A stretch of 64,000 nucleotides of DNA from Aurelia coerulea (lineage: Eukaryota > Cnidaria > Scyphozoa > Semaeostomeae > Ulmaridae), in assembly GCA_039566865.1 (NCBI GenBank), contig CM076958.1:5618501-5682500 (forward strand), given 5' to 3'. Shown one piece after another: positions 1 through 64,000 of the stretch; position 1 is the first letter of the stretch, and every line of letters starts with the position of its first letter. The notes under the pieces were generated by a model. It worked only from the letters and a program-made list of their open reading frames with translations, made no database searches and had not been told where the DNA came from. A program made the position numbers and the translations under genes.

Positions 1-2
1 AA

Positions 3-1334
3 ACAAAGAAAGACCGAGTCTTACAAAAAGTTCAGCGAGCTTTAGACACAGGACAATGGAATACACAAGACAAAGAGATTCAACCATATAAGAGATGTTC
101 AGAAGAGATCACAGTCAACAAAACAAAAGATATCCTAATGAAAGGCACCAGAATCATCATTCCAGAAGTCTTACAAGACAGAGCAACAAGATTAGCACAT
201 ATAGGCCATCAAGGCAACGAGAAAACAAAGAGCTTACTAAGGGAAAAAATTTGGTATCCAAATATGAGCCAAAGAGTCAAAGAATTAATCGAAAAATGCA
301 GCTCTTGTCAAGCAGTTGGTGCAAGTAAACCAGTCGAGCCAATGCAGATAACACCTACTGAGGACATACCTTGGTATGACGTAGCTATTGACTTTCTTGG
401 ACCAATACCGAATTCTCAACAGTATTTATTAGTAGCAATTGATAAATACACAAAGTTTCCAGAAGTGGAGATCGTACACTCTACAGCAGCGCCTGCAGTG
501 ATTCCAAAATTGGACAGAATTTTCGCCACTCATGGCATACCAGTCAAGCTTTCAAGTGATAATGGACCACCGTTTAATGGGACAGAGTTTGAGAGATACG
601 TCAAAGCACTTAATATTGACTGGAATCCAAGTACTCCTCTTTGGCCACAGGGAAATGCTAATGTTGAGAACTTCAATAAGCCACTGGAAAAATTATTACA
701 AACCGCACAGCTTGAGGGGAGAAACTGGAGACAGGAACTCCAACGATTTTTACTTTCGTATAGAACGACTCCTCATGCAACAACAAAGATAGCACCATGT
801 GAACTGTTGTATAATCGAAAGATCAGAGGATATTTACCTGAACTGCCAGCCAAGAAAACCGTAAACAAGCACAAAGAGGCGAAAGAGAACATAGAGAAAA
901 GTAAGGAAAGAAACAAAGAGTATTACGACAAAAGGCACAATGCAAAAGAATCAGACATCAAGGAAGGAGACATCGTAATCTGTCTACAAAAGAAAAGAAA
1001 TAAATTGACCTCTAAGTTTAGTCCAGAAAGATTCACTGTTACAAGTCGCAAAGGCACCAGAGTTGTAGCAAAGAACAAAAGACATGTCATTACACGAAAT
1101 ATATCACATTTCAAGAAAGTACCACGTTATGAGACCGTGAGAGATGAAGATGATAGCGATAGTGAAACAGAGAACAGAGACATAGATCGTAGAGAAACAG
1201 CAGATACAGAATCAGAGAACAATGAGATAGAGATCAGAGGAGAGAATCAGGACGTTAGGCCTAGACGATCACAGCGATCGAGAATACCAGTTCGAAGATA
1301 TGGACTTGTCGTACCATCGAATATGAACAGGTAA
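3..1334 (+). CDS. pol: Ty3/gypsy retrotransposon Pol, C-terminal part (integrase), cut by the window edge
   Basis: Integrase end of a Ty3/gypsy polyprotein; it joins element cDNA to host DNA. The frame is open from base 3, so the protein continues upstream; the first ATG (138) is probably internal. Counting from that ATG: an H2C2 zinc finger (H21, H24, C54, C57, with GHQGNEKT and CSSCQ), then the rve core with the catalytic triad D85 (AIDFLGP), D141 (SSDNGPPF) and E177 (NANVENFN), a D-x55-D-x35-E spacing typical of the family, then a GPY/F-like C-terminal segment ending ISHFKKVP and a charged, acidic/basic tail. The frame has no stop or frameshift, so the copy is fairly young. A purine tract and an LTR follow directly. 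Seen: motifs and spacing. Family knowledge: H2C2-rve-GPY order is Ty3/gypsy. The lack of a chromodomain is inferred from the tail. Confidence 0.93.
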   Translation, partial: TKKDRVLQKVQRALDTGQWNTQDKEIQPYKRCSEEITVNKTKDILMKGTRIIIPEVLQDRATRLAHIGHQGNEKTKSLLREKIWYPNMSQRVKELIEKCSSCQAVGASKPVEPMQITPTEDIPWYDVAIDFLGPIPNSQQYLLVAIDKYTKFPEVEIVHSTAAPAVIPKLDRIFATHGIPVKLSSDNGPPFNGTEFERYVKALNIDWNPSTPLWPQGNANVENFNKPLEKLLQTAQLEGRNWRQELQRFLLSYRTTPHATTKIAPCELLYNRKIRGYLPELPAKKTVNKHKEAKENIEKSKERNKEYYDKRHNAKESDIKEGDIVICLQKKRNKLTSKFSPERFTVTSRKGTRVVAKNKRHVITRNISHFKKVPRYETVRDEDDSDSETENRDIDRRETADTESENNEIEIRGENQDVRPRRSQRSRIPVRRYGLVVPSNMNR

Positions 1335-1373
1335 ACAGGAGAGAAGGAAAGACTATAAACTTGGACGTGTCGT

Positions 1374-1389
1374 TAAAAAAAAGGGAGCA
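1374..1389 (+). other. Polypurine tract of the gypsy element
   Basis: A run of A followed by GGGAG sits immediately before the TGTAG start of the LTR. This is where plus-strand priming of reverse transcription is expected. Confidence 0.6.
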
Positions 1390-1390
1390 T

Positions 1391-1510
1391 TGTAGTGATT
1401 TCTGTTTATTGTTATGTTTTGTAAATACTTCATGTAAGATACTTTGATGGCGTAGCTTGCTCCGAAGCACACGTCTCCTCTCTGGTCTCGGCCTACCGTA
1501 GAAGTCTACA
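1391..1510 (+). repeat. Probable 3' LTR of the gypsy element (120 bp)
   Basis: Begins TGTAG and ends CTACA, a perfect 5-bp terminal inverted repeat with TG...CA ends, directly after the purine tract. At 120 bp it is short but within the range known for Ty3/gypsy. The 5' LTR lies outside the window, so the end could not be checked against a second copy. No clear polyadenylation signal is visible. Confidence 0.55.
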
Positions 1511-1511
1511 G

Positions 1512-1786
1512 CATCTTCAAAAATTTTCCTCATGCTCCGATGTATAGGATGAATGTCACAAAACTACAAAAGTTTTCTTGCCACTAATGGCAAGCATGAT
1601 CTTGGGAGATGCTTTCTAAGCCAAAGTAAAAGATGTTTCTACAAAAATTTTCCTCGTGCTCTACTTATATTGGACAACTGTTACAAAACTATCAACGTTA
1701 CCTTGTCGCTATTGGTAAGTATGATATTGGGAGATGCATTCTCAGCCAAAGTAAAGGGTGTGTCCCAAAAAATTTCCTAAGGGCTT
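1512..1786. repeat. 124-bp degenerate tandem repeat
   Basis: The motif CAAAAATTTTCCT recurs at 1518, 1642 and (as CAAAAAATTTCCT) 1766, exactly 124 bp apart. Between them, CTTGGGAGATG(C) and AGCCAAAGTAAA also recur with the same spacing. About two full units plus the start of a third. It begins where the LTR ends. Confidence 0.75.
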
Positions 1787-2279
1787 CGCCGCCAGACCCT
1801 CTCATTTCAATACCCCCACTTAATTTACCTTGGCCAAGCCACTGTGGTAGCATCTATAAAATTCTATTTTAGAGAGTCTGGTACCCAGGGTACTCCTCTT
1901 CAAACCACACCGGCAATATTAGCAATTTTAATAACTGGCTTGTCAGCGATGAGGGTACCTGAAATTGAGAAGCTCTATTTTTACGCGGGAAAGGGTATGT
2001 TCTGAAGAAAATTTTCCGCGATTAGGGTATGTAATTCGCTAAAAAAGGTCAGCGTTTAGGGTGCATATGTTAAACCTTTGTACGAGCATGATACTATAGG
2101 AAAGTATAGAAGTGCCCCCCCCCCCCGGGAGCCGTGCCAGTCAAGCAAAACTACGGCATCTAGCCAACCATGGTAGGTTAAAATTGAGGTCGAGGAAATC
2201 CATTTGGAGTAAAACGGATACTCGCAACATAGACAAGTGCCCGGCTGGGAAAAAACTTATATCATAAACTTATATATCA
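1787..2279. other. Gene-free stretch with fragments of C-tipped MITE-like sequence
   Basis: No coding evidence. Around 1990-2060 the phrase AGGGTATGT recurs and a C-run of about 14 followed by GGGAGCC lies near 2107; both resemble ends of C/G-tipped miniature elements, but no matching opposite end was found. Confidence 0.3.
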
Positions 2280-3640
2280 AATACTTAAATCAAGTATTTT
2301 GGCCTAGATTGTACCTTCATCCGCAGCAGAATCCCAGTTATCGGAATGAAATCAGTTTCGTGAATGCCATTTGTTTCCACTGATTTAACATCGTTAATTC
2401 TGAAAAATACGATCAAATTTTTAAGTCTTTGCACTGAAAATGCTATTCTAAGTGTTCTTCTTGTAAAAAACTTGGAAGAATTGCATAAAATAAAGTTTTG
2501 TGAAAAGTTTGAACATAGGTCAACATTTGAAGAAATGAAACTCGATGTAACACTGATCCCTGATAACATTTTAACCAAATGCAGAAGAAAAGTTATGGAG
2601 TGGCACCTATATAATCGATTTGTGGTTTTATAAATTTCCATAATTATCAACTGTAGATTTCTTTGGTGAATGGTGACTGAGTCGGCCTTGGTAAGCGATT
2701 TTTCAAAATTTGACGACGTATCCTTTAATGCGAAACTTAATGATCTTTCGTGGATTTTAATTATTTTGTTGTTCACCCCTATCATGAAACATCCAAATTG
2801 CAGGACAATAGCTAAATTGAGACAATATGAAAGCATTCATTATTGTCTTTAACTTTTTCTGGTCCATGAATTTTGCAACTCGTGCAGGTGCATGCAGTTT
2901 TTTAGCCAGTTATTTTGCATATGTTTTCGACGTGGCACTTTAAAGTCAAGTGTTATTCGAAGGAACTTTTCCTTGTCAGATTGTTCTATACAGGATGTGC
3001 CAATATTCACTGAAGTGCCAGGAGATTTACCTCCGAAAAACATAAAATCACATTTTGCATCATTTAGCGTGATATGGTTGTCAACAAACCACTCGTAGAA
3101 AGTCGCCTGGCAGCTGCCTCTAGCTTATGTTGAACATTTTTTACATCAGAATCGCATGCAAAAGATAGTCGTATCATCTGCATAATTGCAGAACTCAGTA
3201 TCACTCACCGAAAAGAAAATATTATTTATGAATATATTGAATAGAACGGGTACCAAGACTGAGCCTTGCGCGGCTTTGCGGTACACCTATTGTCCATTGA
3301 GGTAGCTGTAAACCAGCTCAATGCACCTCTACTAAAGCCATATGCATGGAGCTTCGCAATAAGTAACCCGTGGTCAAGGCAATCAAATGCTTCACAAAGA
3401 TCGCATAAGAAGTGCCCCTGCATTACCATTTTTATCAAGAAACTCCCAACATTTTTCAATAAGTTTCATAAGTGCATGTGGTGTCCTTTGCGAGAACCAA
3501 AAAGATATGTAGAAATTATTGGTTCCATAAAGGGAATTATTAGAAAAGCTCTGTTTCTTTATAAGTCGATTTTCCATGTCGATTTTCGAAAAGGTACTCG
3601 AACAGTTATCTCAAAAAGCATACTTTAGTCATGTGATCGA
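2280..3640 (-). pseudogene. Decayed LINE reverse transcriptase, minus strand
   Basis: Relic of a non-LTR retrotransposon read right to left, broken by several frameshifts and stops. In order: AFDCLDHGLLIAKLHAYGF (RT motif with the first catalytic Asp region) near 3400-3330, a broken PQGS block, then CNYADDTTIF with the catalytic YADD at 3173-3184, then EKFLRITLDFKV matching the LGI-LD motif near 2970-2940, then the thumb/C-terminal segment with SVTIHQRNLQ and MEIYKT near 2690-2640. Family knowledge: this order and the HQRNLQ-type segment are typical of CR1/Jockey-group LINEs. No endonuclease or intact frame remains. A different LINE family from the one at 40.4 kb. Confidence 0.8.
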
Positions 3641-4383
3641 AATGTAGCAACTCCATTGGTTAATAAGTATGACATTGGATGGATTTGGAAGTCCTAGTGC
3701 GCTATCGAAATATTTTATTTTTTTGCTCTCTGTCCAATGATTTTCTTATCAATCATGATACCCTGTCCCTTAATTTTTGCCTGAAAAGGATACCTTGTCC
3801 CATAACTTTACCACAACACGACAATCTATAGAACGGCACATCCCTTCAGGTCACGTATGCCCCCCCCCCCGGATAAATACTACATTATGATACAGCATGG
3901 GAAGCTGCAATGCAATACAACCTGTCCTTTAAATACACTTAGACAAGAAATCTAACATAATGCAGAAAATATTACTTGCACAACAAAACATTGCAAAATA
4001 CGCTCTTCAGTGAAAGAGGAAGAATTTGAGGAAATTACAATTTCTGTGTTTCCTCATATGCAACAATAAATTTGATCGCTATAATCTTTACATCTTGATT
4101 TAGTCTGATAAGCATCAGAAGATCCTTTCTTGTCTAAGACATAGTTTGATGCTATCTCATGTTTCATCAAGCGTTAAATCAAATAAATCTCTTCATCAAG
4201 ACGTGAAACAGTTTTATTGCAGCTTACATAATCTGTTCATGGATAAATTGAATGTTATACAAGCTGATTTGATAATCGTTGTCAAACATTGTTTGATTTT
4301 AATCAAGTGATTTCGTTAAATGAAACATTCAAGCACGATCAAACCATGCGACTCCAACGAGTAGCCTTACTCCTCAAAGACCT
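3641..4383. other. Gene-free stretch
   Basis: AT-rich, no coding evidence. Near 3757-3870 there are repeated phrases GATACCNTGTCCC and a C-run followed by GG, like one end of a C-tipped MITE; no partner end was found. Confidence 0.3.
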
Positions 4384-4664
4384 TCACCTCATCTCACCTC
4401 ACCTCACCTCACCTCACCTCACCTCACCTCACCTCACCTCACCTCACCTCACCTCACCTCACCTCACCTCACCTCACCTCACCTCACCCACCTCACCTCA
4501 CCTCACCTCACCTCACCTCACTCCTCACCTCAACCTCACCTCACCTCACCTCACCTCACCTCACCTCACCTTCTCACCTCACCTCACCTCACCTCACCTC
4601 ACCTCACCTCACCTCACCTCACCTCACCTCACCTCACCTCACCTCACCTCACCTCACCTCACCT
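4384..4664. repeat. (CCTCA)n microsatellite
   Basis: About 280 bp of CCTCA/ACCTC pentamers with a few indels (near 4490, 4520 and 4570). Long apparent reading frames here spell only Thr-Ser-Pro-His-Leu and are not genes. A short TTGAATTGAG-type repeat follows at 4667-4692. Confidence 0.97.
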
Positions 4665-4692
4665 TATTGAGTTGAATTGAGTTGAATTGAAT

Positions 4693-5224
4693 TTATGATG
4701 CTGTTGTTGTTGCTTCAGTGAGGCCCTCGTTTCGCAAGATCTGTAAAGCCGGACAGTTAGCTGTATGGAACAGCAGTACAGAGAAACTGCTTTTTTGTGG
4801 TATTTTAGGCTTGATGACTTAGAGAGCAAAGATAGCAGGTGATTCACGGTATGCATATTGATGTAAAAATGATGTCAGAACGAGGCTAGTCTGCTTTTGG
4901 AGGCGCAAGGAGATGAGCAGCAGTTGTAGCTGCATTATTTAATTCAAAGAGAGAAAGAGCGAAATGTATTGAGTCTATCCTACGAGGACTAGACAACATG
5001 AAAAATAAATCCCACTGACTACACGATTACAAGTGTTTGCTTCTCCAGCAGAGAAACCCACTAAACTGAAAAGAAATAACTTTCACAGGGTTTGGAGGAG
5101 CCCGAGCCAATGGTTCTGACGTACTGGCTTGTGAATATGGCAAAAGTGTTGATATTGTCATTTAATCAACATCGTAAATCTTACGATTAATACAAAAAGC
5201 GTTAATCTGATAAAAGTTTGCCTT
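4693..5224. other. Gene-free stretch
   Basis: No coding sequence, RNA gene or clear repeat boundary seen. Confidence 0.4.
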
Positions 5225-5410
5225 TTTGCAGAATGCTTCAAAACCAGACAGCCCTAACAAGAGCTAAATTTGATCGTTTTAAAACCAATGACAAGATCAG
5301 CTATGCCTAGGAAACTAATTTGGCCTTTGATCTACTTGCTAAGAAAATAAATTTGAATATCGGCATGTAATCAAATTTTGGTGATTTTTCAACAGAAGTA
5401 CTTTCTTGAT
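5225..5410. mobile_element. Remnant of foldback family B (right half only)
   Basis: Aligns with the right half of the element at 28030-28536: shared phrases TGCTTCAAAACCAG, AAGAGCTA, TTGATC/GGTCTA...TGCT, GGCATGTAATCAAAT and GGTGATTTTTCAA. Its outer end is decayed (AGTACTTTCTTGATG), so the terminal CACCCGG motif is gone. Confidence 0.65.
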
Positions 5411-5873
5411 GATTTATGAATTAATGTTTGGTCAAAATCCCAAGCAATACGTGGCAATGTTGGGTTGATTTTTGACGGCCTGCTAATCTAGTAATAAGCG
5501 AATCATTGGAAATCGTTCGCTGCGAATCAGCCTAAATCCATTGAAAAATATGAAAAATTCTTAAAGAGGGATTTTGAGACAACAAGGATATTTTATTTCT
5601 AACAGTACACAAACTTCAAAATTATCATAGGTGATGGCTTTTAAAATGCAAATGGCAGCAACACTGAATGCTGGTTCCCAGTGTGCCATTAAAGATTATA
5701 ATCGCTTTCCTCTTCTGCAAATTTTCGAATACGATAAGATTTTATTTTGCAATAGGAAGGCCATTTGATTGTAAAGCCCTGATGTTTGAGACCAGTGTGA
5801 ATCATGCTTTACAGTTAAAATATTTCGAGTAATCTACAATTCTTCTTTTGAGCAAGGAAAAATGAGATTGATA
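5411..5873. other. Gene-free stretch
   Basis: AT-rich sequence with no supported feature. Confidence 0.4.
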
Positions 5874-5875
5874 TA

Positions 5876-6436
5876 CCGGGTGCACCAAAATAAACTATAC
5901 ATGTTTGGCAGGCCACAATAAATCGTAAACTGGACTGATTTTAAGGATTTATGACCTAATCGTTAGCAGAAATCCTGAATTAGATACTGGGATTTTTTTA
6001 TTTCTTTTTCATTTTCAGTTTTTTGAGCTAGAAGTGAGTTTCCTAAAATTTAATTTCTAAAGAATCGACATGAATGGACAAAGAGAGAACTTGTTCGTGG
6101 TGATTTGCGATTTAGAAATCGACCATTTGTAATCTACTATACGAGAGGTCGCAATAAACCCCCAAATCCCCCTGAAAACTTTTTCTCTTTGTTCATTCAT
6201 GCTTAATCTTTTGAAATTTGATCGACGTTTTTTGATCGTTTTCAATGTTTTCGAAATTGAACATTTTAAGGAACTCGCTTGTAGCTCTAAAAAATGAAAA
6301 CGGAAAAATTTGCAAAAAGTCCTGGAATCTAATTCAGGCTTTCTGCTAAAGATTAAGTCATAAATCTTCAAAATCGGTCTAGTGTACGATTTATTGTGGC
6401 ATGCCAAACGTGCATAGTTTATTTTGGCGCATCCGG
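5876..6436. mobile_element. Foldback (hairpin) element, family A, copy 1
   Basis: Flanked by TA (5874-5875 and 6437-6438). Ends CCGGGTGCACCAAAATAAAC and GTTTATTTTGGCGCATCCGG are inverted. The inverted similarity runs about 200 bp inward on both sides: GCAGAAAxxCTGAATTAGAT on the left against its complement on the right, and TAGAAGTGAGTTTCCTAAAAT against its complement. No transposase; mobilisation in trans by a mariner/Tc1-like enzyme is an inference from the TA and the end motif. Related copies: 60254-60858 and the half at 46258. Confidence 0.88.
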
Positions 6437-6438
6437 TA

Positions 6439-8372
6439 GGAAATTTAGGTTTGATCCTTCAAAGCAGCTATACATTTTTCAAGTTTAAATCTCTTTTTTA
6501 TAAATTCAATGTAAAATTTTGCAATAGCGAACTACTTAAGATACTACGAACGAGCAAACTTTACCAATAATGGGAGGAAAAGATCATGACTACCCCCTGG
6601 TTTTAACATGAAGACGAAGAACATATTGAAATACATCTAAATGTACAATTTGAATATGCTACATATAAACGATTTTTACAGATAAAAATTTGAGACGGTT
6701 TCACATTGAGTGATAGGCTGACATAGGCGATAATGATGAACAATCGGACCGCGTCCGAGAGAGCAACTACAACAACGACCGTCCCCGTCACTGCTCCCCA
6801 CCCTGGCATCCATCGCTCAAACACCGCTAACGGCTCAGGGATTTTTTTACGCTATTATCTTCTTGTCTTATTTCTAAGTTTAAATCTATAATTATCAAGA
6901 ACTGCAAGAAGATTCTTTGAAATATCAAATTTGAAGTTTGAATTTTTAATAATTTGGAGAAAAAAATTGAAAAATTCGAAGTTTCTTTGAATTTTGAAAA
7001 ATATAACTTTGTCAAGAGCACATATAAGTTCATTTCTTCAAACTTAGGAGAGAACTGAAACGAAATTCAGATAAAACACTTTTTTATTCTTTACAAACAG
7101 ATTGTCATATTCAGTTGCAATACGGCAAAATTCAACATTAAGATTTGACTTTGGAAGTCAGTTGATCCAAAGTCTGTTGCTATCAAATAAAAGACTACTT
7201 TTGAAATTCTTGCTCTGTTATTCTCTGTGAAGTGATGCTTTTTGGCACGCCTCTTTCTCAGTAATTAGCAGCTTGTTTTGATTTTTTAACTCTCCAGCAC
7301 TGTTGCTCTCAGTTAATACCAAAATAGATCATGATGACTGTCGAGAAATTATGCATAGAGCTTCAGCAATTCTCCACATAATGTGTTACCTCGCGATAGG
7401 CGAGTGAGTTGGTCATATTGCGTGGAAAAATCATATGAACAATCCAGTGTCTAGATTTATCAATTGTTATCTAGTAGCCTCATCAATAGCTTGTTTCTAT
7501 CTCATATAGGCATATAGGCCGAATGCTGTGCTGATAAAAGGTTCAAGGAACCTTGATCAATCTTGCGTTTATGAGTGAGTGTAATAGATTCTCAAAAGAG
7601 GAAACGATTGTTTCGTCCTTTGATATCAGATAATATGATAGCGGGAATATAAAAACTATTTACTCAAATTTGGTTATAACTCAAATTTGTTTAAATGAAG
7701 ACAATATTTTCTGCTATAAAATGACACATTTAAGTGCATTTTCAGAATATACAGGGTGTCGCTATTTTGGTAAACTCATTAAAGAATATATGTTAGAAAT
7801 ATACATTCCTTTAAATGGTTCGGCGTTAGTATCACCAGTAATTGTTGTCAAATCAAATGGAGCATGCATATAAACCAAAATTACATACGTATAAGATATG
7901 ATTTTTTATGAACTAATTTCAGTGACTTAGAACCACGTTACGCAGCTCTATGCCATAAGAATCCACTCTGTAGTGTTGTACGATAAACAACTGCTTTATA
8001 CATGACGAAACTGGAGACTCCTACCATGTGCCATATTACGAACGAGAAAAGCTCCCCTAAACCAAGCTTGCTGGAAACTAGCTTGCAGGAAACTGGACCC
8101 TTATCAATTCATATCAGCCTCTTTTGCTCTAATGAAATTAAAAAATGTTGCACTGTTATATACTGGTGACATTATCTTTCGCATTCGTTTTTCTATCCTT
8201 TCACTACGTATGAAACTTAAAAAAACCTTCCAAAAGATTTTCAGCCCTCGAAATTTGTGTTTAGAAATGATCAATAAGCCCAGTAAGGCCAATCTATGAA
8301 GGTTTGAATATACCTGGAAAGTATAAGAGAAATTCACGGCAAAAGAAAATATCTGGTAGAGTCCACTATTAG
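6439..8372. other. Gene-free stretch with a GC-rich patch
   Basis: About 1.9 kb without a supported gene. Around 6745-6840 there is an unusually GC-rich patch in an AT-rich setting; it gave no recognisable protein or RNA. At 7750 TA is followed by CAGGGTGTCGC, which looks like one end of a mariner-type element, but no inverted partner was found to the right. Confidence 0.35.
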
Positions 8373-8374
8373 TA

Positions 8375-9302
8375 CCGGGTGAACCAAAAAAATACTCCCG
8401 TTTGAAAAATCATCAAAATCACGGCCGATTTTCAATTTTCTTTTTTTGTTAAAGGGCATATATCCCGATAGCAGTTGGCTGATGCAACAAAGAAGTTTGC
8501 AATGGAATTTGTTTCGTGACTTTTTATTTCTGCTTCATGAATTTTTCCAGCCGTAAAAATGCAGCCTCGGTTCCGTGCCTTGTGCTAAACAAAAGAGAGA
8601 GAATACATGCCCTTTATTACATTAGCCAATTAGCAAATTTAGGGCTGTCACGATACATGACCCCTTTCAAAGTAGATCAAGGATATTTTCAGAATTAGAG
8701 TGATTTTCTTCTTTTCAAGAATTTAAGAAAAATTTTCAAAAAAACTTGAAGCCATCGTAATTTCTAAACTGTTTGACGCAACATGAAATAATTTCGAAGA
8801 AAACCATAGTTTATGAATGCCTACAATATTGCATCAAGCAAAAGTCTGTTACTCATCTGGTTTATGATTTAGAAATTTGATGACGTCACATCCTCAAATG
8901 AGTTGAAATGTAAGATACGCTGTAATTTCGAGTGGTTTTGAATCATGCGACGAGAAAGCACTGATGATCACCAGATCAATTTCTTTGTGCATGTAAAACT
9001 TCTAGTTTGTTCATAAATGACAAAAAGAAATGCGCATTATCATTGGAGACTTCAATGATGATAAGAAATCGGAAAATTTTAGCTCTTAGGCAAGATTGAG
9101 GATTTTGCTCAGAAACTATAGCTCAAGATAAGGTTTTTAAGAGCGTAATGTTTCTACCTTGTTGTATCAAAAGCAAACATTTGATCATCTATGAATATTT
9201 TGGGTCTTTGACAAAACGACTCAAAAAGAAAATTTTATCAAAGGTTTGATAAACAATTTTTGATAATTTTTTCAACAGGGGGACTTTTTTTGGGACACCC
9301 GG
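8375..9302. mobile_element. TA-flanked MITE, family B, copy 1
   Basis: Flanked by TA at 8373-8374 and 9303-9304. Ends CCGGGTGAACCAAAAAAATA and its inverted partner in GGGACTTTTTTTGGGACACC; the inverted match, including GTTTGAAAAATCATCAAAA, covers about 48 bp. The interior is 830 bp of AT-rich DNA without coding capacity, and differs from family B copy 2 except near the ends. Confidence 0.8.
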
Positions 9303-9345
9303 TAGGATACTAGAATTAAGGGCATAATATCAAATATACGTCAGA

Positions 9346-10844
9346 AGACAAAATCGGTCGTTTGAGGTAAATTTTCTTGTACCCTCACTAAAACTGAAAT
9401 GGATGCTAAAATACTTCAGTTATTTGCAATTTTTTTTAATAAATCAGTTGTGGGGATGACCGTCCAGAGTTGTTTACATGTTTAGGCACACAGCTTGTTT
9501 GGGGCCGGAGCTGTGTTCATTTTCCGGTCGAAGAATATTTACCTTCGTTGAAATATCTATAGAAATCGCGACAAATGAGATATACAGATAAGAATTTCAG
9601 TGATTATGCATACTGACCTGAGCAATAACCCAAACTCCTTCACTGCTATCATATCTCAAAATTGGAGGCAATTTCTAATGATTTCTGGCAGAGATATCAT
9701 TTGGGCCTAAGCTTGTCCTCGCTTAAAACCCATTCCATTGCACTTAAAAAGTTATGGGAAAATTCTAGAGCTGAATAATGCACTTACCCATGACTCAGGC
9801 ACCAGTTTGACTTCGTTTGCCTTTTTTACATTCGCAAATTTTTTATAAGAAACGACCAGTTGTGGGCGAATTGCAAAAACTTTCCTCGGTCCATATTTTT
9901 CTCTGCACAGTCTATCCGCTTCAAACAACAAACAGTGAACTTTGTATCATAAAAGTCTTGCATCACAAAACATTCCTATAGAACGATTCCATGCGCCTTA
10001 GCGAGGCACTCGTGAATTGTTTTCACGCATTTGGTTCACTCAGTCAATGCAAACAAACAAAAGAGCAAAACCGAATATCTTTTTTAGCGAACCCAAACAA
10101 TGTTTTGTTCTTTTTATGTTTTGCATTGATTGAAATAAGAACGAAAAGAACGAAATGCGTGAATACAATTCACGAGTGCCTCGCTAAAGCGCGTGGAATC
10201 GTTCAAAAGGAATGTACTGTGATCCAAGAGTTTTATGATACAATGTCAAAGTTCACTGTTTGTTGTTTGAAGCGGAGAGACTGTGTAAAGAAAAATATGG
10301 ACCAAGGAAAATTTTTGCAATTCACCCACAACTGGTTGTTTCTTATAAAAAATTTGCCAAAGTAAACAATGCAAACGAAGTCAAACTTGAGCCTGAGTCA
10401 TGGGTAAGTGCATTATTCAGCTCTAGAATTTTACCATAACTTTTTAGGTGCAATGGAATGAGTTTTAAGCGAGAAAAAGCTTAGGCCCAAATGATGTCTC
10501 TACCAGAAATCATTAGAAATTGCCTCCAATTTTGAGATATGATAGCAGTGAAGGAGTTTGGGTTATTGCTCAGGTCAGTATGCATAATCGCTGAAATTCT
10601 TATCTGTATATCTCATTTGTAGCGATTTCTATAGATATTTCAACGAAGGTAAATATTCTTCGACCGGAAAATGAACACAGCTCCGGCCCCAAACAAGCTG
10701 TGTGCCTAAACATGTAAACAACTCTGGACGGACATCCCCACAACTGATTTATTAAAAAAATTGCAAATAACTGAAGTATTTTAGCATCCATTTCAGTTTT
10801 AGTGAGGGTACTAGAAAATTTACCTCAAACGACCGATTTTGTCT
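9346..10844. repeat. Giant near-perfect palindrome (two ~730-bp inverted arms)
   Basis: The left arm starts AGACAAAATCGGTCGTTTGA and the right arm ends with its complement. Reading the two arms against each other over several hundred bases shows only scattered substitutions (I estimate about 95-97% identity), for example the stretch with CACACAGCTTGTTTGGGGCC occurs in full in both arms. The centre is near 10095 with a poorly paired loop of roughly 60 bp. No spacer gene, no transposase, no obvious target duplication. The frame of 124 codons across the centre is a by-product of the symmetry. It could be a large foldback transposon or a local inverted duplication; transcribed, it would give a hairpin of about 700 bp. 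Confidence 0.95.
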
Positions 10845-11332
10845 CCAGGGGCTAGAAAGCGGTGATCTCATTGGCTGACAAGCATGAAATTGGATGATTT
10901 CAGCATGCTCTGGCAACCAGTAAGGATTTGAGCCTTATCTTCGTCAGAGTGAACATTTTATTCTTAACTGGCTATATTGATAAACATATGGTCTTAACAA
11001 TAGGTATGGCTGTCGAAACAGAAATGAAATACAGAGAAAAGTTTCCTTAGTGGGTGACGTAAGTCATCTCAAATAGGCAGCTTTGTCCAGGAGTTTTTAA
11101 TTCTGGGAGTCCAGCTATCATATAGCTATGACGGTAGCAACAATCATATTTCTTCCTATGAAAGAATCGAATCATATTATTTTCTGAGCGGACGGAACTT
11201 CTTTGTTTGCGAAAGAAAATGTTGCGTTGTAGTTGAATAGAAAGCTACGACTGAGTGACATTCGACTGCGTAAAATTCCATCCAATTGGAGAAATCCACT
11301 GACTAGTATTTACATTTGAGCAGTAATGACTG
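10845..11332. other. Gene-free stretch
   Basis: No coding or repeat structure recognised between the palindrome and the next MITE. Confidence 0.4.
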
Positions 11333-11340
11333 TCGTGTGT

Positions 11341-11628
11341 CCGGGGAGGGGGGTGTACACGACTTGTGGACGGGGGTCTGTCGCCCGGTTTTCAGAAGCG
11401 TACCCTCTTCTAATTACCGAACTTGTCTTGATACCCACTTTTATGATGATTTTTGGCGGAGAACTGCACATTTTACACTATTTTTGCGAATTTCAGCGAA
11501 ACCTCACCCATGTTTATGAAAAAATTGCCGAAAAAAGGACCCTTGTTTAGAGAATTTTGGGCCTAAAAACCCAACCATATGGGCGGCACATACCCATACC
11601 CTGAACATGTTATGTACTCCCCTCCGGA
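11341..11628. mobile_element. G/C-tipped MITE with 8-bp target duplication (hAT-like)
   Basis: Left end CCGGGGAGGGGGGTGTAC, right end GTACTCCCCTCCGGA (inverted, imperfect). The 8-bp TCGTGTGT is duplicated at 11333-11340 and 11629-11636. No coding capacity. An 8-bp duplication fits hAT or related transposases. Confidence 0.85.
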
Positions 11629-11645
11629 TCGTGTGTTGTTGAAGT

Positions 11646-12169
11646 GAAATTCTCAAGCAAAGAATTATCGAGGAAATATACAAATGTAAGGAGCTCATGT
11701 AGCGCGACTACCACTGTCTGTTTCGTATCACCTAAACTGAAAAGTATTTATACTATTATTTTGAGCTTCTTTCACAATGATCTCGCTGTTACTATGTCGG
11801 CTATATGGCGTAGACGATCAAAAAGGCATTTATTTATGTTTTTTTTTCTCATGTGGTCCAGCCATTTGATGTAATCTCACAGTTAGAAACTACAATTAAC
11901 AAGAAGTTAATTGGTTTGCTCGGTTCGGGCAACAATGTTTTGAATCTCTTTTTACTGGCACCTAAATCATGGTTTGGAATGGAACATGAAATTCTTCTTT
12001 CCGTGCAACTCCTTACCTGCATTTTCCTTATTTTCTGGGTCTAAAATGATGAGTCATTTCACCAAAGGAAAGATGTTCCAACTAAGTTAGCCTTTGAATG
12101 ATATTTGAATATCGCCAGCATACTTTTATTACACAGCCCGCCAAATGTACTACAGTTTTGCTCACACGG
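11646..12169 (+). mobile_element. Old copy of dispersed repeat N
   Basis: Aligns, with many changes, to 29038-29538: AAAGAATTAT near the left end, AACAAGAAG/TAAGAAG, AAATCATGG...AATTCTT, then TAAGTTAGCCTTTGAATGAT against TAAGTTGGCCTTTGTATGAT, and ACACAGCCCGCCAAA against CCACAGCCCGACAAA. Its right end CTCACACGG|TA resembles a decayed CTCACCCGG|TA end. Confidence 0.55.
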
Positions 12170-12988
12170 TATATAGATTAATATCAGGGCGACGAACCTT
12201 TATACGATTGAATGGAAGAATGTTCCACCTTAAAACAGCATTAAGAATCTGACCTGGCAAAATTTTTCCATTTTATGCATCATTCATGTGGATGTAAAAA
12301 AGTTGCAAGATTCAACAAATTCAATAATCTACTATGCGTCAATTTAAATCTCAATCTAGTTCTACACGAGATACTCACATTTCCTTCCATACATTCGATC
12401 ACTTCTTTTAGCAACAAAAATCCAACCTTTTGAATTACAATGGTTTCATGGCATGCATTTGTGAAAAAGTTTGAATGATCTATTTGCATTCTCATAAAAA
12501 TGTGGTCCTTACTAAATAGTAAGAAAGTAGAATTGTATTTATCTGCTGGTTTGTTACTATACCACTAATAGCCAGATCATGATGAATGCCCTTGATATTT
12601 TAAGTTAATCAACACTTGCGAAATAGCATGGAATGATGAAATATTAATATTTTTAATTTTAAAGCTTCGGATAGTTCAAATAATGTATTGGCCCGTTGAT
12701 CGTTAATGTGGGTTACTGACTTTCGGAGCAACGAGCTTCGAAATATCAGTTGCTGAAATAGTGCACAAAGAACTAGAAAGGAAGGGTCAAAGCGTTTCTG
12801 TTCAGATTATTGTGTACAAGATTTCTATGCAGTTGAAAGGCACCACTTACAAGCACTGAATTTCTGAACAATTTTTAGGCTCTGATACTCGGGGAGAGGC
12901 CCTTCTGACTTCACATCAAACTAAGTTTAAGACTCCAAAAGTTAGAAGGAGCAAAAATATCAGGTCTGATGAAGTATGAAATTAATCT
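12170..12988. other. Gene-free stretch
   Basis: No supported coding or repeat feature; AT-rich. Confidence 0.4.
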
Positions 12989-13676
12989 ATCTTTGGAGTT
13001 CACGCTCCAATAGGATTATCCTTTCTTACTCAACTTAGGGTTGGTCTCAGCAAGTTAAATTTCCACAAATTCAAGCATGATTTCAGGAATACCATAAACC
13101 TAATGTGTCCAACGAGCGATTGCATTGAGGATATGGAGCACTTTTTGTTGCTCTGCCCTCCTTTTGATGTTCAACGGCAAAATTTTCTCACTGGAATTGT
13201 AGAATTATTGCGATCTTTCAAATGATGCTTTGACGTAGCTTTATTATATGGTAATAAAGACCTTTCTGATGACTTGAACAGCAATATACTCGAATTGACT
13301 TTACGTTTCATCCACGAAATTGGTCGATTTGGTTGAGATCTTTTGAACATTCAGTACCAAGCAACCACCAAGTCCCTTTGCATAAATGTTCTTTTTCTTT
13401 GTAAATTCCATTTCACATTAAATATCAGGCATTCTATTCTTATTTACAGAGCGAGTTGTGCTCGAGACTTTCTTCAATTCATCCCAACCCTGACCCGACA
13501 TCTGGTGTCAGGCGAAATCCATTAGTTTAGTATCCATTAGTTTTTAATCGTTCGTAGTGTAGTTGCATATAGTTCAACGTTGCGTGTCTTTATGAATTGG
13601 CCACGGGGTAGTCATTGTCGTTTGCTCCCCCTAGGTATCGTCCCTGTGTTATTGTATAGTAATTTTATGGGTATAG
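12989..13676 (+). pseudogene. LINE 3' end: last ~115 codons plus 3' UTR
   Basis: Matches the C-terminus of the large LINE at 40.4 kb: PIGLSFLTQLRVGLSKLNF, then KFKHDFRNTINLMCPT, EDMEHFLLLCPPF and LLYGNKDLSDDL, ending at the stop near 13336. An in-frame stop after LLRSFK shows it is dead. The C-x10-H-x4-C pattern (C of MCPT, H of EHF, C of LLCP) is kept. About 340 bp of 3' UTR follows; it is shared with the minus-strand copy at 49885-50640 (GACCCGACATCT..., GGCCACGGGG..., GGTATCGTCCCTGT). Strongly 5'-truncated insertion. Foldback C starts 2 bp after its end. Confidence 0.85.
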
Positions 13677-13678
13677 TA

Positions 13679-14292
13679 CCGGATGAGTAAAAAAAAGTCC
13701 GGCGTTTAATAGGCTACTGCTCCCTGAATATATAAGCAATGATATTTTGCAATATCTAGTTGAATAGCTAACATGTTTCATAACTTTTGAAAGTTTTCCT
13801 GGTGAAATCAGTCGCTCCGTTTAGATTTTGCAAGGGAGAAAAATGTCCTTTCGAGAAACCTTGAAAAACGTGCTAAAATCATGAGCAAGCTTCCCTCATT
13901 TGTTTACTTTACAGCAATGACTTGAGAACGCTTTAGCACGTGCTATCCTCTTTGGGGAATGAAAAAGTCACCCCCTAGTATGAATAACTTATTCAGGGGG
14001 ATTCCATTCTCCCAAGAGGACAAAATGCATGAATGCATGTGAGTGTCATTATTACTAGGAAGGAAAACAATTTTTTGTCTGTTTTCCTTCGTTTTTGCAG
14101 GTTTTCGAAAGGGGCTTTCTGTAGAAAACTCTCATATCAACGGGAAGGAATGGCCAATTAAAGCCGGGTAAATTTCTGAACCTAATTTGACATATTGGGA
14201 ATAAAACAAGACAGTTTTCAATATCATTGCTTTGATATTCCGGGAGCAGCATCCTTTTCAAACTTGTTGGGCCTTTTTATTGACTCACCCGG
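13679..14292. mobile_element. TA-flanked MITE, family C
   Basis: TA at 13677-13678 and 14293-14294. Left end CCGGATGAGTAAAAAAAAGT, right end TTTTTATTGACTCACCCGG, inverted to each other; further inside, GATATTTTGCAATATC on the left and ATATCATTGCTTTGATATT on the right also pair loosely. No coding capacity. The end motif ties it to families A, B, D, G and H. Confidence 0.8.
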
Positions 14293-14294
14293 TA

Positions 14295-16034
14295 AAATGT
14301 AAGATTTATTGTAAATATTTCATATGAATAAAAAAAAACGAATCTCTTATAGCTTGTCCTATGTTTACTATTCCACGTAAATAGAAAAGGCTTAACGGGT
14401 TTGTTGATGAAAAAAGTGAATGGACTTAATGAAATAACTAGGCAAACAACTATGAAGGAATGAAGTGGAATGAGAAAAGAGATGAATTGGTGAATAATGA
14501 AGGAATAGACGACGAAATGAGAGTATGGAAAACTTAATAATGAATGAATGAAAGTCCACCCTGTACAGATGAATGCAACAATGGAAAAGTTACTAAATTA
14601 ACAGAAATATACTTGGCAATCAATTCAGGACAATATCAAACTGGACGACTCCAAAACTAGTTGTATTAGACCAGTTACGTTATTTCTCAATGTTTGAGAT
14701 TTATAGGAAATTATACTGCAAAAATTCATGATCGCTATAACTGAAGCTTCAACTGCCTCATTGAAGTGAATGATAAAGTGCAAAAATTTCACTTATTGTT
14801 TCTAAGCAACCTTGGAAAATGAATGGGAATGATCTCAAAACAAAAGGACTCAACAGCTATACAAATATTGACAACGTTGAGTCACAGAAAAGTAAAGTGT
14901 TAAAGTTGGTTTGCTTTGTTTGAATAAATGAATTCTCTTTGATTTTTCGTCGATATTTTTAGTTAGATAGTGCTTGTTGCACTTGATTATAATAAGAATT
15001 GACTCTTCAGGTTAAAGTTTTGTTATCGAGAGCAATCATTAGAAATTTTTAAGATTGTTGATTTCTTGATTAAGCATTTTTGCTGAAATGATCATCAGGC
15101 AAGAGCAATGCGATTAGATTGTTTTCACTTATTTCTAGTTAAGACGTGCTTTTTCAAAATAGTGTTCATAGAATCATTGACATTGGGAATCACTCATTGA
15201 ATCACTGACAAGAAGAAGGATAAATCCAACCGTATTCCTGGAGGATTGTGTTAATTTGAACAAGAAGCTAAGCAGAAGGCAATGCGATTCTCGCATATCT
15301 AGAGCTTAAAGGAAACCAGTACTGTTCTGCTCTTGAATCAAATAAACTTCATCCAGCAGGCAGACCTTTTGATTCATCTTTCTTCCGCAAAATGCTCATG
15401 ACCTCTCTTAGAAACCTTCATTCGCTTGCACAAGACGACAGTTTGCCCTACTGCTTTTAAGACAACCTTTGTGGTTTTATTTGTTTTGAATTACTGGTTG
15501 AGAATTTGTTTTGTCTTCGGTAGCTAATCGCTTTGGATTGCAATGTCAATCAAACGCAGCTGGTGCTGCTGTGTTACAAAATCTTTCGTGTCCATAAAGG
15601 CTAATTGCCAACAAAGCCTGGCTCGTGATAGGTTGCTGCACTCGTTCGAGGCATTGGAAAAGATAACGATCGACTCAAGCTACCCAAATGACTGCAATAA
15701 CAGTGAGTCGGTTGGGGCGTTACAATAGAAACTGGTTCTTTTGTCAGTGAGTCTTTGGGTCTTTTGGGCTGCTATGGATGTTTTTTTCCACCAAAAACGA
15801 CTCCAGTGAATTCAACGGCCTAGTGTGAATCGGGCTCGAGTGGAAATTTCCGAATGAAAGGAACCATCATTGTCTACGTGAACGAATTTTTATTGGAAGC
15901 GAACTTAAAGTGAATGACCTGACATATATAGCGCTTGTCTATAAATAGGACACAGAAACACCTAATCCCTCCATGGTTTTCTTCAGCTTTGCTTTCTTTC
16001 ACCATGCGCTGGATTATCAAATACAATCGGTTAT

Positions 16035-16035
<1 letters not shown>
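14295..16035. other. Gene-free stretch, one weak exon-like patch
   Basis: About 1.7 kb with no firm gene. At 15543-15689 an open frame starting MSIKRSWCCC runs into a good splice donor (ACA|GTGAGT); codons 15295-15459 are also open. Neither resembles a protein I know and both may be chance. Confidence 0.25.
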
Positions 16036-16300
<265 letters not shown>

Positions 16301-16698
16301 ATAGCTGAATTATAGCAAATTGAGGCTTACTAAAAGTTACTTTTAACTAACGTTCAACCAAAGTTTAACTAAAAGTGATGTCTGATTGCTTAAAATTCTG
16401 TTTGCTTGAAAATGACCACCCAAGGATTGGAAATAGTGCCAATGGAAATTACAAAGATGTCACTTGAGTATGAAATATAGCTTATCAATTTCAGTCAATC
16501 AACAATATTGAAAATAAAAGAGAATAAAAGTTTCTGAAAAATGAAAAGATCTGATCGAAATGAGACATAAATGTCCAACGGGTATGCTTTCATTGGATGC
16601 ATACGTTTTGCAAAATAGGTTGCTAGAAAGCATCAGTCAAAATTTGCAGAAAGAGAGAAAGTAACATCAAAATTCCTTAGAGAGCAGGCCATTCTAAC

Positions 16699-17556
16699 GC
16701 TAATCCATATGGGCTTTTTCCAGCTGCCATTTATGGGTGGGGGTTCTTTCCACCCCTCTGAAAACTATCTTAGACTGACCAGAATATATTACAATTTGGC
16801 ACATTTAGAGAGGAAGTAATTTCTAGTACGTAGCGTAATTTGGGTGTGGTTGCCATACTTTATGATGTCACACTGACGTCATAAAGTTAAACATCTGCGA
16901 AATTCAGGCTTCTACGTTAAATTTGACTTTAAAGGAGCTTTTGCATAAACTTTCACAGTGTTTTGTTCAATTTATCAACATATTTGGCGAGAAGGTATTA
17001 TTCTATTAAAAACAAAGATCTTGGGACATATTGGTAGAAATCAGCCAATTCTGATGACGTTATTCATACTATTAATTTGATCTATGAAAAATAGACAAAA
17101 CGCAGCTGCAGAATGGTGATAACCTCTTATAAATCTTTAGAGTGTTTTGATAGAAAAGGTGGAGAAGAGTAAAACTTTTTTTGCAAAGTTGCCCAAAGTG
17201 GCAGCAAAAATGACATCATTATCAAAAAGTGCTGACATCATCACATTCTCAAAATTCTAGTATTAAATTAAAGCCCTTGTTTGTTGATTCATTTGCTGTA
17301 TGACACTTCACCATTCAATCTAATCTTTCAATTGAAATCATCGACAACGATGATTTTGCTGCTACCTGTTTCCAAATATTGGCTTGTCATATCACCTATG
17401 ACCTCTATTGTTTAAATAATTTCGAATGAAACTGCAGATAATAGATGATTACTAAAAGTCTGGGAGGTTGGAAGAACTGAGCTGACGTCGTTTAAAAATG
17501 CAACAAGTTAAACCTGTAGAAAACACCCCATCATATGGATTAGGACTAAGAAATCC
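16699..17556. mobile_element. Possible non-autonomous DNA element related to J and L
   Basis: Starts CTAATCCATATG and ends CATATGGATTAG (12-bp perfect inverted ends) about 860 bp apart. The interior shares the theme of J and L: GACGTCATAAAGTT and GACATCATCACATT motifs and a G-rich left end followed by CTTTCCACCC. No target duplication could be assigned. Confidence 0.4.
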
Positions 17557-17920
17557 TACCATCCAGGATTGTATCAATCATTCGGAAACCATTCTGTTTT
17601 TTTTAATAAAGCAAATAAAATGAACGCAGTCTTATACCTCTTTCACATTTGCAAGTTAAACCAGCTTAAATTAAACCAGGTTGTCAAACCCTCTGTTCTT
17701 ATTGGTCAGCTAAACATACCGAATCCATTTGATTGGTTGAGATTTAAGCTGGTTTAGATAAAGCTGGCCCAACTGTGTCAGTGTAGATTGGGTATTATAT
17801 AAACCATATTTTAAAGTATTTCATCATTAAATATTTTTTTCGCAAGGTTTGTTTCTACAGACACTATGTGTTCACGGACTTACTAAATTTGAGGCTACAT
17901 TTTCCGCTATGATACCTTAA

Positions 17921-18225
17921 AGGGGCTCCGTCGCCAAACAATAAAGAAATCCGTAAACTCGCACGTGTCACCAATTATCCATTGTTCATCCATTTTTTTC
18001 TGCAGTTTGTTTGGTGGCTTCACCCAAGCCACCAAAAAGTGACCGTTAAAAATCCACTTATATCAGTAGAGCAATCGTAGAAGATATGAATGTTTGGCTT
18101 GTTCCTTGGTGAAGTACAATGAACTATATCCAACCAGCAATTTTCGTTTTGAAAAATATATGATATCACCTTTCAAAAAACTGCAGAAATCATTGTTTTG
18201 TTTACATTTTGACGACGGACCCCTT
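17921..18225. mobile_element. TTAA-flanked MITE (piggyBac-like)
   Basis: TTAA at 17917-17920 and 18226-18229. Inverted ends AGGGGCTCCGTCG and CGACGGACCCCT, continued by AAACAATAAAGAAATC against its loose complement. About 305 bp, no coding capacity. Duplicated TTAA is the hallmark of piggyBac-type insertion. Confidence 0.75.
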
Positions 18226-18229
18226 TTAA

Positions 18230-18959
18230 AATCTGGTGGCCTATTCATTAAGAAATACAAGACTAGCTGATGGGACGACATGGGTGACAAATGTTGCATT
18301 AAAGTGGTAGATCATTTTCAGGAATTTCTGAAATGGGTTTGCATTCCTTCGAGAATGAATATGTGACACGAAAATAGAAAAACATGATTTTAGAGTCTAA
18401 ACAAAGAAGGGAACATGTTTTTGGACATCCTTTAGGAATCATGAATACGATGTACTCTTCAGAAATTATTTGTTGACAATTTCAAAGCAAACGTTTGCAT
18501 ATAAAGTTTTCTCCCTATCATCGTTGTTCCTGTGTCAAGTATAGATATTTTTTCGCTTAATCACAATAACATCGCTTCCTCTGTAAAAGTTGTATTAACA
18601 GATTATAGTTTTGTCTGAAACAACTGCTCTCTTCCCATGGCTTGCGCCCACATTACTTGAGTTCCTGAGCTTTATTCCGCCTTCGTCTCGTCATATCAAA
18701 GTCCTCATTGGCAATACTAGCTGAACCAAAGGTTTGCAGCTGTTGCTTATTCGGAAATCTAATTTCTCGCACAAAGAAAGTGTGCAGCATGTCAGGAAAA
18801 CCAGAACATTTTTGATTATGTAGAGTCGTGTCGCCCATTACGCCAATGTCATTGCGAACTTTTGAATTAGATCCTCAAAGAGATGTCAATGAAAAAGCCA
18901 AATAATGCAGAAAAACATCAGGTAGTGTTAAGTTTTTACATAAACTCTCAAGGTCTGCA
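18230..18959. other. Gene-free stretch
   Basis: No supported feature. Confidence 0.4.
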
Positions 18960-19146
18960 GGGATAAAGTGGGTAGGCTGTGATAAAATGGGTAGTGACGA
19001 TTGTTGAAAAACAGTAGACCCTGAACTGATAAATCAACATTCACTGTGTCAACGAAGGTACTTTGAGCAGTTGCAGCTAGAGGAAACCTGTAACCGTATA
19101 TTTTGTCGAAATTTATACAAAATTTTCCCCCTACCCAGTTTATCCC
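18960..19146. mobile_element. Small MITE with GGGATAAAGTGGGTAG ends
   Basis: Left end GGGATAAAGTGGGTAG and right end CTACCCAGTTTATCCC are inverted (one mismatch), 187 bp in all. Inside, a second GATAAAATGGGTAG copy lies near 18980. Target duplication not clear. Confidence 0.6.
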
Positions 19147-19744
19147 AAATTTATCAATTTTACCCCCAGTATACCTTACACATTGGTTTTGAAAATTGGA
19201 GTGGAAACGTAATTTACTTCCTCTTTTGAAAGAGGCCCTAGCTTTTACTATTGAGCAAACAGAGACGAAATGGTATCAACAACATTTTAACTCTACATAG
19301 TTTTTGGTCGTACTTCAGGTGACCAGCAAGTACTGATATCTGATAGGCTATTGTTTGACCGCAAGTGGCTTCAGCCACATTTTTATGCTTACATTCCCTC
19401 TAACTCTTTTATGACTTCTTATCTTGTTTTTGCTGCAAAGCGGAGCAGATTCCTTTTCATGATTAATTGGACGATCATGGCGATCGAATCATCGTTTTTC
19501 TTGATTTGCTGTTGACCTAGCCTGCATAAATGAACATCACTCTCTAATTGTGTACTGCAATTGCAATAATTTATAGTCACACTCCAGTTCGCTCTGCTTT
19601 CTAAAATTTGTTTCCTAGGTTCTTTTGCGGTAAGGAGGAGATATAAGAGATCCCACGACTCAGAAACTAGAGAGGTTCATGTACTACCAACACATGAACC
19701 TTTATGAAATATTTTCACTGCTTCCCACGTCTTCTGAAAACGTC

Positions 19745-20870
19745 CTTTAGACTCTCAGAAGAGATAAACCCCTCAAAAGCAACAGGTTTGGATAATACTG
19801 CAGGGAAATTTCTCAAAGATGGTGCAACTGTTTTCGCTGAGCGGCTGACCGAATTATGCATTCTGTCAATCCTACGATCTGAGTTTCCTGATGGAAAGGT
19901 ATATTCAAATCATGGTAATCTGACATGTCGGGTCCCGTAGGGTTCAATTCTTGGCCCGCTCTTTTTCCTTCTTTACATAATTGACATGGTAGGAGCGGTC
20001 GACTGTGATCTGCTTCTGTAAACAGATGATTCCTGTTTAATTTTTAGAGACAAAAACATTTGGCAAATAGAGAACAACTTGAATATAAATTTCAACTATT
20101 TCTGCGATTGGTTTGTAGAAAAAAAACTAAGCATTCATTTTGGAGAGGACAAAACTAAATCCATTCTCCTTGGAGGAGAAAATACAAAGGCCTAAAAAAG
20201 CTGGACACCAGGAGGGGTGATATAACGATTAAACATCAACATTCAACGGTCACATATGTGGGAGGCATTCTGGATGAAAATCTCTCTGGTGAGTCAATGG
20301 CAACTAAGATGCTTGGGAAAATAAATGGCAAGCTAAAATTTATGTAGAAGAAAGAAAACTTCCTGGATAACTCCCTTCGCAGGTTGCTTTTAAATGCTCT
20401 TATTGAACCCCATTTTGATTACCCATGCACCTCATAGTATCCAAGGTCGAGTAAGAGGCTGTCCAAAAAAATCCAATCGTCACAAAACAAATGCATTTTT
20501 TTTTCACCTGAATTAAAAAACGCAACACATATTGGGGCCACGGAATTCAAGGCTATAAATTGGCTCCCCACAGAGAACAGAATAGATCAATGTATCTGTG
20601 TTAACATAATGAAATTTTTCAAAGGAACTGCCCCAGCCTACAGTGCTGAGATATTCCGTCCAGGCAACCAGGGCAGGGCCGAACAATGTGAAGGTGCAAG
20701 TTCTAATTGGAACATCTATTTTGCAAAAGTGTTGCAGGACTAAAATGCTTATCATTTCTAGAGACGAAAATATGGAGCAATTTTCAATTTGAGTTGAAAT
20801 CAACAAGCAATATTGATACATTCAAACATAAGATCATAGAAATTTTTGTTAAAATATGCAGAGAGAGGCG
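19745..20870 (+). pseudogene. Decayed LINE reverse transcriptase with an internal deletion
   Basis: Relic of a CR1/Jockey-group LINE with many stops and frameshifts. Order: NPSKATGLDNTAGKFLKDGA (RT finger), LRSEFPDGK, then abruptly HGNLTCRVP and QGSILGPLFFLLYIIDM, the catalytic box changed to TDDSCLIF, then EKKLSIHFGEDKTKSILLGG, and a C-terminal IWSNFQFELKST-NIDTFKHK. Family knowledge: between FPDG and the LTC(G)VPQGS block an intact RT has about 130 residues, including the first catalytic Asp; here they are missing, so an internal deletion joined the two parts near 19900. No endonuclease part seen. Confidence 0.85.
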
Positions 20871-20879
20871 TCCCCGACC

Positions 20880-22071
20880 AATACCTGGTCAAGTACCCCC
20901 CCCCCCCCCGGGCAATGTGGAACTTAAACTTCCGTACCGACAGAGAACAACAAAGATACGCTAACAGGAGTTGAAAATTATTAATTTCTGTTAATTTGAT
21001 ATTCAAACACAAACAAAATTCAGACGTTTTCAGCGTGCGTATATAGTTCCCTTATTTTCACGTTAGGAGCTTCAAATTTCTCAATAGCGTTGGTATGCTG
21101 GGAAAAAAAGTAAAATCTTTCAAAAAACTACAAAAACTTGTATTTGTCATTGGTATCTAAAATATTTCTTTTGTGCATTTTGTCAAAGACCAGATCAATG
21201 TATACTAATTTGGGTTTGTGGAAATCGTTGCTTTTAATTACTAACTGGCTTTTGAAACATACTTGTACACTCATTTTTCATTCTTCAAAAGTTAAGAAAA
21301 CAGCCCTACCTGGATTTTAAAAGCTAAGAAACTTTTGTACTTTACAGTTTTAACTTTCCAATCACAAACAGAAATGTTTTGACAATGTACAGCTATAGCA
21401 TCTGTTTGGACATTATTTTGAGTGCGAATTATGTTATTGACTTGTTTTGAGATCTTACTAAGTAATTTAGGAGCCCTTTAGACAAAACAAGATTAACTTT
21501 ACCCTTTTGGCATTAAAAATATAAGAAACACGTAAGAAACTTTTGTTAGCAAAATGGCCCAAAAACATAAGAAACTGCCTAACAGCCCCGGACCTTAGTT
21601 TCTTATAAAAAAATGAGTGTAATTGGCTACAAAATTTATCTAAACCTTAGTTTTACGCGCCAATAGATCTACTGCCTATATATCTACGGCCTTTATACTT
21701 TGTAAACCTTGTACGACTCATAGGACATGAACCTTCATATGGAGCCGTAAGATATAGTTTCTGGCAAAAATAAAATGCCATTGCTCAAAATGTAATTTTT
21801 AAACTATGATTTCATCATCTTCCTTTTGAAGGAATGATATGATATTGATATCTGAAATCGACTCTTTCCTCAAGGACCAATGCACAAGCACAAAATTTCA
21901 TGATCAGTAACAAATTCAACTTCCTTAATTTTGGAAAAGTTTGCTATTTGGTAGGTCAACCAGTGCTGAATGAAATAAAAAATGAGCGCCTATTGCAGGC
22001 TAAGAACTATTCAAACGTGCTAGTATTAATGTTTGCCCTTCGGCTGAAATGGGATGTCTTTGTATTTTCAG
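20880..22071. other. Gene-free stretch upstream of the channel exon
   Basis: AT-rich; a C-run at about 20898 followed by GGGC is the only odd spot. Probably intron of the potassium channel gene. I looked for the preceding PAS exon (SDGF...TG and CKFL-type motifs) and did not find it. Confidence 0.4.
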
Positions 22072-22209
22072 GAGCTCCTTTCTGGTGTTTACTTGATCTT
22101 ATGCCAATCAAGAATGAAAATTCAGAAGTCGTTTTATTTCTGGTTTCACATAAAGACATCACAAAATCAAAGCTTTCTTCGTCAGAAAATGACATTGATT
22201 GTCCTAAAG
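22072..22209 (+). CDS. KCNH: ELK-type (KCNH) potassium channel, exon for the end of the PAS domain
   Basis: A 138-bp internal exon. The acceptor is TTTGTATTTTCAG| and the donor AAAG|GTATGT. Translation reads GAPFWCLLDLMPIKNENSEV, then VLFLVSHKDITKSKL and a polar tail. This is the last strand-strand hairpin of the N-terminal PAS (eag) domain; the wording PFWCLLD-xx-PIKNE...VSHKDIT is that of the ELK subfamily (KCNH3/4/8; Drosophila Elk), clearly closer than EAG or ERG as I know them. The PAS domain sits in the cytoplasm and tunes channel gating. The exon is in phase 1 at both ends: the first Gly takes its first base from the exon before, and the last G waits for the next exon. That next exon, 31792-31943, fits this phase. 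Seen: splice sites and sequence; inferred: subfamily. Confidence 0.85.
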
Positions 22210-23261
22210 GTATGTATACTTCTAATGGAAGCTATATCTTTTGCCTGATTAGCCAAATATGCCTTATAAGGTGCCAATCATTTAGGCTTTTCCCATAAGG
22301 CATTGTTCAGTTTTTAACTGATTTTGACGCGCAAGTAGCTTCATTATCAAGTATGTATCAATGTATCAATGTATCGGAAATCTAAATTATATTTCAAGGG
22401 TCCGTATTTCGTGTTAACTGCCAAAAAAAGTTCAGGCCTTTAAAAATCGTGGTACAAAAAAGCAGTGGATGGATTGGGATGAATCGAAATCTCTTGATAG
22501 CACATAGACGGAGGTATTTTTGTAGTTTTCTTTGCACTTTTGTGAGCGGGGAAAACTTGCATAAATTCAACTTTACGAAAATTCGTTTGTTGCAAAATGG
22601 TTGAAAATGGGCCTAAAACACTTCCCCACAATACACTCAAGAGAATGAATGGAAATGATTTTTAATAAACACGAAAGTTTCTCGATCACATGGCAATGAA
22701 TGTGCAGCTGATGAAGAGTTGCTTTGAATTAGAAATTTATTTATGATTTGATAGAGCGCTTCATAACGCTTTCCATACATTTCGTAAACAAGGAATTTTT
22801 GTAAGGTTAGATTTACCTATATTTTCCGTCCTTTTGAAAATACAAAAAGAGTCGCGAAAACCAAATTTTTAATGAATTTTTTAATTTTTGATCTTTTAAC
22901 CAAATTTGGCTATCAGACCAAATTTGTTCCATTCCAATCCATCCAGTATTCTAGGTGCTATGAATTTTCAAATGTAAAAACTTTTTTGGCGCACATGGTA
23001 CGATTTCCATTTGAAAAATCAAAAATGAGATGAAGCACATCGGATTGGTGTGATCTTGTGCAAACAGAGGGCCAATGCGATATGAAACAGATCCGATGTG
23101 AAATTAAATGGTATTATGTAAGGGGGCTTAGACATGGAGAAATGAATTTGAATCGAATCACTTAGGTGTACTTTCCAGGTACGGTTCGCTTTCTCGAAAG
23201 TTTAAGGTCTCTGCCAAACAAAAGAATACAGATGATTCAGCATAATAAATCCACTCTTTAA

Positions 23262-24472
23262 CCCTATTTTAATAGGGGGTGGGGTTTTTCGCCCTTCTAC
23301 CGGATTTTTTTAAATAGCTTCCAAACGATGCTAGCTAAAAAGTTGAAAATCCTTAACTTTTACCAAAATTTAATTGGCAATCAGAAAATAAAAATTTCAA
23401 TACCTATTGTTTGACCACGTGACCACCACATGCCCACATTTGGAGAGTGGTCACAACGAAATTCTTTAAAATGGCTCTAATTTCTTTCTTTGTTAGGGGT
23501 CAGTCATATATCGATTTCGTCCCCGCTTAGCGTTATTTCGACGTTATTTCAGACCCCCCACCCCCCCACCCTTAGCATCGATCGATAAAAACTGAAAATC
23601 GGCCTACCAGCACATGCTAGGCAGGCCTGGCAACTAGGCTATCTGACTCATTCTCGAACCTTGCAAATTGCTAGAAATGTGTTCAGGGCCATTCGTAAAA
23701 CTAAAGCTGGCGCTGGCGCTGCAAAAGGCTCTCCGGTAAGGTATTTTCTTCTCAAGACATTACCCTCACTTTGCAATCTGTGATATGAAAATCGATGTAA
23801 AAATTTTTTTTCTAGCGTCATGGCTGTTTACCCCCCCCCCCCCCCCCCCTCCCACCCATTAACGTTGAAATGACGCTAAGCGAGGACAAAATCGGTATAT
23901 GACTGACCCCTTAGTAAATCTCAACAATATGCATACCATTCGGTTCGTCTCGATGAGTACATTCATTTGATATATAATTTATTGATATTTGCTGACATCA
24001 GCACTTTATCATATATATGACTTCATCAACCTTTATGACATCATATTCCTATTAATTAGTAATTTCTGCATGCAAAACTCATGGAATGACTTCAAATATC
24101 GATGAAGGTACATGATTTCACCAATAATATGCGATATTTAATGGGTTTTAATCATAATTATTGAGCAAACAATTTTGCATTGAATCAAATTTTTATTATT
24201 TAATTAGTTATTTAATTAGAAACCAAAACTATACGTATGAAACCACATGAAACTACAAATTAATGGTATCAAGCAAGCATTCGGATGGTTTTTGCCATTT
24301 TATCCAGCTATTTGCTAAAAATGGGCCCTTTTTTGCAAATAGCTTTTTTGATTGATGCTATTTTTACATTCTCCATTGTGCAATTATGACACAGTGCAAG
24401 TTTCATTGCGATAGCTGTTGTACTTGCGGAGAAAACGGTAGAAAATCACTTTTTTACCCTGTTAGAATAGGG
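23262..24472. mobile_element. Element J, piggyBac-like, TTAA-flanked
   Basis: TTAA at 23258-23261 and 24473-24476. Inverted ends CCCTATTTTAATAGGG and CCCTGTTAGAATAGGG; each end is itself a small palindrome. TTAA followed by CCCTA is the canonical piggyBac end. No transposase frame in the 1.2 kb. The interior carries GACATCA/TGATGTC-type motifs shared with the repeats at 34.96-35.72 kb and 49.36-49.83 kb. Element K is inserted in it. Confidence 0.8.
23496..23910. mobile_element. Element K, Harbinger-like MITE nested in J
   Basis: Flanked by TTA (23493-23495 and 23911-23913). Inverted ends GGGGTCAGTCATATATCGAT and its near-complement, pairing over about 50 bp through CGCTTAGCGT. C-runs lie inside both arms. 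A 3-bp TTA duplication with GGGG ends fits PIF/Harbinger. It cuts element J, so it is the younger of the two. Confidence 0.85.
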
Positions 24473-25180
24473 TTAAAAAACGGTATAACAAACGAAATGG
24501 ACTGGGAGAACTACAACTCCGTTGCCTGAATGATGATTTAATCAAATTTTGAGAATTCATTTACAAACCATAATGCAGTATTTTCCTCTTGAATGAAGAT
24601 TTATCGAGAACTATCTTCCGTGGGTCATTCCTGACACTTAAAGTGATTGGCTGAGTCGGCTCTATTCTCAACGAATGAAATTGCAAAATAGTGCTTTTCT
24701 TAGCACAGGCATTGCTCTCTAATGACACAAAAACTGTTGAATATAATTTTGCAAATATGATATAAATGAATATAACTATGCAATAAGAATATAATGTTGC
24801 AAATAGAATATAAATATGAATGTAGTTATGCAATATGAGTATAACTATGCAAATATGATATAAATATGAATGTAGTTATGCAATATGAATATAACTGTGC
24901 AAAGATGATATAAATATGAATGTAATGATGCAATATGAATATAATTATGAAAATATGATATAGAAATATGAATGTAGTTATGCAATATGAATATAACTAT
25001 GCAATAAGAATATAATGTTGCAAATATGATATAAAGATGAATGTAGTTATGCAATATGAATATAATTATGAAAATATGATATAGATATGAATGTAGCTAT
25101 GCAATAAGAATATAATGTTGCAAATATGATATAATATGAATGTAGTTATGCAATATGAATATAACAATGCAAATATGATA

Positions 25181-25645
25181 AACATAGGGCTCGAATCTTT
25201 AAAAAGGTCGGTGTAAAATTCTAGTTTCAAAATGGCGGCAATTATTAAATTTGAAGCTGTGACGTCATCAAATTTCGAAATCCGAAACCAGAAAAGCTAC
25301 AGATTTATGCTTGCCACCAGATTTTAGACCTTCATAAACTATGGTTATCTTGAAGGTTAAGTTATTTTTCCTCTATTGGTTTAGGATTTACGATGATTTA
25401 AATTTTTTCAAAATTTTCCATCAATTTTTTCAAAAATAATTAAATTGCCGCCATATTGAAAAAAAACAAGATATCAAAAAATGTCCACGGCAGATTTACA
25501 GCAAAGTACCGTAAGTCCCTTTCAAGCCATTTAATTCAAAGAAAAATGTAGTTATGCAATAAAACTATGCCATAGAATATAAATTACAGCCACAATATAA
25601 AGATGACACAAATCGGTGGTTGCAAAAAGATTTGAGCCCTATGCT
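25181..25645. mobile_element. hAT-like MITE inside the satellite
   Basis: Inverted ends CATAGGGCTCGAATCTTT and AAAAAGATTTGAGCCCTATG. The satellite phrase AATATGATA appears at both borders (25172-25180 and 25646-25654) although it should occur once in the uninterrupted unit, so it is a target duplication of 8-9 bp. The interior has TGACGTCATCAAATTTCG and no coding capacity. Confidence 0.85.
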
Positions 25646-26595
25646 AATATGATATAAATATGAATGTTGTGATGCAATATGAATATAATTATGAAAATAT
25701 GATATAAATATGAATGTAGTTATGCAATATGAATATAACTATGCAATCATGATATAGATATGAATGTATTTATGCAATAAGAATATAATGTTGCAAATAT
25801 GATATAATATGAATGTAGTTATGCAATATGAATATAACTATGCAAATATTATATAAATATGAATGTAGTGATGCAATATGAATATAATTATGAAAATATG
25901 ATATAAATATGAATGTAGTTATGCAATATGAATATAACTATGCAAATATGATATAAATATGAATGTAATGATGCAATATGAATATAATTATGCAAATATG
26001 ATATAAATATGAATGTAGTTATGCAATATGAATATAACTATGCAATCATGATATAGATTTGAATGTATTTATGCAATAAGAATATAATGTTGCAAATATG
26101 ATATAAATATGAATGTAGCTATGCAATAAGAATATAACTATGCAAATATGATATAAATATGAATGTAGCTATGCAATTAGAATATAATGTTGCAAATATG
26201 ATATAAATATGAATGTAGTTATGCAATATGAATATAACTATGCAAATATGATATAAATATGAATGTAGTTATGCAATATGAATATAACTATGCAAATATG
26301 ATATAAATATGAATGTAGTTATGCAATAAGAATATAATGTTGCAAATATGATATAATATGAATGTAGTTATGCAATATGAATATAACTATGCAAATATGA
26401 TATAAATATGAATGTAGTTATGCAATATGAATATAATTATGCAAATATGATATAAATATGAATGTAGTTATGCAATAAGAATATAACTATGCAAATATGA
26501 TATAAATATGAATGTAGTTATGCAATATGAATATAACTATGCAAATATGATATAAATATGAATGTAGTTATGCAATATGCAAATAGTGAACTATG

Positions 26596-26692
26596 AACCG
26601 ATTTTGATATGAGGTAAGATGAATTAGAACATAGGACCTGCAGATCTTAGAGCCAGAAGCGAGGTTCTTAAAAGGCTTTTTCGAAAACATAT
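26596..26692. mobile_element. Scrap of foldback family A inside the satellite
   Basis: AACCGATTTTGA, GAATTAGA, then AGAGCCAGAAGCGAGGTTCT and GTTTTCGAAAACA-like sequence follow the order seen in one arm of element A (60300-60440) with a deletion between. Flanked on both sides by satellite units. Confidence 0.65.
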
Positions 26693-28029
26693 GAAAACTA
26701 TGCAAAAAGAATATCAAATTGCAAATATGATTAAATATGAATGTAGCTATGCGAGATATAACTTTTTTTGCAATTATTATGTGATGCAATATGAATATAA
26801 TTATGAAAATATGATATAAATATGAATGTAGTTATGCAATATGAATATAAATAAATCTTTGCAAATATGATATAAATATGAATGTGTAATGATGCAATAT
26901 GATATAATTATGAATGTAGTTATGCAATATGAATATAACTCTGCAAATATGATATAAATATGAAATATGCAATGAATATAAGTTGCAAATATGATATAAA
27001 TATATGTAGCTATAATGAATATAATGTTATGCATAATATGCAAATATGATAATATGAATGTAGTTATGCAATATGAATATAACTATGCAAATATGATATA
27101 AATATGAATGTATTTATGCAATAAGAATATAATGTTGCAAATATGATATAAATATGAATGTAGTGATGCAATATGAATATAATTATGAAAATATGATATA
27201 AATATGAATGTAGCTATGCAAATATGAATAAGAATATATATGAATATAACTTGCAAATATGATATAAATATGAATGTAGTTATGCAATATGAATATAACT
27301 ATGCAAATATGATATAAATGAATGAATGTAGTTATGCAATATGAATATAATATATGAATATAACTATGCAAATATGATATAAATATGAATGTAGTTATGC
27401 AATATGAATATAACTATGCAAATATGATATAAATATGAATGTAGCTATGCAATAAGAATATAACTGTTGCAAATATGATATAAATATGAATTTAGTTATG
27501 CAATATGAATATAACTATGCAATCATGATATAAATATGAATGTATTTATGCAATAAGAATATAATGTTGCAAATATGATATAAATATGAATATGCAATAG
27601 AATATAACTATGCAATATGAATATGCAATATGAATATAACTATGCAATCATGATATAGATATGAATGTATTTATGCAATAAGAATATAAAGTTGCAAATA
27701 TGATATAATATGAATGTAGTTATGCAATATGAATATAACTATGCAAATATGATATAAATATGAATGTAGTTATGCAATATGAATATAACTATGCAAATAT
27801 GATATAAATATGAATGTAGCTATGCAATATGAATATAACTTTGCAAATATGATATAAATATGAATGTAGTTATGCAATATGAATATAACTATGCAAATAT
27901 GATATAGATATGAATGTAGTTATGTAATATGAATATAACTATGCAAATATGATATAATATGAATGTAGTTATGCAATATGAATACAACTATGCAATACTG
28001 GGCATCACAAAATCAAATTCTATACTTTA

Positions 28030-28536
28030 CCAGGTGTACCAAAAATACTCCTGCTCAAAAAGTCACCAAAATTGGATCTTACATCGTAAAATGTTCTGTT
28101 TTGTCAATGATACGAATATATTCAAAGATAATAAGATAAACGGGTGGGCAATGACGGGTTGAAGTACCTAATTCTTAGCTATACTCTCCAAGCAACATGG
28201 TAAGTCTTGCCTATGAGTCATTATTTTGTGATTTTTCATTATTCTTCAAGTCTACATGATAGTTTGTGTGTCTTTGTAACATTATGACCAAACTAGAAGC
28301 TTATCATACAAACACAAATTAATGTGGCAACAATCAGTGCTTTTGCAGTATGCTTCAAAACCAGGCAGCCTGAAAAGAGCTAGGTCTGCTCATTTTGAAA
28401 CGAATCACAAGGTCGGCTTAACATGGAAAAATAATTCAGTTTTTGGTCTATTTGCTGAAAATAGAAATTTTAAGATCGGCCATGTAATCAAATGTTGGTG
28501 ATTTTTCAAACAGGAGTACTTTTTTGGGACACCCGG
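28030..28536. mobile_element. TA-flanked foldback, family B, copy 2
   Basis: TA at 28028-28029 and 28537-28538. Left CCAGGTGTACCAAAAATACT, right AGTACTTTTTTGGGACACCC plus GG, pairing over about 48 bp through CCACCAAAATT-type sequence. Right half matches the remnant at 5225-5410. It begins 32 bp after the satellite ends. Confidence 0.85.
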
Positions 28537-28539
28537 TAG

Positions 28540-29035
28540 TTAACAGGTCATTGGGGACATATTAATAAAAGTGCATTTTTGGCTAATTCTTAGTTTAAAA
28601 GGGAAATGATACATCTAGAATATCGACTCAATTTTTGCAAATTACGTTAAAGCTGCATTAAGATGCAGAATTTGAAATTCTACAAATTCCTTGGATAGCT
28701 CTTCCTGTACCATTTTTTAGACAGTGGATGCATTATTCTGAGTCACTCGGTGTTAAAAAAGAATATTCAGCAGGTTTTTCAGATTGGGTTGCATTGGGTG
28801 TAGATCATTCTTAATTTCTTAATAAAAACTGCATTATTGGCCAAAATGTATTGACTTTTCCCAATCAATCAAAGTGCAAACATCAGTCAAGCGATTTCAA
28901 ATATTCCAGTGAATCTTTTTGATATTGACCATGACGTAGCGTCGAGAAATTTTCTTGCAATTCGTAGCGGACCTTTTTGCACCCAACGAAATGTTTCTTG
29001 CCCATGAAAACCAAAGTTTGCATCAAATGGAGGCT
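28540..29035. other. Gene-free stretch
   Basis: No supported feature; GAGTCACTCGGTG near 28740 resembles a decayed right end of family C. Confidence 0.3.
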
Positions 29036-29037
29036 TA

Positions 29038-29538
29038 CCGGTTGAGTAAAGAATTATTCTATCTTTGAAGAAAGAATACTGTAAAATTCTTCTGAGCAAT
29101 TTGAAACAATTCAACGTCAGTAGCTGACTGATGCTCAATTCAACTTTAACAATTTTGTACAATTGATAATGCATTGTTTTGCTCTGAGAGGAAAAGTTTC
29201 AAAAAACCTATTTTCCATCAGCTATTGCCAAAAAATTTACATGAGTGGTTCAAATTTAATTCAATTTTCAACTTGTAGGATGCTAAGAAGAATTTTTCTG
29301 GCTCAGGCATTGTATAAAAGAGGAAATGTAAGACAGGTATATCATGGACCAGAATCAAACGTAGAATTGTTGTTCCCATACGAGCCTCTTGCCAGGAATT
29401 GTCTAATTTCTGGAACTAAAAAGATTTCATGTCTAAGTTGGCCTTTGTATGATTGATTAACATTTCAGTTTTGAATATCGGCTGCGTATTTTCTATTCCA
29501 CAGCCCGACAAACGTGTTAACTTTTTTGTCTGACCTGA
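29038..29538 (+). mobile_element. Dispersed repeat N, copy 2
   Basis: Left end TA|CCGGTTGAGTAAAG and right end GTCTGACCTGA|TA look like weathered versions of the TA-CCGGGTGAGT ends. The body aligns with 11646-12169 throughout, at roughly 60-65% by eye. An open frame at 29163-29456 is not conserved in the other copy. Confidence 0.55.
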
Positions 29539-30120
29539 TAGATCTTTTAACTGTATCAGGTTTAAGGATTGGAACTAGTGGTTCAGTGTGGTAACTCGTG
29601 ATTATTCAAAATTTAAGCATTGGGATCGAATCTCTTTTTCAATTATTTGTCTGAAAGAAGTGATCACTAGAAAATCATTTCTACTCAAATGAAGGGTTTG
29701 CAAGCCTGTACGAGAATGGTTGAGCATTCCTTCAAGAAATCGATCACATTCTGTTCAAATCTTTGCACGAGCAGTGAGGTATTTGACTTGATCCCCAGAG
29801 AAGAGAAAAGAATGCAGTTGCAAATAGTCACGGAAAGAAAATAGTTCTATGCATTTCAATCCCATTTCAATCTTTCTTCACTTCGGGATTAAATCAAGAT
29901 ATCATTAAAAAATTTGCATAAAAAATATTACATTATCTTACTCAATCTCGAAAGAAGGCTCAATTATCTTACAAAAATGAATGCAAGTGCTTCATGAATC
30001 TTCGCATTTGCCTATCGATAGTCGACTAACAATTTTTCTAGTGTTTGTTGTCGAATAGGCTACCCAATTTTATAACATTATTACCTAAAATCTAAGCAAA
30101 TATTTGCCTTCAAATTTGGT

Positions 30121-30585
30121 ATGTATTTCGGTGAACATCTGGTGTCAATGACAAAAAAGTGTCAATCAAATCTTCAGATTAGTGGAATTGATATTGAAGT
30201 CCTTCTGAAGTCTACAAAATATCTTAAAATGAGCTTTTCACAAACTCAAGAAAGCAAAATACATATTTTGCGTTTAATGAATATTTTGGTTGCCAAGAAT
30301 GTTATTAACATCATCGCTTTACAAAATTTCGAAGAACTGATTGGTTCCAGAGTAATTAACAAATTTGTCGAGAGGAGTATTGATGAAAGCACGCGTTATA
30401 TGTACATTAGAGCGGACAGCAGAGTTAACTTAAATAGTGAGTCTAGTGGATTTCGCAGTGGGTTAGCGCTTCCTGGGCAGAATGCTCTGTGTTCAAATAT
30501 CTGGCCACCATTTATCCATCTATCCCATAACGTCACCTCGCTACTCAAAGAAAATCTTGAAATCCTCGACATGAGCTGCCAGTAG
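30121..30585 (+). CDS. Unrecognised 154-codon open frame
   Basis: I do not recognise this protein. It starts MYFGEHLVSM, has a Lys/Ser-rich helical middle (LLKSTKYLKM, ILRLMNILVA) and ends LKENLEILDMSCQ. No signal peptide, no membrane segment, no catalytic motif, and no splice signals placed at its ends. It lies inside the presumed channel intron, on the same strand. In DNA this AT-rich a frame of this length is uncommon but not rare. It may be chance or the relic of a mobile element. Confidence 0.2.
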   Translation: MYFGEHLVSMTKKCQSNLQISGIDIEVLLKSTKYLKMSFSQTQESKIHILRLMNILVAKNVINIIALQNFEELIGSRVINKFVERSIDESTRYMYIRADSRVNLNSESSGFRSGLALPGQNALCSNIWPPFIHLSHNVTSLLKENLEILDMSCQ

Positions 30586-30589
30586 GGCG

Positions 30590-31791
30590 TGGTTTGCTCG
30601 CCTTCCGTAATGAAATGAGCCACTGGGGACTTATCAAGCAATTTAGAAGATAATCAAAAGGGACAAGTATACTTAAAAGCAAAGGTTCTTTACAAAATCA
30701 ATCTTCAAGTATTTTTTTTTTCAATTTATTTGCATTACTTTGATGATCATTGATTCTCATTTCACCAACAGTCAAAATTTATAATACCCCGTTAAGGATA
30801 CGTTACCCTGCAAGGACGTAGGCAGCAATTCTCACTTGAAGGCACTGTTCTCATAAGGACTACTTTTTGGAAAGAACGACAATTTCAATGAACTACTTTT
30901 TCGAAAGGAGGGGTACCTTTCAATGTGAAACAGGCTGAGTAAAGGGCACTTTGAGGTTAAGATTTGGCACCTTAGACAAACTTTGGGCACTTTACCTCCT
31001 ATGTGCCCTGTTCCTATATTTCATCTTTCATGTTTCATAATTTATACATATTTATACATGGCACAAAATTCAATATAAGTTGTTTCACAATTTGGCACTG
31101 TTAGATTAAAGCTCCTAATAACAATTGTAGAAAAAATATATGCCTGTATGCAAGAACAGCTGTAGTTAAGCTATAAAATTAAATATTTTCGTACTCCAAC
31201 CGTCTCAATTTTGATTTGAAAGATTACACTGAGGGGACCTCTTTGATATCGTTGTCAAGCCTGTCGCAAAGTTTTGCACTACGGTAAGAGAATGCCTGTT
31301 TGGCCACTTGCTGTTAGCATTAAAGGTTCTGCAGGATCATTTTTAGTGGTCTATCACAAAAGATCCATTAGGAACACGTTTTTGACAGAATCATTCTTGG
31401 CAGATGTCAGATGTCTTTCTGGTTAGTTACATAACTTTAATGGCTCGTTGATTATGACATCACAAACAGTAGAATGTTATTATCCATCAATGATCTGTCA
31501 CTCCAGAAATTATTGTGGTCGATCTTAAAAGATCCATTAACATCTATCTTTTAAACATAAGACCAGCTATGAGGCTCTTTTTATTTAGCATATAGATGTT
31601 TCGTGACTTTTGACCAGTGACTGTTTTCCCAGATTACCATAATGTTTGTGAGAAATTGTTGACAAACTAACATGAAACCCGGGAGGAATGCATTTGAAAG
31701 AAAGGTCTCAAAGGATATCACAGTTGATAAACTTTTCCTAAGAGGATAAGTATATTATTAGTATGTTTGAGCATTGTTCTCCCTGTTATAG
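30590..31791. other. Gene-free intron sequence
   Basis: No repeat or coding feature supported up to the acceptor of the next exon. GATCTTTTAAGATC-like phrases (AAAAGATCCATTA) recur near 31365 and 31528. Confidence 0.35.
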
Positions 31792-31943
31792 ATTCCGTTG
31801 GAAATGGATCCTGCTCCGAACCAGCTGTACCACGTTTCAGGAAATTCAGCCGAGATGTTCTATTGCACATCCAACGCCAGTATAATGGAAAAAGTGTGGC
31901 TTCACATAATAATAGTAAATTTCCAAGCAGTGCCACAACCTCG
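31792..31943 (+). CDS. KCNH: ELK-type (KCNH) potassium channel, exon for the PAS-to-S1 linker
   Basis: A 152-bp internal exon. Acceptor CTCCCTGTTATAG|, donor ACCTCG|GTGAGT. With the phase left open by the exon at 22072-22209 its first codon is GAT, and the frame then reads without a stop: SVGNGSCSEPAVPRFRKFSR, then DVLLHIQRQYNGKS and a Ser/Asn-rich tail. In ELK channels the segment after PAS is a basic linker of the type RRRSRAVLYHLS..QYxxK just before S1, and FRKFSRDVLLHIQRQYNGK fits that place. The exon ends in phase 0. By itself the match is modest; the support comes from the splice signals, correct phase and correct order after the PAS exon. Next expected is an exon beginning near the S1 helix; I could not find it downstream to 64 kb. 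Confidence 0.7.
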
Positions 31944-33734
31944 GTGAGTTTTCTTCATTCCCCTTTGCACTTTCTGAATTGCACTGTCTTTGTTCCAAAT
32001 AAATTGTTTGTAAGTCTCTGGCAAATTGAGTAAATCTTGCTGAAAATTGTCTCTGATAACTCACAAAGGAGAAATAGTGATATCAGAAAATATTTGAATC
32101 GTTTAATTCAGTGCTAGGAACAGTTTGATATTCTTAAATAGATAGCTTTATCATTACCTGAAATGGATTTTCTTTTAGTGACATCTTAATAATATACTTG
32201 ACTAGTGTGCTGCTTGATATCTAGACAATTTATCCAGAAATTAAGAGTGTTTTAGTTCCAATGTGCCAACTATAGAAAATCGGGCCCTATCGTGACCCAT
32301 TCTAGCATGCTGCTTGCCAAAAATTAAAGGAATGGAAAACGGTAAAGTGGCGTATGACGTAGAGACTCTAAAAATGAGAAGGAGGCCAGAAATTTCAATG
32401 GAACACGAGGACATTAAAGATAGCTACGTAGTCAATAAGAATAGTTGCTGATGTGCTAAGCACAGTGTCAAGTCAAACAAATCTGGAATTGAAACTTTTC
32501 TTTGTGGCTAGTGAATCATTTTGTCAAGTCTTTCAGTTAGATAGAAGCAAGAAGGGAGCCGGATGAGCTCTAAAAAGCTGTAAATAATTTTGCTAGGTTT
32601 TGAGCACTTCAATGGTGTGTGTAGATAATGGTAAACACATGATGAGAGCAGAACGAGCCAGTCAAAATAGCCTTCTTTCTGCAAAGCTAATTTTCCAAGA
32701 CACCATTTCGTACCCCGAATGGCAAATAGTGGTGACGTGGTCCGGGGAATGGGCATATTTGCCCCATAATTTTGTTAAAAGATGGTCTTCGAGAATCTTT
32801 CAAAAGCGAAGAGAAAGTTATTGGGTATTAGTATTTGACGGCAAATATTTTTCTGAGAAGACCTCCTACAAACATGATGAACGGGTGAATTTCCAGAAAG
32901 AAAGACATAAGCCTGGTAGTTTTGAACTGACCCCTCGTGCTAAGATATAAATTTACATTATAATGCAAAGAATGAAAACTGACAAACATATTTATGATTA
33001 TAGTCACCAAGGACTATCTTTCTTTAGTCAAATTACATTTACAAAAATACACCAAACCAAGCACGAATGAGCACTTTTATGCTCCCTTGGGTATATATGA
33101 TGGCTTATTTCACTATAATTGTGAGAGATAGGTTAGGGTGGGGTAAAGTGGGTCTGCTGAGCTTTTTGATAGAAATGTCCTTTCCTCATCAAATCGAAGA
33201 AAGGTAGGCTATTTTATCGTAATGAGCTGATGAATAATAACACAATAAGCTTCCTTTTACATAAAACATTCGTTTTTGTTGTGTGTCCATTCATTGTATG
33301 AAATATTTACTGAACAGCCTACTGTGAAAAATCTCAAAGCTCAGAAAAACTTTCTCCTGCCATTGTTATTTTATTTTTCTGGACCACTAAATGAACATGA
33401 GTTGAGATCTGGTCCTTTACAAATGAAATAACGTTTACATAAAGTCATTGAAGTGATGCTTCTTTCCATGTTTATTTTTTACCAGGTGGGGTGACATGGG
33501 CCTATTGAGAACTCAGCCATCGCTTAAGTTCAACGAAGCCTTGATTTTCTTAGGATTTTCGGACTTATATTCATCCTGCCACGGTGTTTTGTGTCTAAAA
33601 TGCCAAAAAGGCTTTCTGTTATGGAATAAAGTCTCCCCTTGAGATGATTCAGAACGAATTAACCAATAAAAATCAACGAATAATCCAATTCACGTCACCA
33701 TACCGGTCGGTGGTGTTTCGTTTTATGGAAAAAT
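31944..33734. other. Presumed intron; weak repeat signals
   Basis: An unrecognised 116-codon open frame lies at 32600-32950 (YPEWQIVVTWSGEWAYLPHN) with no family resemblance. GGTGGGGTAAAGTGGGTCTG at 33135 recurs in direct orientation and altered form (GGTGGGGTGACATGGGCCTA) at 33485, which may bound an old element of about 370 bp. Confidence 0.3.
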
Positions 33735-33925
33735 TTTCTCCTTGAAAATACTGACGACTGGTACAATGGAATGGATCTTGGTAAGCTTGTGAGCCTAGTT
33801 TTCATTGACCTTAAAAAGGCATTTGATACCGTAGATCATAACATTCTCTGCTAAAAGCTCGAGCTTTACGGCGTACAGCAACGTGAAGTCTCTTGGTTTA
33901 AATCCTACCTACAATCTTGGTCAAA
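33735..33925 (+). pseudogene. Short LINE reverse-transcriptase scrap
   Basis: Reads ENTDDWYNGMDLGKLVSLVF then IDLKKAFDTVDHNIL, the RT block holding the first catalytic Asp (F-IDLKKAFD), followed by a stop and KLELYGVQQREVSWFKSYLQ. About 190 bp are left of the element; both sides are unrelated AT-rich DNA. Confidence 0.85.
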
Positions 33926-34959
33926 ATACTTGGGACAAATCATAAAATTGCACTACTTCGGTCTTTGATTAAGTGCCCCCGGCTCCCCGTTTCAAAGTTG
34001 CTTGAATCAAACGCCTTTCGACCTTCTCAACATTGAAGAAGGGGGGGGGGAGGGGATTTGGAGACTCTAAACGTATGTTTTTTCCTCGATACTTTATGAA
34101 ACATCATGAAGACACTGAAATTTGCCGGTATCCCAGCTTCTTTTGGCCAGGATTGTCTGAAAATGATTGTTAACAAATAATAACTCAGGCTAGGTATGTG
34201 CCGTAGATTCAGAGGTCCATACCAAATACGTACAAGCTAAATTTCCAGTGAGCTGCATGGGAGCCTTTAGATAGTTGCTAAAAGGTTAGATTAGTTATTG
34301 ACTCGAAATGTTTTCATGCTAGTTTTAGTCAATAGTTTGTGGATATTTCTCGTTCAACAAAATGAGAGATTTGTCTAGGTTTGATTTCTTATCTTCTTTA
34401 AAAAAACCTCAAAGGACGAAATTTAATGCAATGCAGTTAAATGATTAATGAGATAGCTGGCATCATCCAATTTCGGCGTAATCAAAACAAGGGTTGAATC
34501 TTCGAGTGGTGCCTTCTTTGCTTTTAGGCAAAGTCTTGCTTTATAATCTCGTTATTTTCATAATAGTCTTGATTGAGTCGAGATTTAAGAACCGTATTAG
34601 ATACCATCATGGTTTCTGCTATCTCAAATGATTGTTTAGGTTCAATTAATCTTCGATTGCTATGTATGATCTTTGTGCATTAGGAGAAAGCAGGATTTTC
34701 TAATTAGACTCCATAATCAAGGTGAAGCATTTATGGCAGGGAAGCTAGCCGGGGGTCGTGTTTGAAATGGCTGGTAGGATTACTGCAAGCTTAAATTTTT
34801 TGTGAACAATTTCTGCAATTCAATTCAATATGTTTTATTCATCCCTCAATGAAATATTTGATCATAGACACCAAATACGCTTGCTGATCGGACCCAGCAA
34901 GATTGACCACCACTTTAACGCTATATCAAGTTTTATCCTTTCCAACAGAGCACTTTCCC
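33926..34959. other. Gene-free stretch
   Basis: No supported feature. A G-run near 34040 resembles a G-tipped MITE end without partner. Confidence 0.35.
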
Positions 34960-35720
34960 TAAATCTAAAAGGCTAATGGAAAATTGCAAAATATTTCGAA
35001 AATGGTAGACTCACGTGACCAACAAAATCTTACCAAAACGTGGTCGGAAAGAAAAACAGAATAGAGAAGTGAGTCTAATTTTGGAGATAATGGTCACAAA
35101 TCATTGAGAATACCACCATTCGATAGCACTGGATGAGAGCTTTCAGTTGCTGTATAATTTTATCCATTTTGAGGACATCAGGAATTTTGCAATTGATGAC
35201 ATCATCAAAGTTTATGACATCATTTAACAAATAGCAAATGTCATAGATATACTTTAATGGCCAAATTTTGTTCTCTTGAGCGTTTTGAATAATTCAAAGG
35301 TATCTTACAGTATTTTCATTAGCAATTAAGGCTTAATGAAACAATGACAAACTGGTGTAAAGAAATAATGAATGAATAAAATAGAAAATGAGTTTAAGTA
35401 GATACTACATTAGCAATTTTTACTTCTTGATGATCTGTGATATATTCTAGAGGCATTATGAAAAAAGGAATCGTCAAATAAAAAACTAAATATTGCCAAT
35501 ATTGCCAATAGTTAGCAGATATTGCTATTTTCATCCATTATGACGTCATAGTGATGTCATGGATACAATGAAGAATAAAAAGGGCCCTTTTCTGTAGATT
35601 TTGTTATTTCGTACCATTTTGCCGAGTGTGGCCGTCATATCAGCAATATTTGCGAATCTATGGAAGTACTAAAGGGTCCAAAAAGCTCGGTATTAACAGA
35701 GTTAACCATTTGACCAAACC
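34960..35720 (+). mobile_element. Element L, copy 1 (relative of J)
   Basis: Matches 49360-49830 in the opposite orientation over about 480 bp: GATGAGAGCTTTCAG, ATCAAAGTTTATGAC, GAAACAATGACAAACTG, GAGTTTAAGTAGATACTA and TGACGTCATAGTGATGTCAT. It shares with J the phrase GGGCCCTTTT near its right side and CCATTCG...GATGAG near the middle. Ends not defined, outer borders approximate. Confidence 0.6.
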
Positions 35721-35954
35721 AAGGTCAGAAATAATGATAAGTGGGAGTGTGTACGAATTTAAAATGAAAATTCTAATGATCACTTAATAATAACTCGTCA
35801 TAAAATTCATTTGAATTGGAAAATGAAACTGTAGAAATGAGCCTAACAAGCAAATTTATTGTTCATCCTGAAAATGTTTTTAACGCAAGGCAACAGATAC
35901 TGATTGAATGAAATGAAAGCAAACTTTGTTTTGATCATTTTCGCTGTTGAAAGC

Positions 35955-36266
35955 ATGGGTAGTTAGACACTGCTGGTGTGCTTCTATGGAGGAGCGCTGG
36001 ATATTATGTATCTGCGGGGGAATTTTTGCAGTACTGCGGAGGAGATATCGAAAGAACAAAAATATTAAACTATCTCCTTCTCTCTTCGCTTTCGATATCT
36101 CCTCCGCAGTACTATAAAAATTTCCCCCGCAGATATCTCCTCCGCAGTACTATAAAAATTTCCCCCGCAGATATCTCCTCCGCAGTACTATAAAAAATTT
36201 CCCCCGCAGATACATATTATCCAGCTCTTCTCCATAGAAGCACACCAGCAGTGTCTAACTACCCAT
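35955..36266. mobile_element. Foldback element with 9-bp target duplication and a triplicated arm segment
   Basis: Ends ATGGGTAGTTAGACACTGCT and AGCAGTGTCTAACTACCCAT are perfectly inverted; the pairing runs through about 100 bp. GTTGAAAGC is duplicated at 35946-35954 and 36267-36275. The left arm has one copy, the right arm three tandem copies of a 38-bp segment (36093, 36131, 36169) containing CTCCTCCGCAGTACTATAAA. Loop near 36056-36092. A 9-bp duplication fits Mutator-like or foldback elements. Confidence 0.93.
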
Positions 36267-36275
36267 GTTGAAAGC

Positions 36276-36932
36276 TTCTTTTAAGGAGGAGATATTTTCT
36301 TTTTCCTATAGTATTGTTTGTCAATTTTTCTCGACGACCCTTCTGTTAATTTCAATTTTATATGTTGTCTTTCCTTTTCATAATTCTTGGTTTGGCACAA
36401 AATGTACTGTTTCTTTTGTTAGTGCAACTGCAAGGCAAGGGTTTCTTCTTTTGTTTCTTGTAGTCGACATAGGAACATCAGGAGATAATCGCAGTCCCAT
36501 GACAAATCGAAGAGAAAAGTCAACGATATAAACAAGATCATGATTTTATATTTATATTTGTATTTAATAGGAATATCATTGACTGTTCCATTTTCATGAA
36601 TAAAAGGTATCAATCCAATATTTCATTGACAAATTCAGTACTGTTTAGCAACATTCCGTCCAGTATTGACAGCCTAAGTAATAAAATTGAAATTTTCTGA
36701 CTAAATCACTATTTATTCGAACATTTTGGACCTTGTCCAAGATCCATCACCAGCGTGTTAAAAGTAACCATCAATCACCCAGATATGGTAATGGTGAAAA
36801 ATGATACCAAACAACGCAAATACGAGTAAAGAGGTGAGCTGTAAATGCAATGGAATGAAAAGAAAGGAGACTAAAATTGGGGCAAGATAGGAGACGTTTT
36901 CGTGATAAAAGTGTAGGATATCTATTTTGATC
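36276..36932. other. Gene-free stretch
   Basis: No supported feature. Confidence 0.35.
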
Positions 36933-37066
36933 TTACATTTCATATTACATTTCATTTGATCAACGGCCTTCTCACGCAAGCTGTCGTAGTTTTGCTTTGT
37001 GTCGTCGACCTTCTTTTCAGACAGCTTAGGTTGACCATTAACTTGAACTCTAAGACTTTTGAACTT
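36933..37066 (-). CDS. Coding-like fragment, unrecognised
   Basis: On the minus strand an open segment reads KFKSLRVQVNGQPKLSEKK, then VDDTKQNYDSLREKAVDQMK, stopping at a possible donor AAAT|GTAAGA near 36933. Its biased, highly charged composition looks like real protein rather than noise. A stop lies just upstream (37067), so if it is an exon the acceptor is close to TTAAAAG. It could be an exon of a nested gene or a retroelement scrap belonging to the unit at 37.7-39.5 kb. Function unknown. Confidence 0.3.
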
Positions 37067-37699
37067 TTAACGTAAAACCCACTTCGTATAGCAATGCTAG
37101 CTGGTGAGAAGGCTTTAAATTCAAAACTATCGATCAGAATCTTATAAACTAAACTGATAATACACGTCAACGTAGACTTCAAATTTCAATTGATCAAAAT
37201 CAGTGGTATCCTTTGTGAGTTGCAAGCTGTCCTTTACTTTACAAATTTTCTGTCTTACAATTATTCAAAAGAGCCTAAAATCCTGGACTTATGTTTGTTA
37301 AAGATTTAGCCCAATAGCTATCAAAGTCAAACTCCATTGGCCTATTTTATTTCTCAACAATTTCTAACAGTCTCTTTATTGCTTCAAGATAAGGCAAAAT
37401 TTTGCTGCAGCCTCTTTATGTATACAGAGACTAATGCATAATATATAGTGTACGGTTAGAAAAGGGCCTAGCTACTTAAAGAAACATGCATCTGTTTGGT
37501 CTTTTGCGCTTTTTCTTTTCCAGTGCTGACGTTTCGCCCACTAGGCTAATGCATAATGTATACACTTAGGACTGCCATCCAGCCACTTTCAGATATTCTC
37601 TATTATCATGACGCTGGACTGATAACAAATTATATTTGCCAAGGTAATTGCAAGATTATGAAATTTTATCGTAGAATCGATCAAAATGAAGCCAATAGG

Positions 37700-39480
37700 C
37701 ATCTGAATTGAAGTAAGCTTTGAACGAAACAGCATCGTGTTGCTCTGACGTAAAATAAGGAACTCTTATCTTTGTTTTATTTGGTCAAGTGCTCACTTGC
37801 TCTTTCTTCGATGCTTCTCGAAGTTTCTCCAATGTATGTGTCTTCATTTTCATCACTTTCTGCACAGCCAATGCAATTCGCACTATACACGACATATTTC
37901 GTTTTGCAGTTAAATTTTTGGTTTACACTCTACAAACTTTGCAGGTGTCTCTTACACGGAATTATTTTCAAATCGATCCGATATACTTAAAATGTTCCTC
38001 CATGATTTTCCTGATCTTTCAACAACTCGTATTTTTAGTTCTGAATTTTTTAGTGCCATCTCTCACTTGCTGTCCATTCTGTGTTGCATCCATATGTATC
38101 TTGCATCCTCATTTTCCGTACCGCCCGTTCCTTTTCTTCTGTTATGTCACGTTCTACAATCATTTCAACCTTCTATTGGTGCCCTTCTATACCTTTATTA
38201 TGTTTTCTTGTGTATTGCTAGAGAATGCATTCTGTGGAGAAAGTGCTGTACATTAAGTAAAAAAAATTTCGGTGGATAAAATTTCGGACAATAAACTTCG
38301 GCGAAAATATTTTCGGACACATTTGTGGTATTTCGGACAAATAAATTTTCGGACAAAATTTTGATTGGTCTTTGAATCATTTTTGCAAAATCACATCAGA
38401 TTTTAGATTTATTGAAACAAAACACCTTCATAAAGTTTGGAATAGAGCCCTAGCATGTCCTAAAGTCCCTTCTAACATAAAATTTCTAAACATAGAATAG
38501 CAAAAAATTCACTAATTTTCTTGTTTCTATTCGTATTCGTCAATTTTTCGTATACGTGCTTTAAATTGTAGTTGGTGTCATAGGCACTTTAAATCTGCAA
38601 AGGGTCTTTTTCTATGTCGTTTTTGATAGCATCATCAATTTTGGTCATTTTGATATGAATTTCTTTTCGATTTACATCAGCAGTAATAAGAGCATGTAAA
38701 TCGTGATAGACGAAAAGGACGTTCTTGTTATTTGTTCTGACCATATGTTCTGACTCATGACAATGATATTGGATTGGAAACGGTTTTTTTTTCAAAAATT
38801 TTGCATGTTTACAATAACGTGCTTGAGATTCAATTTCACATTTCTTGTTTTGGTTCCTATTTTTGCCCTTCAATTCACACTGCGCATGCGCGCATCTATG
38901 TAAAAATTTTCGGCGTGACAAATTTTCGGACAACTCTATATTTCGTACAAATAAATTTTCGGACAAGTCGTTGTCCGAAAGTTTGTCACGCCGAAAATTT
39001 TTGCGCTTAATGTACATGCCTTGTTCTTTCGTTCTTTTCGCACTGCTGCAACACATTCCTCATTATCTGAATCGGTCTGCAACTAGGATGTTAATCTTGG
39101 CAACTTGAGAAATTGCATAATTTTCATTGATCATACTTTTACTTGCAATTCTCTTCATGTAATGTGAATGTAGACTTTGATTTCGTTTTACGTTATCTAC
39201 TTTTACTTGCCCAATCCACTGTAGTAGATCTAGCACCGGCATCCTTCTAATGTCGTTATTTGATGAGTAGTCTTTGGTGACTTCTATGCTTTTGTGAATG
39301 CTATTTTTCAGTTCTTTGGATATGTTTCCACATTGCTTTGTTACATTCTTTCCTTCCTGGAAAATCTAAAACAATTCTCTCTTGCCACTGTTCCTGCACA
39401 TTCGGTATTGCCTCGTAAAATAAATGGCAAATACCTCGAGTAAGATAACTAGCCCCTTATTTGGCGCTTCTGAATTTGGT
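37700..39480 (-). pseudogene. Decayed retroelement with a GIY-YIG domain (Penelope-like or related), split by a TTAA element
   Basis: Read on the minus strand. Before the insertion (39480-39011): RRMPVLDLLQWIGQVKVDN, AISQVAKINILVADRFR and IMRNVLQQCEKNER, the segment after the RT core in this class of element. After the insertion (38252-37700): ELKIRVVERSGKSWRNIL, then in another frame CKTKYVVYSANCIGCAE and TYIGETSRSIEERASEHL, which is a GIY-YIG-type nuclease motif (Y-IGET-R---R--EHL). Several frameshifts and stops make it dead. Family knowledge: RT followed by a C-terminal GIY-YIG endonuclease is the plan of Penelope-like elements; related RT families with this domain also exist, so the class is not settled. 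The phrase CGAAACGTCAGCACT lies downstream at about 37535-37520. Confidence 0.75.
38257..39006. mobile_element. TTAA-flanked element with TTTTCGGAC subterminal repeats
   Basis: TTAA at 38253-38256 and 39007-39010. Loose inverted ends GTAAAAAAAATTTCGG and CCGAAAATTTTTGCGC. The motif TTTTCGGACAA or its complement occurs about eight times close to the two ends. On the right, AAAAATTTTCGGCGTGACAA (38902) pairs with its complement (38983-39002); the full 33-bp arms, 38902-38934 and 38970-39002, differ by one base and enclose 35 bp. The middle has a minus-strand open frame (QARYCKHAKFLKKKPFPIQY) I cannot place. It sits inside the GIY-YIG retroelement and is younger than it. Confidence 0.8.
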
Positions 39481-40373
39481 TCTCTCTTACACGTCTGCAA
39501 TGATTTATTTACAATTCAGCAAACTCATAGGCAGTCTCTCAGTTATTCCTAGTATATACTGTTGCTTTGTTGGGTCATCTGTCCATATTTTAGAAAGTCT
39601 GGCGCAAAGTTACCCAATCCCTTATGAATGATTGATCGCTCGTTTTGAATTAAAATCAAGTTCAGGGCAGGTGATCAACCAAATTTATATCAAAAGCACA
39701 CTTAAAAAGCAGATTCTCAGCTTTTAATTCAATTTTGGAATTTTGGCTGCAGCTGGGAGATTTCCGAAGTAGAAATCAATGGAATGAATGAACTAATTTA
39801 GACAAGGCAGCTAAGTAAGCAGTCATATACAAAACTTTGATGTTAGCGTATATGCCTTCGTATATTTACGTAAAATCCCAACGTATTTTCATCAGATTTG
39901 TCTCTCTTCCTTTTTAACTACTAAGGTCTGGAGAGTGCGAGGAGTTGCGCTTGGAAGGAAGAGAGTATATCCGTCGCCGAGGGAAGAGCGGTGGATAGGT
40001 TTTGAGTTCCGTTGCTTGTACCTCATAAAAATCACTGAATGACCTCGTTGAATTCGTTTAGATAGAGTAGGGCCCCTTGTGATGAGAAGCTACGGGCATA
40101 TTAGTACTTTATTGAAACTCGGAGAGACATATCCGGTAAGAATAACATAAATTAGAGCTAGTTCTCGTAGACTGCAAACGTATTTCGAAGCCCTTTCAGT
40201 CTGTATCCAAATGTCGGGAAAATAAGTCCACTGCAATTTTCTTGTTATTATTAATTTTTTACCGAGTTCCTATACAATTTTTGATGCTGAATCCGAAAAT
40301 CAATTTTCTCAAGCCAGAAAATTCAAGAAAAATCCATTTCCGGCATGCGACTGCGCCCCTAATGCCATTATAG
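39481..40373. other. Gene-free stretch before the LINE
   Basis: No supported coding sequence. No endonuclease domain of the following LINE is present here. Confidence 0.4.
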
Positions 40374-42956
40374 TGTAAGAATCACGAAATCTATTATGGA
40401 AAACTTTCTGTTTCAAATATATCAGTACCTCCTTATACCCGCAGGATCTGGCATTATGATAAAGCAGATTTTGTTGCCATCAGGAAAAGTATCGAAATGT
40501 TTAGATGGCGTGAGCATCTCGACAAAATCACGTGCCCTAATGAGCAGGTTAAACTACTCAATGAAGTCCTTTTGAATATTTATTCTAACTTCATTCCAAA
40601 CCAGATCAAAACGATTAAACCTCGCCAAGCACCCTGGATAACACAAGCTGTCAGAAAATTTCTGAGGAAAAAGAATCATGCTTATAGAAACTTTGTGAGG
40701 AACGGTCGGCCAGATAACAAGCTTGAAGGAATACAAAAGATGATATCTGAAGGTGCAAAAATGATTGAGGATGCAAAACAAAATTACCTCCGAAAGACTG
40801 GGCAAACTTTAGCAAATCCAGAAACATCTAGTAAAACCTACTGGTCTTTAATCAATACTGTCCTGAATAAGGCGAAGATTCCCATTATACCGCCACTTTT
40901 AGAAAATGGGTTATTCATAACGGATTTTACTGAAAAAGCACAGTTATTCAATGACTATTTCATTCTCCAATGTACGACGATCGACACAGGCAGTGAAATA
41001 CCACATGATACTGCGGGAAGTTCTACTTTGATTAGTGATTTTGCCATCTCCGAGGAAAAAATTCTGAATATCATAAGATCGCTAAATCCTAATAAAGCTC
41101 ATGGCTGGGATGAAATATCTGTACGAATGATAAAGTTAAGCGATGCTGCATTAATAATTCCACTAAAGATAATATTCACGAACTGTCTGAGGCGTGGTAT
41201 ATTTCCCGCAATATGGAAACATGCAAATGTAGTACCAGTTCATAAGAAAAATGAGAAAAATGTGAAAGGAAACTATCGTCCGATTTCACTTCTCCCAATT
41301 TTTGGGAAAATACTCGAAAAACTTATGTACGATTCTATATATTCACATCTTGTTTCTCATGAACTACTGAACCCAAATCAATCAGGTTTTCGTCCCGTTG
41401 ACTCAACAGTCAACCAACTCATTTCCATAACGCACACAATCTTTAAAGCGTTTGATTGTAATCCCCCTCTCGACGTTCGCTCAGTGTATCTTGATATTTC
41501 TAAAGCATTTGACAAGGTATGGCATGATGCTCTAATTTATAAGCTTAAAAGATGTGGCGTTTCAGGACAGCTTCTTTCTCTCATACAAAGTTTTCTTAAG
41601 GATCGAAAACAGCGAACTGTTTTGAACGGGCAGTGTTCTAATTGGGGAGATATTTTGGCAGGAGTGCCCCAGGGCTCTATACTAGGACCATTGTTTTTCC
41701 TTGTATATATCAACGATCTCGCTGTTGACTTGAAATGTAATGTCAAGCTTTTTGCCGATGATACATCCTTGTTTACAGTCGTTCAAGAACCTAATGCAGC
41801 TGCCGAGGACCTGAACCATGATCTTGAGTTGATTACCCTGTGGGCCCATGATTGGAGGATGTCTTTTAATCCAGATCCGCAAAAACAAGCCGTCGAATTA
41901 CTGCTTTCTAAGAAAAAACATGAAGTAGATCACCCTGTTATACTCTTTAATAACATACCCGTGAAGAAAGTAGATGAACATAAACACCTAGGTATTATCT
42001 TGGACTCGAAGCTTTCTTTTTCAGCTCATATTAAAACTGCTATCTCTAAAACGAGAAAGGGCATTGGCTTGCTAAAATATCTCTCCAAATATTTGCCTAG
42101 ACATACCCTAAACAAAATGTACAAGCTTTATGTGCGACCCCACTTAGACTATGGGGATGTTATTTATCATACCCCAGCAAAGGTATGTGAATTCAGCCAA
42201 AACATCATTTTGCCAAGTTTAATGGAAAAGCTTGAGGCTGTCCAGTATTCTGCTGCTCTAGCTGTAACAGGAACATGGAGGGGAACATCGCGTGAAAAAC
42301 TCTATGCAGAGCTTGGTTGGGAGTCACTAAGTTCCCGTAGGTGGAGTAGACGCATGACTTTGTTCTACAAGATAATGAATAATCTCACTCCCTTGTATAC
42401 AAAGGAGCCGATTCCACCACCTCATCAGTCGCAATACTCTCTTCGCAATCAGGATGTTATTGGGCGATTAAGGGCAAGAACAGAAAAATATCAATCTAGT
42501 TTCTATTCTAACTGCATAACTGAATGGAATAAACTCGACCCTGAGATTAGGATTACACCGTCCATTGCTGCCTTTAAGTCAAAGCTTTTATCAATAATTC
42601 GTCCCCCTGCAAAACCTGTCTTTGGGATTCATGACCCATTAGGTTTATCGTATCTTTCCCAAATAAGAGTCGGTCTCAGTAAATTAAATTTTCACAAATT
42701 TAAGCACAACTTTAAGGACACCATAAACCCAATGTGCCCTACAAATGACGGTATTGAGGATACGGAGCACTTTTTGCTGCTTTGTCCTTCATTTAGCATC
42801 CAACGACGAGATCTTCTCGCTGGCCTTTCAGTAGTATTACAACCATTTGTTCAAATCAACACCCTCTCGAACAACGTTCTGGTACAACTTTTATTGTATG
42901 GTGATAAAGACCTTTCTAGTGACGTAAATAAACATGTTCCTTTGTTTTACACTTAA
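40374..42956 (+). CDS. LINE ORF2: reverse transcriptase and C-terminal domain, 5'-truncated but uninterrupted
   Basis: Open from 40374 (after an in-frame TAG) to the stop at 42954-42956; 861 codons, the first ATG being at 40497. The first codons, HEIYYGKLSV...PPYTRRIWHYDKAD, are the very end of the apurinic-type endonuclease domain plus linker, so the 5' part of the element was never inserted. Numbered from the ATG: RT finger NPNKAHGWDEI (198-207), NYRPISLLP (259), YLDISKAFDKVWH (331-343, catalytic D333), GVPQGSILGPLFFLVYINDL (389-408), FADD (419-422, catalytic pair), HLGIILDSKLSF (497-508), thumb, then a C-terminal H/C-rich segment (C747, H758, C763; EDTEHFLLLCP). RT copies the element RNA at a nicked target. 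The protein ends early, NKHVPLFYT, compared with sister copies that go on (ILELTLRFIHE), so the last bases are altered. CR1/Jockey group. Confidence 0.93.
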   Translation, partial: CKNHEIYYGKLSVSNISVPPYTRRIWHYDKADFVAIRKSIEMFRWREHLDKITCPNEQVKLLNEVLLNIYSNFIPNQIKTIKPRQAPWITQAVRKFLRKKNHAYRNFVRNGRPDNKLEGIQKMISEGAKMIEDAKQNYLRKTGQTLANPETSSKTYWSLINTVLNKAKIPIIPPLLENGLFITDFTEKAQLFNDYFILQCTTIDTGSEIPHDTAGSSTLISDFAISEEKILNIIRSLNPNKAHGWDEISVRMIKLSDAALIIPLKIIFTNCLRRGIFPAIWKHANVVPVHKKNEKNVKGNYRPISLLPIFGKILEKLMYDSIYSHLVSHELLNPNQSGFRPVDSTVNQLISITHTIFKAFDCNPPLDVRSVYLDISKAFDKVWHDALIYKLKRCGVSGQLLSLIQSFLKDRKQRTVLNGQCSNWGDILAGVPQGSILGPLFFLVYINDLAVDLKCNVKLFADDTSLFTVVQEPNAAAEDLNHDLELITLWAHDWRMSFNPDPQKQAVELLLSKKKHEVDHPVILFNNIPVKKVDEHKHLGIILDSKLSFSAHIKTAISKTRKGIGLLKYLSKYLPRHTLNKMYKLYVRPHLDYGDVIYHTPAKVCEFSQNIILPSLMEKLEAVQYSAALAVTGTWRGTSREKLYAELGWESLSSRRWSRRMTLFYKIMNNLTPLYTKEPIPPPHQSQYSLRNQDVIGRLRARTEKYQSSFYSNCITEWNKLDPEIRITPSIAAFKSKLLSIIRPPAKPVFGIHDPLGLSYLSQIRVGLSKLNFHKFKHNFKDTINPMCPTNDGIEDTEHFLLLCPSFSIQRRDLLAGLSVVLQPFVQINTLSNNVLVQLLLYGDKDLSSDVNKHVPLFYT

Positions 42957-43351
42957 TAATCACCAAGTCCCCTTACCTCTATTTCTTTTGCTTGTAAGTT
43001 TGTTTCACATTGGATGTTAGGCTCATTGGGCACAAATCCATCCAAATCTGATATCGAATCTCCAATTTCACCCATTTTGTAAAAAAGACCTGCTTGCCCA
43101 AAGTTAGCCCGACATGCAATGTGAAACGAACCTTAGTAATTATCAGTAAAAATCGTTTATGTGTATTTTTCGTAGCCGTATATTTAATTCTAGTTTAGTT
43201 ACATGTTCTCTATGTTAATGGCTGCGGGGTTGTCACGGTCTCTTGCACTCCGTGGTATCGTCCTCGTAGTTTAGTAAAGTAGCTTGTACGTAGTGTCTTA
43301 AGTAGTTCGTTCTTGTAAAATTTTATATTGAATATAAAAAAAAAAAAAAAA
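40374..43351 (+). mobile_element. Non-LTR retrotransposon (CR1/Jockey group) with A-rich tail
   Basis: The insertion runs from the truncation point to an A-run of about 16 at 43336-43351. The 3' UTR of about 380 bp contains TGTCACGGTCTCTTGCACTC and GTATCGTCCTCGTAG, distantly like the 3' UTR of the copies at 13.3 kb and 50.2 kb. No target duplication was found by eye. Confidence 0.85.
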
Positions 43352-44280
43352 TCTATTACGTTTATAACAAAATGTAGCTTGCAGAGCGAAAATACTATTT
43401 TTGAGGTGCTGAATTCGAAAAATGATGTTCCCAAGCCAGAAACTTCCAGGAGGCATCAATTCCTGGCAATCTTCAATGCAGTTGATGCAATTATAGCATC
43501 AACTCACAAGATCTGTCAAGTTTACGATGAAATTTGGAGATTAGAGCAACAAATACAACTTTCGAGATACTGGATCCGGAAAATGACGTTCCTAAGCTAA
43601 ATAATGTCATGAAACGTCGATTTTCGGCAAGCAGCATTCAATATGCATTTGATGATAGCATCGAATCACAAAATCTGTTAAAAATACTTCAAAATGTAGC
43701 ATCTAGAGCAAAGATGCTATTCTTGAGGTGCTGAATCCGGAAAGATCTCTGTTAGTTTTACTGAGGAGAGCAACAGGACAAAGCATACATAGAATTACTT
43801 TATGTTAATTGATTTCCCCCTTCAACAGGCCGGTAGCAGCTATTGGCGCCAGTCGGGCACAGCCCCTCAAAATGATTTCCTAAAGCTGTCTTTTGTATTT
43901 ATCATTATTCCGTAGAAAAAACTAATCATTAGTTAGAGATCCTTTGCTCTCAAGCGAGTCAAGAGCTCATTTAGGCCAATCACAACAAACAACCGCCTTG
44001 ACCACCTAATGGTGCAACATGTGCCAAAGACAGAGTCAGCATCGCAACTGAATTCGTTGGAGATTCCGATGAAAGAAAATTTAACTTTGGAAAGTTCAGC
44101 CTTTTTAACATCAGAAGCACTTCATCAAGGGAGACGAAGAGTACCCAGATTTCAATAATCGATATCATATCTAACTACGAGAACTCGCGATGACTTTTGT
44201 AAATCAAATATCAAGTAAATCTAACACAATGCTTAGTTCGATATATTTGGATTCGTAAACTTCCTATTTTGCCTCCAGGA
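43352..44280. other. Gene-free stretch with local repeats
   Basis: CTGAATCCGGAAA / CTGGATCCGGAAAATGACGTTC / CTGAATTCGAAAAATGATGTTC recur at about 43409, 43568 and 43730, spaced about 160 bp, with GCATC...TCACAA(G/A)ATCTGT between them: a very degenerate tandem repeat, about 43380-43740. No gene. Confidence 0.45.
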
Positions 44281-44324
44281 CATCCAAACATAAAATGTGT
44301 TTATCGTGAATGGGCTATCACAAT

Positions 44325-44412
44325 TGGAGAATTAAAATTTGCCCTTGCCTGGGATCGAACCCGGGGTCTGCGTGTCAAAACTTCACTGCGCCACTCAAGC
44401 ACAATGAAATGT
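44325..44412 (-). repeat. tRNA-like head of a SINE or tRNA pseudogene
   Basis: On the minus strand TGGCGCAGTGA (A box, 44392-44382) is followed by GGTTCGATCCC (B box, 44361-44351), both close to the pol III consensus. The A-to-B distance is about ten bases shorter than in a tRNA and there is no foldable acceptor stem, so it is not a working tRNA gene. Confidence 0.5.
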
Positions 44413-44774
44413 TGGAGAAATCTGAAGTCATTCAGATCCCTGGTCTTACACTACGACAGAAATTATGTTTTGTATTTTTTTTCGTGTTTTGGCATTAAGC
44501 CTTCATCAGAAAATGCATAAGTATATCATTCGGCATCAGCTTATGCCGAATGATTCTATATACGAACATCATAAAATGCCCTTTCACCATCTCATAGAAT
44601 GGCGTTGCCAAAAGAAAACAGGGCATGGCCCGATAATTTTTGCCGGGGGCTTTACCTTTGGACCCCCGAGACCTTCACGCCTTCGGCGCAAATTAATGCC
44701 CCCCCCCATCTGAAAAACGCTCACACCGGCCTGCTTCAACAGGGACACAGTTGACCACTGAACATCACATTGTA

Positions 44775-45665
44775 CCGGGTGTCCCAAAAAAATGTATACA
44801 GATTAGATTGACTGCAGCGAAGTGAATCTAGCTTTAATCAATGACTAATCACTCTCAAAATGTTCCTCGATAGTTAACTTGAACTTAGATACCTCGTTTG
44901 TTGGTATTGGTGCTTTGAGAGCAGAAATATCTATCTTAAAAGCTCAAATTTGGATCCACTTGCAAACCAGAGCTTTGGCCTTTTGGACTAAGCAATTTCC
45001 TGAAGCACATCGAAATTTAGAACTGAAATTATTGAAAAATTAAGAAGCTTCCCCATGGGTGACTGGGGGTGACTCCCGGGGGTCTACTCAATACATTGAA
45101 CACCCGGGATGTGCCTGCCAATAGGACAGGGTTATACCTTTTGTGTTTTTATTCCGGCACAGGTATGTTCATTAAAGATTTTTTCCCAGAACAGGTCAGA
45201 TTTGACATACAAAATTAAGGTAACTCACAAAAGACACTTATATTATCCAGGACAGGTACTATGTTTTCAAACATTTATTCCAGGACAGGGTCATAACATT
45301 TTCTTTTGGCAGACAAATCCCCGTTGTTTTTCTCCAAGGTAGACCCCCGGGGGGTGACTTCTGGAAAACAGAATTACACAAGATCTAATATTGTTCAAAT
45401 ATTATCAAGGTTATCTTTGATTTATACGCTGTGCGTTAAAAAATTGCTTAGGCCAAAAAGCTAATGCTCTGGTTTGCAAGAAGAGGCAAATTTGAGCTTT
45501 CAAGATTGATATTTCTGCTCTCAAAGGACCGATACCAACAAACAAGGTATCTATGTTCAAGTTAACTATCGAGGAGCATTTTGAGAGTGATTAACCATTG
45601 ATTTAAGCTAAATTCACAGCACAAGAGTCAACCAAATCCGTATGCATTTTTTTTGGGACACCCGG
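44775..45665. mobile_element. TA-flanked foldback, family D, copy 1
   Basis: TA at 44773-44774 and 45666-45667. Ends CCGGGTGTCCCAAAAAAATG and its complement. Arms pair over about 270 bp, for example GATAGTTAACTTGAAC and CAAATTTGG/GCAAACCAGAGC occur in both. A G/C-tipped MITE is inserted in its centre. Copy 2 is at 51308-51923. Confidence 0.92.
45075..45351. mobile_element. G/C-tipped MITE nested in D, 8-bp target duplication
   Basis: Ends CCCGGGGGTCTAC and GTAGACCCCCGGG are perfect complements. GGGTGACT is duplicated at 45067-45074 and 45352-45359. Inside, the phrase GGACAGGT/GAACAGGT recurs four to five times. hAT-like by target length. Confidence 0.88.
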
Positions 45666-46257
45666 TAGATTATTGATGTAAACAAGGAAGAGAAAGGGAC
45701 CAAGGTAAGAACCGTGCGGTACACCAACATTGATATGGTCAATTTCTGAGTCAATTCCACCAACCCTTGTAGTGTTTCATAGAATAATTAAAAGATAGCA
45801 TGATAAGTAATTTGTCTCGTAAAAGTGTTAATGTAATATAAAATTTGAAAGATATTGAAGGTTTGAAAGACTTACCGTAACATAAAAAAGAAAATTCTAA
45901 CGAATCGGCAATTGGTCTTGTACACGACATGAGCTAATCGGAAATGCAGTTTCGTTCCTGAAACGCTAAGCTTATTATCGAAGCAGGTCGTAGTACTTCC
46001 TCTCGATGTCAGAGCACCTCGTGACTTTAGCATGGTATTAAAGAGACTTGATGATTCCTGTGTTTCTTGGTAGCAGATTTGCCAGGGCAGGGACTCTAAG
46101 TAGCCTTCAGTTGATCATGGTCTGGTCATTTTTATTTCATTTTTTGGCTTATTTTTTCGCTGCAGTTATTCAGTTTCTAATTGAGATAACTCCCTAAGTG
46201 GTTAACGTTATACAACCCGAATTGCTGTGTTTTGCTAGATGAGATCTTCCCAGCATA

Positions 46258-46575
46258 CCGGCTGCGCCAAAAGAAAAAAACTACCCACTTTTGACATGCC
46301 GCGATAACGATAAACAGTACACTGGACTGACTTTGAACATTTGTGACTTAATCTTTAGCTAAAGTCCAGAATAAAATTCTAGGATTCCTTATGCATTTAT
46401 TTTCCTTCCTTCTCTTAGCTATTAGCGACATCCTTAAAATGTTTGGCTTCGAAAACACTAAAAACGGTAAAATATCGTCGATCAAATTTTCTAAAGACTT
46501 GACATCATGAACAAAGGGAACAGTTCTTTGTGGTGATTTGGGGATGTGAAGTCAATTCGCTATGATCCGCCGTAC
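46258..46575. mobile_element. Half of a foldback A element
   Basis: TA-CCGGCTGCGCCAAAAG at the left, then the A arm in order: CACTGGACTGACTTTGAACA, GACTTAATCTTTAGC, GCTTCGAAAACACT, GAACAAAGGGAACAG and GTGGTGATTTGGGGA. The second arm and right end are missing; the sequence changes after the loop. Confidence 0.8.
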
Positions 46576-46589
46576 AAGCATTGTGCTAT

Positions 46590-48007
46590 GCTGGGAGAAA
46601 TGTGACATTGCCGTCATTAATAGAAAGAAATGCCCTTCCTCTTACAACTGAATTGGATTGATACTTGGTATTATGCTGTTGTTAAAGTTCAGAGGATCCT
46701 CTAGATTTGGCACAATATGATGCCAAACTAAATGCTTTCTGTTCATTAGAAAGGTTTAAGAAATTCAATTGAAAAATGTTAATTCAAAACTTTCTCATTC
46801 CTCCAAGTCTTAGGATAATCCTTAACCCCCTTGATCAAATCTATCCAAGCATTAGAAGCAAGTCTGAAAATTCCTTATATACATCCATTCCGTGCATTTG
46901 TATCTTGATAAGAGTTGGTAAAATCGTCCAAAAAGTACAGAAAATCTGGCTCCCCTATCGCTACTTTTGTTTCGTCCTGTTGTTTTATGAGCCAGTAAGG
47001 ATTTAGTGCCTATCTTAGACCACTCATTGTGATTTTAAGCCGTTGAAACGTTCTTTAGTTTGCCTGAGTACCTCTTCTTATGGGTGAAAAATTTCTTTTG
47101 ATTCGAAGAAAGCTAACCAAACTATAGAATGGCATAACAGGATCTAGGATCAATATAGGTGCTGCAGGTTGTGAAAAACCTTAATTCATTGATTGATTGG
47201 ATAGAAGTCCTATTTCTCAGTTTGACAAATACAGCCAAAATATGGGCTGTTCAGTATCATGTAGATGTTAACTTTTTGATGATCAGTATAATTGAAAGAC
47301 AGTAATAGATCTAAACAGTTTCCGTATCATTAGAAGGAAATTACTAAACAAAAACATAATTTTTTCCATTTTTATGGTTGAAAAGATCGATTAAATTGAG
47401 CCTCTCACTTATGGCTTTAGCCAAAGTCCATGGCACCGAGTTTTCAGGAGTTTTTCATTTAACACAAAAAGTTGTGCAATTATATATCATGAAAACACTT
47501 TCAAAATTAAGTGAAAACTTTCTGCAAGACCAGGGAGTTGCAAGTTTCAAATCGGTAAATAATTTTGTAGCATAATGTTTCAAATGGTGGATATACTTTT
47601 ACGACTTACTTGTTAGGTATGTAATCTTTAAAAAGTAGTGTAAATTGTCATTAAATGATTTTTTGGATTGAATCCCTTCAAGTGAATTTAGATATTTGTC
47701 TGCCATTCTACCGTTCTATATTTGAGATCTTCATTCTTTCAAAAATTACAGCATTTTTCTTTTTGTCAAAAGAATTTATGCATGGTTTTGAAAGCATTCC
47801 GAAGAACATTGCAATTGATTCAAAACTGACCAATTTTCAAGAAAGTTATAGTTCATAAATTCTGTGATAAAGAGACAAAGCAAAACTCTGTCGCATTTTT
47901 GGACTACCATTTTCCCATTAGATAAGATGTCATATCTTCAGAAACGATGGAATAAAAAACAGCTGTATTTTAGAAAAGAATACGTATGGTATAAAAAATC
48001 CATGATA
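46590..48007. other. Gene-free stretch
   Basis: About 1.4 kb of AT-rich DNA. No supported gene, RNA or repeat border. Confidence 0.4.
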
Positions 48008-48009
48008 TA

Positions 48010-48765
48010 CCGGGTGTCTCAGAACAAAGTACCCCCTTTTGACTGGAAATATGAACCAAGCATTAAGATATCATTGCTCCCCGACTTCACAGCTAAATTT
48101 ATCATTGTTTAAATTAGATGCACGTACCTTGCATTTAGAAATCGTCCATCAAACACCGGAGATACAGGTTCGCAAAGTCAAAATTTACAGTGCACCCAAA
48201 ACCAGAGGTTTTGAAAAAGGGCCTAGTCATGATTTGTATCGTGGACATTTTCCAAAGTACCTGTAGACTTTAAGTTTCCGTGTTTGGCTTTTGAAAAGAA
48301 GAAAGGATGCATGGACATGGCGCTGATTAAACAAATACAATAAAAATGTGGTAAGAGTGATGTGCTCCTTTTCATCTTCTTTAATACAAAACACTTGGGA
48401 TCAAATGCAATGCAAGGACCGTTTCCTTAAAAGAAAAGTGACTTCAAGAACAATTGAAGTAATTCAAGGTATAAATCTTTTCAAAAATAGAAAGCAAAGG
48501 TCAAAGTCGAAAATTCGTTTGCAAGATGCCTGTTTGTTGTCGAAGTATGGCTAGGCCATTTCTCAAAACTTCTGGTTTCAGGTGCACTCTAAATTTTGAC
48601 CTTGTGAACTCATATCTCTGGTGTTTGGTGGTCGCTTTCGAAATGCAAGGTATGTGTATTTAAGTTGAAGACAAACAAATGTAGCCATGAATTCAAAAAG
48701 TCCCGAAATATTATCGTTTTGTTGCCTTGTTGAGTCAAAAAGGGGTACTTTTTTGAGACACCCGG
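48010..48765. mobile_element. TA-flanked foldback, family H
   Basis: TA at 48008-48009 and 48766-48767. Ends CCGGGTGTCTCAGAACAAAG and CTTTTTTGAGACACCCGG pair. Arms pair over about 230 bp: TTGCATTTAGAAATCG, CAAACACCGGAGAT and GTGCACCCAAAACCAGA on the left have complements on the right (GTTTCAGGTGCACTCTAAAT, TCTCTGGTGTTTGGTGG). No coding capacity. Confidence 0.9.
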
Positions 48766-48867
48766 TAGAATCATAGTAATGAATACGAAGTTCCTTTCAA
48801 AAGAGGATTTAACATCCATGTAAACGATTTGTTTATTGATTTGAGAAAAATGCTGCATACAGCCTTT

Positions 48868-48909
48868 CTGCGGCTGCCCTGCGGCTGCCCTGCGGCTGCC
48901 CTGCGGCTG
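48868..48909. repeat. 11-bp minisatellite, about four copies
   Basis: CTGCGGCTGCC repeated nearly four times, a GC-rich island in AT-rich DNA. Confidence 0.95.
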
Positions 48910-49359
48910 TTTGCTGTTCTGGTCGTTGTGCAATGGCTTGAATGTGTTTTATCAAGAAAAAATCTTATCTCAAGGAAGCACAATCTCACGTTTTCACATC
49001 CTTCTATTTATCACGATGGGAATAATTCAATATTTTCAGTTTTACCTGATCTTGGTTCTGTTCATGAAAAGAAAGAAATTAAATATTTATAGAAATTGCT
49101 TCTAGATAAGCTGTTTGAGGCCTTCCTCTCGATTCTTCGAATGGGGCGTGCTTCCCGTTTCCGGTTTAAAAAAAATTAGATGGAAGGAAATGGAGAATGA
49201 TGTTTTGGGAGGAGGAGTTTCTGCATCTTAATGCCCATCGTTGGTATATCGTGTACTTAGCCTTATCAATACCGGGCTTTTTGCACCCTTGAAGTACTAT
49301 GGGGGTTGGGGGGCACAAAGTCAGTGTACAGTAACGAAATGTACACAATAACACGATAA
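48910..49359. other. Gene-free stretch
   Basis: No supported feature. Confidence 0.35.
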
Positions 49360-49830
49360 GCCACTTTATAATTCTTCATTGCCACCATATGACGTCACGA
49401 TGACATCATAATTGAGGAAAATTCCAATATTTACTTTTTTATTAGATACTTTCGTTCATACTGCCACTAGATCGTATCATAGCATGAACAAATAAAAATC
49501 GGTGATATAGTATCTATTTAAGCTCATTAGTTATATCATATATTACTTTTTTATTTGCATCAGTTTGTCGTTGTTTCATTCAAACCCCTAATTGCAGATT
49601 CAGATACTCTAAAATGCCTTAACATTATTTATAACAATCCATAGAACCAATATTGGCTATCAAAGTTTATCTAATGCAATTGTTATTGTTTGCATGCCGT
49701 CATAAACTTTGATTACGTCATGAACTTTAACATGGTTGGTTTCATAAAAAATGAATGGACTTATATATACATAATCTGAAAGCCCTCATCGAGAGCTATC
49801 GAGTGATGTTATTTTAAATGATCTAGTCTA
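49360..49830 (-). mobile_element. Element L, copy 2 (inverted relative to copy 1)
   Basis: Complement of 35118-35600: same order of GATGAGGGCTTTCAG, ATCAAAGTTTATGACG, GAAACAACGACAAACTG and GATGTCATCGTGACGTCAT. Old copy, roughly 65-70% alike by eye. Confidence 0.65.
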
Positions 49831-49884
49831 TGATAAGCCTGACAAAAATAAGACTTGCTTCTTTAATTTCCTAGCTTTTTTCCT

Positions 49885-50640
49885 ATTCATGTACGATACC
49901 AAGGGGAACAAAAAACAATGACTCCCCCGTGGCCAATTCATAAAGACACACAATTAATCTAAATACAATTACACTACAAACGATTAAAAACTAATAGATA
50001 CTAAACTAATGGATTCTGACGGATATAAGATGTTGGGTCAGGGATGGGATGAATTGTAGAAAGTCTCGAATGCAGCTTGCTCTGTAATAAGAATAGAATG
50101 CCTGACATTTAATGTAAATCGGAATTTACATAGAAAAAGAACATTTACGCAAAGGGACTTGTTGGTTGCTTTGTACTGAAGTTTCAAAGATCTCAACCAA
50201 ACCGACCAGTTTTGTGGATTAAATGCAAAGTCAATTAGAGTATAGTTCTGTTCAAGTCATCAAAAAGGTCTTGATCACGACATAATAAAAGCTGCGTCAA
50301 AGCATCATTTTGAAAGATTGGTGATTTGTGCAAAAGATTGCATTAATTCTACGATCCCAGCAAGAAGATATTGTCGTTGAACGTCAAAAGAAGGGCAGAA
50401 CAACAAAATGTGCTCCGTATCCTCAATGCTATCTTGTTTGGCACATTAGGTTTATGGTATCCCCTGAAACCATACCTGAATTTGTGGAAATTTAAGTTGC
50501 TTAGAACAACCCAAAGTTGAGTAAGATAGGATAATCCAATTGGATCGTGAACTGCAAAGACAGATTTGGCGGGGGGGGGATTATTGATAAGACATTTTTT
50601 CCATTCGGATAAGCAATTAGGATAGAAGCTAGACTTCAAT
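49885..50640 (-). pseudogene. LINE 3' end, minus strand
   Basis: Read right to left: SSFYPNCLSEWKK, NNPPPAKSVFAVHDPIGLSY, LTQLWVVLSNLNFHKFRYGF, then a frameshift and the EDTEH-like and LLC-like blocks, stop, and about 340 bp of 3' UTR ending near 49885. Its UTR matches the copy at 13.3-13.68 kb closely (GTGGCCAATTCATAAAGACA, ATCCATTAGTTT complement), so the two are the same subfamily. Confidence 0.85.
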
Positions 50641-51305
50641 TAACTTTTCTCTCCTAGCCTTTAAGTTTCCTGCCTGATCACGTGTTGAAAAGATGTTGGT
50701 CACACAATCAGCATCTACCATTTTGAAAAAAGATTCAATTCTTAATAAATCTCTTAAATTTTTGGAAAATTCGCAAACTTTCAGCTCTTTATTGCTCGAA
50801 ATAACGACACTGCATCAATACATTTTGCAACGGGCACTTTGTGCCCCCCCCCCCTTCCTGGTAGGAATAAGGTTAATGAGCTCACTTTGGAGCCAAGCAG
50901 CCACTTTTTCCATGAAGATTGCTTCTAGGGCTTAGAAGCATGCAGAAGTTATCAATTCATGCCTTTGAATACGGTTAGCTAAAGAGTAAGTTACCTGAAT
51001 GATCTGAATCGGTTTTATTGGCATAATAATCCTACTGGATGATGCGATAAACGTGAAACTTGTTGAAAAATCACTGAAATATCTTAATTCTACTAATCTT
51101 TGACTGTTCTTCTTGTGTATTTGTGTAAGATGTGAAAGATATTCTTTAGCTGATAGCTATTACATTACTTCAGGAGGGAGAAAACGACATTTTAGAAGAC
51201 ATTTCGTTATACAAGCAAATTGTGATGACTTCCAAAAAGTCATTTCCTTTTGTCAGTAAAAGTTACAAAAACGTAGCGAACGAGTCAATACATTTTTCAT
51301 AGGGA
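50641..51305. other. Gene-free stretch
   Basis: No supported feature; a C-run near 50845 only. Confidence 0.35.
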
Positions 51306-51307
51306 AA

Positions 51308-51923
51308 CCGGGTGTCCCAATATCTCATATCTCGATATCGGTTGATCCAGGGTAGAGAATTTAGCTTTTACTAATGGCTAATCCCTTTCAAAATGTTACT
51401 TGATAATTAACTTGAACACAAATACCTCGTTTGTTGGCATTGGTGCTTCGAGAGCAAAGATATTAACTTTGACAGGTCAAATGTGCTACTACCTCTAAAC
51501 CAGACCTTTGGAGATTTGTCCTGAAGAAATACTTGAAGCACAGCGAGTAAATCAATGATAGCCTTAATAACTTTGAGCAATATTGTATTATATCATATTA
51601 TATTCTGTTTGCTAGAAGCATAGTTAACTAATGCTAAAAGTCACCCCACTTAGCAGTTTTTTAATCTTTCTTAAATTTCATTTTTTAATTTTAATGTGCC
51701 TCAAGAATTTGCGAATGAGAATGAGGCCAAAAGGCCAAAGCTCTTGTTTGGAGTTGGACACACATTTTAATATTTTTACTCTCAAATCACCTATATCAAC
51801 AAGCAAGGTACATCTGTTCAAGTTAACTATCGAGGGACATTTGAGAGTGATCAGCAATTGATTAAAGCTAAATTAACAACACTAGACCCAACAACATATT
51901 TACTTTATTTTCTGGGATACCAG
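51308..51923. mobile_element. Foldback family D, copy 2 (weathered)
   Basis: CCGGGTGTCCCAATATC at the left and CTGGGATACCAG at the right. Arms match copy 1: CTTTCAAAATGTTACTTGAT, ACCTCGTTTGTTGGCAT, and on the other side AACAAGCAAGGTACAT and GTTCAAGTTAACTATCGAGG. The TA flanks are no longer clear on the left. Confidence 0.85.
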
Positions 51924-51929
51924 TAGAAT

Positions 51930-52984
51930 GAATAGAAGTGCACGATGAAGGATGAATGACAAAGCTGATGAAAGATCAAACTAGAATATCATAAATTGAG
52001 GCTGCTAAATTGCATCGAATCTAAATATTGCAAGGATTTCATGGCTACTTGGTTGTTTCAACCATAAACACCAAATAAATTGAGAGACATGCCCCCGTTA
52101 TCATGCTGAAAAAGATTAACAGCTAAATAGCTAGGAAGAGCTGGATGATTTCAGGCCTTTCTCCAAATCTCATGGGAGTTGTGCAGATTGAACTAAACAA
52201 CAATTCACTGCAGACCCCCGGTACCATAAGACAGCTTTGTTTCAGTGATATTTTCTGAAACCTTGCCATGAATTGGCAGCAGTCCCCCGTTTCTCGGCGA
52301 ATGATTATCTGTTCACAGGTGAAAAAGCACGAATCATTGACTCTCCAAACGAATGTTTTCAGTGCATTCTTTTCCCAATTATCGCTCAAATGCTACGAAA
52401 AGATATTACTATGAACGCAAATGAACATCTTTGCATGCTGAGTCGACTAACATGCCCACTTCCGATACATGCGATTCATACACTGCTTGAGTATACACTA
52501 CTTGAGAAATTAATGATTAACAGCAATCTTGGCAAAGAAACGTTTAGTAACAGAAAGTTAAGAGAATTGCACCTTTCTTAGGAACGCCAGGTGAGGTGAT
52601 TCATAATAAAGCAAAGAATTACGAATCTGACATGAAGACCTCAAGTTGTACTTTTCATTGCAGGTTATTTTGAAATCGCCGCTCTATCCTAAGATGATTC
52701 TTTTGACTGTGCAGCAGGGCAGATTTTGTGATCTTCAAGTGAGCAAATTGTCATTTTTAAGCCGTGTAAAGCACGTGGTTAGTTAAAAGAAGACAATAGA
52801 ATTGTTTATGAGCTGTAAACGTGTTTGTCTTTGCTGAGTATTCCTGTTGGCCTCCAGGCGCTCTCTTTTCGTAGATTTCGATGAGTATATCGGCTTTTGT
52901 ATTATGAGGACAAAGTTTGCTGCTCATTGAAGTTCGAACAAATAAATTCTTTCAAGGCATATCCTTGCCATTGTCTTTTAGTGT
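51930..52984. other. Gene-free stretch
   Basis: An unrecognised 102-codon open frame at 52273-52581 (GEKARIIDSPNECFQCILFP) has no family resemblance and no supporting signals. Nothing else seen. Confidence 0.3.
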
Positions 52985-53660
52985 AAGTCTCGCTGAAATG
53001 TGATATCATCTGCATGGAATATTAGATGAAGGATCATACATGCAATGTTGAGTGTTATTTCATGTGAAATGAACAATGATGAATATAATTGAACTTCATA
53101 GTGGCGTGAAACAATCAAGCTTCGCTTGGTAAACTAATCAAGAAGCTCAACTTTCCAAGTCTAACGCTTGCTGAAGAAGTAAGGTTATTTACACAATGTT
53201 AAATGATGTTTGATATGAAATGAAGATTGAGGAATTGCATTGAGCTTTGTCATAATACGGTGAAGCATTCGACTTTTTTTTAGAAAAGTCTCTGATGAAG
53301 TGTGCGCTTGAATTGTAAGGTTTGCTGAAATTTGATAGTAGCTGGGAGAATATCGATTGATGGATCATATAAGCAAGTTTTGTTTGATGTGAAGCAATCA
53401 AATGTGAAATTCATTGAAATTTCAAAGTGGACGAATGAAGTATTTGAAGTTAACTGAAGTCTCTGAAGTGTTTGTATACTCTATCCAGTACTGAATTAAG
53501 GCACCGCCGAAGCTGACATTTACTGACGAAATATTGATGAAAGGTCATACAAATAAAGTTGAACGTCGTTTGACTTGAAATTGACAATGGTGAATAACAT
53601 TGAACTTTCAGTTTAACATGGCAAAGCAGTTAAACGTGAGCTATCTGTATGGATCAATAT
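52985..53660. repeat. Degenerate ~170-bp tandem repeat, about four units
   Basis: Recurring order in each unit: (T/C)GCTGAA, GATG(A)AAGGTCATAC-type phrase, TGTTTGA(T/C)(A/G)TGAAA, then a TTGAA(C)TT(T/C) phrase and GGTGAAGCA/GGCAAAGCA. Unit landmarks at about 53026, 53190, 53358 and 53535. Units are much diverged. Confidence 0.6.
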
Positions 53661-53711
53661 AGTGTCTGATAATTAAACAGCCGTGGTAGCATTGGATTGT
53701 GGCTTTCCCAG

Positions 53712-53911
53712 TACACAACAGGCCGTTAGTTTGTTTGGTATCTGTGGTTGGAAATATGTTGTCGTATGGTGGAGCGAAGACCCGACGGAAGGGCATCACT
53801 TCTCAAGGCATACAGCATCATCTTGTAATGGGAACGGTCAACGTTGCGATGAATGGTCCTCGAAAATCTGCCTGGAAGAGGTTGGCACGAAGATCCTCTG
53901 TTTTCATACCA
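53712..53911 (+). CDS. Exon-like segment, unrecognised
   Basis: A good acceptor (TGTGGCTTTCCCAG|) and donor (ATACCA|GTAAGT) bound 200 bp open in two frames. One frame reads MLSYGGAKTRRKGI and GPRKSAWKRLARRSSVFIP; the other is Cys/Trp-rich (GICGWKYVVVWWSEDPTEG). I recognise neither. Its last 50 bp also form the start of the degenerate repeat units that follow, so it may be part of a repeat and not a host exon. Confidence 0.25.
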
Positions 53912-54768
53912 GTAAGTTTTATCATAATAATAATATTAATCAATAATCTACTGTTCTATACAGCTGAAATTAGTAAAATTCCAGAGAATTCTAGATTAGA
54001 AGAGCTAATATAAAAAAAGCTCTTGAGAAATCTGCCTGGTAAAGACTGACACAAATATCTCGTATTTCCATAGCTATATATTGTATCATATTAATCATCA
54101 TAAATCTATATCTTTTATGAAAATGACTACATTAAATTTCTGAAAATTCTAGCAATAAAGAGTTACTTTAAGATCTCTTTAAAGAGCCGTTTTCACCCAA
54201 GGTGCTTCGTGGGCAAGTTGCAATTTCAAACTGCTTGAAATAAAGTTTGACCCTAATGAAAAATATAGATCGACATCGTAGTAGTCAAACTAACTGACAT
54301 GTCAAAGCAAATTCTAGCAGTTTAACTACTGAAAGGTGGATCTAATTTTTCCACTTAGGCTAAAATTGATCTTCAGACCATCTGAAATTGCAAAGGAGCC
54401 TGCAAAGGACCCTGCAAAGGACCCTGCAAAGGAGCCTGCAAAGGACCCTCTGGGTGACAAGGACTTTTTAAGTCTATCTGAAAGAGAATAGCGCATGTAG
54501 CTTCTGTTTTCATCTGAGCTCGTGGTATTATCATAATCATCAAAAGGTGCCATGTGTCATGTAGAAATGACTGTAAAAAATTCAAAACAATTCGAGAATA
54601 GAAGAGTTGAGCTACTATAATTTTTTTTGGGAATCTTCCTGGAGGAGAATGGCACAAAGATATCCTGCTTTTGTACTTGTTAATGGCATCATATAAGCAT
54701 TAGTCCTAAAATCTCACAGTTCAATTCTAGAGAAACAATATATGCAAATGAAATCGATCTAGGATTCT
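53862..54768. repeat. Degenerate ~157-bp repeat array, left part
   Basis: AAATCTGCCTGG(A)A(G/A)AG..TGGCAC.AAGAT is found at 53866 and 54023 (157 bp apart) and 54636, each followed by TTTTCATAC/TTTCCATAG and an AT-rich stretch with ATCATAT-type sequence. The series goes on beyond the TTAA element at 56099-56330. Confidence 0.6.
54389..54448. repeat. 12-bp minisatellite, five copies
   Basis: TGCAAAGGA(G/C)CC five times in a row without indels. Confidence 0.95.
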
Positions 54769-54772
54769 TTAA

Positions 54773-56094
54773 GGTGGATACCTGGTATTAGAATGAAATT
54801 CTTCCCTGGGGATGCTATTCTTTATCTTTATGCATCATTGGAAAACACTTGGAAAGTTGAGTTAATTAATGACATTTTTTTCTAATTTGCACAATTAATC
54901 ACGTGTTAATTTGCATAATTAGGAGAAAAATGTTGTTCTCTTTGAACGGAAACCCTGGAAATTCAACAGGACCTTTGAAAGGAATTCTCAAATAGAAATG
55001 AGCACAAAAGGTAGCTGTAGGGCACCCCACCAGAAAAATCCATGATAACTGCTAAATTCTTGAAAAAAATCTCTAGATTGTGGAATTATTGATATTTCTT
55101 GGTCGTTCATCATTGATTTTCGATAATAGGTAATCATTCTAATTATAAACTTTGAAATTTTCTGGTGAAGTGACCTTCTCCACTTGCACAGGGATCTAAA
55201 ACTGAAAACTGGATGTAAATTGATAGAGTTGGTCCAAAGTTATGACTGTTCAAAAAAATTTAAATGATGAAAAAGTTGGTTTTGAGAAAATTGAGGTTAA
55301 AGTTTCTACACATGTTCAATACAATATCCTTTCACTGTGCGTGTCAACGGAAATTGTTTTAAGACAGCAGCAAATTGGGGAAGGAACAAAAGCTGTTCAA
55401 AGATGTGCTTGAAGATCTTGAAGCTCATTAAAAAGTTAAAATTCAGCTTCTTGTCAGTCTCAAACCCTTCTTTAGTCGCTTTGGTGTACAAGATGAGGCA
55501 GGTTCAACGTTAGGCCTTTTCTGTTTTTTAGGCCACTCTCCTCCCTTGTTGGGTTGTTAGAGCTTCTTCTTGGCCTACTTGGATGCTGTTCTTTACACAT
55601 AAATTAATATGTTGGTTTCCTTTGAATTCCCATCGCAGTTTCTTCGAAACTTCCACTCTCTTTCGCTTGTTCTTGACAATTCACATGCCATAAATTCTTT
55701 ACGAAATGTTCTTTGGAGCAATGGATGAACTGTACATGATGAAAAGTCTAAAAAGTTGGGGAAGCATTTACTTAGTGCCTCCTTTTCAATACAAGGCTGG
55801 CCAATAGGCACAGGTAAACCAACCAAATGGTCTTCTAGCCATCATAGGGATACAAAATATGATCAAAGTAATTTTGTTGATTTCATTTAGGCAACTTCTT
55901 GCGTTGCTAAGGTGTTACCAAGGAGTTTGTCAAAGAGTGGTCAGGTTATTTTACATTATAAGCAAGAAATAACACCGAAAAGGCATTAACTAAGTCAATA
56001 ATCTGATTCTGCATTAAATTTGCTTTTAGAAACTACCAAAACTAGAAAACAGTAAAAATTTGGATTTTCCATGTTTTAATACCAGGTATCCACC
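54773..56094. mobile_element. TTAA-flanked element (piggyBac-like) inside the 157-bp array
   Basis: TTAA at 54769-54772 and 56095-56098. Inverted ends GGTGGATACCTGGTATTA and TAATACCAGGTATCCACC are perfect over 18 bp. 1.32 kb; minus-strand frames inside (GQPCIEKEALSKCF) do not resemble a transposase. The flanking array continues on the right side. Confidence 0.85.
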
Positions 56095-56098
56095 TTAA

Positions 56099-56330
56099 TT
56101 CCGTTGGTTTGGTCCAGGAAATCTGCCTTGAAGTAATTAGCATGCAGATCTTCTTTATTCATACTCATAATTATGACTATAGAAAACTGAATATGGAAAT
56201 TGCCTGTACAAAGCAGATGTATGAGTTTATGACAGATTGCCTTGGTTTCGCCCATGGAAATTTGCCTTGAAGAGACTGGCAATCATAAACTGATAATGAA
56301 ATCACCATGTAGTACCCAAGTTCTGGAGAA
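56099..56330. repeat. Degenerate ~157-bp repeat array, right part
   Basis: GGAAATCTGCCTTGAAGTAATTAGCATGCAGATC at 56118 (read in part) and GGAAATTTGCCTTGAAGAGACTGGC at 56257 continue the units seen left of the TTAA element. Confidence 0.6.
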
Positions 56331-56395
56331 CTAGAATACAAGTTTCCTGTATCCAAAGCATATGTAAGAACAGGTTGACACTATACGGGTGTGAC

Positions 56396-56455
56396 GTTGG
56401 ATCCATAATGAAAAGGTAAAGGGTCATCTCCTATTTACACCGTTCCTGCTAATCT
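56396..56455 (+). repeat. Direct repeat flanking element I, left copy
   Basis: GTTGGATCC(A/G)TAA... TTTACACCGTT(C/T)CTGCT; the second copy is at 58308-58365 in the same orientation, the element I between them. Confidence 0.6.
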
Positions 56456-56462
56456 TCTTCTA

Positions 56463-58290
56463 AAGGAATGTCCCAAAGTTTTTGCCTCGTTTGTGTGGCT
56501 GCTGTGGAGGAGCTGTTGATGTAAGTGCCTCGGTTTTTACACAGTTGCATAGGTCTGGCTTAAACTTAGAGTTTGAGACAATGTTTGAGTCAATCTGACA
56601 AGTGGTTAATTGTTGCTTATTCATGGCAGAGGAAGTCAAAATAAGTGGTTGCTTCAAAAACAGCACTGCTATTGTTCTCCAGCAATCTCAAAATCAAGTA
56701 AATTTTCAAAGAAAGGGTTCTAGCGTTGTATTTAAATTCTTCTGCATTTTTTAAAAGGTTTAATAGTGTTATTTATCTATAAGACAATGCTGTCTTCCTT
56801 TTTAAGATCGTAGAGAGCATTCGAATGTGACTCTAGAATACTTTCTGTCATACACTACAGGGTTTCCCAGAAACATTGTTCGGTGTTTGATTAAATATTG
56901 AAAAGTAACGGTAAAATGTACAGGCTCCTGGTTTGATATCCCTGTTTCCAAGATTTTAAATTAATTGTTGACACCAGAATCTTGTGAATCTGCTAAGAAT
57001 TCACGGAGTTACAAGCTTTTGAAGTTCAAGTTTGTGCGAAAGCTGAAACTAGATGCCCCCAACTGACTTGTTTTTCAAGAAGACGTCCCAACATAAGGGT
57101 AAAAGAAGACTGTCCAATGTTTTACGCCTCGTATAGATATCAGAGTAATTTACTTTTGCAACCGTTGCCAAAATTTACTTAAGAATGCAAGTATTCAAAC
57201 ATGGAATGAAAACTTAATCAACGAGAGACGGGGCCATTCCAAATTGTTCTCAACAGGATTCCTCCAAGCATCCAGAACCTTTATTCAATGTTAGAGAAAG
57301 CTAGTTTATCGAAAGGGTTTTTTAAATTCCATTTTATTTGCTTTGAATAAACGAGATTCTACTTTCAGAAAATATGCAATTTAGGGGCGTCTTGTTTCAG
57401 CTTTCGCCCAAACTTGAACTTCAAAGAGTCGTAACACCGTGAATATTTAGCCAATTTGTTAGCTAGCTTCTGGAGCCTAAAATTTGTTTAAAAGCTCAGC
57501 AATATGGTTATCTTACCATGGAGCCCGTTCGTTATTTCGTTATTTTAAATATTGACTCAAACATCGAAAAATTTTCTTGGGACACCCTGTACTTGATTTT
57601 GACACCACAAATCGCAACCAGCAATCGATATCTCAAACGTTGTATTTTGAACGTAAGAAATATGTTGTCAGAGGTTATGAGGAAACCTTCACGTATTCCC
57701 TCTTCACTGAAAGTTCATGTTTCAATATTTAAGAATAAACACAAGATATCACATTTCAGTTCACAACCCAAAAATAAATGAAGTGGCAAGATACTGATCA
57801 ACCCTTTCCTTTTAGGGGAGTGAAGTGTGTCTAACTTCGAGAGTAAAACCATTCAACGGATCCATGGGGTGTAATGGAGCCAAAGAAACGCAGCTATTCC
57901 CCGTTGTAGACTGTAGCTTTTTGCTATTTTTGTGCCTAAAAATGTTGTCTTCTGTTGATTCAAAGTGTCTCCAATTTCTGAATTCCACCTCCTGCGATAT
58001 TTTATACTCTAAACTCATCGTTTTTCAAGGGAACCGCTCGTAAGAAACGTATCCCTTGTAAGAAATTCTCTTGCACACAACAAAAGTGCTGTTTTTGCAG
58101 CAACCACTTATTTAGCATTTCCTCTGCCCATAGTTAATATGTTCTGCCATAAATCAGCAACCACTTCGCAGATTGATCCATGCAAAGTCTCAAACTCTAA
58201 GTTGAATCCTGACCAATGCAGCTGTGTAAAACTGAGACCATTGATGCTACGGCAGCCACGCAAACAGGGCACACCCTTTTTGTGACACCC
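56463..58290. mobile_element. Weathered foldback I carrying foldback G inside
   Basis: Inner arms pair: GTGTGGCTGCTGTGG, TTTTTACACAGTTGCATAGG and AACTTAGAGTTTGAGACAAT on the left (56490-56590) against their complements on the right (58170-58260). Outer ends AAGGAATGTCCCAAAG and TTTTTGTGACACCC are a faded version of the GGGTGTCCCAAA end, with TA next to both. Without G it would be about 1.1 kb. Confidence 0.7.
56868..57589. mobile_element. TA-flanked foldback, family G, nested in I
   Basis: TA at 56866-56867 and 57590-57591. Ends CAGGGTTTCCCAGAAACATT and TTTTCTTGGGACACCCTG. Arms pair over about 200 bp: TTCACGGAGTTACAAGC, TGAAGTTCAAGTTTG and GCGAAAGCTGAAAC against their complements near 57395-57470. 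Confidence 0.9.
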
Positions 58291-58365
58291 TATATAACGG
58301 TACAATGTTGGATCCGTAACAAAGTGTAACGGATCTCCTTCCCATTTACACCGTTTCTGCTTATC

Positions 58366-59937
58366 CGTAACATTTGTTATTTTCTTTCCATGCATATATC
58401 ATCATGTTATTCTTGAACAGTGTAAACGCTTTTTGAGCTTAAAGACTTTGTAGCAGATCAAAATAATACCGGTACAGCTTGAATGTTTTCTAGTACTTCT
58501 TAGAAGACTATCGGGTAGACAACTGCACGTGTGGAGCATGTGTTTCCACAGTAAGCTTTTGTTACTAAGGTGTTACTTATTAAAGATATGGACCAGAGGA
58601 CATCAGGGTTATGCAATAAAGGCATTTGAATTTAAACAATGTCATACAACAAATATGGCAAAATGAATTACGCATTTCAAAAACAGGGGACATTATTGTG
58701 GCATGGAGCCCCTGTGAGGGAGTTATTACTTATGAATTTTATTCAAGACAATTCCTGTCGTTGGTTTATGTAATGTATTTCACGGTGTTTTCGCTAAAAA
58801 TGTTTAAATACCAACTACAACGATAACATCAGTCATTCACTCTGTGTAACAGAATGGATATAAAAGTTTTACATGTCTCAAAGTGTTCATAAGACCATTT
58901 AATTTCAAAAGAGGACAACTTTTGGCATTGTAACTGCTTTCTTCTTACTGCCTTGAAATTATTGCCATAAGTTCTTTGCACTTCAGATAACTTGTAACTA
59001 ATTATTTTTGGTGAGCATAGGTGAGCATGCCAAAAATACTATAGAAAATGGAAGATATGTTCTTTTGTCAAATTTATCATAAATCGAGAATATCGCTACA
59101 ACGATCAGCCTCATTCGCCTGCCAAATTCCCATGTTTTCAGAATTTCTAGCTATCATTGGCATCAGCCTTGTTTTCAACTAAAACAAAAATTATAATTAG
59201 AACTACAAACTACAATTACATTACACTGTGACGTTCGTGGTGAGGTTCTCGATGCCACTGAGCCCTCACCATGAATGCCACTCACATTATAACTAAGCCT
59301 TACATCATAAAAAAATTATTGATTCAAAGAAATAAGGAGAGTGTGCTGCTGTTTATATTTCAATATAAATTGAACCTTGCTGAGGGTCTAATGAAAGAAA
59401 TTTTCGCTTCTAATATTATTCTGTTTGCAACTGTACCCAAATTTTGATCATAAAACAAAAAGTTTTTTAGACATAGTTTTTTCTAATCAATATTAGCAAA
59501 ATTGTTTCCCATTGGCCTTGCCTGTCATGAGCATTAGCTTTGAAGGTGCTGTGGTAAAGTTGAGCAATCCTCTAACCTTGTAGCCAGAATAGTTCAGATG
59601 GGCAGAGTTTGAGCCCAGCCCATGCCACACGGGCGCCATGACAAGGGATTCAATTGGCAGTCAGCTACTACTATAATCCATTGGTCTCAGATCTTGGCGT
59701 TGAATCATTCATCTTATCTTGCACCTTCACCAGCCTCATTATGAAGTAAAGCGTTTTCGGGTATTAATGAATACGAACTCAATCTGAATGATCTAATCTG
59801 ATATCTAAAACTGATTGCAGAATACTTTTTCTTTATCTTTGATAAGAAATTTTCATGATGATTTTATCATTGTTTTCACGTTGAATACTGTGCAATGAAA
59901 TTTCTTTGTTTGAATTTCTTTGCTCAAGGATCTTTAT
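58366..59937. other. Gene-free stretch
   Basis: About 1.6 kb without supported genes. GGCAGAGTTTGAGCCC near 59602 is a poor B-box-like sequence, not enough for a SINE call. Confidence 0.35.
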
Positions 59938-60253
59938 GAGGGGTACTTCGGGGGGGTCCCAATACCGCAATACCGCACGAAAAAGACACAAAATACCGCA
60001 ATACCGCACCAAAAGATAGCAAAATACCGCAAACGCTAGAAACTAAAAACAATGCTGTTAATACAGTATACCAGTCTGTAACAGTTTGATTCCGACCTAA
60101 ATCCACCTTCCTTCATCAAAATTTGTAGTTTGGTCTATTAGATCGTAGCTAGATGTTTTGCAGACAAAAGTGTGACTTGAGAACGACGGGAAAAGATTCA
60201 TTGATGTGCTGTCAGTAAAATTGCATTGACGGCAGAAATTATGAATATATATA

Positions 60254-60858
60254 CTGGATGCGCCAAAATAAACTATGCTCGTTTGGCAGGCCACAATAAA
60301 TCGTACACTAGACCGATTTTGAAAATTTATGACTTAATCTTTAGCAGAAAGCCTGAATTAGATTCTAGGACTTTTTGCAAATTTTTCCGTTCTCAGTTTT
60401 CAGAGCTAGAAGCGTGTTTCTTAAAATGTTCGTTTTCGAAAACACTGAGAACGATAAAAAAACGTCGATCAAATCTTAAAAGACTCAACGCGAATGAACA
60501 AAGAGAAAAGTTTTTCAGGGTGATTTGAAGATTTAGTACGAACTCTCGTACAGCAGATTACAACAGATCGATTTCTAAATCCCAAATCACCACGAACAAG
60601 TTCTCTTTGTCCATTTATGTCGATTCTTTAGAAAACGTGATAGATATTTTTTGATCGTTTTCAGTGTTTTCGAAAGCTGATATTTTAAGAAACTCGCTTC
60701 TAGTTCTAAAAGCTGAAAATGAAAAAAATTTGCAAAAAATCCCAGTATCTAATTCAGGCTTTTTGCTAAAGATTAAGTCACAAATCTTCAAAATCGGTCC
60801 AGTGTACGATTTCTCGTGGCCTGCCAAAAAAGTGCATAGTTTATTTGGGCGCACCCGG
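60254..60858. mobile_element. TA-flanked foldback, family A, copy 2, nested in E1
   Basis: TA at 60252-60253 and 60859-60860. Ends CTGGATGCGCCAAAATAAAC and TTATTTGGGCGCACCCGG. Arms of about 230 bp pair (AATTTATGACTTAATCTTTAGC against its complement at 60765-60790). E2 lacks it at the matching place. Confidence 0.92.
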
Positions 60859-60869
60859 TAGAATATATC

Positions 60870-61775
60870 ATTGTTTTGAATATCGATTCTGCTACATAAG
60901 GGCTGACTTTTGCGCGAATACGAGAAAATAAGTTTACTCTGGCTAACGCTTTTTTGTACACATTTCCAAATGTCGATGTTGATTCAGATTGTTATCCAAA
61001 TTTACACCAAGGAACTTGTATGATTTTGTCTCATGAATAGTTTGATTGTAGATTTTGATGTGCACGTTTGGCTGTTTGGACAACTTTTGATGTGATCCAT
61101 ATAGCACAAATTCAGTTTTACCTTCTTTCAAGTTGAGCAAGTTATTTTCATCAAGCCAGTCTGCAACTTTTTGCAGTTCATTATTTTAAGTAAATGCTCT
61201 ATTTCATTTGAGTTCTTTCTTGCACAATATACAGTATCGTCGGCATTTAATATAATGCCAGCATCAGTAAACGGAAAATCGATGTCGTTGATTATCAGCC
61301 CAAAGAGAAGGGACCCCAGGACAGATCCTTGTGGAACATCACATGGAACCTTTTCTTCGCATGAGCTGGTGTTATCAAAGATTTTTTATTGTTTCCCATT
61401 AAAGAAATAATCACCTATCCATTGTAATTCTACATCATCTTTACCATAACTTGGCGATTTTTCCAGCAAGATTGCATGACGTACTGTGTCGAAGGCTTTA
61501 CGGAGGTCAATATAGACAGCACCACGAAGTAGCCCTTTTTCAACGTTCTGTCTAAGCTATTCTGATAGTAAGGTAACTGCATATGGCGTAGATCTCCCTT
61601 TTCTAAACCCAAACTGATGTGGGTACAACAGGCCATTCAATGCAAGGTACTGGGACAGTTGATTATAAATGATCTTCTAGATAACTTTTGATAGAGCAGG
61701 AATTACCGTGATAGGCGTAATTTTCTTCAGATAAAAATGTTGCGTGCTCTCCTCCACAGGTACCTTTTCAAGGTT
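60870..61775 (-). pseudogene. LINE reverse transcriptase fragment inside E1
   Basis: Minus strand, with stops and frameshifts: ITPITVIPALSKVI, HQFGFRKGRSTPYAVTLLSE, GAVYIDLRKAFDTVRHAILL (first catalytic Asp), DVPQGSVLGSLLFGLIINDI, then NADDTVYCARKNSNEIE with the catalytic Asp pair at 61236-61241, then YKFLGVNLDNNLNQHRHLEM and KLIFSYSRKSQPLC. The thumb and C-terminus are missing here but present in E2. Confidence 0.87.
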
Positions 61776-62197
61776 GAGCAGGTGCAGCAGGCACAAGGAG
61801 CGAGAGATAAGGGACCTCCCTCTCCTTCGTTTTTCTTTCCTCTATCAATTCGTCTCGAAGATGCTTGTTCTTCAACAGGAAAATGGCATTACATGAAGTT
61901 TGGAAGTTAATTTTCGTACAATACCGCATACCGCACTGCGAAAGCACGATATCGCAATACCGCAAGTTTTTTCCGTCATTACCGCAATACCGCACAAAAT
62001 TTACCCCCGATACCGCAATACCGCAAACCCCGAAGTACCCCTCTTTTATTGTACGAGTTGCTTTTTATTTTAGCTATCTTTATTCCACTAGCTACACAAG
62101 AATAGTAACACAAAGGACAGTAACACAAAGGAACTATGAAATTCATGATGCAACAGAAAATAACATTAACTTGCTTTAATTACTTGACCTGAACCAA

Positions 62198-62912
62198 ACC
62201 AGTGTACGGTCTTTATGATCCAACAGATCTAGCTATTCTCACTCTGTTAAGGGTAGGACTCAGCAAACTTTTACACCCCCGTCTAAGTGCCTCGGTGAGA
62301 GGTCAGATGTTCACCGGGGTTCTAGTGACCGAGAAATATGGTAAAGTTTTCACCGGGGAGTCCCAATTATGTAACGAGGACGGCATAATTATTGATGGGT
62401 TAGTGGTTGTACGAGGAAATATTTCCTCAAAATTTTCCCCGGGGTTGACCAATTTGCAGCCGAGGTTTCACTTGTGAGGCATTTTGTACCGGGGAGATTC
62501 ACGTTTTGTCCGGGGACCAATTTTGCTCCAATTTTTTCACCGAGGAAATCACCGGGGTACAATGTACCGGGGCACTTAGACGGGGGTGTACTTTTCATAA
62601 ATTTCTATAGATTTAGGCATAATTTCAGAGATACAGTCAACCCTTTGTGTTTCGCAAATGATGGGTAAGAGGACACGGAACATTTTCTACTGCTTAGTCA
62701 TTTTTATAACGGGCCTAGATCTGATATTCTCAATTGTGTAAATGCAATATTGCTAACTCGTGGTTTTTCCTCTCTCTCAAATGAAGTTTTACTGGGGTTT
62801 TACTCAAATTCATTCTGTATGGAGACAAAAGGTTAACCATCGACAACAATAAAAAGCTACTCGATGCAACCCTCAAATGCAGTCGTGCTACAGAACGCTT
62901 TTAAATGTTCCA
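62198..62912 (+). pseudogene. LINE C-terminal fragment between the two E elements, split by MITE F
   Basis: LYDPTDLAILTLLRVGLSKL, then (after MITE F) FYRFRHNFRDTVNPLCFAND, a stop, EDTEHFLLL, and near the end GDKRLTIDNNKKLLDATL and KCSRATERF with the natural stop at about 62901. Same family type as the LINE at 40.4 kb (GLSKLNFHKFKHNFKDT). E2 begins about 12 bp after the stop. Confidence 0.83.
62273..62589. mobile_element. C/G-tipped MITE F nested in the LINE fragment
   Basis: Ends ACACCCCCGTCTAAGTGCC and GGCACTTAGACGGGGGTGT are perfect complements over 19 bp. ACTTTT is present on both sides (62267-62272 and 62590-62595) as a likely target duplication. CACCGGGG-type phrases recur inside. Confidence 0.9.
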
Positions 62913-62913
62913 T

Positions 62914-64000
62914 GAGGGGTACTTCGGGGGGGGGGTCCCAATACCGCAATACCGCACGAAAAAGACACCAAATACCGCAATACCGCAATACCGCACTAAA
63001 AAATAGCAAAATACCGCATACGCTAGAAAACTAAAAACAAAGCTATTAATACAGTACACCGGTCTGTAGCAGTTTGATTGCCACCTAAATCCACCTTCCT
63101 CCATCAAAATTTGTAGTCTGATCTATTAGATCGTAGTTAGATGTTTTACAGACAAAATAGTGATGTGAGAACGATGGGGAAAAATTTCATCTATGTGCTT
63201 TTAGTAAAACTGCATTGACGGCAGAAATTATGAATATATAGAACAGATCTTATATCATAGTCGTATCATTGATCTAAACTGTTTACCCTTTAGTGGTACT
63301 GTTAATATCCGGGTCAAAGGTGCAAATGTATTCGAAAGCAACATGGTTGGAAAGGAAACTTTTCAAAACAAAACGTAATAATAATGATAATAATAATAAC
63401 TAATATTTTGACAGGTTGACTTGTTCAGCATAAAACTATCTGGTATCATTGCAGGACCTGTAATCCTACCTATTGACAATCGTTGTAGTTGAAATTAAGG
63501 CAAAAAAGTAGAATAAAATGAAAATAGTTTAATGTACAATTAAAGGATAAGAATTTATTGGAGTCAAATACATTTTTCTTGGACATCTACAAAGACTTCT
63601 ATGGTTTTAGTTTCTTTTTATATAGCAAGATGGATATTTCATCGGTTGAAAATACAGGCTCCCTGGTAGGCAAACGATTTTTTTCCAGTTTCAGTGCGCA
63701 TTTTCGGTAAAACAACACAAGAGTGTTAATGTCATGCTGAGATCTTTTGAAGTAACCATTCAGGTCTTTGTTGTCCCATGACGTTATCTTTGCTCTTGGG
63801 TTGAAAATTCTGGCTGCTCTATTTTGTATACACTGTAGCTTGTTTACTGTTCCTTGGGGTAGGGAAAGCTGTAGTGGGTAGCAGTGCAACAGCAGTGGCC
63901 GTATCGTATCATTGTTATGTATATCGATTCTGCTACATGACGGCTGACTTTTTCGCGAATACGAGATAAAAGCTTTACTCTGGCGGATGCTTTTTTTGTA
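62914..64000. mobile_element. Composite element E, copy 2, cut by the window end
   Basis: Starts GAGGGGTACTTCGGGGGG and repeats the first ~320 bp of E1 with few changes, including AATACCGC repeats and GCATTGACGGCAGAAATTAT. Then it differs (no foldback A; instead LINE 3' part), and from 63905 it rejoins E1 sequence (ATATCGATTCTGCTACAT). Confidence 0.88.
63300..64000 (-). pseudogene. LINE RT thumb and C-terminal fragment inside E2
   Basis: Minus strand: KKASARVKLLSRIREKVSRH and VAESIYITMI, a one-base shift, then LLHCYPLQLSLPQGTVNKLQ, CIQNRAARIFNPRAK and DINTLVLFYRKCALK. KLQ-IQNRAARI is a typical RT thumb segment of this LINE group. The upstream part overlaps the end of the E1 fragment (KLIFSYSRKSQPLC), so both derive from one insertion. 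The 3' border near 63242 is approximate. Confidence 0.85.

Follow-up and report, generated by a model that had tools for sequence, protein, structure and literature searches.

Near-identical ends of about 32 nt mark thousands of small hairpin elements in the genome of Aurelia coerulea (574 Mb), and our sequence comparison suggests that the many apparently unrelated bodies of these elements go back to a single ancestral element as its distant variants and are not swapped-in sequence. We consider it probable that the elements are non-autonomous, TA-inserting MITEs of the Tc1/mariner type, that most families come from one long-armed ancestor and are mobilized by a transposase supplied in trans, and that hairpins have been renewed at least in family D. 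MITE families are usually separated by their interiors and joined by their ends, and an observation of "same ends, unrelated interiors" is readily taken for capture or swapping; with copies pooled, the same observation turns into one of deep divergence for most families here.

The window, the whole 64,000-nt stretch of DNA that was analysed, contains the elements and partial copies given below, with the strand stated for the latter; paired scores are arm likeness beyond nt 32 against the shuffle maximum.

5224-5408, plus strand: family B fragment without an outer end, matching the interior of E4 (28030-28536)
5876-6436: E1, family A hairpin, subtype CGC; TA on both sides; arms 84% alike beyond nt 32 (161 vs 40.5)
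8375-9302: E2, family B; TA on both sides; no hairpin past the ends (24 vs 34)
12069-12169, minus strand: family K half with its end at 12169; about 100 nt in common with E12 (this match scoring 55, shuffle maximum 35.5)
13679-14292: E3, family C hairpin, subtype AGT; TA on both sides (48.5 vs 29.5)
22954-22998, minus strand: single end J, subtype CGC, with the end at 22998
28030-28536: E4, family B; TA on both sides; arms marginally alike (30 vs 27)
29038-29538: E12, family K; TA on both sides; decayed ends (scores 18.0 and 20.8; expected number 0.33 and 0.0); arms unmirrored beyond nt 32 (21 vs 33)
44775-45665: E5, family D hairpin, subtype TCC; TA on both sides (263.5 vs 34)
46258-46588, plus strand: E6, family A half consisting of left end, arm and loop; homology ends near the expected start of the second arm
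48010-48765: E7, family G hairpin, TCT; TA on both sides (145.5 vs 30.5)
51308-51923: E8, hairpin of family D, decayed; AA before the left end, and TA after the right end, CTGGTATCCCA (100 vs 28)
56463-58292: E10, hairpin of family I whose left end is decayed, arms 56535-56675 and 58077-58231; hosts the nested E9 (125 vs 30)
56858-57589: E9, family H hairpin inserted in E10; TA on both sides (126 vs 28.5)
60254-60858: E11, family A hairpin; TA on both sides (276 vs 31)

Most of the elements named in the original prediction are indeed hairpins, the exceptions being 8375-9302, which is none beyond its ends, and the marginal 28030-28536. The element placed at 56868 exists but starts at 56858, and the supposed half at 56463 is instead where an element reaching 58292 begins, its left end decayed, with 56858-57589 nested inside it. 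The half reported at 5225 is a partial element, as stated, but lacks the outer block; 29038-29538, the end at 22998 and the related half at 12169 had been overlooked.

The end motif itself is genuine. Allowing one mismatch, the window contains TACMGGGTGYMC 15 times where 0.34 would be expected, a count reached by no shuffle, and TACMGGGTGYMCCAAAA with up to two mismatches occurs 16 times against an average of 0.2 in 10 Markov simulations. A left end is recognizable at all nine elements originally listed, that at 13679 deviating from the 17-nt pattern at five positions and that at 51308 following AA. At one mismatch or fewer, the commonest (TCC) form is found at 27,788 places in the genome (reversed-pattern control, 1), the CGC pattern at 8,747 (control, 3) and the AGT pattern at 6,944 (control, 6), counts that can overlap between TCC and CGC and between CGC and AGT. 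The likeness persists in family consensus sequences, the first 11 nt being identical across D600, D970, N1, N2 and B, whose left ends were picked by motif. The proposal that a short end is the only requirement for movement is too simple, because the end consists of two blocks, CCGGGTGTCCCAAAAAA on the outside and TTTG(A/G) further in, at about nt 27-39. TTTG lies in that interval in 16 of 22 ends, as compared with 0-9 of 22 in the remaining 13-nt bins, and each of eight families has it there. The triplet at nt 8-10 mostly tracks the arm family, with TCC in B, D, H, N1 and N2, TCT in G, CGC in A and J, and AGT in C.

The window elements look like non-autonomous MITEs of Tc1/mariner type, and the majority are hairpins. 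Both ends are flanked by TA in 10 of 11 two-ended window elements, and the earlier assignment to TA-inserting, non-autonomous elements with Tc1/mariner-like ends is supported. The terminal inverted repeats (TIRs) are common to the copies, as in MITEs of this type, and the elements are short, numerous and free of transposase: among 40 left ends sampled on one contig in 3-kb stretches (shorter for four), 35 have a second end within the stretch examined, and 34 of these 35 elements are under 1 kb. The lone longer one, 1.9 kb, contains a 254-aa frame that by eye resembles what we take to be part of a LINE reverse transcriptase. Long inverted arms, a foldback feature, are clear in 8 of the 11 window elements, E4 being marginal and E2 and E12 without them, and in 27 of the 35 sampled elements, whose interiors form four clusters. 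Right ends are identical to the 17-mer in 20 of these 35, or in 16 of 31 once four stretches (L047, L049, L051 and L052) that had been cut at an already listed right end are left out.

Are the arm families related? Compared pairwise, the "at least six unrelated families" of the original prediction do look unrelated: across families, blastn at E ≤ 1e-4 gives a single match, the 34-bp end, and 13 of 410 cross-family arm tests exceed all 60 shuffles, with 6.7 expected. Global-alignment distances between distant families equal those of shuffled sequence and so say nothing about divergence. Comparison of profiles built with genome copies, however, links most of the families, arms of different families matching at equal distance from the end. 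At E ≤ 1, 21 of 30 ordered pairs match in register (within 8 nt), the pairs being non-independent in that the two directions count separately, D600 and D970 have profiles of their own and the B arms form two entries; the controls give 0 of 1 (reversed), 1 of 6, 0 of 4 and 2 of 9 (shuffles) and 2 of 4 (opposite strand). At E ≤ 0.01 the figure is 12 of 14, against 0 of 0 in four controls and 0 of 1 in a fifth. The best in-register E-values are 1e-7 for N2-D, 4e-5 for G-D, 0.001 for N1-A, 0.003 for C-A and 0.005 for B left-B right, and several matches span 60-120 nt. Links outside D, N2 and G have E-values from 0.001 to 1, no strong bridge joins the profile groups D-N2-G and A-N1-C-B, and two matches are out of register, B left-C by 11 nt and G-I by 12 nt. 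A single long-armed ancestor is the probable source of the arms; we infer such common descent for most families, H, I and K being linked to the others weakly or not at all.

This in-register likeness, along with the second block at nt 27-39, speaks against the original reading, in which one transposase needs the short end alone and interiors are repeatedly replaced by unrelated DNA. Because the arms match in register by profile, replacement is unsupported for most families, and we regard it as unlikely overall, even though arms look unrelated pairwise, H, I and K have no strong link to other families and may still owe their interiors to it, and D600 and D970, which have arms in common and differ in length, indicate that central parts can change. 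Could the arms instead be alike through functional sites at fixed distances from the end, and not through descent? The position of the matches would fit, and the likeness could stem from selection on the arms, but second copies of the end motif are hardly found inside them (1 of 18 tests, in family B at p 0.005; the remainder at least 0.07), and matches of 60-120 nt are not short blocks, so that we give this explanation only a slim chance. Chance or composition, that is, AT-rich DNA containing a few GGGTG words, might account for the AAAA run alone; as an explanation of the ends it is refuted by the window counts and by the genome count of 27,788 against 1, and we attach practically no weight to it.

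A more serious contender, which we hold to be quite possible if somewhat short of even odds and which is compatible with common descent, is that no single transposase was at work: a number of related autonomous transposons, each distinguished by an end subtype (TCC, CGC or AGT), would have generated and mobilized their own derivatives. Subtype mostly tracks arm family, and family ends differ at up to 8 of the outer 17 positions, while a TIR difference of at least 16% can preclude binding, according to the part of PMC4161770 available to us. Against this, the ends of B, D, G and H are only 0-3 of 17 positions apart, and TCC, CGC and AGT may form a cloud and not discrete classes.

Within elements, mean left-right arm likeness is 74-87% in six of eight measured groups. 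In family A the hairpin is inherited as a unit at 16 of 16 sites in one test and 10 of 12 in another, and in D600 in 67 of 78 copy pairs (better of two orientations, ties counted against). Left and right arms differ by 13.4% within D600 and D970 (four copies each), compared with 26.3% between the two, a gap that points to hairpins having probably been renewed, at least in family D. In the E5/E8 comparison, 9 sites out of 13 fit renewal (6 out of 9 when the ends are left out; p 0.04); support is weak, at 4 of 6 copy pairs, in both D970 and N1, and D600 mostly shows the opposite, as its 67 of 78 pairs indicate.

For the descent from one long-armed ancestor favoured here, we propose the following course of events. 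The transposase, which we infer to act in trans, would recognize the two-block end of about 32 nt, and this recognition would be the reason why the end is alike in every family; the arms behind it would drift until ordinary comparison misses their kinship, and families would arise as bursts from single copies. At least in family D, the hairpin would have been renewed after the split of its sister groups, one arm being copied over the other or one end replaced by the other. It is conceivable, albeit doubtful, that the hairpin itself is what is kept, a self-renewing palindrome needing only a foreign transposase, with one non-coding lineage giving rise to at least seven families. Arms beyond pairwise sight between families and yet alike within an element would require repeated re-copying, through end replacement or through gene conversion within an extruded hairpin. 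If hairpins were renewed repeatedly, the thousands of copies in this animal genome would naturally document how one arm is copied onto the other.

As originally stated, no transposase gene was seen in the window, either by Pfam on 41 of the 90 open frames of at least 80 aa or by tblastn with pieces of bacterial IS630 and one motif, a weak test whose best E-value was 0.18. The Pfam matches were RVT_1, PAS_9 and, weakly, BPS (0.084) and NOT2_3_5_C (0.023); the reverse transcriptase frame matches 5,804 proteins at E ≤ 1e-50, and the PAS_9 match is a potassium-channel exon. Rfam at the gathering threshold and a tRNA scan found nothing in the window. In the genome, the 46 loci with DDE_3 (L013-L042 and L095-L102; 150 of 324 candidates scored) or DUF4817 matches (L083-L090), many of them mutual copies, yielded no transposase bounded by these ends, the first 30 having been tested with the TCC pattern only at up to four mismatches and some units exceeding the stretch examined. 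Single ends occur in L019, L020 (by eye resembling family A) and L022, with no second end on the other side of the gene. L095, L096 and L097 each have their own TIRs in pairs, showing that the finder does work at those loci; it gives none for the L013- and L032-type units, where copy homology exceeds the stretch examined. The sole QQDGAP-type gene seen (L087-L090), in which 36 residues separate the second D from the third, does not have these ends around it and lies inside a 4.5-kb unit common to two loci and without recognizable TIRs; an AGT-type end next to one copy falls outside that unit. Mariner DD34D Transposase_1 (PF01359) has no matches in the genome, but none in the control genomes either. 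An exact 17-mer in viral contigs, a single match inside a phage coding gene, was dismissed as chance, and a literature search with the TIR letters gave no transposon paper by title among the matches listed. Tc7 of C. elegans is a non-autonomous hitch-hiker of Tc1 whose ends fit the other element's transposase; unlike the elements here, for which the 46 loci gave no partner, its partner is known.

The closest ends in the published set compared are those of the rosa (DD41D, Crmar2-like) element Apismar4.1 and its MITEs 4.1 and 4.2 in aphids, with TIR AAGGGTGTCTCAAAAAGAACGCCGGATTTRAA in the accessible part of PMC5490172. Among 58 published TIRs (100 shuffles; Rpmar17 trimmed to about its first 41 nt; duplicates and near-duplicates such as Dnomar1.1, Mpmar1.1, Rpmar35, MITE_9, MITE1.1 sub1, MITE1.2, MITE2.1, MITE4.1 sub1, MITE5.1 and MITE5.2 omitted), Apismar4.1 and MITE4.2 jointly rank at the top, with a mean of 26.1 as against 20.1 for the next non-rosa TIR and at most 16.9 for shuffles; five further non-rosa TIRs in this small set also exceed the shuffle maximum. 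Judged from the same portion of that source, the Apismar4.1 TIR has the outer block found here, an inner TTTRAA at a similar distance and a TA target, and the aphid rosa MITEs are short, at 349-578 bp; the first two bases are AA in rosa and CC here. The rosa TIR fits family A poorly (score 12), Apismar4.2 and 4.3 fall outside the top 14, so that one of three rosa lineages fits, and the 46 loci yielded no DD41D transposase carrying these ends.

Drosophila mariner MITEs, in the passages of PMC4161770 at hand, likewise have long inverted arms, formed when a duplicate of one end took the place of the other, but retain homology to full-length mariner, which is known for none of the elements here. 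The nine families of the carrot Stowaway-like DcSto, as given in the available text of PMC3695323, have a short conserved TIR and a TA target; their conserved part is 6 bp, whereas in A. coerulea it comprises two blocks spanning some 32 nt and the arms match in register as well. Coral CMITEs, also related families of animal MITEs and with piggyBac implicated, have interiors more conserved than their TIRs in the part of PMC2872659 consulted, whereas here the ends are the conserved part.

The window, part of a genome of 574 Mb in 294 contigs, contains members of a group of non-autonomous elements that is both real and large, and of an already known kind. The DNA is that of an animal: it includes an open frame matching an Eag-like potassium channel and a reverse transcriptase domain, both listed below. 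The original observation holds once corrected. It named nine elements with a shared end motif (CCGGGTG ends); all nine are two-ended, and the list had to be extended by 56463-58292 and 29038-29538. These 11 two-ended elements, together with a half element at 46258, make up about 12.7% of the window. TA lies immediately outside both ends in ten of the 11, the exception being the element at 51308-51923 (E8), whose left flank is AA. At nine of the 11, the target TA has a G next to it on the 3' side or a C on the 5' side (background 0.311, p 0.0008, post hoc). The half element and the neighbouring features are as follows.

9346-10844: 1.5-kb palindrome, arm pieces 89-99% alike, adjoining the element at 8375-9302 (E2) and without the end motif
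21849-22298: open frame, probably an exon from a gene for an Eag-like potassium channel (PDB match, E 8e-13)
23495-23911: hairpin with ends GGGGTCAGTCATATA and TTA on either side, resembling a PIF/Harbinger-type MITE
24738-27997: AT-rich tandem array, units of 19, 50 and 100 bp, 24% GC, its end abutting the element at 28030-28536 (E4)
40374-42956: reverse transcriptase domain
46258-46588: half element, terminating near the expected start of the second arm (region 46228-46610)
62272-62590: element with TA flanks and ends of another kind, CACCCCCGTCTAAGTGCC

The tandem array includes pieces like the interior of E2 (25249-25429) and like that of arm family A (26641-26743). The flanks of the half element make up a perfect palindrome of 18 bp with TA in the middle, TCCCAGCA/TA/TGCTGGGA; its eight palindromic pairs out of eight recur at none of the approximately 4,790 TA sites of the window, and ten other elements tested gave one to three.

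Beyond nucleotide 32, the two arms match clearly above all shuffles in eight of the 11 window elements; E2 and the element at 29038-29538 (E12) do not exceed the shuffles in this test, and E4 is marginal. In a sample of 40 left ends, all from places listed on a single contig (C1), 35 had a right end within the stretch examined, four of the 40 stretches ending at a right end known beforehand from the listing. The right end agreed exactly with the 17-nt end pattern in 20 of the 35 (16 of 31 without those four). Hairpins were present in 27 of the 35 elements, whose lengths lay mostly near 550, 600 and 970 nt, with four below 320. Their interiors form four clusters, D-type (18), B-type (8), N1 (7) and N2 (2); N1 and N2 were not seen in the window, and none of the eight B-type elements is a hairpin.

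Are the arms of the different families unrelated, as originally proposed? Compared pairwise they appear so: blastn gave a single cross-family match, a 34-bp end, and 13 of 410 cross-family arm tests exceeded 60 shuffles, against 6.7 expected. Profiles of the arms past nucleotide 40 mostly contradict this, with matches in register, that is, at equal distance from the element end, between N2 and D (1e-7), G and D (4e-5), N1 and A (0.001), C and A (0.003), and the left and right arms of B (0.005). At E≤1, 21 of 30 ordered pairs lay within 8 nt of register, these pairs being non-independent in that both directions are counted, the D-type groups D600 and D970 enter as separate profiles (mutual matches excluded) and the B arms as two entries; the corresponding control counts were 0 of 1 with reversed targets, 1 of 6, 0 of 4 and 2 of 9 with shuffles, and 2 of 4 for the opposite strand. 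At E≤0.01, 12 of 14 were in register; reversed targets and the three shuffles yielded nothing, and the opposite strand a single match that was out of register. Counting against common descent, B left-C and G-I are out of register by 11 and 12 nt, respectively, and H, I and K showed no strong profile link to other families. We read the in-register matches as descent of most families from one long-armed ancestor, so that their arms look like old relatives, and family B as a hairpin since decayed. The suggestion that interiors were replaced repeatedly thus fails for most families.

The most interesting point here is the probable renewal of the hairpin itself. In family A, 16 of 16 informative sites (10 of 12 under another trimming) unite arms across copies, so the hairpin is older than the copies and was passed on as a unit. 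Inheritance as a unit is also favoured by 67 of 78 D600 copy pairs, scored with the better of two orientations and with ties counted against; D600 arms diverge by 14.7% and copies by 11.6%. D970 and N1 gave a weak result, four of six copy pairs each. D600 and D970, however, are 26.3% apart, and the two arms within each differ by 13.4% (four copies per group). Had the hairpin originated once, before the two groups split, its arms should be at least as divergent as the groups; the lower value observed suggests that the hairpin has probably been renewed. The pair formed by the element at 44775-45665 and E8 also favours renewal (9 of 13 arm sites, or 6 of 9 once the ends are left out, p 0.04), and their loops identify the two elements as copies in opposite orientation. 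In a known route, described for Drosophila mariner MITEs (PMC4161770), one end is replaced with a copy of the other.

The element end is bipartite. An alignment of 22 ends from eight equally weighted families revealed a conserved outer block (columns 1-18) and, after a spacer that varies in length, a further block around TTTG, beyond which information drops. Ungapped, 16 of the 22 ends have TTTG at nucleotides 27-39, with all eight families represented, compared with 0-9 ends for other 13-nt bins. A weight matrix over both blocks, built from 20 ends, ranked its source ends at the top, followed by 29538, 12169, 18432 and 29038 (0 to 0.33 expected); 29038 and 29538 form one pair, E12, and the 12169 and 29538 ends have about 100 nt in common (score 55, shuffle maximum 35.5). 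The left end of 56463-58292 and the right end of E8 were absent from the 45 best matches.

Which transposase would act on these ends? Two papers supplied 58 published TIRs of Tc1/mariner elements, a set from which many families are missing. Best among them were Apismar4.1, a rosa element (DD41D), and its MITE4.2 (26.1), with the next non-rosa TIR at 20.1 and 100 shuffles at no more than 16.9. Six more TIRs, five of them non-rosa, exceeded the shuffle maximum, the rosa Apismar4.2 and Apismar4.3 TIRs fell outside the top 14, and the fit of family A to the rosa TIR is poor (score 12). The triplet at nucleotides 8-10 mostly tracks the arm family, and end patterns carrying TCC, CGC and AGT there occur, with at most one mismatch, at 27,788, 8,747 and 6,944 places in the genome (reversed controls 1, 3 and 6). 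Either one transposase of loose specificity or several related ones may act on these ends.

No transposase locus bounded by CCGGGTG ends turned up among the 46 inspected (30, 8 and 8), many of which are copies of each other; the TCC pattern alone was used for the first 30, and some repeated units extend beyond the stretch examined. The genome holds at least 150 matches to DDE_3 (150 scored of 324 candidates), eight to DUF4817 and none to Transposase_1, which found no match in controls either. Three loci (L087, L089, L090) carry an open transposase-like gene with the motifs QQDGAPAHTS and WPPRSPDL, and in a fourth of the same kind (L088) the frame ends early; in L087, 36 residues separate the second from the third aspartate. 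The gene lies within a 4.5-kb unit common to L089 and L090, in which no TIRs were recognisable. The gene, which includes a DUF4817 helix-turn-helix, is possibly domesticated, or cargo of another element. DDE_3 transposase frames of about 300-400 aa also form tandem arrays, repeating about every 3.2-4.7 kb (G000:C22:2608795-2694095), and similar arrays are present on C4, C5, C9, C10 and C20.
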